From: a virus
Strand: one strand, 5' to 3'
DNA: 27,679 nt
IMG/VR virus record: IMGVR_UViG_3300017783_000157
Span: 1-27,679 of that record
Shown: positions 1 to 27,679 of the stretch, in pieces
Numbering within the stretch: the stretch's first letter is position 1
Layout of the letters: each line of letters begins with the position of its first letter
Made by a program: the position numbers and the translations under genes
The notes under the pieces: generated by a model
The model's input: only the letters and a program-made list of their open reading frames with translations
Databases searched by the model: none
What the model was told of the DNA's origin: nothing

Positions 1-123
1 AAAGAGCTTTTAATTGATTTAGGAGTTTTAAAAAGTAAAGCAACTACTACAGCAGCAGAGGCTTCACCTGATGGCGCAAAGGCAGGACAAAACGCTGCTA
101 CTGGATTGTCGGAGACTTTAAAG
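1..123. repeat. Terminal direct repeat, left copy (circular overlap)
   Basis: Bases 1-123 are identical to 27557-27679. The repeat lies inside the tape measure coding sequence and the frame is preserved across it, as expected if the genome is circular or circularly permuted and the assembler left an overlap. It could instead be a genuine short terminal redundancy, but a packaging end inside an essential gene is less likely than an assembly overlap. The unique length is then 27,556 bp. Confidence 0.95.
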
Positions 124-453
124 CTAGGCTTTCCAAAGGCATTGCCATTTTTAATACTGTATGCAGCACAAGCATTTAGCATTGTTAAAGGAGTAATGTC
201 AGCAGTTAAAAAAACTAAATCTATTGCATCTTCAGTCGGTGGTCGCTCAAGCGGATCATCAAGCTCAAGCCTACCTGCTGTTTCTGCTGCGCAAGCACCT
301 GCCTTTAACATAGTAGGCTCGTCAGGAACAAACCAACTTGCAGAAACAATTGCAGGACAACAACAGCAACCAGTCAAGGCTTTTGTAGTAGCCAATGACG
401 TAACAACAGCACAATCACTTGAAAGAAACACAATTCAAGGCGCATCAATATAA
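1..453 (+). CDS. Tape measure protein, C-terminal part (continues from 26258-27556)
   Basis: This is the end of the tape measure gene, whose start is at 26258 on the other side of the map junction. Joined at the 123-bp overlap, the gene is 1752 nt, giving 583 aa. This part carries a hydrophobic stretch (ALPFLILYAAQAFSIVKGVM), then a Ser-rich and Gln-rich linker, and ends in KAFVVANDVTTAQSLERN...GASI. Endings of that kind are familiar from Bacteroidota phage tape measure or tail proteins. A TTG at 106 is in frame but is not a start, because the coding frame is open from base 1. The next gene begins 11 nt downstream. Confidence 0.85.
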   Translation, partial: KELLIDLGVLKSKATTTAAEASPDGAKAGQNAATGLSETLKLGFPKALPFLILYAAQAFSIVKGVMSAVKKTKSIASSVGGRSSGSSSSSLPAVSAAQAPAFNIVGSSGTNQLAETIAGQQQQPVKAFVVANDVTTAQSLERNTIQGASI

Positions 454-463
454 CAAGCAAATC

Positions 464-1651
464 ATGAAAATAATAGAGTTAATCATAGACGAAGACCAAG
501 AGATGGCAGTAGAAGCCATATCAATTGTCGAAAAGCCTGCCATTGAGCAGCCCTTCATTGCACTTAAAAACGAGCAGGTCTTACTGGCAGAGGCAAGCAA
601 AGACAAGAAGCTGCTTGTAGGTGCGCTATTAGTGCCTAACAAACCCATATACCGCAAGCGTGGAGATGAGGAGTACTACATATACTTTTCAAAAGAAACT
701 GTTAGAAAGGCTTCTCAGCTTTACCTAATGGGTAGCAAACAGAACAACAGCACTCTAGAGCATCAACACTCGCTAAACGGTCTGTCGCTTGTCGAGAGTT
801 GGATAGTAGAAAGCGAAGAGCATGACAAAAGCAAGATGTATGGTTTAAGCGTTCCTGTCGGTACTTGGATGGGTATTGTGAAAGTAAACAACGACGAAGT
901 TTGGGAAACGTATGTGAAAACGAAAAAAGTGCGTGGTTTCTCGATTGAGGGATACTTCGCTGACAAGATGGAAAGACCAAATGAGCCAATAGATGACTTT
1001 GAGGAAGAAGAGGCTGAAGAACTGCTGTCAATGGTTAGGCGCATAGTCAAAAAGGATGGCAGAAAAAAAACAGGGGAAAGTGTAGAGTTTGAAAGCTATA
1101 CAGACTATCCTGATGCAGTCAAAAACAATGCACAACGTGGAATTGATCTAAACGAGAAGAACAACAACAAATGTGCAACAGGCGTGGGCAAGATAAGAGC
1201 GCAGCAACTAGCACAAGGAAAACCCATAAGCAAGGAAACCATAAAGCGCATGTACTCCTACCTATCAAGAGCAGAGGAGTACTACGATGAGAGTGATACA
1301 CAAGCCTGCGGTACTATTAGCTTCCTTCTATGGGGTGGTAAGGCTGCCAAGCAATGGGCAGAGAGCAAACTCAAGCAACTCGACGAGCTATCTCTTGCAA
1401 GCGAAATAGTCAGCGACAGTATGGCTATTATAGACGATAGACTAGCATACTCTACTAAAGAACTTGCTATAAAAGCTGCACAAGATATCGGATGTGAGAG
1501 TTACCACGAACACGAGTTTGAGGGCAAAGTATGGTTTATGCCTTGCGAGCAGCATCAATTAAAAAAGCCATGTACAGCAGGATATGAACAATATGGCATG
1601 AAGCGTAAAAACGGAAAACTTGTACCAAACTGCATACCTATAAAAAGATGA
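464..1651 (+). CDS. Head maturation protease, XkdF-like, fused to two C-terminal domains
   Basis: Predicted 395 aa from ATG 464; an in-frame TTG at 419 would overlap the tape measure gene and add residues that look untranslated. Residues 1-170 resemble XkdF-type putative phage serine proteases: a GALLVPNKPIYR segment, a His in STLEHQHSLNG (H100) and a Ser in VRGFSIEGYF (S160) are the likely catalytic residues. Residues 210-305 form a second domain (SYTDYPDAVKNNAQRG, then a Cys and WGGKAAKQWA) often fused to phage head proteins. Residues 343-395 hold a Cys-rich tail ending KPCTAGYEQYGMKRKNGK..PNCIPI, a motif seen at the ends of phage head proteins. Gene order (before scaffold and capsid) agrees with a prohead protease. 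The protease call is from motifs only. Confidence 0.75.
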   Translation: MKIIELIIDEDQEMAVEAISIVEKPAIEQPFIALKNEQVLLAEASKDKKLLVGALLVPNKPIYRKRGDEEYYIYFSKETVRKASQLYLMGSKQNNSTLEHQHSLNGLSLVESWIVESEEHDKSKMYGLSVPVGTWMGIVKVNNDEVWETYVKTKKVRGFSIEGYFADKMERPNEPIDDFEEEEAEELLSMVRRIVKKDGRKKTGESVEFESYTDYPDAVKNNAQRGIDLNEKNNNKCATGVGKIRAQQLAQGKPISKETIKRMYSYLSRAEEYYDESDTQACGTISFLLWGGKAAKQWAESKLKQLDELSLASEIVSDSMAIIDDRLAYSTKELAIKAAQDIGCESYHEHEFEGKVWFMPCEQHQLKKPCTAGYEQYGMKRKNGKLVPNCIPIKR

Positions 1652-1830
1652 GACAATCAAAATTCAAAACACCAAGCAGGACATCGCCTAAAGGCGGAAA
1701 GCGTGGCTGTCTATGTGCTGACGACACATACAGCTCAAAGTGCTGTGATGGCTCGCTCGAAGCGCAAGGAATAGGTGTTACAAAAGGCGGTAGTGTGTCA
1801 GTTATTAACGGAGTATCAAGGATAGGTTGA
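1648..1830 (+). CDS. Small Cys-rich conserved phage protein
   Basis: Predicted 60 aa, starting ATGA-overlapped with the stop of the protease gene. The core GGKRGCLCADDTYSSKCCDG followed by SLEAQGIG has four cysteines, as two closely spaced pairs (CLC and CC), which could bind metal or form disulfides. Short proteins with a GCLC...Y..KCCDGSL.AQGIG pattern recur in flavobacterial phages beside structural genes, so this is very likely a real gene, perhaps a minor virion component. Its function is unknown. It is the last gene before the 35-bp element at 1840. Confidence 0.75.
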   Translation: MRQSKFKTPSRTSPKGGKRGCLCADDTYSSKCCDGSLEAQGIGVTKGGSVSVINGVSRIG

Positions 1831-1839
1831 AAAAAAAAC

Positions 1840-1874
1840 TTTACCACTTTGCTTTTTTGTCGTTTATAGTAGTA
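1840..1874 (+). promoter_or_regulatory. 35-bp conserved upstream element, copy 1 (putative late promoter)
   Basis: The sequence TTTACCACTT, three variable bases, TTTTTTGTCG, then TTTATAGTAGTA recurs with only the three central bases changed at 20782-20816. Here it ends 11 nt before the scaffold gene start. It holds no TAnnTTTG box. TTTACC and TATAGT are 19 nt apart and could be -35/-10-like boxes for a phage-encoded sigma factor. An RNA-level element is the alternative. Confidence 0.6.
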
Positions 1875-1885
1875 GACGTATATAC

Positions 1886-2482
1886 ATGAAAGCAACAGAA
1901 ATGGTAGACAAAATAAAAGACCTGCTTGGCATTGAACTTTCAAGCCAAGATGTCGAGTCAGTTGAACTGGCTCAATCCACACTTGAAAACGGTACAGTAA
2001 TAGAATACGAAAGTATGGAAGCAGGATCTCCTGTTTTTATTGTATCAGAAGACGAAAAAATAGCACTTCCAGTTGGCGAGTACACTTTAGAAGAAGGAAA
2101 AATTTTAGTAGTTGTTGATGAGGGAGAAATCTCTGAAATCAAAGAAGCTGCTGAAGAAGAAGTAGAAGAAGAAGTAGAAGTAGAAGCAGCAGAGGAGGAA
2201 GAACTTCAGTATGTGAAAAAAGAGGAGTTTACAGCAGCTGTAGACGAAATCAAAGCAATGATTGAGGATTTGAAAAAGGACAAAGAAGACATGAGTGTTT
2301 TGAAAGCTGATATTGAAAAGCAGAACGAAATCAAAGCAAAAGAGGAATTGGCAAAAATAGAAGTAGAAGCCGAGCCTGTGTATCACAGTCCTGAAAGAAC
2401 AAAAAAACACATTCAAAAATTATCACATAACAGACCACTAACAACACAAGACATTGTGTATAAAAAACTATTCACTAATTAA
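1886..2482 (+). CDS. Probable capsid scaffold protein
   Basis: Predicted 198 aa. The N-terminal 75 residues form a small domain rich in Glu, Val and Gly. A strongly acidic low-complexity run (EEEVEEEVEVEAAEEEE, roughly 88-105) follows, then a charged helical coiled-coil stretch (about 115-160) and a basic C-terminus. This composition, the length and the position 2 nt before the major capsid gene fit a scaffold or assembly protein acting inside the prohead. There is no recognisable enzyme motif. The gene begins the head operon behind the 35-bp element. The purine-rich coding strand at 2146-2204 follows from the Glu codons. Confidence 0.65.
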   Translation: MKATEMVDKIKDLLGIELSSQDVESVELAQSTLENGTVIEYESMEAGSPVFIVSEDEKIALPVGEYTLEEGKILVVVDEGEISEIKEAAEEEVEEEVEVEAAEEEELQYVKKEEFTAAVDEIKAMIEDLKKDKEDMSVLKADIEKQNEIKAKEELAKIEVEAEPVYHSPERTKKHIQKLSHNRPLTTQDIVYKKLFTN

Positions 2483-2484
2483 AC

Positions 2485-3432
2485 ATGGCAACAACAACTA
2501 ACATAACAACAACTTTTGCAGGCGAAGCAGCAGCCAAATTTATATCTGCGGCACTTACTTCAGGAGTAACACTAAACAACGGATCAATTACTATTGAGCC
2601 AAATGTTCGATACAAGAAAGTTCTACGAACTCTTGACACAAACGCAATCGTAACAGATGCAACTTGTGATTTCACACCAACATCAACTGTAACTTTAGGC
2701 GAGCAAGTACTTGAGCCTAAAGAATTACAAACCAACCTTCAGCTTTGCAAGAAAGATTTTGCGGATACGTGGTCAGCGATGGAGATGGGTTATTCAGCAC
2801 ACCTCGAAACTCCTGACACACTCGCAGAGTATGTACTTGGATATGTAGCTGCTAAGATTGCAGAAACAATCGAGCTTAACTTATGGAGTGGAGACGATAG
2901 CGCAGGCTCAGGAAACAACCTTTTTGAAGGCTTTGAGCAGCGTATCACGTCATCAGCACTCGCAGGAGTTGGCGGAACAAGCATCGACAGCTCAAACGTT
3001 ATCACATTTTTAGGCAAAGTTGTAGATGGTATTCCTTCTGCGGTTTACGGAAAAGAAGATTTGAAAATTTGGCTACCAAACAACGTATATCAGAGCTATA
3101 TCAGAGCTTTAGGAGGCTTTGCAGCCGCAGGCGTTGGCGCAAATGGTTTTGACAATAAAGGAACACAATTCTACACAATGGGCGCAGGCTTAACGTATGA
3201 AGGTATTCCAGTAATGCGTGCAGCAGGTATGTCAGCAGACAGAGCAATTGTAGGACAGACGTCAAATTTATTCTTTGGAACTGGTCTTTTTCAGGAAGAT
3301 ATGAATGAGGTAAAATTGATTGACACAAGCGAGACTTTAGGAGACCAAAATCTTCGTATTGTCGCACGTTTCACAGCAGGAACTCAAGTAGGAACTGTTG
3401 CAGATGCTAAACATTTTACACCTGCATCATAG
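2485..3432 (+). CDS. Major capsid protein (HK97-type fold)
   Basis: Predicted 315 aa. The pattern is typical of Bacteroidota phage capsid proteins of the HK97 lineage: a short N-arm, a long segment with FADTWSAMEMGYSAH and an AETIELNLWSGD motif in the spine-helix region, a Gly/Ala-rich segment, then VYQSYIRALGG and a C-terminal YEGIPVMRA..MSADRAIVG strand block. It is preceded by the scaffold gene and followed by the tube protein with a 1-nt stop/start overlap. There is no fused protease or delta domain; the scaffold is a separate gene. This is likely the most abundant virion protein, in keeping with the terminator found two genes downstream. Confidence 0.85.
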   Translation: MATTTNITTTFAGEAAAKFISAALTSGVTLNNGSITIEPNVRYKKVLRTLDTNAIVTDATCDFTPTSTVTLGEQVLEPKELQTNLQLCKKDFADTWSAMEMGYSAHLETPDTLAEYVLGYVAAKIAETIELNLWSGDDSAGSGNNLFEGFEQRITSSALAGVGGTSIDSSNVITFLGKVVDGIPSAVYGKEDLKIWLPNNVYQSYIRALGGFAAAGVGANGFDNKGTQFYTMGAGLTYEGIPVMRAAGMSADRAIVGQTSNLFFGTGLFQEDMNEVKLIDTSETLGDQNLRIVARFTAGTQVGTVADAKHFTPAS

Positions 3433-4001
3433 TGGCGTGTGCTCTAACAACAGGGAGAGGCATTGGCTGTAAGGCTAACGTAGGAGGACTTCAGAATATA
3501 TATTTTGGAGATCCTGCGGAGTTCACAGCTGCCTCTGTTACCTACGATAGCACAACAGGCGAAATTGAAAATACAGGCATGGCTACTGGCAACGCAAGTA
3601 TATTCAAGTTTGCTTTAAAAGGTGCGAACTCGTTCACAACCACGATAACTGGATCGGACGAGAATGGCACTATTTTCACAGAACAAAGTCTTGCGATTAC
3701 GTTGCAGACAATGGATCATGCAACCCTAAAAGAAATTAAACTTTTAGCACATAGCAGACCGAAGATTTTTGTTGAAGATAGAAACGGACATCTATTGATG
3801 CTTGGTTTGGAGAATGGAATGACTCTAACAACAGGAACAATAGTGTCAGGAGATGCAATGGCAGACCTCTCGGGCTACACTTTAGAATTTAGCGGTCAAG
3901 AGAAGATCGGTGTGATTCATGTAGACGCTGGGATTGCTAACGCAAGTTTTGTAGCTGGTCTAGCGACTACTTCAATAACACCTGCATCAAGTAACGGATA
4001 A
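3432..4001 (+). CDS. Major tail tube protein
   Basis: Predicted 189 aa with a GTG start at 3432 that shares one base with the capsid stop. The N-terminus MACALTTGRGIGCKANVGG, with paired Cys residues, and the beta-rich body (TGNASIFKFALKGANSFTTT, SRPKIFVEDRNGHLLMLG) are typical of tail tube or tail sheath-less major tail proteins in flavobacterial phages. A strong intrinsic terminator lies 33 nt downstream, which fits an abundant head/tail transcript ending here. Having the tube gene next to the capsid gene, away from the other tail genes, is unusual but recurrent in this group. Confidence 0.75.
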   Translation: MACALTTGRGIGCKANVGGLQNIYFGDPAEFTAASVTYDSTTGEIENTGMATGNASIFKFALKGANSFTTTITGSDENGTIFTEQSLAITLQTMDHATLKEIKLLAHSRPKIFVEDRNGHLLMLGLENGMTLTTGTIVSGDAMADLSGYTLEFSGQEKIGVIHVDAGIANASFVAGLATTSITPASSNG

Positions 4002-4033
4002 AAATAGTTTTTTTCATTGTTTTTTAATATGGA

Positions 4034-4069
4034 GGAGGGCGGTCTAACAATCGCCCTTTTCTTGTTTTT
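4034..4069 (+). terminator. Intrinsic terminator after the tail tube gene
   Basis: Inverted repeat AGGGCG (4036-4041) and CGCCCT (4052-4057) with a 10-nt loop, extended by a G-U pair and followed by a T-rich run TTTTCTTGTTTTT. It should end most scaffold-capsid-tube transcripts, leaving the portal genes to read-through or to another promoter. Confidence 0.8.
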
Positions 4070-4071
4070 AT

Positions 4072-4443
4072 ATGATAGTAATAACACCGACATCAGGAAA
4101 TAAGACAATAAAGTTTGTGATGCACAATTACACAACTGATGCCTTGATTGTAGTCTTTAGAGATACTGCCCAAAACAGCAATCTATTGACAGTAACAGGC
4201 AGCTCTCTTGTTTCTAAAAACTCCTATTACAACGAACTAACAGCAAACTTTACTACTGCGCCTGTAGAGGGCAGGACTTACGAGATGCTGATAGCTTTAG
4301 CCTCTAACGATATTGTGTTTCACAAGGAAACAATATTCTGTACTGCCCAAACTGTTGAGGACTATACAATCAACAACGGGATTTATAACATGAAAAACGA
4401 CTACGCAGCTGACGTAGACAACGAATTTGCTTACTATGAATAA
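4072..4443 (+). CDS. Conserved phage structural-type protein of unknown function
   Basis: Predicted 123 aa, beta-rich (KTIKFVMHNYTTDALIVVF, ELTANFTTAPVEGRTYEMLI) with a VFHKETIFCTAQTVEDYTINNG region near the C-terminus. Small proteins with a K.IFCT.Q...Y.. pattern occur between the tail tube and portal genes in flavobacterial phages. They are presumed virion or assembly components. It starts just after the terminator and overlaps the portal start by 8 nt. No enzyme motif is visible. Confidence 0.6.
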   Translation: MIVITPTSGNKTIKFVMHNYTTDALIVVFRDTAQNSNLLTVTGSSLVSKNSYYNELTANFTTAPVEGRTYEMLIALASNDIVFHKETIFCTAQTVEDYTINNGIYNMKNDYAADVDNEFAYYE

Positions 4444-6226
4444 CACACACCTCATTCAGTTAGGACAGTATGAAATGCCAAAGGCTGTAGAAAGCCGCAC
4501 AAATGACTATGTGGGGTATGGCGATGATAACAACTACTACGAGTATCTGATCAACACTTACATCGAAAGTCCTACACACCACTCAATTGTCAATGGTGTT
4601 GTAAATATGATATATGGGAAAGGTCTTGATGCTACCAACAGCAGTCGAATGCCTGATGAGTACGCACAGATGAAAAAGATATTTAGACCTGACGAGCTTC
4701 GTAGGGTTGTGCAGGATTTAAAGCTCTTGGGCGAGGGTGCTTTCCAGATTTTCTACAAAGGCAACAAGGTTGTTCAGGCTAAACACTTTCCAAGACAAAC
4801 ACTACGACCTGAAAAGGCAAATGAAAAGGGAGATGTTGAAGCATATTATTACTCTCACGACTGGGCAAAGCACAAAAAAAGAGATAAGCTGACACGTATG
4901 CCTGTCTTTGTAAACGATGGGAAACCAAAGACACAAAATGAAATACTAATCGTAAGGCGTTATGTTACTGGTTACCACTACGTAAGTCCTCCAGACTATG
5001 TCGGTGCAATTGGCTACGCTACCCTTGAGGCTGAAATAAGCGACTACCTAATCAATGACGTGCAATGCGGTTTTTCAGGTACTAAAATAATAAACTTCAA
5101 CAACGGAGTTCCTGACAGAGAGAAGCAGCTTGAAGTCAAGAGTGATGTCATGCAAAAGTTAACAGGCAGCAAAGGCGAAAAGGTGCTAATATCTTTTAAC
5201 AGCACACCAGAAGCCAAAACGACAATTGATGACATTCCGCTAAACGATGCGCCTGCACATTACCAGTATTTGTCAGATGAGTGCTCTAGAAAATTAATGA
5301 TAGGACACAGAATAACGTCTCCCCTTCTTTTAGGTATTCGTGATGGCAACAACTCGCTAGGCTCAAATGCTGACGAGATCAAGCACTCCTTTCAATTATT
5401 TGAAAATGTAGTTATAAAGCCATACCAACATCTTTTGACAGATGCCATAGACAGCATACTTTCAGTAAATGGGATTGCGTTAAATACGTATTTTAAAACG
5501 CTTGAGCCGATTGAATTTCAAGAGACAGAGCAGATTATATCAAAAGAGGAAAAAGAAGAGGAAACAGGCATTAAAATGAGCGAGGAGATGACCTGCTGCT
5601 CTAAAGATGAAGCATTTACTGACGAGCATGGCGATATACTCTTTGAAGGCTTAAAAGGAGAGATTGTAAATGATGACTGGGAAGTTGTAGAAGAACGTGA
5701 TTACAGCGAGGAAAACGAGGTGTTTGAGCAGTGGGCAGACAGCGATAAGAAAGGCGAGCAAAAGCTGTATCAAGTAGCATCACAACCAAGCGGTTTTAGC
5801 TACCTTGACAAGTCTTCATACAAAGTGCGCTATAAGTACGCAGTAGGCTCACGCAAGGCTAAAAAATCAGGCAACACTTCAAGAAGGTTTTGCACCGATA
5901 TGATGGCAGCATCACGTGCAGGTGTAGTCTATCGTATAGAGGACATAGACAGAGCATCAACAAACCTAAATTTTAAAGCAGCAGAGCTGCCCATGCACAA
6001 CAATCAGAAATTTGATTTGTTTAAGCACAAAGGCGGAATATACTGCCGACATATATGGAGAGAGGTACTCTACAAGCTAAAGGTAGGAAAGGAAGTGTCA
6101 GAGGACATCACAGACTACAAAAAAGCAAAAGAGATACCTGCTTCATACAAACCAAATCCGAGAGGCTCAAAGCAGTCTAAAGTCGCACCTATAAACACGC
6201 CAACAAAAGGCGCATACCCTTCATAA
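4436..6226 (+). CDS. Portal protein fused to a MuF-like head morphogenesis domain
   Basis: Predicted 596 aa from ATG 4436; a TTG nine bases upstream is the other option. Residues 1-370 look like a portal: DDNNYYEYLINTYIESPTHHS, a KLLGEGAFQIFYKG wing/stem segment, and HRITSPLLLGIRDGNNSLGSN with a downstream helix. After an acidic linker with CC (about 375-450), residues 450-560 (VRYKYAVGSRK...SRRFCTDM...GGIYCRHIWREVLY) match the MuF-type C-terminal signature R.FC...CRH.W. The protein would form the portal vertex and carry an internal minor head component in the same chain. Its placement after capsid and tube is atypical. The portal call is firm on length, order and motif; the MuF call is moderate. 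Confidence 0.8.
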   Translation: MNNTHLIQLGQYEMPKAVESRTNDYVGYGDDNNYYEYLINTYIESPTHHSIVNGVVNMIYGKGLDATNSSRMPDEYAQMKKIFRPDELRRVVQDLKLLGEGAFQIFYKGNKVVQAKHFPRQTLRPEKANEKGDVEAYYYSHDWAKHKKRDKLTRMPVFVNDGKPKTQNEILIVRRYVTGYHYVSPPDYVGAIGYATLEAEISDYLINDVQCGFSGTKIINFNNGVPDREKQLEVKSDVMQKLTGSKGEKVLISFNSTPEAKTTIDDIPLNDAPAHYQYLSDECSRKLMIGHRITSPLLLGIRDGNNSLGSNADEIKHSFQLFENVVIKPYQHLLTDAIDSILSVNGIALNTYFKTLEPIEFQETEQIISKEEKEEETGIKMSEEMTCCSKDEAFTDEHGDILFEGLKGEIVNDDWEVVEERDYSEENEVFEQWADSDKKGEQKLYQVASQPSGFSYLDKSSYKVRYKYAVGSRKAKKSGNTSRRFCTDMMAASRAGVVYRIEDIDRASTNLNFKAAELPMHNNQKFDLFKHKGGIYCRHIWREVLYKLKVGKEVSEDITDYKKAKEIPASYKPNPRGSKQSKVAPINTPTKGAYPS

Positions 6227-6227
6227 T

Positions 6228-6734
6228 ATGGCACAAGCACTATTTATCAGACCAATGGATGTCAAGAGGTTTACTGCTGCAAATGGCAACATAGACAACG
6301 ACAGATTTTTGCAGTATTTATTCATTGCTCAAGAGATACACATACAACGCTTTTTAGGCTCTGACCTTACAGAAGCACTTGAGACAAAAATCAACGGATC
6401 AAGTCTTTCTGGCAACTATTTGACACTCGTACAGGATTACGTAAAGCCTGCTCTTTGCCACTGGGCAATGGTTGAGGCACTTCCGTTTCTTGCAATTACT
6501 ATTGGGGCGAAAGGGGTGTACAGACATACATCAGAAAACGGAACAACAGCGACAAAAGAAGAGGTTGATTTCTTAGTAGAGAAGGAAAGACAAACAGCGC
6601 AGTATTTCTCAAACAGGTTAATAGATTATTTAAAAGATAACGCATCAACGATGTTTCCAGAGTATTACACAAACACAGGGAACAAGGACATCAGTCCAGA
6701 CGATGATGCAGATTTTGTAGGGATAGTATTATGA
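6228..6734 (+). CDS. Head-tail connector/adaptor, DUF6712-like
   Basis: Predicted 168 aa, mostly helical: an N-terminal FIRPMDVKRFTAANGNIDND segment, then AQEIHIQRFLGSDLTEAL, YVKPALCHWAMVEALPF and a C-terminal YFSNRLIDYLKDN. This pattern is seen in DUF6712-type proteins of Bacteroidota phages that take the head-tail adaptor position right after portal. It would dock onto the portal ring. It starts one base after the portal stop. The family assignment is from memory of motifs, not a search. Confidence 0.65.
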   Translation: MAQALFIRPMDVKRFTAANGNIDNDRFLQYLFIAQEIHIQRFLGSDLTEALETKINGSSLSGNYLTLVQDYVKPALCHWAMVEALPFLAITIGAKGVYRHTSENGTTATKEEVDFLVEKERQTAQYFSNRLIDYLKDNASTMFPEYYTNTGNKDISPDDDADFVGIVL

Positions 6735-6859
6735 AGACAAAGAAAAAAATTAAAAACGAGAAACTACTGGACTTGTATCTAGCTAAACTAATGCAAGAGC
6801 CGAGTAAAGAAAAAATTAAACCAAAAAACCCGTTTTGGGGAATATTTGAGAAAAAATGA
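6731..6859 (+). CDS. Small basic protein, unknown function
   Basis: 42 aa, with ATGA overlaps at both ends, to the adaptor gene upstream and the next gene downstream. It is very Lys-rich (MKTKKKIKNEKLLDLYLAK) and ends NPFWGIFEKK. The tight translational coupling argues that it is a real gene. No function can be inferred. Confidence 0.5.
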   Translation: MKTKKKIKNEKLLDLYLAKLMQEPSKEKIKPKNPFWGIFEKK

Positions 6860-7017
6860 GTTACGGATCAATTTATCAATCGACATGGTGGGGATTTGTC
6901 AGCAGTACTTACGGAAGTATCTACCAAGCTATCGCACAATCTCTTAACAGAGTTACAGCAGAAAACGGAGATTTCCTTATTGCTGAAAATGGAGACAATA
7001 TAATTATAGAAGAATAA
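6856..7017 (+). CDS. Small conserved virion-associated-type protein with YGSIYQ repeat
   Basis: 53 aa, coupled by ATGA to the preceding gene and 4 nt before the fibre gene. The hexapeptide YGSIYQ occurs twice around a WWG, and the C-terminus is acidic and beta-like (ENGDFLIAENGDNIIIEE). Short YGSIY..WWG proteins precede fibre genes in flavobacterial phages, suggesting an accessory or anchoring part of the tail tip or fibre. This is inferred from position and composition only. Confidence 0.55.
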   Translation: MSYGSIYQSTWWGFVSSTYGSIYQAIAQSLNRVTAENGDFLIAENGDNIIIEE

Positions 7018-7021
7018 AAAA

Positions 7022-8308
7022 ATGGCAAATAAAAAATTTAGTGAGTTTACGCTCAAAACAGATAGTGCAAACGTAGACTTCGTAGTAGGTTACGATGGTA
7101 CTGATAACGTAAGGATAGCACCTAGCAATTTAAGCAGCGGAGGCGCATCGTCTTTGAACGGTTTAAGTGATGTGCTTATTGATACTACTTCAGAGTATGT
7201 TGGCACTATTCCTAGTGGTTTATCGGGTAATCCACAAGGCAATACTACTTTAGGTATTGAAGCAGGTCTTAATCTAACAAGTGGAGGTGGTAATAGTTTT
7301 GTTGGCGATGATGCGGGTAAAACTATAACAACAGGTGCAAGAAATGTTGCATTAGGTCAGATTTCAATGAGTGCTGCTGCCACAGGCATAAACGACACAG
7401 TTGCAGTTGGTTATTCATCAGGCTCACAAGCAACAGGCTCATCTTCTGTTCACGTTGGTAGGTTTGCAGCTTACACAAATCAAGCAACTGCCCACATCTC
7501 TATTGGGCAACAGGCGGGTTTATCACAAACTTCAGGTGCAAGTAATACAAATATAGGTTATCAAGCAGGGTTCTCTAACACCACAGGAGGATTTAGAACT
7601 ATGCTTGGGTATCAAGCAGGTAAATCTCAAACAGGTGGTAATAATACTTTTTTAGGTTCTTTATCAGGTGGTAGTCGAAGCGGTAGTGGTTCAGGAAATA
7701 CAGGTGTAGGTGCTAACGCTTTAAGATATGTTGAAAACTCTAATAACACTGCTTTAGGAAACGGAGCAGGACAATACGCTGATAGTACAAGTTCGAACAA
7801 CGTAATGATTGGTAAGAATGCAATGGGTGGTGCGTTTGGCTCTAAATCAAATAATGTAGCTGTTGGTTATCAAGCAGGGGATAGTGTTACAACAGGACAA
7901 AACCTTACAATGATAGGTTATGATGCTGATGCTTCGTCAGCCACAGCTACAAACGAAATAACCTTAGGTGATGCAAACATAGCTACTTTAAGATGTCAAG
8001 TGCAAACAATATCTGCTCTTTCTGATAGTAGAGATAAAACAAATGTACAGCCATCGCCTTATGGTCTTGATTTGATTAGCCAATTACAGCCTGTAACATT
8101 TGATTGGAATATGCGAGATGGTGCTAAAGTAGGTCAAAAAGATTTAGGGTTTATCGCTCAAGAACTACAAGAGGTAGATGATGAAAACCTACAGCTTGTT
8201 TATGATAACAATCCCGACAGATTAGAAGCAAGTTATGGTAGACTAATTCCTGTACTTGTACAAGCTATAAAAGAATTAAAAGCAGAAGTTGAATTATTAA
8301 AAGCATAA
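7022..8308 (+). CDS. Tail fibre/spike with S74 intramolecular chaperone
   Basis: Predicted 428 aa. The short N-terminal part (to about 60) probably anchors to the virion. Residues 70-320 are a series of about 22-residue repeats of the NT.IGYQAG...TTG kind, typical of left-handed beta-roll or YadA-head-like trimeric fibres. From residue 334 begins a Peptidase_S74 chaperone of endosialidase: the S-D-S-R-D-K motif holds the expected autocleavage Ser334 and Lys339, followed by GFIAQELQEV and a C-terminal helical coiled coil (QAIKELKAEVELLK). The chaperone is expected to trimerise the fibre and then cleave itself off. Host receptor binding is inferred. Confidence 0.85.
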   Translation: MANKKFSEFTLKTDSANVDFVVGYDGTDNVRIAPSNLSSGGASSLNGLSDVLIDTTSEYVGTIPSGLSGNPQGNTTLGIEAGLNLTSGGGNSFVGDDAGKTITTGARNVALGQISMSAAATGINDTVAVGYSSGSQATGSSSVHVGRFAAYTNQATAHISIGQQAGLSQTSGASNTNIGYQAGFSNTTGGFRTMLGYQAGKSQTGGNNTFLGSLSGGSRSGSGSGNTGVGANALRYVENSNNTALGNGAGQYADSTSSNNVMIGKNAMGGAFGSKSNNVAVGYQAGDSVTTGQNLTMIGYDADASSATATNEITLGDANIATLRCQVQTISALSDSRDKTNVQPSPYGLDLISQLQPVTFDWNMRDGAKVGQKDLGFIAQELQEVDDENLQLVYDNNPDRLEASYGRLIPVLVQAIKELKAEVELLKA

Positions 8309-8311
8309 AAG

Positions 8312-8557
8312 ATGTATATAAACGTAATAACATCAGAGAATACTGAAGATAGCCACAAAGAAGTTATCACAAGCCAAATACCTGACCAATTAGCACAGAT
8401 AGGCGAAGGGGAGAATGTAGATGCAATCAAGTATCACTTTAAGTGGGTACTTGCTAATGACTTCTACAAAGACGAATTGACAAGTGAACAAATATCTGAT
8501 ATGGAGGCTCATTTGCCTTCAGATTACCAAGACGAATACGAAGAACTTCCAGAATAG
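8312..8557 (+). CDS. Small acidic protein after fibre gene, unknown function
   Basis: Predicted 81 aa, acidic, no Cys, ending EYEELPE; contains IKYHFKWVLANDFYKDELTSEQISDMEAHLP. It starts 3 nt after the fibre stop and is co-oriented. It may be a fibre assembly chaperone by position, but nothing in the sequence demonstrates this. Confidence 0.5.
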   Translation: MYINVITSENTEDSHKEVITSQIPDQLAQIGEGENVDAIKYHFKWVLANDFYKDELTSEQISDMEAHLPSDYQDEYEELPE

Positions 8558-8571
8558 TAAAACATAAAACA

Positions 8572-8703
8572 ATGCAAATAACTGAAGAACAAATACAACG
8601 TATAAACGCAATTCTTAACTCTTTGCCTATTGCTCACATAGCACAGGTACAGGAAATCGTAAAGATATTCAATGAGAGTAAAGAGGAGGAAACAGATGAA
8701 TAA
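8572..8703 (+). CDS. Small helical protein, unknown function
   Basis: 43 aa (MQITEEQIQRINAILNSLPI ... ending ESKEEETDE). Amphipathic helix with hydrophobic spacing like a small coiled coil or chaperone-type peptide. Its stop overlaps by one base the ATG of the next fibre gene, and a purine-rich AGAGGAGG stretch lies near its 3' end, which may serve that gene as ribosome binding site. Confidence 0.5.
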   Translation: MQITEEQIQRINAILNSLPIAHIAQVQEIVKIFNESKEEETDE

Positions 8704-9998
8704 TGGCTCTAGCTGATATATATCAAAAAGCTACATTAGTACAGATACCTAGCGGTTATAAGGCTGCTGATGCTGAATTGTATTCAGTTGTGCCTAACAC
8801 TACCGCAGGGGATTTTACAGTTAGTGTAGCGGCAGGTGCTACAAGAGTAAACAAAGATGGTTTAGTTGAAAGCGTAGCAGCAAACCAAGCAAGGCTTGAC
8901 TACAACCCATCTAATCCACAAGACCCTACCTTACTGTTAGAGCCTCAAAGGCAAAATATATACACATATAGTCAAGATTTAAATCAAGGCACTACTCTTA
9001 CTAACACATCAGTAGATAATGATAACACAACCTCTCCTAATGGCTCTTTGACAGGAAACAAGCTAACACAAACAAGTGGTGCGTTTACAAGAAAGAATTT
9101 AGGTGTTGTATTAAGCGGTACTTGTGCTTGGTCGTTCTTTGCTAAAAAAGGAGATTTGAGATACTTAAACGCAAGAAGTTTATTTGTGCTTAATGGTACT
9201 ACACCTGCGAATGGTAACACTATTATTGACCTTAACACAAATACAATAGCATACAAAGGCACAAATGTAACAAGCGCATCGATAGAACAGTACCCTAATG
9301 ATTGGATAAAAGTAGAAATAGTTGCAACAGATAACGCAACAGCAAGTGGTGATTTCGTTGATTTCTTTTTTACTGATAGCGACACAAGTACACAAAGTAC
9401 AGGTGTGGCAGGTAATGGATTTATATGGGGTGTGCAGTTTGAAAGTGGTAGTTACGCAACTTCATATATACCAAACCTTTCGTCAGGAAGAAATACAAGA
9501 ACAGTAGATGGTTGTAATAAAACAACTTTTGCAAATATACCTACTAATTATCCTTTTACTGCATTTTGGCAAGGTAACATAGATGATTATGACGCAAGTG
9601 GTTTTACATCGCAAGTTGCATTTTCATTACACCATAGTGGAGTATTGGATTGCTACTTTTCTTTGAACTTTAAAAGTACCTCTGAACTAACGCTTAGAAG
9701 AAGAAACACTACGGACAACAGTCAAACAATATCGTTCACAAGCAACAAAAACACCAAGTACAAAATAGCTGTATGCTTTATATCTGCAACTGCCGCAAAA
9801 GTTTATATAAACGGAACAGAAGTTCTTGATAGTACAGGCTTAACTTCTGTGCCTTACATATCTAGCGATACACCGGACAGTGTGCTTATTGGTCAATTAC
9901 GAGATAACACAGATACAGGTAAAAGAAATAGTTGCGACCAATTTATGCTATTTAATGAAGAACTGTCAGAAAGCGAACTAACAACACTTACAAGCTAA
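8703..9998 (+). CDS. Fibre/receptor-binding protein with CBM-like and LamG-like domains
   Basis: Predicted 431 aa. After an N-terminal segment (ALADIYQKATLVQIPSGYKA) comes the motif PTLLLEPQRQNIYTYSQDL, which introduces a carbohydrate-binding, jelly-roll-like module (about 95-258) closing with WGVQFESGSYATSYIPN. Residues 270-425 look like a concanavalin A/LamG sandwich (TAFWQGNIDDYDASG, YKIAVCFISATAAKVYINGT, FMLFNEELSESELTTL). This architecture is frequent in phage appendage proteins that bind cell-surface glycans. It is preceded by an AGAGGAGG-like ribosome site, one of the few visible here. Binding target unknown. Confidence 0.75.
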   Translation: MALADIYQKATLVQIPSGYKAADAELYSVVPNTTAGDFTVSVAAGATRVNKDGLVESVAANQARLDYNPSNPQDPTLLLEPQRQNIYTYSQDLNQGTTLTNTSVDNDNTTSPNGSLTGNKLTQTSGAFTRKNLGVVLSGTCAWSFFAKKGDLRYLNARSLFVLNGTTPANGNTIIDLNTNTIAYKGTNVTSASIEQYPNDWIKVEIVATDNATASGDFVDFFFTDSDTSTQSTGVAGNGFIWGVQFESGSYATSYIPNLSSGRNTRTVDGCNKTTFANIPTNYPFTAFWQGNIDDYDASGFTSQVAFSLHHSGVLDCYFSLNFKSTSELTLRRRNTTDNSQTISFTSNKNTKYKIAVCFISATAAKVYINGTEVLDSTGLTSVPYISSDTPDSVLIGQLRDNTDTGKRNSCDQFMLFNEELSESELTTLTS

Positions 9999-10315
9999 TG
10001 GAACTATTCAAGAAATACGAATTTAACTCAAAGGAACAGGCACAGCAAAAGATTGCCTCGCTTCCGCACACAGAGGTAGACGAACACTCTTACTTGGAGG
10101 GCAACCACGCTATTGTCCATATAGGACATATCAATACGAATGAGCCTGTATGGGATGATAAAAACAATGAGTGGTCAGTAGAGCCTGAATACGCAGACAA
10201 GTACAGCATAGACGTGCTGTGGAACGATTTAGACGAAAGTCCTTATGGATGGAAGTCTTACGAAATAACCGTTGAAGGAAACGGTGTACACACCTTTTTA
10301 GGTAGAAATTTTTAA
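9998..10315 (+). CDS. Conserved hypothetical phage protein
   Basis: Predicted 105 aa, sharing one base with the preceding stop. It is rich in aromatic and acidic residues: HSYLEGNHAIVHIGHI, then PEYADKYSIDVLWNDLD and a C-terminal GNGVHTFLGRNF. Proteins of this size and pattern lie between fibre and lysis genes in flavobacterial phages. There is no signal peptide and no enzymatic motif. Function unknown. Confidence 0.6.
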   Translation: MELFKKYEFNSKEQAQQKIASLPHTEVDEHSYLEGNHAIVHIGHINTNEPVWDDKNNEWSVEPEYADKYSIDVLWNDLDESPYGWKSYEITVEGNGVHTFLGRNF

Positions 10316-10317
10316 TT

Positions 10318-10473
10318 ATGGATTTTAATTCTTTGAAAGTATATGCAGTTAATCTTGCAGCAGTTACAGCAAGCACCTTCGACATGGTTGAGGATAGCTT
10401 AAAGATATTCCTTCTGCTGATCAGTATTGGATATACTATTCAAAAATGGTGGGAAATAAAAAAGAAAAAATGA
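10318..10473 (+). CDS. Small membrane protein, holin-like
   Basis: 51 aa with a single hydrophobic segment, SLKIFLLLISIGYTI (about residues 27-41), flanked by a polar N-terminal part and a strongly basic C-terminus (QKWWEIKKKK). This layout, together with its place just upstream of the M15 peptidase, fits a small single-spanning holin or lysis accessory protein. A second holin-type gene lies two genes down, so the division of labour is open. Confidence 0.6.
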   Translation: MDFNSLKVYAVNLAAVTASTFDMVEDSLKIFLLLISIGYTIQKWWEIKKKK

Positions 10474-10483
10474 TGTGTGATAT

Positions 10484-10867
10484 ATGTATCCATTGCGGTC
10501 TATGTTAAAATACTTTAACTGTGAAGAGTTTGACAGTCCTGACGTACAGGGAAGCGGTCAAATGATGGACTACGAGTTCTTGGAATTGCTTGACGATGTC
10601 CGAGACCTCTATGGGAAACCTATGGTCATAACAAGTGGCTACAGGACACAGCAATACAATGAAACTTTAAAACACTCAAGCAAACACAGCAGTCATTGTA
10701 AAGGCTTGGCAGCAGACATTGCTGTAGATAACTCAAAAGACAGGTTTCGGCTTATATACGCAGCCATTGAATACGGAGTGCCACGCATAGGCATAGGCAG
10801 AAACTTCGTACACCTCGATTGTGATTTTGATAAACCTACAGATGTAATGTGGCACTATTATGAATAA
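10484..10867 (+). CDS. Endolysin-type peptidase, M15 family
   Basis: Predicted 127 aa. The zinc site of M15 peptidases (Peptidase_M15_3-like) is visible: His71 and Asp78 in SSHCKGLAADI, and His110 in FVHLDCD; the upstream TSGYRTQQYN is also characteristic. It likely cleaves peptide cross-bridges or stems in peptidoglycan at lysis. There is no signal peptide, so export through holin pores is implied. An ATG at 10502 would give a 121-aa form starting at MLKYFNCEEF and is an alternative start. The gene overlaps the 3TM holin start by 8 nt. Confidence 0.8.
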   Translation: MYPLRSMLKYFNCEEFDSPDVQGSGQMMDYEFLELLDDVRDLYGKPMVITSGYRTQQYNETLKHSSKHSSHCKGLAADIAVDNSKDRFRLIYAAIEYGVPRIGIGRNFVHLDCDFDKPTDVMWHYYE

Positions 10868-11258
10868 GATACTACAGTTTTTTAGCAAAGATGTTATTGG
10901 TGCAGTTGGCAAAGTCATAGACGATTTGTTCACTAATGACGAAGAGCGCATCAAAGCAAAAAACGAAGTTTTAAGGATTTTAAAAGAAAAAGAGCTTGAA
11001 CTTCAAAAAATGCAGACCGACATAATACTTGAGGAGAGCAAAGGGAACTGGTTGCAAAGATCATGGCGACCTATACTGATGCTTGGCTTTGGTTTTATTG
11101 TCATGTACAACAAGTTTGCTGCACCTGCCTTTGGCTTACCTAACGCAGAATTAGAGGGCGAGTTCTGGAATTTACTCCAATTGGGTATAGGTGGATATGT
11201 AATCGGCAGAAGTGCAGAGAAAATAGCGAAACAAGTAATAACAACAAAGAAAAAATGA
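10860..11258 (+). CDS. Holin, 3TM superfamily-like
   Basis: Predicted 132 aa. The N-terminal 60 residues are an amphipathic charged helix region (NDEERIKAKNEVLRILKEKE). The conserved NWLQRSWRPILMLGFGF motif begins the first membrane segment (about 70-88), and a second follows (about 103-120, LLQLGIGGYVIG), ending in a basic tail. This matches GTA_holin_3TM-type proteins. It would permeabilise the inner membrane so that the M15 peptidase upstream reaches the wall. Confidence 0.75.
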   Translation: MNKILQFFSKDVIGAVGKVIDDLFTNDEERIKAKNEVLRILKEKELELQKMQTDIILEESKGNWLQRSWRPILMLGFGFIVMYNKFAAPAFGLPNAELEGEFWNLLQLGIGGYVIGRSAEKIAKQVITTKKK

Positions 11259-11959
11259 GACCACGCCTGTCAGGAAATAAACTAAAAGCATACGAGAACA
11301 TTACAAAAGAAGAGCGCAGAATACTAGTCATCGGAGACCTGCATTGCCCTTTTGAATTAGATGGATACTTTGACTTCTGCAAAGAAACCTATGCAAACTA
11401 CAACTGCAATCAAGTCATCTTTATTGGAGACATAATTGACAACCACGCCTTTTCTTATCACGAGCCTGATCCTGATGGCATGAGTGCAGGAGACGAGCTA
11501 CAGGTGGCAATTGAAGATGTAAAGAAATGGTATAATACGTTTTCCGATGCTGACGTACTTGTTGGAAACCATGACCGTATGGCTGCACGTAAAGCGATGA
11601 CAGGCGGAATTCCAAAGGTTTGGATCAAGTCATACAATGACGTTTTAGGAACTCCTAAGTGGAATTGGACAGAGCGCATTGTGTACGATGACGTGCAATA
11701 CGTGCATGGCGAGGGAGGAACAGCCAGGACAAAAGCAAAAAACGATATGATGTCTACTGTGCAAGGTCATATCCATACGCAGGCATACACAGAGTTTACT
11801 GTCGGCAGAAAGTTTAAAGTGTTTGGAATGCAGGTTGGCTGTGGGGTAGACTCTAAAAGCTACGCAGCAGCGTATGCAAAGAACTTCAAAAAGCAAGCAA
11901 TAGGCTGCGGAGTTATTATTGGAGGGCATACAGCAATAAATTGTCTCATGGAACTCTAA
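11255..11959 (+). CDS. Calcineurin-like metallophosphoesterase
   Basis: Predicted 234 aa, ATGA-overlapped with the holin. All metal-binding blocks are present in order: GDLH (D28, H30), GDIID (D59), GNHD (N105, H106), H151, and GHIHT (H172, H174). Such enzymes hydrolyse phosphomono- or diesters, including nucleic acid ends and cyclic nucleotides; the substrate here is not evident. It is the last gene of the rightward late unit. Its coupling to the lysis genes suggests late expression, perhaps countering a host nucleotide signal, which is inference. Confidence 0.85.
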   Translation: MRPRLSGNKLKAYENITKEERRILVIGDLHCPFELDGYFDFCKETYANYNCNQVIFIGDIIDNHAFSYHEPDPDGMSAGDELQVAIEDVKKWYNTFSDADVLVGNHDRMAARKAMTGGIPKVWIKSYNDVLGTPKWNWTERIVYDDVQYVHGEGGTARTKAKNDMMSTVQGHIHTQAYTEFTVGRKFKVFGMQVGCGVDSKSYAAAYAKNFKKQAIGCGVIIGGHTAINCLMEL

Positions 11960-11970
11960 ATAATAGCTAA

Positions 11971-11993
11971 ACTTGTCGCTATCTATGTCGCTA
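11971..11993 (+). repeat. Integrase arm-type site pair, left
   Basis: Two GTCGCTA motifs 12 bp apart (11975 and 11987). The first is part of the 13-bp perfect repeat ACTTGTCGCTATC that recurs at 12149-12161. Likely bound by the N-terminal domain of the integrase. Confidence 0.6.
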
Positions 11994-12040
11994 TAAGACA
12001 ATCTACTCTGTAAGTTGCGGAGAGACTGGGAAACGAACAT

Positions 12041-12057
12041 TTGTCCGCTAATGTCTA
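12041..12057 (+). repeat. Inverted repeat arm, left
   Basis: TTGTCCGCTAATGTCTA is the inverse complement of 12129-12145 in 15 of 17 positions, with 71 bp between the arms. Additional half-sites (AGGACAA at 12064, GTGTCC at 12116) lie within. It may bind the excisionase, the integrase or a host factor. Confidence 0.5.
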
Positions 12058-12128
12058 GGCAATAGGACAAAATATGGTTAAAAACACCTGTCAAACCACT
12101 TTTTTTACTTTTAGCGTGTCCAGTTAGT

Positions 12129-12145
12129 TAGACATTAATGGACAA
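12129..12145 (+). repeat. Inverted repeat arm, right
   Basis: TAGACATTAATGGACAA, the partner of 12041-12057, just upstream of the right arm-site pair. Confidence 0.5.
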
Positions 12146-12148
12146 TTT

Positions 12149-12171
12149 ACTTGTCGCTATCCTTGTCGCTA
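12149..12171 (+). repeat. Integrase arm-type site pair, right
   Basis: ACTTGTCGCTATC repeats 11971-11983 exactly, and a second GTCGCTA follows 12 bp later (12165). The pair overlaps the integrase promoter boxes, so integrase bound here would probably repress its own gene. Confidence 0.6.
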
Positions 12172-12181
12172 CTTATATTTG
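12151..12181 (+). promoter_or_regulatory. Integrase promoter (Bacteroidota type)
   Basis: TTG at 12151 and TATATTTG at 12174-12181, 20 nt apart, match the Bacteroidota -33/-7 arrangement (TAnnTTTG). The -7 box ends 4 nt before the integrase ATG, so the mRNA would be leaderless or nearly so. Confidence 0.6.
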
Positions 12182-12185
12182 AGGC

Positions 12186-13373
12186 ATGTATTTTTATCTA
12201 AAAAACAAAAACACCAATTCAAAGAGCTTAATACTACTGCGCTATTACGTTGCCAAAGATAAAAAATTGTTTCAGCTATCTACTAAACTTTCTATTAAAC
12301 CTTCTGACTGGTCTTTTGACAATAGAATGCCGATTGTAAAGCGTGGACTTGCAAGTGTAGAGAGCAGACAGCTAACCAATAAGCTCAACAGTATTAGTGA
12401 GAAACTTCAGGCGGTGCTGCTGCAATATGGCAAAGACGTAAGAGTTGAAAACCTAAAAGAGGCTTTCTATCCAAAAAGAGAAAGAGAAAATGTCGAAGAT
12501 TTGTTTGTAGAATTTATTGAAGAGCGCAAGCTACAGGGTACAGTAAGCAAATCAAGCATCCAGAAGTACAATGTGGTGTTTGATAAATATCAAAACTTTT
12601 GTGCTAAAGGACTGACAAAGTACAAGATACTGCAACTCAATGATGACTTCTATGTCAATTTTTTAAGCTATATGCGACACGAGCATGACTTAAACGACAA
12701 CACGCTATCTCGGTATTTAAACTTTTTTAAAACATTTGTCCTGTGGTGTTCACGCAAAGGCATTGACATCAACATGGACTACAAAAAAGTTAGTGTAAAA
12801 AAATACGAAGCAGATGGTATTGCGCTTACAACTGAAGATGTGAAGACATTAGAAGATGCAGAACTCACTGGCGCAGAAGAAAAAGCAAGGGATCTGTTCT
12901 TGATTGGTGTGTATTCAGGTCAAAGGTTTTCTGATTATAGCGTATTTGATAGGGCAGACGTGCAAGGCAAGTTTATAATAAAACGAGCAGAAAAGACAGA
13001 GAAGCACAGCTATATACCGCTGCACAATAAATTAAAAGATTTGCTTGACAAATACGACTGGAGGCTGCCAAAGATAAGCTCGCAGAAGTTTAACGTGAGA
13101 ATTCAAGCGGTGTGTAAGAAATTAGGCTTTGATGAGCAGATTAAGAAAACTACTTACAGGGGAAAGAAGAAGATTGTTGAAGTGTTGCCCAAGTGGCGCA
13201 TGGTAGCATCGCACACAGCAAGGCGTACCTATACTACATTAGCGTGTGAGGCAGGTATAGCAGACCATTTTGTAATGGCTGTAACAGGCATAAAAGACCC
13301 TAAGACATTACAGAAGTACAAAAAACTTAATAAAGAAATGCTGTTCAAATCTTCAGCTTCTTTCTGGGTTTAA
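12186..13373 (+). CDS. int: Tyrosine recombinase/phage integrase
   Basis: Predicted 395 aa, a full-length integrase. Residues 1-95 form an arm-binding-type domain, 103-195 a SAM-like core-binding domain, and 213-390 the catalytic domain. Catalytic residues seen are Arg247 (YSGQRFSDY), His343 and Arg346 (ASHTARRTYTTLA) and Tyr378 (KTLQKYKKL). The usual second His (GH) is replaced in TGIKDPKTLQKY by Ile, an uncommon but tolerated change in some recombinases. It catalyses integration at the attP region directly upstream. It overlaps a convergent minus-strand gene by 29 nt at its 3' end. Confidence 0.9.
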   Translation: MYFYLKNKNTNSKSLILLRYYVAKDKKLFQLSTKLSIKPSDWSFDNRMPIVKRGLASVESRQLTNKLNSISEKLQAVLLQYGKDVRVENLKEAFYPKRERENVEDLFVEFIEERKLQGTVSKSSIQKYNVVFDKYQNFCAKGLTKYKILQLNDDFYVNFLSYMRHEHDLNDNTLSRYLNFFKTFVLWCSRKGIDINMDYKKVSVKKYEADGIALTTEDVKTLEDAELTGAEEKARDLFLIGVYSGQRFSDYSVFDRADVQGKFIIKRAEKTEKHSYIPLHNKLKDLLDKYDWRLPKISSQKFNVRIQAVCKKLGFDEQIKKTTYRGKKKIVEVLPKWRMVASHTARRTYTTLACEAGIADHFVMAVTGIKDPKTLQKYKKLNKEMLFKSSASFWV

Positions 13374-13512
13374 TTTTCTCGCTCTTTACTTTTTCAAAGT
13401 ATACTTTCAAAAACTCTTGTTCTAAAACTTCAAGTTCTTGTTCGGTGTATGATTTTTTTACTTTTTGAGACTGTATCATCTCCATAAAAAAATCGGTAAA
13501 ATCCTTACCCAT
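13345..13512 (-). CDS. Small charged protein downstream of the repressor, unknown function
   Basis: 55 aa on the minus strand, starting at 13512 and ending inside the integrase 3' end. It is highly charged and helical: MGKDFTDFFMEMIQSQKVKK, a Glu-rich centre (EQELEVLEQEFLKVYFEK), and a basic tail. It lies 13 nt downstream of the repressor on the same strand, so the two are probably co-transcribed in the lysogen. It might be an antirepressor partner or lysogeny accessory protein; nothing in the sequence says which. Confidence 0.55.
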   Translation of the reverse strand: MGKDFTDFFMEMIQSQKVKKSYTEQELEVLEQEFLKVYFEKVKSEKIKPRKKLKI

Positions 13513-13525
13513 ATTTATGTCTAAT

Positions 13526-14053
13526 TTATTTTAATTTTTCATTTAAGTAAACATTTAACTGTTGCACCAGAAAGTCTATGTTTTTTTTAGTTTCAAGGTT
13601 ATTTTTATGCATTATTGCAACAGTTTGTTTCAACTTTTGCAATTCGTTTTCATTTGTATCAAACCTTTCGTCTACTTCATCGATTCTTTGCTCATAAAAA
13701 TCGCTCATGCTGTTAAGTTTATCTAACAAGATAGAGGCAGTTTGATTGTCCCTTTGTTCTATATGTTTTGGTATTTCAAACTCTATAAAGTCAATAACCT
13801 GCTTGGCGGTTACTGTCCTTTCGTCTTGGCTTGTTTCTTTTTTATCTTCTATCCCAAAGAGTAGCCACTTCTCGGTAATATCAGGAAACGCAGTTATAAT
13901 TCTCTGAACTGTCTTTCCACTAGGCTTCCTGTTGTCTTTAATTATTAAGTGTATGGTTGTTGGCGAGTTAAGTCCAATTATTCTACAAAAATCAGCTACA
14001 GATAGCTGTTTTTCTTTCAAAATATACTTTAACCTGCTTGAGTAATCTGTCAT
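13526..14053 (-). CDS. Lysogeny repressor, XRE/CI-like
   Basis: Predicted 175 aa on the minus strand. Residues 5-60 make an XRE-type helix-turn-helix (RLKYILKEKQLSVADFCRII, NSPTTIHLIIKDNRKPSGKT), followed by ITEKWLLFGIED, a common junction in Bacteroidota phage repressors. From about residue 80 the chain is a long coiled coil (IDEVDERFDTNENELQKLKQ), probably for oligomerisation. There is no LexA-type peptidase domain, so induction by RecA-mediated self-cleavage is not expected. It is divergent from the early operon, with an AT-rich operator-like region between them. Confidence 0.8.
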   Translation of the reverse strand: MTDYSSRLKYILKEKQLSVADFCRIIGLNSPTTIHLIIKDNRKPSGKTVQRIITAFPDITEKWLLFGIEDKKETSQDERTVTAKQVIDFIEFEIPKHIEQRDNQTASILLDKLNSMSDFYEQRIDEVDERFDTNENELQKLKQTVAIMHKNNLETKKNIDFLVQQLNVYLNEKLK

Positions 14054-14100
14054 TTTTTCTATTGTTTTTTAAAAAAAACTATCACAATTTCATTTATTAA

Positions 14101-14119
14101 ATAATAATTATTATATTTG
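14101..14119 (+). promoter_or_regulatory. Early promoter -7 box with overlapping palindromic operator
   Basis: TATATTTG at 14112-14119 fits the Bacteroidota -7 consensus for the rightward operon; the -33 element (TTTC at 14088) is weak. The perfect 14-bp palindrome ATAATAATTATTAT (14101-14114) overlaps it by three bases and is a plausible repressor site. The whole gap 14054-14171 is very AT-rich. Confidence 0.5.
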
Positions 14120-14171
14120 TATAGTAAATAATGAAAAAGTGAAAGTTATTTCATTTTATAATATACAAAGA

Positions 14172-14384
14172 ATGAGACAGAACATAAAACAGTTGTTCAA
14201 AAGTGTTGATAACAAAACAGAGTTTGTTGAGCTATTATCAAAAGAGTTTAACAGGAAACCTGCATCAATCAGAAACAACTGGTTTTCTGCCTTTTATTCA
14301 ATTCCTCAAGAACACGAGGCACGTGTTGTAGAACTATTACAGCGCACAATAGCTGCACAGAACTTTAAAGCTGTAGAGGCATGA
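14172..14384 (+). CDS. Cro-position small DNA-binding-type protein
   Basis: 70 aa from ATG 14172 (a GTG at 14139 would add 11 residues). It is helical, with EFVELLSKEFNRKPASIRNNWFSAFYSIPQEHEARVVELL. Proteins with the R..WF...SIP.EH...V..LL pattern are the first early gene in many Bacteroidota phages and are thought to be HTH-like regulators. Placement directly opposite the repressor suggests a Cro-like role, which is inferred. It is ATGA-coupled to the excisionase-like gene. Confidence 0.6.
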   Translation: MRQNIKQLFKSVDNKTEFVELLSKEFNRKPASIRNNWFSAFYSIPQEHEARVVELLQRTIAAQNFKAVEA

Positions 14385-14539
14385 TCACATTAAAAGGTAC
14401 ATACTACACAGTAGACGAGGCTTCTCGCTATCTAAGACAGTCTGACAAAACAACTCGTCGTCAGATATACAAAGGAAAACTTAAAGCCTTGCGAGTAGGC
14501 AATAAATACTTAATAGACAGAAATCAATTTAAAAATTAG
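14381..14539 (+). CDS. Excisionase-family HTH protein (HTH_17/MerR-like)
   Basis: 52 aa: YYTVDEASRYLRQSDKTTRR, QIYKGKLKALRVGNKYLI, DRNQF. This is the winged-helix excisionase pattern (V.EA...L..S..T..R.I..G.L.A.+.G.+Y.I). It may bind the attP region to direct excision, or act as an early regulator. Being early and rightward fits expression on induction. It overlaps the previous gene by ATGA. Confidence 0.75.
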   Translation: MITLKGTYYTVDEASRYLRQSDKTTRRQIYKGKLKALRVGNKYLIDRNQFKN

Positions 14540-14543
14540 AACA

Positions 14544-14714
14544 ATGAAAAAACGAATGAAAATGCTACCAACAGGTGCAATAGTTATTACCAAAGCCAAA
14601 GGAAAGGTGCAAGTGCATCATCCTAGCGACAGCGACTATCCACTACATCTGCTGTACTACAGACAGATGGAACAAATAGAAAAACAACTCGATAAAATAA
14701 GCATTTACGGATGA
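14544..14714 (+). CDS. Small early protein, unknown function
   Basis: 56 aa, with a basic start (MKKRMKMLPTGAIVITKAKG) and a helical end (YYRQMEQIEKQLDKI). It begins 4 nt after the excisionase-like gene and is ATGA-coupled to the next. Downstream ATGs at codons 5 and 7 are possible starts. No recognisable family. Confidence 0.5.
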   Translation: MKKRMKMLPTGAIVITKAKGKVQVHHPSDSDYPLHLLYYRQMEQIEKQLDKISIYG

Positions 14715-14881
14715 GCGCAATACAAGTAAGAATAGACAAGAAGTATTATCTAACTGGAAGAGCTTACTCAACAGTACAGTTTTTCCAAAGCGAAGGGCAT
14801 CTAAACAATTACTTGCGCTTCATGTCAAAAAGCGAAATAGAAACAAAAATAATAGGACATAAAATTTTAAACAATGGATAA
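14711..14881 (+). CDS. Small early protein, unknown function
   Basis: 56 aa (MSAIQVRIDKKYYLTGRAYS ... KSEIETKIIGHKI), coupled by overlap to genes on both sides (14711-14714 and 14874-14881). Mixed alpha/beta composition. The tight packing supports a real gene; no function is evident. Confidence 0.5.
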   Translation: MSAIQVRIDKKYYLTGRAYSTVQFFQSEGHLNNYLRFMSKSEIETKIIGHKILNNG

Positions 14882-15380
14882 GGAAATAGGAAAAGAGTAC
14901 ACATCAGTAGTAGCAAAGGTTACTCCAAACGGAACATACGAAAGTAAGCAAGGACATGGACTGTTCTACAAATTTGAATACGAGATGCAGGATGGAACAG
15001 CTTTAAGCGGTAGCCATAAATCTGCAGATGGTTGTATAAAAGAAGGCGAAGATGCAGCTTATGTTATTAGAGGCAGTAATGATTACGGAGCTTGGGGAAA
15101 GGTATCAAAGCCTTTTGATGGAGATCGTGGCAATGGAACTCCATACACTCCGACCAACAATACTCCTATCGCACCAAACAACAAAGACAAGAGTATCGTA
15201 TGGCAATCACTTGCAAAGGTTTCAAGTGCGCTGCTCTCCAACCAGTCTACAGTAAACCCTGATCACGCTGTAGAGCTGACAGATTTTCTTGTAAGCTATC
15301 ACGACTGGAAAGTAGGAGGAGAAAAAGGCGAAAAGCCTGTATTCAACAAGCCACGTGTGGCAGCAGATATGCCTTTTTAA
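14874..15380 (+). CDS. OB-fold single-stranded DNA-binding-like protein
   Basis: Predicted 168 aa. The N-terminal 75 residues read as a beta-barrel (YTSVVAKVTPNGTYES, LFYKFEYEMQDGTALSGSH). A Pro/Asn/Thr-rich flexible linker (about 83-105) follows, then a helical part and a C-terminus ending DMPF, close to the DDIPF-type tip by which SSB recruits replication proteins. Position at the start of the replication block supports an SSB role. The body does not match canonical SSB closely, so the call is moderate. Confidence 0.55.
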   Translation: MDKEIGKEYTSVVAKVTPNGTYESKQGHGLFYKFEYEMQDGTALSGSHKSADGCIKEGEDAAYVIRGSNDYGAWGKVSKPFDGDRGNGTPYTPTNNTPIAPNNKDKSIVWQSLAKVSSALLSNQSTVNPDHAVELTDFLVSYHDWKVGGEKGEKPVFNKPRVAADMPF

Positions 15381-15382
15381 TC

Positions 15383-15610
15383 ATGAAAATAATAGACAAG
15401 CACATAGTAGACTACTGGCGCAAAGACGTAAACATGCGCCTTGTGATTGAAAAAAGCTGCACAGACATAGAAAACGATATATGCCTTAAAAGGCTCAATG
15501 GCTTAAAATCAATAATTGCTTTCTACAATAAAGCGCACAAAGATTTGATGGCTAAAGAAATGCACGAACACAAAAACCAACAGGAATATGAACACTTTTC
15601 AAACTCTTGA
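15383..15610 (+). CDS. Hypothetical early protein
   Basis: 75 aa, helical and charged: DKHIVDYWRKDVNMRLVIEK, CLKRLNGLKSIIAFYNKAHK, with a His/Gln-rich end. It starts 2 nt after the SSB-like gene and overlaps the DnaA-like gene by 23 nt. No family recognised; replication-linked by position only. Confidence 0.55.
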   Translation: MKIIDKHIVDYWRKDVNMRLVIEKSCTDIENDICLKRLNGLKSIIAFYNKAHKDLMAKEMHEHKNQQEYEHFSNS

Positions 15611-16022
15611 CGACTTTAAAGACCTTATAAACAAGGTATATCTAATTGAAGACTTATGCGCTGCAACAAGAAAACAAAATCATGTTTTTGCCAGACACAC
15701 ATACTGCGGTCTTTTAAAAAATCTCACAAAGCTATCATATGCAAGAATTGGCGAAAGCATAAACAGAGATCACGCAACAATAATGCACTCCTGTAAGGTA
15801 CACCTTCAACTGATGCAAACAGACAAACAATACAGAGAAAGATACCGTTACTGCGAGTACATAATTGTGAGCTTATATGGCTTTAAAATTGAAGACCCTT
15901 GCGATTACATAAGGATGAACATGTATGAGTGTACAAACAAACAGCAGGATCACATAGTCTCTGTGATGAAAGAGTTTTTGTTAGACAACAAAGAACAAAA
16001 AGAAAAGAAAGAACATGTCTAA
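15588..16022 (+). CDS. DnaA domain IV-like DNA-binding protein
   Basis: Predicted 144 aa. Residues 23-72 (CAATRKQNHVFARHTYCGLL, LTKLSYARIGESINRDHATI, MHSCK) match DnaA C-terminal domain IV, including the RDHATIMHSC signature that contacts DnaA boxes. There is no AAA+ ATPase domain; the rest is a helical tail rich in Lys and Glu. It probably binds specific sites, perhaps the repeats in the next gene, to help start phage replication or to compete with host DnaA. It overlaps the replisome organiser start by 8 nt. Confidence 0.75.
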   Translation: MNTFQTLDDFKDLINKVYLIEDLCAATRKQNHVFARHTYCGLLKNLTKLSYARIGESINRDHATIMHSCKVHLQLMQTDKQYRERYRYCEYIIVSLYGFKIEDPCDYIRMNMYECTNKQQDHIVSVMKEFLLDNKEQKEKKEHV

Positions 16023-16734
16023 AGCACCTGCATTTCAATTTTACGCACAAGATTTTCTGACAGGTGTCATGGATTTGACTATGGAGGAAAGAGGCTTATA
16101 TATCACGCTTTTGGCTAGACAATGGGCGGTTTTTAATGAAAAAGGAATACCCAAAAAAAGGCTTGGGTTATTAGTGGGTTATGACTGGGAAAACATGCCT
16201 GAGATGGTCAAAGATAAGTTTACAGATAACGGAGATTACTTCTTTAATAAACGACTGCAAGAAACTTTTTTAAACATGAAGTCTTTTAAAGAGAAGCAAC
16301 GTGTTAATGGACTAAAAGGAGGAAGACCTAAAACCCAAACTAAACCCAAAAGAAACCCAAAGCAAAGCTCTTCATTGAAGATTGAAGATAGAAGTATGAA
16401 GATTGAAGATAGAAAAAAGAAGATTGAAGTTGTATTACCATACGACTCGGAAAATTTTCAAAACGCTTGGCACAACTGGAAAGAGTACAAGAGCATTGAG
16501 TTTGGTTTTAAATACAAGACAGAACAAAGCGAACAAGCTGCTCTTATGAAACTATCAAACGAAACAGACAACGAGCAACACGCCATACTATCCATAAACA
16601 ACTCAATGGCTAATGGATGGAAAGGAATATTTGCACACAAAGAAGATAAAAATGGAAGCAAGACAACTGGTAAGAAAGGAAACCAATACTCTGACAACTT
16701 CATCACAGAAGTTGCTAACGCTCTACAGTCCTAA
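16015..16734 (+). CDS. Replisome organiser/replication initiation protein (DUF1376-like)
   Basis: Predicted 239 aa. Residues 5-95 form a DUF1376-type winged-helix domain (FQFYAQDFLTGVMDLTMEER, GLYITLLARQWAVFNEKG). A KGGRPKTQTKPKRNPKQ basic linker leads into a heptad KIEDRSM-KIEDRKK-KIE, whose DNA holds the phased repeats described separately. The C-terminal part (AWHNWKEYKS, AILSINNSMANGWKGIF) matches the helicase-recruiting region of replisome organisers. As in lambda O, the origin probably lies in this gene. It overlaps the following gene. Confidence 0.75.
   Translation: MSKAPAFQFYAQDFLTGVMDLTMEERGLYITLLARQWAVFNEKGIPKKRLGLLVGYDWENMPEMVKDKFTDNGDYFFNKRLQETFLNMKSFKEKQRVNGLKGGRPKTQTKPKRNPKQSSSLKIEDRSMKIEDRKKKIEVVLPYDSENFQNAWHNWKEYKSIEFGFKYKTEQSEQAALMKLSNETDNEQHAILSINNSMANGWKGIFAHKEDKNGSKTTGKKGNQYSDNFITEVANALQS
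16331..16361 (+). repeat. Iteron set A: three AAACCCAAA repeats at 11-bp period
   Basis: AAACCCAAA starts at 16331, 16342 and 16353, spaced exactly 11 bp, one helical turn. The spacing is not a multiple of three, so the repeats fall in different reading frames and protein repetition does not explain them. Confidence 0.7.
16377..16429 (+). repeat. Iteron set B: GAAGATTGAAGATAGAA repeats at 21-bp period
   Basis: The 17-mer GAAGATTGAAGATAGAA is found at 16377 and 16398, and its first 11 bases again at 16419, each 21 bp (two helical turns) apart. They also encode a repeated heptapeptide, so protein-level selection is an alternative. With set A, 16 bp upstream, they form a likely origin of replication. 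Confidence 0.7.
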
Positions 16735-17173
16735 AAACTGTCTAGCAAAAGGGAATAAAATCAAGCAGGTGTCTGATTGCTTTGAAAGCAAAGCACCTAG
16801 CATCGGGAAAATGCAGCGTTCGCAAGGCAAGTCTTTCACAAACGCCTACATGATGGCTTGGCTCGTTTATCTAAACGAAGTGCTTGGTCTTAACAAACCT
16901 ATGAGCGAAGAGCAGATCAGGCTGTGCGCACAAATGATTTTAGATGACTACTACATGCTTAACGTGGCTGACTTGACCCTAATGTTCAAACGTGTTCTAA
17001 AAGGCGACTACGGGGAGTTCTATGAACGATTGAGTATAGACAAAATACAGAAGATATTCAAAGCATATTTTGAAGAACGATGTGGCGAGGCACAGACCCA
17101 GACACTCCGCACCCATAACGACCTCAAGTCTGATGACACCTTCGCTTTTAGCGACAACCCTAGAAGAAGATAA
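16712..17173 (+). CDS. Replication-module protein, helicase-loader position
   Basis: Predicted 153 aa if TTG 16712 is used. The frame stays open upstream with an ATG at 16613, but that would overlap the previous gene by 122 nt, so the later start is preferred though not proven. A helical protein: FTNAYMMAWLVYLNEVLGLN, MSEEQIRLCAQMILDDYYML, VADLTLMFKRVLKGDYG and IQKIFKAYFEERC. Proteins of this look follow DUF1376 genes in Bacteroidota phages (DUF6633-like) and may help load the host helicase; that role is inferred. Its last codons lie in the 18-bp repeat that bounds the next gene. Confidence 0.6.
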   Translation: MLTLYSPKNCLAKGNKIKQVSDCFESKAPSIGKMQRSQGKSFTNAYMMAWLVYLNEVLGLNKPMSEEQIRLCAQMILDDYYMLNVADLTLMFKRVLKGDYGEFYERLSIDKIQKIFKAYFEERCGEAQTQTLRTHNDLKSDDTFAFSDNPRRR

Positions 17174-17175
17174 AA
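17158..17175 (+). repeat. 18-bp direct repeat, left copy
   Basis: CCCTAGAAGAAGATAAAA is identical to 17586-17603. It contains the stop of the preceding gene and lies before the AT-rich gene 17192-17572. Confidence 0.9.
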
Positions 17176-17191
17176 ACAATGTAAAGTGAAA

Positions 17192-17572
17192 ATGGAAAAG
17201 ACAGATAACTACACACACAACAAAGAAAAACTATCACTGACAACTTTAAAAGTTGAAATCAAAGCTATTAGGGTAGATGACAAGGCAATGACTATAAATT
17301 TATTTAATCAAATTCCCCATCGTGATGTTATAGATTATTGTCCAATTAAAGATTTAATAATATTAGGAGTAGTGAAAAGAATAACACACCAAAAAACTTT
17401 TCACTGGACTTTATTTTCTATCGAAGGTAATTTGTATAAAAGTTTAAGATGTCGAAGATACAGACAATTCTCAACTCTTGAAGAAGAAAGATACATAACA
17501 GAAAAAAAAATTATTACAAGAGAGGAAATAATGACTTTAGATTATGCAAAGCAGATATATATAGCAGTGTAA
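17192..17572 (+). CDS. AT-rich inserted (moron-like) gene, unknown function
   Basis: Predicted 126 aa from ATG 17192; a GTG at 17186 is an alternative. The product is mixed alpha/beta with a basic centre (VVKRITHQKTFHWTLFSIEG, LYKSLRCRRYRQFSTLEEER) and no recognised motif. Hand counting of 240 bases gives about 27% GC, against about 40% or more in flanking genes. It lies between two copies of an 18-bp repeat, and removing one copy plus the gene would put the nuclease gene straight after the loader-position gene. This strongly suggests a recent acquisition. It could act in defence, exclusion or lysogenic fitness, but nothing shows which. Confidence 0.65.
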   Translation: MEKTDNYTHNKEKLSLTTLKVEIKAIRVDDKAMTINLFNQIPHRDVIDYCPIKDLIILGVVKRITHQKTFHWTLFSIEGNLYKSLRCRRYRQFSTLEEERYITEKKIITREEIMTLDYAKQIYIAV

Positions 17573-17585
17573 AAAAGATAACCAG

Positions 17586-17603
17586 CCCTAGAAGAAGATA
17601 AAA
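17586..17603 (+). repeat. 18-bp direct repeat, right copy
   Basis: Exact copy of 17158-17175, ending one base before the GTG start of the nuclease gene. Confidence 0.9.
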
Positions 17604-17954
17604 GTGTATAAAAAGAAATATCAAACACGCAATAAGTATAAAGCTGTTAAGCAGACGTTCAATGGCAGATCATACCACAGCAAAAAGGAGGCAGCCTTCG
17701 CCCAAGAGTTGCACCTACGTAAGCTAGCAGGGGAGATTACTGAAATCATTCCACAGTATCCCCTGCGACTTTACGTCAATGGCAAAAAGATATGCAACTA
17801 CTTCATGGACTTTAAAGTAGTATATCCAGACGAAAGCGTAGAGCTAATTGAGGTCAAAGGTTTTGAAACAGATGTCTGGAGGCTAAAATGGAAACTAACC
17901 GAAGCACTACTTGATGAGCTAGAGCCAAACGCAAAACTTGTACTTGTAAAATGA
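17604..17954 (+). CDS. DUF1064-type PD-(D/E)XK nuclease
   Basis: Predicted 116 aa with a GTG start at 17604, directly after the 18-bp repeat. The nuclease residues are in place: Glu29 in KKEAAFAQEL, Asp69 in YFMDFKVVY, and Glu83-Val-Lys85 in VELIEVKG. The length and layout match DUF1064 phage proteins, presumed endonucleases or Holliday-junction resolvases for recombination or branch removal before packaging. ATGA-coupled to the sigma-like gene. Confidence 0.8.
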   Translation: MYKKKYQTRNKYKAVKQTFNGRSYHSKKEAAFAQELHLRKLAGEITEIIPQYPLRLYVNGKKICNYFMDFKVVYPDESVELIEVKGFETDVWRLKWKLTEALLDELEPNAKLVLVK

Positions 17955-18472
17955 ATATACTCAGCCAACTTAATCGCAACCACAAAAACTTTGTCTTGTA
18001 CGTCAAAAAGAACGCAATGACAACACTACAGAAAAAATACCCTGAAGACGTAGTACAGGAAGCATACTTAAAAGTTGCAACAATACTAGCGCAAGGGCAA
18101 GAGCTGAAGTTTGAAAGCTACTCGTTACTTGAAGGCTACTTTTTTAAAAGCATAAAAAGCATATTAAAAGACGAGTTGAAAAAGAAATCAATCCAAGAGC
18201 TGCCCATCAAACAAGACATTGTTGGAGAAATACCAGAGGAGATAGATGTGGTTGAGTATTCAGAGCTTGTTAAAAAGATTGACGAGGTTGTAGAGACCTT
18301 TTACTGGTATGACAAAAAGATGTTTAATCTATACCGCTATCAAATACCCTCTATTAGAAAGATATCAAGTGAGACAAAAATCAGCAGACCAAGCGTTACT
18401 CAAACAATCGAAAGCTGCAAGATGAAAATACAGAAAAGGCTAGCAACTGAATACTACAAAATAGCAATATGA
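17951..18472 (+). CDS. Sigma-70-like transcription factor
   Basis: Predicted 173 aa. Residues 27-75 (LQKKYPEDVVQEAYLKVATI, FKSIKSILKDELKKK) resemble sigma region 2, where RNA polymerase is bound and the -10 box opened. Residues 133-165 (PSIRKISSETKISRPSVTQT, IESCKMKIQKRL) form a region-4-like helix-turn-helix. The size matches minimal ECF-type sigma factors. It lies at the end of the early operon, just before terminase, the right place for a middle/late transcription switch. Its possible target is the 35-bp element before the tail and head operons. Host anti-sigma interaction is not excluded. Confidence 0.7.
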   Translation: MNILSQLNRNHKNFVLYVKKNAMTTLQKKYPEDVVQEAYLKVATILAQGQELKFESYSLLEGYFFKSIKSILKDELKKKSIQELPIKQDIVGEIPEEIDVVEYSELVKKIDEVVETFYWYDKKMFNLYRYQIPSIRKISSETKISRPSVTQTIESCKMKIQKRLATEYYKIAI

Positions 18473-18846
18473 AACACAAAGGTTTTGGCGATACTGTAGA
18501 CTGGATCACTACTCATACTGGAATAAAAAAGGCTGTCAAATACTTTTTCGGAGAAGATTGCGGCTGTGATGAGCGCAAAAAATGGCTCAACGAAAAGTTC
18601 CCATACTTGCGTGAAGACCTAACAGAAAGCGAATACTTGCTGCTGCATGACTTCTACAAAAGCGACTACAGCTCTATAACAGCCAAACAACAAAACCAAC
18701 TCCTCAAAATATACAACAGGGTATTTGGTAAGCGTAGAGAAATGAGCAGTTGCTCTCCATGCGTTAAAACACTAATTGACGAACTAAAAGAACTATACGA
18801 TGAGTACAGCAAAGTTATTGTGCAAAGTAACAAACGGAAGGCTTGA
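18469..18846 (+). CDS. Conserved phage protein with CGC and CSPC cysteine pairs
   Basis: Predicted 125 aa, coupled by ATGA to the sigma-like gene. It has an N-terminal GFGDTVDWITTHTGIKKAVK, then FFGEDCGCDERKKWLNEKFP with two Cys, a helical middle, and MSSCSPCVKTLIDELK with two more. The four Cys could make a metal site. The DCGCDERK..LN..FPY pattern is common in flavobacterial phages next to sigma-like or terminase genes. No function is established; the pairing with a sigma-like gene hints at a transcription accessory role. Confidence 0.6.
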   Translation: MKHKGFGDTVDWITTHTGIKKAVKYFFGEDCGCDERKKWLNEKFPYLREDLTESEYLLLHDFYKSDYSSITAKQQNQLLKIYNRVFGKRREMSSCSPCVKTLIDELKELYDEYSKVIVQSNKRKA

Positions 18847-19222
18847 GGACAACACAGGCATTGTGAAAGCTCTTAAACAATATGAAGGCAAAGAGATAGT
18901 GATAACAATAAAACAAAAGCAGAAAACACGCAGTAGTTATCAAAACGCTTACTACTGGGCAGTCATTATTCCTATAACCATAAAAGCCATATACAATGAA
19001 TGGGGCGAAACATGGACACCTGAAAAGGCACATGATTTGTTCAAGCTAAAATTTATGCAAGAGTACAGACAGGTTAAATCTAAAATTATAAAAGTTCCCA
19101 AATCAACAACAGAAAACAAAACAACAGAGCAAGAGGTGTTTCACGACAATTGCAGGAACTTCCTAAAAGAGTACTTCAACATTGATGTTCCTCTGCCAAA
19201 TGAAAATATAACAATTGAATAA
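18800..19222 (+). CDS. NinB-like recombination protein
   Basis: Predicted 140 aa, starting inside the previous gene (47-nt overlap). The segment VITIKQKQKTRSSYQNAYYW resembles the RS..QN...W region of NinB/Orf-type recombination mediators, which load or displace SSB during recombination. Remaining sequence: a helical middle (EKAHDLFKLKFMQEYRQVKS) and VFHDNCRNFLKEYFNIDVPL near the end. NinB is suggested by motif and by place beside the nuclease; a search is needed to be sure. Confidence 0.55.
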   Translation: MSTAKLLCKVTNGRLEDNTGIVKALKQYEGKEIVITIKQKQKTRSSYQNAYYWAVIIPITIKAIYNEWGETWTPEKAHDLFKLKFMQEYRQVKSKIIKVPKSTTENKTTEQEVFHDNCRNFLKEYFNIDVPLPNENITIE

Positions 19223-19238
19223 TCAATCTTTTTCAATT

Positions 19239-19538
19239 ATGGATAAAAGAAAATATAACGGAGGTAAAAGAGCAGGTGCAGGAAGAAAGCCAAAAGACCA
19301 AGAGCAGTCATTGATAGAAGCTCTGGACAGAATAATAGATAGTGATAAGGCTATTGAAGTTTTAAAAGAACTAATTAGCGAGGGAGATATAAGAGCCTTG
19401 CAGCTATTCTTAAACTATCGCTATGGCAAACCGAAAGAAAGTGTAGACGTTACACAATTTGTTGAACAACCACTATTTTTAGATGTTCCTGAAGACTACA
19501 GCAGTACAGAAGATACAGAAGCTAAGCAAGAGAATTAG
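19239..19538 (+). CDS. terS: Terminase small subunit
   Basis: 99 aa from ATG 19239; a TTG at 19215 overlaps the previous gene and is less likely. The basic N-terminus NGGKRAGAGRKPKDQEQ is a hallmark of TerS-like and DNA-packaging adaptor proteins. It is followed by a helical HTH-like part (SLIEALDRIIDSDKAIEVLK, ISEGDIRALQLFLNYRYGKP). It would recognise phage DNA and hand it to TerL, whose gene overlaps its 3' end by 56 nt. Confidence 0.75.
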   Translation: MDKRKYNGGKRAGAGRKPKDQEQSLIEALDRIIDSDKAIEVLKELISEGDIRALQLFLNYRYGKPKESVDVTQFVEQPLFLDVPEDYSSTEDTEAKQEN

Positions 19539-20634
19539 GGTTGTACAAGGTGGCACGTCTGCCTCCAAGACCTTTGGCATCATTGCTCTGCTTATTGACC
19601 GATCTATTAAGATACCCAAAACAGAAACATCTGTTGTGGCGGAGAGCATACCGCACCTGCGTAGGGGTGCTGTAAGAGACTTTAAAAAGATACTGCAAAT
19701 GACAGGAAGGTGGCACAGCGAACAGTTTAACAAAACGCTACTTACATACACCTTTGCTAATGGCTCAACAATAGAGTTCTTTTCAGCAGACAGCGATGCA
19801 AAGCTGCGAGGTGCAAGAAGGCATGTGTGCTACATTAACGAGTGCAACAACATAAGCCACGAGGCATACTTTCAACTTGCTGTTAGAACATCAAAACACA
19901 TATACCTTGACTTTAATCCCTCAGCCGAGTTTTGGGCGCATACAGAACTAAAAGACGACCCTGATGCAGAATGGTTAATACTAACCTACAAAGACAATCA
20001 GGCAGCACCTAAAGCAGCAGTCAAAGAAATACTAAAAGCAAAACAAAAGGCAGACAAGGGAAACAACTTTTGGCAGAACTGGTATCGTGTCTACGGTCTT
20101 GGTCTTGTAGGTACTTTGCAAGGTGCGGTGTTTACCAACTGGAAAGAAGGCAAGTTCAAAGAAGTATCAAAACCTGTGTATGGTCAAGATTTTGGAATGA
20201 ATGATCCGACTACCCTTATAAAAACCAGTATCGACAAAGACAAGAAGCTAATATATCTGCAAGAGTGTTTCTACAAGAAAGGACTGACCACAAGCCAGAT
20301 AGCAACCCTTAACCAAAAGCACGCAGGCAATGATTTGATTGTAGCAGATAGTGCAGAGCCTCGCCTTATCCAAGAGCTGTCGCAGTATTGCAACATAGTA
20401 CCAACAATCAAAGGACAGGGTAGCATAACCTTTGGCATCAGTCTTTTGCAGGACTACGAGCTTATTGTAGACCCTGACAGCGAAGAACTAATTAAAGAGC
20501 TAAAGAATTACGTTTGGCTAGAGAAACGCTCACAAACGCCATGTGATGCTTTTAACGATTTGCTCGATGCCTTGCGCTACAGCGTATCCTACCAACTTGC
20601 CAATCCACACAGAGGGGAATACTTTGTTTATTAA
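19483..20634 (+). CDS. terL: Terminase large subunit
   Basis: Predicted 383 aa, short for a TerL but with all parts. ATPase: Walker A GGTSASKT (23-30), Walker B ending in Glu120 (VCYINE), motif III YLDFNPS (141-147). Nuclease: Asp236 (GQDFGMNDP), Asp289 (IVADSAEP) and Asp362 (DLLDALRYS), the RNase H-like acidic triad. It powers DNA packaging and cuts concatemers. It overlaps TerS by 56 nt, and the first intergenic gap after the early operon follows it. Confidence 0.9.
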   Translation: MFLKTTAVQKIQKLSKRIRVVQGGTSASKTFGIIALLIDRSIKIPKTETSVVAESIPHLRRGAVRDFKKILQMTGRWHSEQFNKTLLTYTFANGSTIEFFSADSDAKLRGARRHVCYINECNNISHEAYFQLAVRTSKHIYLDFNPSAEFWAHTELKDDPDAEWLILTYKDNQAAPKAAVKEILKAKQKADKGNNFWQNWYRVYGLGLVGTLQGAVFTNWKEGKFKEVSKPVYGQDFGMNDPTTLIKTSIDKDKKLIYLQECFYKKGLTTSQIATLNQKHAGNDLIVADSAEPRLIQELSQYCNIVPTIKGQGSITFGISLLQDYELIVDPDSEELIKELKNYVWLEKRSQTPCDAFNDLLDALRYSVSYQLANPHRGEYFVY

Positions 20635-20658
20635 CAGGTTAGAATAAACTATTTTATA

Positions 20659-20689
20659 TTGGATTAGACTTATAAATTAAGTAACTTTG
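20659..20689 (+). promoter_or_regulatory. Bacteroidota-type promoter downstream of terL
   Basis: TTG at 20659-20661 and TAACTTTG at 20682-20689, separated by 20 nt, give a good match to the -33/-7 consensus. Transcription would start near 20696 but meets a terminator at 20732-20760, so it may make a short RNA. Confidence 0.55.
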
Positions 20690-20694
20690 AAACT

Positions 20695-20760
20695 TGCGAC
20701 AGAATCAGTTTTTTACTGGTTTTAGAAAAAGAAACCCTGAGTATATCTTGGGGTTTTTTT
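20695..20760 (+). ncRNA. Candidate small RNA with two hairpins
   Basis: A predicted transcript of about 65 nt lies between the promoter at 20659 and the terminator. First hairpin ATCAGT (20704-20709) with ACTGGT (20715-20720), loop of 5 T. Second hairpin is the terminator. There is no start codon with a reasonable frame in it. It could equally be an untranslated leader with an attenuator for the tail operon. Confidence 0.4.
20732..20760 (+). terminator. Intrinsic terminator between terL and the tail operon
   Basis: AAACCC (20732-20737) pairs with GGGTTT (20751-20756), followed by more T residues (20757-20760). It should close the early/terminase transcript. Confidence 0.7.
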
Positions 20761-20781
20761 ATGCCCTATATCAAAGAGGGG

Positions 20782-20816
20782 TTTACCACTTCCGTTTTTT
20801 GTCGTTTATAGTAGTA
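20782..20816 (+). promoter_or_regulatory. 35-bp conserved upstream element, copy 2
   Basis: Identical to 1840-1874 except for the three bases after TTTACCACTT (CCG here, TGC there). Its last base is the A of the tail chaperone ATG. A -10-like TATAGT (20807-20812) so close to the start would give a leaderless mRNA. Confidence 0.6.
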
Positions 20817-21469
20817 TGAAGATTAAGTTAAACATACCTACTTCACTATTAGAGATAACACTTGCACAATATCAAGAGTTTATCAAGCTGACCGATGGCA
20901 AAGAAGACAGTCCCAAGCTGATGCAAAAGACGTTGGAGATATTCTGCGGAATAGACCTCAAGGACATTGCAACGGTAAAGTTTTCAGATGTAGGTCGCAT
21001 ACTAGGCAAAATTAACAAGCTGTTTGAATACGAACAGCCACTGATAAATAGGTTTAAATACAAAGGCAAGGAGTTTGGTTTTATCCCTAACCTTGACGAG
21101 ATGACACTCGGCGAGTTCATAGACCTTGACAACACCATCGCAAAATGGGATAACATGGACAAGGCTATGGGCGTGTTGTATAGACCTATAGAAGTGTCAG
21201 TCAAAAACAAATACACAATCGAGCCATACGAAAGTTATGATAAGTATGACATGAGCGAGATGCCTGTTGGTATTGCTCTTGGTGCGCTTGTTTTTTTTTG
21301 GAGTTTAAGCAACGAACTCATAACGAATATCCCGAACTATTTACAGAAGGAGATGTCGAATCTGACCTTTCAGCAACAGGAGGCTTTGCTCAAAGGTGGG
21401 GTTGGTATCAATCACTATGGGGATTGGCAAAAGGACATGTCCAAGACTTTGACAAGGTTACTGCGTTAG
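20816..21469 (+). CDS. Tail assembly chaperone, zero-frame product (gpG-like)
   Basis: Predicted 217 aa. N-terminal KIKLNIPTSLLEITLAQYQE, then a helical body (MQKTLEIFCGIDLKDIATVK, NLDEMTLGEFIDLDNTIAKW) and FFWSLSNELITNIPNYLQKE near the end. The pattern is typical of tail chaperone proteins of Bacteroidota phages. Near codon 160 the reading passes a T9 run where ribosomes or polymerase can slip to the -1 frame and make the longer fusion. ATG 20816 is accepted because the conserved N-terminal motif starts there. Confidence 0.7.
   Translation: MKIKLNIPTSLLEITLAQYQEFIKLTDGKEDSPKLMQKTLEIFCGIDLKDIATVKFSDVGRILGKINKLFEYEQPLINRFKYKGKEFGFIPNLDEMTLGEFIDLDNTIAKWDNMDKAMGVLYRPIEVSVKNKYTIEPYESYDKYDMSEMPVGIALGALVFFWSLSNELITNIPNYLQKEMSNLTFQQQEALLKGGVGINHYGDWQKDMSKTLTRLLR
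21290..21299 (+). other. Slippery site, T9 run, for -1 frameshift
   Basis: GTT TTT TTT TGG in the zero frame contains the perfect heptamer T TTT TTT (21292-21298). A -1 slip puts the ribosome into TTG GAG TTT AAG at 21298. Transcriptional slippage adding one T gives the same product. No clear downstream stem-loop was seen. Confidence 0.7.
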
Positions 21470-21552
21470 AGCTACACAAGTGCCTTCTGTTCTTGACGTT
21501 TGAGAAAGAAAAAACAGAGTTAGAGGCTCGAATGATAAAAGGGAAAAAATGA
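21298..21552 (+). CDS. Tail assembly chaperone, -1 frame extension (gpT-like)
   Basis: 84 residues read in the -1 frame after the T9 slip. They extend the first 161 residues of the chaperone to a fusion of about 245 aa. They hold a conserved-looking domain (GGFAQRWGWYQSLWGLAKG, VTALELHKCLLFLTFEKEKT) with the W.WYQS..GLA pattern familiar from Bacteroidota tail proteins. It has no convincing start of its own (only the TTG). The 172-nt stretch 21298-21469 is coding in both frames. The fusion presumably coats the tape measure, as gpGT does in lambda. Confidence 0.7.
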   Translation: MEFKQRTHNEYPELFTEGDVESDLSATGGFAQRWGWYQSLWGLAKGHVQDFDKVTALELHKCLLFLTFEKEKTELEARMIKGKK

Positions 21553-21836
21553 CAGATTTAGAAATCATCCAAGACATGTTCGACAGACACCTGCTAAAAG
21601 AGAATGAAACAGTTGTCCTTGCTGAAGGTTTTGAAGAAGCCTTTGTAGGCATTACAGCATCAGAGCCAAAGCGTGCAATCTATGACTACTGGAAATGTAT
21701 CGACCTGCTTGTAGAATGTGATGGTGCTGATGCAAGCACATTTGACGATGCCTTAGAGTGGCTCGAGGACTATGTAGAAACAACAATGCAGGTTGAAATC
21801 AAAGATCAATCCCCCTTATTTGTGAAGAAACTATGA
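21549..21836 (+). CDS. Conserved protein with VVLAEGFEEAFVG motif, unknown function
   Basis: Predicted 95 aa, ATGA-coupled to the chaperone. The core VVLAEGFEEAFVGITASEPK, then RAIYDYWKCIDLLVECDGAD and DDALEWLEDYVE resembles a small family found in cyanophages and other phages (a VVL.G.DE...G..., followed by D.....L....GM....A.E.F..N). It is acidic and cytosolic. Function unknown. Insertion inside the tail operon may be incidental. Confidence 0.55.
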   Translation: MTDLEIIQDMFDRHLLKENETVVLAEGFEEAFVGITASEPKRAIYDYWKCIDLLVECDGADASTFDDALEWLEDYVETTMQVEIKDQSPLFVKKL

Positions 21837-22306
21837 CACCATTTTTTAACGTAATTGACACACTAACTACTGCACTCAAGGCAGAGCCATTTACTAATAC
21901 TGTAACCTTTGGCGATCTTGATGACGTAGACCTTGACAAACTGACAATCTTCCCTCTTGCTCATATTATAGTAAACACCGCAACAATAAACGAGGAGACC
22001 ATATCCATGAACATCAGCATTCTACTCGCTGACACCGTTCTAATTAAAGAAGATAAGGTCTGGATTAATTCATCTGAAAACGTTGTAGAGAAACGAGACA
22101 ACAACGAACAGGAAGTGCAAAACACTCAGCTAGCGATTGCATCACGCCTGATGGCAAAACTACAACGAGGCACATTGTATCAAAACAAATACCAACTAGA
22201 CGGTGCTGCTTCACTTGAGCCTTTTGTAGAAAGATTTGAAAACAAGCTGACAGGATGGTCAATGACATTTGACATTCTTATTCCTAACGACATGACAATC
22301 TGCTAA
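21833..22306 (+). CDS. Tail terminator/completion-type protein
   Basis: Predicted 157 aa, overlapping the preceding gene by ATGA. It begins FFNVIDTLTTALKAEPFTNT and contains IFPLAHIIVNTATINEETIS, a beta-rich centre, and a C-terminal GWSMTFDILIPNDM. This pattern and its place before the neck protein fit a tail-completion protein that caps the tube and joins it to the head. The assignment is by order and fold pattern. Confidence 0.6.
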   Translation: MTPFFNVIDTLTTALKAEPFTNTVTFGDLDDVDLDKLTIFPLAHIIVNTATINEETISMNISILLADTVLIKEDKVWINSSENVVEKRDNNEQEVQNTQLAIASRLMAKLQRGTLYQNKYQLDGAASLEPFVERFENKLTGWSMTFDILIPNDMTIC

Positions 22307-22809
22307 TGAACAGACAGGAGATATTTGCTGTGCTTCAAAAGTTCGCTACAAACGTAGTGCGCATTGCTCGTATAAACCTTGCACGCAATAAGCGCAACGC
22401 ATCTGGCGAGCTTGGTAAATCCCTAGAGTACAAAATCAAGGTTACCGAGAAAGACACAAACGTCAAGTTCTTCGGTGCAGACTATGCAGCTTATCAAGAC
22501 AGAGGTGTAAGTGGAACAGACAAGAAATACAACACACCTTTCAGCTACAAGAGTAGCAGCAAGCTGTTAGGACTAGAAGCAGCCACAGGCATCTTTGCCA
22601 AGTTTGCAAAACGCAAAGGAATACAGGCAAGAGATAAAAAAGGAAGGTTTGTTACTTACAAGCAGACAGGGTTTGCGATAGCATACAACAAGAAAAAAGA
22701 AGGCATACCACCAACATACTTCTTCACAAAAGCAAGAGAAAAAGCACAGGAAAGACTTCCGCAGGAACTAGCAGCAGCAATAAGTAAAAACATAGTAGAT
22801 GGCAACTAA
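22306..22809 (+). CDS. Neck/head-tail joining protein, HK97 gp10-like
   Basis: Predicted 167 aa, basic. It has an N-terminal helix (LQKFATNVVRIARINLARNK), KNASGELGKSLEYKIKV-like strands, and the YAAYQDRGVSG motif that marks HK97 gp10-type proteins. GIPPTYFFTKAREKAQERLP follows near the end. It is expected at the neck. It shares one base with the preceding stop and overlaps the next start by 11 nt. Confidence 0.65.
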   Translation: MNRQEIFAVLQKFATNVVRIARINLARNKRNASGELGKSLEYKIKVTEKDTNVKFFGADYAAYQDRGVSGTDKKYNTPFSYKSSSKLLGLEAATGIFAKFAKRKGIQARDKKGRFVTYKQTGFAIAYNKKKEGIPPTYFFTKAREKAQERLPQELAAAISKNIVDGN

Positions 22810-23959
22810 AATAAACGTGCGTAGTCCTTTTCACATAAAGGTATCGCAGACAAACATAGCAACAGCAACATTGAGCCTTTACGTCTATACAGGCACTTTT
22901 GTAGCAAACGCATCAGTATCAAGTCCAAAGTACACAATCTCAAAAAGCGTTGTTACATCAGGATACATAACCTTTGAAATAGCAGAGCTTATACGAGACT
23001 ATCTGAACATCACATTTGATGGAACATACACAAGTCAGAGCGTATGGGTAAACGCTGTGATTGCCACAACAGTATCAAGCGGTAGTGCATCTGCAACAGT
23101 AACTCCAGACAACACAAATGGCTTTCTAGCTTTAGATGGATATGGCTATTTTGAAGAGGCAATAAACCCAAGCCTATCGACAACCATCTTGCAATCTAAC
23201 AAGGTAATACACAGGCTAAACGACAACAACACACGCATCCCTATATACACAAACGGAACAAGCAGCGTGAGCTACCTAAACAAGGGCGTTGTCAAACGAA
23301 CAGTTCCAATCACAGGAGGACAAACAAACACCGATGCGCAAGTGTCCTACATTGATGTCTTTGCTTCCGCCAATACCGACAGCTACGAAGAGCGTGTGCT
23401 TGCTGATGGTGGCACTTTTGAAGACAATAGCCTTTTAGACAGCTTTTTAGATTTGTCTGACATTGGTGCGGTAGATGAGATTTACATAAACTCTGCAAGC
23501 GGAACAGATGTCGTAGAGATTAAAACAGAAGAAGAGTGTCAGTATGAAGTGTTTAAAATAACTTTTGTAAATAAGTTTGGCGCATTACAAGACATGCTTT
23601 TTAGAAAGAAGTCAGTCAAGACAATGGCTACTAAAAACGAGAAATTTAAGGCTAATGTAATAGACTACTCAACCCTTACATACAACACATCTGCACACCA
23701 AACCACGCAGTACAACAAATCAGCAACGCAGTCCTTATCGCTAAACACAGGCTTCATCTCACAAGACAACAACGCTGTGATTGAGGAGTTACTGTTAAGC
23801 GAACAAGTATGGCTTACTAAGTTAGACACGACAGAGAGAGTGCTTGGTGTAATTCCGAAAACATCTGCAATGCAATACAAGACATCGCTTAATGATAAGC
23901 TGATCAATTACACCATTGACTTTGACTTTTCTTTTGACACAATCAACACAATACGATAG
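22799..23959 (+). CDS. Tail protein, distal tail/baseplate type
   Basis: Predicted 386 aa, beta-rich. It opens with INVRSPFHIKVSQTNIATAT, LSLYVYTGTF, followed by ITFEIAELIRDYLNITFDGT, and ends KTSLNDKLINYTIDFDFSFD. A RSP..I.V......A...LYIYTG start is common to virion proteins of flavobacterial phages that come before the large tail-tip gene. Its length and beta content suggest a Dit-like or similar ring protein, but no defining motif is present. It shares one base with the GTG of the next gene. Confidence 0.55.
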   Translation: MATKINVRSPFHIKVSQTNIATATLSLYVYTGTFVANASVSSPKYTISKSVVTSGYITFEIAELIRDYLNITFDGTYTSQSVWVNAVIATTVSSGSASATVTPDNTNGFLALDGYGYFEEAINPSLSTTILQSNKVIHRLNDNNTRIPIYTNGTSSVSYLNKGVVKRTVPITGGQTNTDAQVSYIDVFASANTDSYEERVLADGGTFEDNSLLDSFLDLSDIGAVDEIYINSASGTDVVEIKTEEECQYEVFKITFVNKFGALQDMLFRKKSVKTMATKNEKFKANVIDYSTLTYNTSAHQTTQYNKSATQSLSLNTGFISQDNNAVIEELLLSEQVWLTKLDTTERVLGVIPKTSAMQYKTSLNDKLINYTIDFDFSFDTINTIR

Positions 23960-26133
23960 TGCAGAAAATACAGCTATACATACAAGGGCAAAGAGTTGAA
24001 CTATTCAAGGACGAAAGCGTTACTATAACTGACAGCATTCAAAACGTCAAGGACATAGGTAAGATTTTCACAGCTTTCAGCAAATCGTTTAGCGTGCCTG
24101 CTTCAAAGGCTAACAATAAGATATTTAAGCACTATTACAACTACGACATTGACATAGCATTTTCTTTCAATGCTAACGACATAGTGGCTGCAACTATTGA
24201 GCTTAACAACATGACATTCAAAACTGGCTTCATTGCTTTGGATGGTGTTACGTTAAGCAACAACATACCCTCAAGCTACAAAATCACATTCTTTGGCAAA
24301 ACGGTAGACCTTAAAACAAAGCTAAAGGAAACGAAATTGAGTACTGTGTTTCAGGGTGTTACAACATACGACCACACATACGGTGTATCAAACGTAAAAA
24401 CAGGACTACAGTCTAGTCTTGCAAGTGGCGCAATAAGGTATCCCCTAATATCGCACAGCGATAGATTGTTTTACGATAGTGGCAGCAATACAGCTAACGA
24501 CCGCAATCTACACTACAGTACAAGCGGTGGCGGATCGGGTGCGCATAATCATGGAGTGCGATACAGCGACTTAAAGCCTGCAATCAAATTAAGTTCCATT
24601 GTGGATCAAATAGAGAGCTTTACAGGCTTAACCTTCACAAGTGGCGCAAGTGATGACTTCTTTGATGAGTCAAACAATCCACTATGGGCAAACTTGTATT
24701 TGTGGTTAAGTAGAGTAAAAGGAGGTTTGGGTTTAAACTTAACAGGAACAGCTGTAGTAGATATGCCTGTAACAAGATTTGATTTCTCCAGTGCAAGTCC
24801 AAATGAGTGGACACCTGCACTTCAAGGAGGTAATCCTGCCGCATCGCCTTATTCTGCAATGACACTACTATCAGGCAGTCAAACAGAGGGCATCTGGACT
24901 GTAAGACCAAAAGCTAGTTTTATAGGCAGCACATCACATCAATACTACACCACCTTTTCAGCAACAAGCTCATCACAGTACACCTTGATCATTGAAGATG
25001 TAACAAGCACACCTTTCACAATATCAACAGTATCTGGCACAGGCTCACTTACAACAGGAAGTATATTTGTAGGAACAAGCAACATATATGGGCAAATTAG
25101 AAAGATTAGGTACAGAGTAACAAGCGAAGACCCTGCGATTACATTCACACCGACAATCAACTTCAAGTATATAACTATTGCAGGCGGTAGTGCTTCAACA
25201 TTTAACACACAGATAACAGGAACTGCAATAGCACCAAACGGTGCAGTGAGTAACATAGTGGTTTCAGACCAAATGCCTGATTTGAAAGTAATTGATTTTC
25301 TCACAGGACTATTTAAGATGTTTAACCTTACAGCCTTTGTGCAAGATGACGATAAGATTAAGGTGATGACACTTGACAAGTTTTACAGCGCAGGCAATAC
25401 TCATGATATTAGTGAGTTTGTAGATGTAAACCAAAGCAATTATAACTTTGCAATCCCGTATCAAGAAGTTGCTTTCAGATTTAAAAAGCCAAACACATTT
25501 TTAGCTATAAACTTCAGCCAAATAAACAACAAAGTATTTGGCGATTTAGAGAGTGCGACTACGGAGAGTCCTGATGTGCAAACAACAAACAGAGGCGGTA
25601 AATACGTAGTTCAAGTGCCATTTGGGAAAATGATATACGAAAGACTTAATGACCTCGCAGATAACAGTCAGAGCCTTATGCAATACGGATATTGCACCGA
25701 CAAAGACCAAAACCCAGTAAACATTGACCCTCTTGTTTTAAATATAAGCAATGACACTTTGACAAGTGGAAACCAATTGAGTTTTTACAATGGTAGTAGT
25801 ACCGGAACAGCAGCCGCACTATCAACATACAACAGACCCTCAAACACATACGGAACAAGTCAATCTGTAAACTTCGGAGAAGAGGTTGATGAATTTACAG
25901 CACTTGCAGAAGACGACAGCTTGTTTGAAAACTTTTACAAAAATTATATTATAGACACATTCAACCCTAAACGCAGGCTTGTAAAGGTTAAAGCATACTT
26001 GCCATTGAAAATACTGTTAAACTACCAACTCAACGACATATTTGTAATAAACAACAACAAGTTTCTAATCAACAGCATAAGTACAAACCTCACTACAGGC
26101 GAGAGCAACCTTGAACTCCTTAACGACTTATGA
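23959..26133 (+). CDS. Large tail tip/baseplate hub-like protein
   Basis: Predicted 724 aa with a GTG start at 23959. The N-terminal part (KIQLYIQGQRVELFKDESVT, VKDIGKIFTAFSKSFSVPAS, NKIFKHYYNYDI) is distinctive of Bacteroidota phage tail proteins. A central Gly/Ser-rich beta region (about 180-430) suggests a carbohydrate or fibre-anchoring module, and the C-terminal half (PDLKVIDFLTGLFKMFNLTA, FVQDDDKIKVMTLDKF) resembles a hub domain. It probably forms the tail tip. It lies upstream of the tape measure gene, opposite to the common order. Confidence 0.65.
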   Translation: MQKIQLYIQGQRVELFKDESVTITDSIQNVKDIGKIFTAFSKSFSVPASKANNKIFKHYYNYDIDIAFSFNANDIVAATIELNNMTFKTGFIALDGVTLSNNIPSSYKITFFGKTVDLKTKLKETKLSTVFQGVTTYDHTYGVSNVKTGLQSSLASGAIRYPLISHSDRLFYDSGSNTANDRNLHYSTSGGGSGAHNHGVRYSDLKPAIKLSSIVDQIESFTGLTFTSGASDDFFDESNNPLWANLYLWLSRVKGGLGLNLTGTAVVDMPVTRFDFSSASPNEWTPALQGGNPAASPYSAMTLLSGSQTEGIWTVRPKASFIGSTSHQYYTTFSATSSSQYTLIIEDVTSTPFTISTVSGTGSLTTGSIFVGTSNIYGQIRKIRYRVTSEDPAITFTPTINFKYITIAGGSASTFNTQITGTAIAPNGAVSNIVVSDQMPDLKVIDFLTGLFKMFNLTAFVQDDDKIKVMTLDKFYSAGNTHDISEFVDVNQSNYNFAIPYQEVAFRFKKPNTFLAINFSQINNKVFGDLESATTESPDVQTTNRGGKYVVQVPFGKMIYERLNDLADNSQSLMQYGYCTDKDQNPVNIDPLVLNISNDTLTSGNQLSFYNGSSTGTAAALSTYNRPSNTYGTSQSVNFGEEVDEFTALAEDDSLFENFYKNYIIDTFNPKRRLVKVKAYLPLKILLNYQLNDIFVINNNKFLINSISTNLTTGESNLELLNDL

Positions 26134-26276
26134 AAACAATACTAGACATACTCGAGTTTGCAAAAGGCGAAACAGAAAACATACAGATTGCGCAAGGCAA
26201 GTATCATTTGAAAACATCACTCAAAGCAGCCTTTAACCAGTACAAAAAAGAACGAAAATGGCACAGACAGAAATAA
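26130..26276 (+). CDS. Small protein between tail tip and tape measure genes
   Basis: 48 aa, ATGA-coupled to the tail tip gene and overlapping the tape measure start by 19 nt. Basic, helical: MKTILDILEFAKGETENIQI, AQGKYHLKTSLKAAFNQYKK. The double overlap supports a real gene. Function unknown; a tape measure or tip assembly partner is possible by place. Confidence 0.5.
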   Translation: MKTILDILEFAKGETENIQIAQGKYHLKTSLKAAFNQYKKERKWHRQK

Positions 26277-27679
26277 TAGAAATTCGGGCAGTAGTAGATG
26301 CTGCGGTTGCCGATATTGACAAGCTAAAGGACAGCATACATCAGACACATGAAGCTAGTTCTGAAACAAACGAGACCATACAAAAGGGAACTGACGTTGT
26401 AGACAAATTTACAGGAGGCGCAATATCAGGCTTCAAAAAGCTAACATCAACAGTTAAGACAGCAATCAAAAGTTTTGGTGTGTTGCGTTTAGCTGTTGCA
26501 GCTACAGGTCTGGGCGCACTTGTTTTGCTTGTAACATCAATACAGCAGGCTTTCACTCGTAGTGAGGAAGGGCAAGACAAATACGCAAAGCTACTTGGTC
26601 AGATAGGTGCAGTTACAGGAGAATTGCTAGACAGGCTTGCCAATTTAGGAACTGCAATTATAGATGCCTTTACAAACCCACGAAAGGCTTTGGAAGACTT
26701 TGGCAAAAGCATAAAGCAGTTTTTCCTTGACAGAATAAAACTTGCTGTAGAAGGTATTGGCTTGTTAGGAAAAGCAATCGCAAAGGTATTTGATGGAGAC
26801 TTCACAGGCGCAGCAGAAGATGCAAAAAATGGCTTTGTTGCATTGAATAGAGGAATAAATCCTACTGTAATAATAACAGAGCAACTCGTCAAGGCTACGA
26901 CCAAACTCGTCAAGGTAACAAAAGAGGCTACCAAAGCAGCACTCGAAGAAGCAAAGGTTGCAGGGCAGATTGCAGAGCTACGTGCCGAAGCAGACAAAGT
27001 AGACAGAAAGCTGCTTGTTGAAAGGGCAGAGGCTGACAGAGACAGAGCAGACCTTTTAGATAAATCAATAAACCGTGAGAAGTTTACAACCCAAGAAAGG
27101 ATTGCCTTTTTAAAAAAAGCAGGACAGCTTGAGGAAGAAATAACAAACAAAGAGATTGCTGCAGTTAAACTGCGCCTTGAAGCTGCTGAAAAGGAGGCAG
27201 CGTTAGGTCTTGCAGACAAGGCAGAGCTTGACGAAGAAGCTGCTTTAAAAGCGCAACTGATACAACTTGAAACAGCAAAGCTAACAAAACAACGAGAAGT
27301 AACCTCACAGACAATAGCACTCAAGGCAGAGGAGGCAGCAGCCAAGAAAGTAATTGATGACCAAGAGGCAGCAGATGAAAAGGAAAGAGCCGACAAGATT
27401 TTAGAAGATAAAAGGCTGATTGCAGAAGAAGAAAAGCGAATAGAAGCAGAGCGTATTGCCGCAAAAACTCAAGCTCTAGATGCTATAATAGGACTTGCAG
27501 GTCAAGAGTCAGCACTTGGTAAAGCTGCCCTTGTTGCAAAACAACTATTAGCAGCAAAAGAGCTTTTAATTGATTTAGGAGTTTTAAAAAGTAAAGCAAC
27601 TACTACAGCAGCAGAGGCTTCACCTGATGGCGCAAAGGCAGGACAAAACGCTGCTACTGGATTGTCGGAGACTTTAAAG
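26258..27679 (+). CDS. Tape measure protein, N-terminal part (continues at 1-453)
   Basis: Open to the window end and continuing through the 123-bp overlap to 453 (583 aa in all). N-terminal helix with a heptad pattern, a hydrophobic segment (LAVAATGLGALVLLVTSIQQ, about residues 77-96), then some 250 residues of Ala, Glu, Lys and Arg-rich coiled coil (AELRAEADKVDRKLLVERAE and similar). Membrane-like segments and coiled coil are the tape measure signature. By the usual 0.15 nm per residue it would set a tail near 85-90 nm. A long minus-strand frame over this gene is a shadow of its codon use. Confidence 0.85.
   Translation, partial: MAQTEIIEIRAVVDAAVADIDKLKDSIHQTHEASSETNETIQKGTDVVDKFTGGAISGFKKLTSTVKTAIKSFGVLRLAVAATGLGALVLLVTSIQQAFTRSEEGQDKYAKLLGQIGAVTGELLDRLANLGTAIIDAFTNPRKALEDFGKSIKQFFLDRIKLAVEGIGLLGKAIAKVFDGDFTGAAEDAKNGFVALNRGINPTVIITEQLVKATTKLVKVTKEATKAALEEAKVAGQIAELRAEADKVDRKLLVERAEADRDRADLLDKSINREKFTTQERIAFLKKAGQLEEEITNKEIAAVKLRLEAAEKEAALGLADKAELDEEAALKAQLIQLETAKLTKQREVTSQTIALKAEEAAAKKVIDDQEAADEKERADKILEDKRLIAEEEKRIEAERIAAKTQALDAIIGLAGQESALGKAALVAKQLLAAKELLIDLGVLKSKATTTAAEASPDGAKAGQNAATGLSETLK
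27557..27679. repeat. Terminal direct repeat, right copy (circular overlap)
   Basis: Exact copy of bases 1-123; joining the two ends restores the tape measure frame (1299 + 453 nt). Confidence 0.95.

Follow-up and report, generated by a model that had tools for sequence, protein, structure and literature searches.

The repeated element and its surroundings

Why does a single 35-bp sequence stand before both structural operons of this phage, and which factor reads it? The window (the whole stretch of 27,679 nucleotides analysed here) closes into a circle, bases 1–123 recurring at 27557–27679, and represents a circular phage genome of 27.6 kb that codes for an integrase, a repressor-like protein, a terminase, a portal, a protease, a scaffold-like protein and a capsid protein. 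The two copies of the sequence, both on the + strand, lie at 1840–1874 and 20782–20816, are identical at 32 of 35 bases and diverge solely at the three central ones (TGC versus CCG), exactly as the initial annotation had described them. Its other readings of the sequence were confirmed as well: neither copy contains the box TAnnTTTG, which is present at 12174, 14112 and 20682 (38 occurrences across the window against 35 expected, so that the pattern is not enriched overall), and one copy precedes the scaffold and capsid genes while the other precedes the tail operon.

A scan of the window allowing up to three mismatches returned these two sites and no third copy, and the same scan of 100 dinucleotide shuffles returned 0 matches. 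The genome's longest exact repeat measures 22 bases, the length of the right-hand exact core of the element; among 200 simulated Markov sequences matched to it in length and composition, the longest exact repeat was 19 bases at most, with a mean of 15. Upstream of the window's main genes only the two copies were found, the next best score being 18/31, at the integrase gene. A supposed third copy at 4049–4083 (63%) was rejected, the best score upstream of that gene being only 16/31. An E. coli sigma-70 promoter was likewise set aside: copy 1 is flagged at 9 of 12 bases, and such matches are rarer than in shuffled sequence. Searches of Rfam gave no match, no tRNA was found, and the phage collection held no near-identical DNA.

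In copy 1, box 1 lies at about 1839–1846 and box 2 (CGTTTATAG) at 1861–1869, and 11 bases separate the end of the copy from the ATG at 1886 of the scaffold-like gene (1886–2482, + strand, PHROG 24921), which is followed by the capsid gene (2485–3432, + strand, PHROG 11320/1623). In copy 2, box 1 (GTTTACCA, 20781–20788) is followed by a 14-nt spacer, box 2 (CGTTTATAG, 20803–20811), 4 nt and the ATG at 20816, whose A is the last base of the copy and the start of the first gene of the tail operon (20816–21469, + strand, PHROG 32199). In the close relatives L001, L013 and L014 copy 1 is nearly unchanged and the adjoining upstream sequence is variable. Transcription from copy 1 would start at about 1874, leaving a leader of about 12 nt before the scaffold-like gene. 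At copy 2, where the putative −10 box ends a few bases before the start codon as in leaderless promoters, it would start at the A of the ATG or within a base or two of it, and the transcript would be leaderless. As a separate observation, PHROG 24921 extends over two genes of the window (419–2482): its first part aligns with the protease gene and its last part with the scaffold-like gene, as if one ancestral gene had been split, and copy 1 lies between the two pieces.

A two-box element in related phages

Viral contigs contain at least 540 relatives of the gene that opens the tail operon, and 80 of these were retained; bacterial genomes contain four more, every one in a flavobacterium. When the relatives are aligned at the ATG, two boxes appear upstream, usually after a terminator. 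A two-box model of 36 dissimilar sequences gives TTTATACA-N14-TTATTGTAT-N4-ATG as the typical element, with a log-likelihood of 251.6 against 68 to 91.2 in 20 shuffled sets; the spacer is of 14 nt in 87% of the weight, the distance to the ATG is 4 nt in 71%, and 25 of the 36 sequences fit at a probability of at least 0.95. Copy 2 has the same register and spacing as the element before the same gene in the relatives, with different letters. Counted back from the A of the ATG, box 1 of the relatives begins at −35 and box 2 occupies −13 to −5; if transcription starts at that A, the boxes fall at about −35 and −10, and the mRNA is leaderless. In Flavobacterium johnsoniae the host −7 promoter box lies 4–5 nt from the transcription start (PMC6847099), and since the phage box stands 4 nt from the ATG in most relatives, we infer that their transcripts begin at the start codon. 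The initial annotation had regarded the contact of copy 2 with the ATG as a caution; the abutting layout appears to be the usual one across the group.

The search for the element in related phages that the annotation had suggested revealed a lineage-specific two-box element before the tail operon and other structural operons in dozens of them. Where the scaffold start is readable, the tail and scaffold upstream regions of one phage often share such an element. In L067 TATAACAA..AAAACATTTATATA, which precedes a small open frame ahead of the tail gene, and in L083 GTATATCA.TT.A..CGGATTA each occur twice, before two structural operons; L092 shares TATAACACTTTA..TTACATTA and L106 CTCAAACGTATATATA, and in L113 a 41-nt stretch is common to both upstream regions. 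When tail and scaffold regions were re-paired among phages, only 1 of 20,000 permutations gave a match as high as that within phages. In some relatives additional elements stand ahead of other late genes: that of the terminase small subunit, that of the S78 protease, and the gene following the capsid block.

Two further motifs were seen near these sites. A run GAATAA.CAA.....TTTCAA..ATGG, separate from the late element, stands just before the start of the terminase small subunit in the window (19205–19240) and in similar form in L007, L054 and L053. In L092 and L041, box 1 is immediately preceded by TAAATTTG/TATATTTG, some 44 nt ahead of the tail-gene ATG and perhaps a second, host-type promoter in this lineage.

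The same system seems to be present in a cultured phage and in a prophage of a cultured strain. Nonlabens phage P12024S, whose gp33 is annotated with sigma region 2, has five exact AAAACA-N-CGTTAATA-N-ATG sites, at the genes starting at 3031, 5412, 23961, 25201 and 26802, against 0 in 100 shuffles; variants of the element were also noticed at 140–181 and 21245–21282 of this genome (L224), before gp01 (start 179) and the gene at 21280, which brings the count to seven. In Flagellimonas onchidii XY-359 a prophage (L130) carries two matched elements, each 4 nt from an ATG, and a sigma gene upstream of the terminase; in the Galbibacter pacificus prophage (L131) there are a sigma match and two upstream regions that resemble each other. 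As a small control, three flavobacterial phages lacking a sigma match were put through an in-register test, which is blind to pairs differing in ATG distance such as that of the window; its top matches were duplicated sequence or leaders, which by eye formed no comparable set before the structural operons.

A predicted sigma factor gene upstream of the tail operon

The protein encoded at 17951–18472 (+ strand, 173 aa), called sigma-like in the initial annotation, proved to be a predicted sigma factor of the ECF type and is the proposed reader of the element. It matches TIGR02937 (sigma70-ECF) at 46.6 bits, above the cut-off of 42.9, and PHROG 1740, a sigma factor family; the sigma proteins of most relatives fall below the TIGR02937 cut-off with significant scores. 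In its AlphaFold2 model (mean pLDDT 85.6) residues 1–85 are sigma2-like and residues 101–169 sigma4-like, with a linker between them and no sigma3, the domain layout of ECF factors. The best structural matches of the model are to E. coli sigmaE (Z 10.7), to E. coli sigmaE region 4 bound to −35 DNA (Z 9.9, 2.1 Å over 69 residues) and to sigma2 of RpoE (Z 9.4, 2.4 Å over 77 residues), and a profile of 34 relatives finds SigR (sigma2) and SigH in the PDB.

Does the gene accompany the element? Searches with single proteins found one close relative only, and a family search was needed. Among 40 records, comprising the window and its relatives, it located the gene in 25, on the same strand as the tail gene and 2.5–9.1 kb upstream of it wherever positions could be compared. 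Nearly all records lacking the gene end too close upstream, most of them less than 5.5 kb before the tail gene. In almost every record that has enough upstream sequence the element is accompanied by an ECF-type gene, the association that the annotation had suggested testing. G035 has no sigma match within 5.4 kb upstream; G021, which carries the element and has no sigma match within 7.96 kb upstream, is possibly an exception, and the one real candidate for it. Among more distant capsid relatives the sigma gene is present in 6 of 9 long records, and two of these distant records have pairs of similar upstream regions of another type. The L094 record (G062) contains two sigma matches in tandem at 18343–19199, the second of them partial.

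Directly after the sigma gene lies a conserved gene (18469–18846, + strand) whose product carries the pattern KGLGD...DCGC.ER...SC.PC, and a homolog follows the sigma gene in many of the sigma loci. PHROG 32048, a family with no known function, matches 27 of 30 homologs, and the protein has an invariant CGC and another conserved Cys near the C-terminal SC.PC. Its model is helical, of modest confidence, and the protein is possibly a partner of the sigma factor or a zinc protein.

Joint variation of the sigma gene and the putative promoter

Between lineages the elements differ, in step with the sigma-like gene, while within a phage they are often alike. Seven promoter classes, assigned by eye before the sigma tree was built, require 6 changes on that tree, which is the minimum, and shuffled labels require 13.6 on average. 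Since related phages share sigma factor and promoter by descent, promoter–sigma similarity was tested after removing the similarity of the adjacent gene. The partial correlation was 0.37 (p 0.003) for the tail promoter and 0.59 (p 0.0004) for the scaffold promoter; the adjacent gene keeps an independent correlation with the promoter after allowing for sigma, so these values do not fully separate shared ancestry from co-evolution. This variation supports, without proving, the sigma factor as reader of the element, a role that could instead belong to some other phage factor inherited along with it, the 18469 protein for example.

A proposed late switch and its alternatives

Sequence comparison establishes the element and its geometry, its repeated occurrence ahead of structural operons, the sigma gene with its predicted fold, and the joint variation of gene and element. 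We propose that the 35-bp element is, very probably, a two-box late promoter read by the host RNA polymerase with the phage's own ECF-type sigma factor, and the same arrangement seems to serve many related viruses that infect marine flavobacteria, usually with the promoter abutting the start codon and an mRNA that has no leader. The phage-specific late transcription switch suggested in the initial annotation is supported by the recurrence of the element, by the ECF-type sigma gene upstream and by promoter classes that follow the sigma tree.

As to where transcription starts, what the sigma factor binds, when each step occurs and how the leaderless message is translated, we infer the following course. 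Soon after infection or induction, host polymerase carrying sigma-A would initiate at a promoter of the TAnnTTTG type near 14112 and transcribe the early operon; there the box TATATTTG (14112–14119, + strand) agrees with the F. johnsoniae consensus (PMC6847099) and precedes the operon containing the sigma gene. The sigma factor would then be made; its region 4 would bind box 1 (TTTACCAC) and its region 2 would open box 2 (CGTTTATAG) at both copies, switching on the head and tail operons, with a leaderless transcript at copy 2 and a leader of about 12 nt at copy 1. An intrinsic terminator at 20728–20760 (+ strand; a 14-pair hairpin and a T run in the RNA fold), which closes the early operon just before copy 2, would keep early transcription out of the tail operon, and a terminator-like hairpin is found at the same place in many relatives. 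Between 20682 and 20765 the window has a TAACTTTG box followed by two strong hairpins (a 76-nt stretch, z −4.1), the second of which is the terminator; a short early RNA from this box, not conserved in relatives, is possible. Both the early operon and the integrase gene are probably transcribed from promoters of the sigma-A type. For the element itself a host sigma-A promoter is disfavoured: TAnnTTTG, which stands 4–5 nt before the start site in Bacteroidota sigma-A promoters, is absent from the window element and from the −7 position in most relatives.

The alternative that survives best, which we nevertheless consider unlikely, is that the element is a site for a phage activator, for example the 18469 protein, which would recruit the host sigma-A polymerase while the sigma-like protein acts elsewhere. 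In its favour, the 18469 gene is conserved immediately behind the sigma gene in many of the phages and would vary together with it. However, counted from the ATG the boxes occupy the −35 and −10 positions of a sigma promoter, and the spacer of 14 nt between them is fixed; TAnnTTTG is lacking, as just described; and no recognised DNA-binding domain was found in the 18469 protein.

That the element acts on RNA, as a translation-start or leader element common to highly expressed genes, is a distinctly weaker proposition. It would account for an element that often touches the ATG, and copy 2 has at −3 the A that host start regions favour (PMC6847099). However, the element keeps its own spacing where the ATG is farther away, as in copy 1 of the window (12 nt), the L053 scaffold region, L064 and L042, which argues for a primary role in transcription and not in translation; it is absent upstream of genes inside the window's operons; and an RNA hairpin is disfavoured by its folding, no better than that of shuffled sequence (z −0.02 and 0.55). 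Lambda-like antitermination, in which a short RNA from the 20682 promoter would stop at the terminator until an antiterminator acts, is equally improbable, because despite the promoter-like box, the two hairpins and the terminator directly before the tail operon of the window, TAnnTTTG is found anywhere in the corresponding stretch in only 13 of 66 relatives, at no constant place, and the near-identical element before the scaffold operon is left unexplained.

Implications and relation to known systems

The element provides a testable rule for locating the late operons of these phages, and from sequence alone it pairs a sigma gene with its proposed promoters. It also leads to the prediction that the mRNAs from which capsid and tail proteins are made have no leader. 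We found no description of late gene control in this abundant group of marine flavobacterial phages in the open-access literature. Whether the plan extends to a large, mostly uncultured group of flavobacterial phages, with sigma/promoter pairs diverging in lockstep, promoters fused to the start codons of structural operons and virion proteins made largely from leaderless mRNAs, we regard as an even bet. Were it true, the sigma/promoter pairs of these phages would form a mutually orthogonal set, and translation of their leaderless virion mRNAs would begin in a phage-specific way; the mRNAs of the host phylum itself mostly carry leaders and are without Shine-Dalgarno sites. Such naturally diverged pairs could become orthogonal switches for flavobacteria, and the proposal is open to direct tests in P12024S, which is in culture, and in the F. 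onchidii prophage, whose host strain is cultured too.

How does this plan compare with known systems? In the Bacillus subtilis prophage PBSX, Xpf/Pcf switches on the late operon, and T4 and SPO1 are large lytic phages, the late promoters of T4 having no −35 box and needing a clamp and a co-activator. Xpf/Pcf, a group IV factor of sigma2–sigma4 architecture linked to prophage induction (PMC10141391), resembles the window protein in being a small two-domain ECF-type sigma factor in the genome of a temperate phage. The window phage differs from PBSX in phylum, in promoter sequences and in promoters that abut the start codon, and its protein scores 21.2 bits against NF005385 (positive control sigma-like factor), far below the cut-off of 136; it is not filed as a member of the Xpf/Pcf family, though it would work like one. 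T4 gp55 and SPO1 gp34 are likewise phage-encoded sigma factors for late genes with phage-specific promoters (PMC9429907); the window differs in its two boxes and its genome of 27.6 kb. The Bacteroidota sigma-A promoter (TTTG/TAnnTTTG; PMC6847099) has the same box-to-start distance of 4–5 nt as is proposed for the element, which is devoid of TAnnTTTG. Host transcripts mostly carry leaders (87% of those predicted in F. johnsoniae exceed 10 nt; PMC6847099), whereas the late transcripts of the phages would mostly lack them. The Nonlabens phages P12024S/L (Inhavirus) are similar in that a sigma region 2 protein (gp33) is encoded upstream of the terminase and that structural genes are preceded by repeated boxes, which end within a few nt of the ATG; they differ in capsid and tail proteins only about 27–31% identical to those of the window, in a genome of 35.7 kb, in having 5 to 7 copies instead of 2, and in box sequences unlike those of the window. 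Late control by a phage sigma factor is thus already known. What would be unusual here is that promoter and start codon are fused, that this arrangement extends across a large uncultured group, and that sigma genes and promoters have diverged in parallel.
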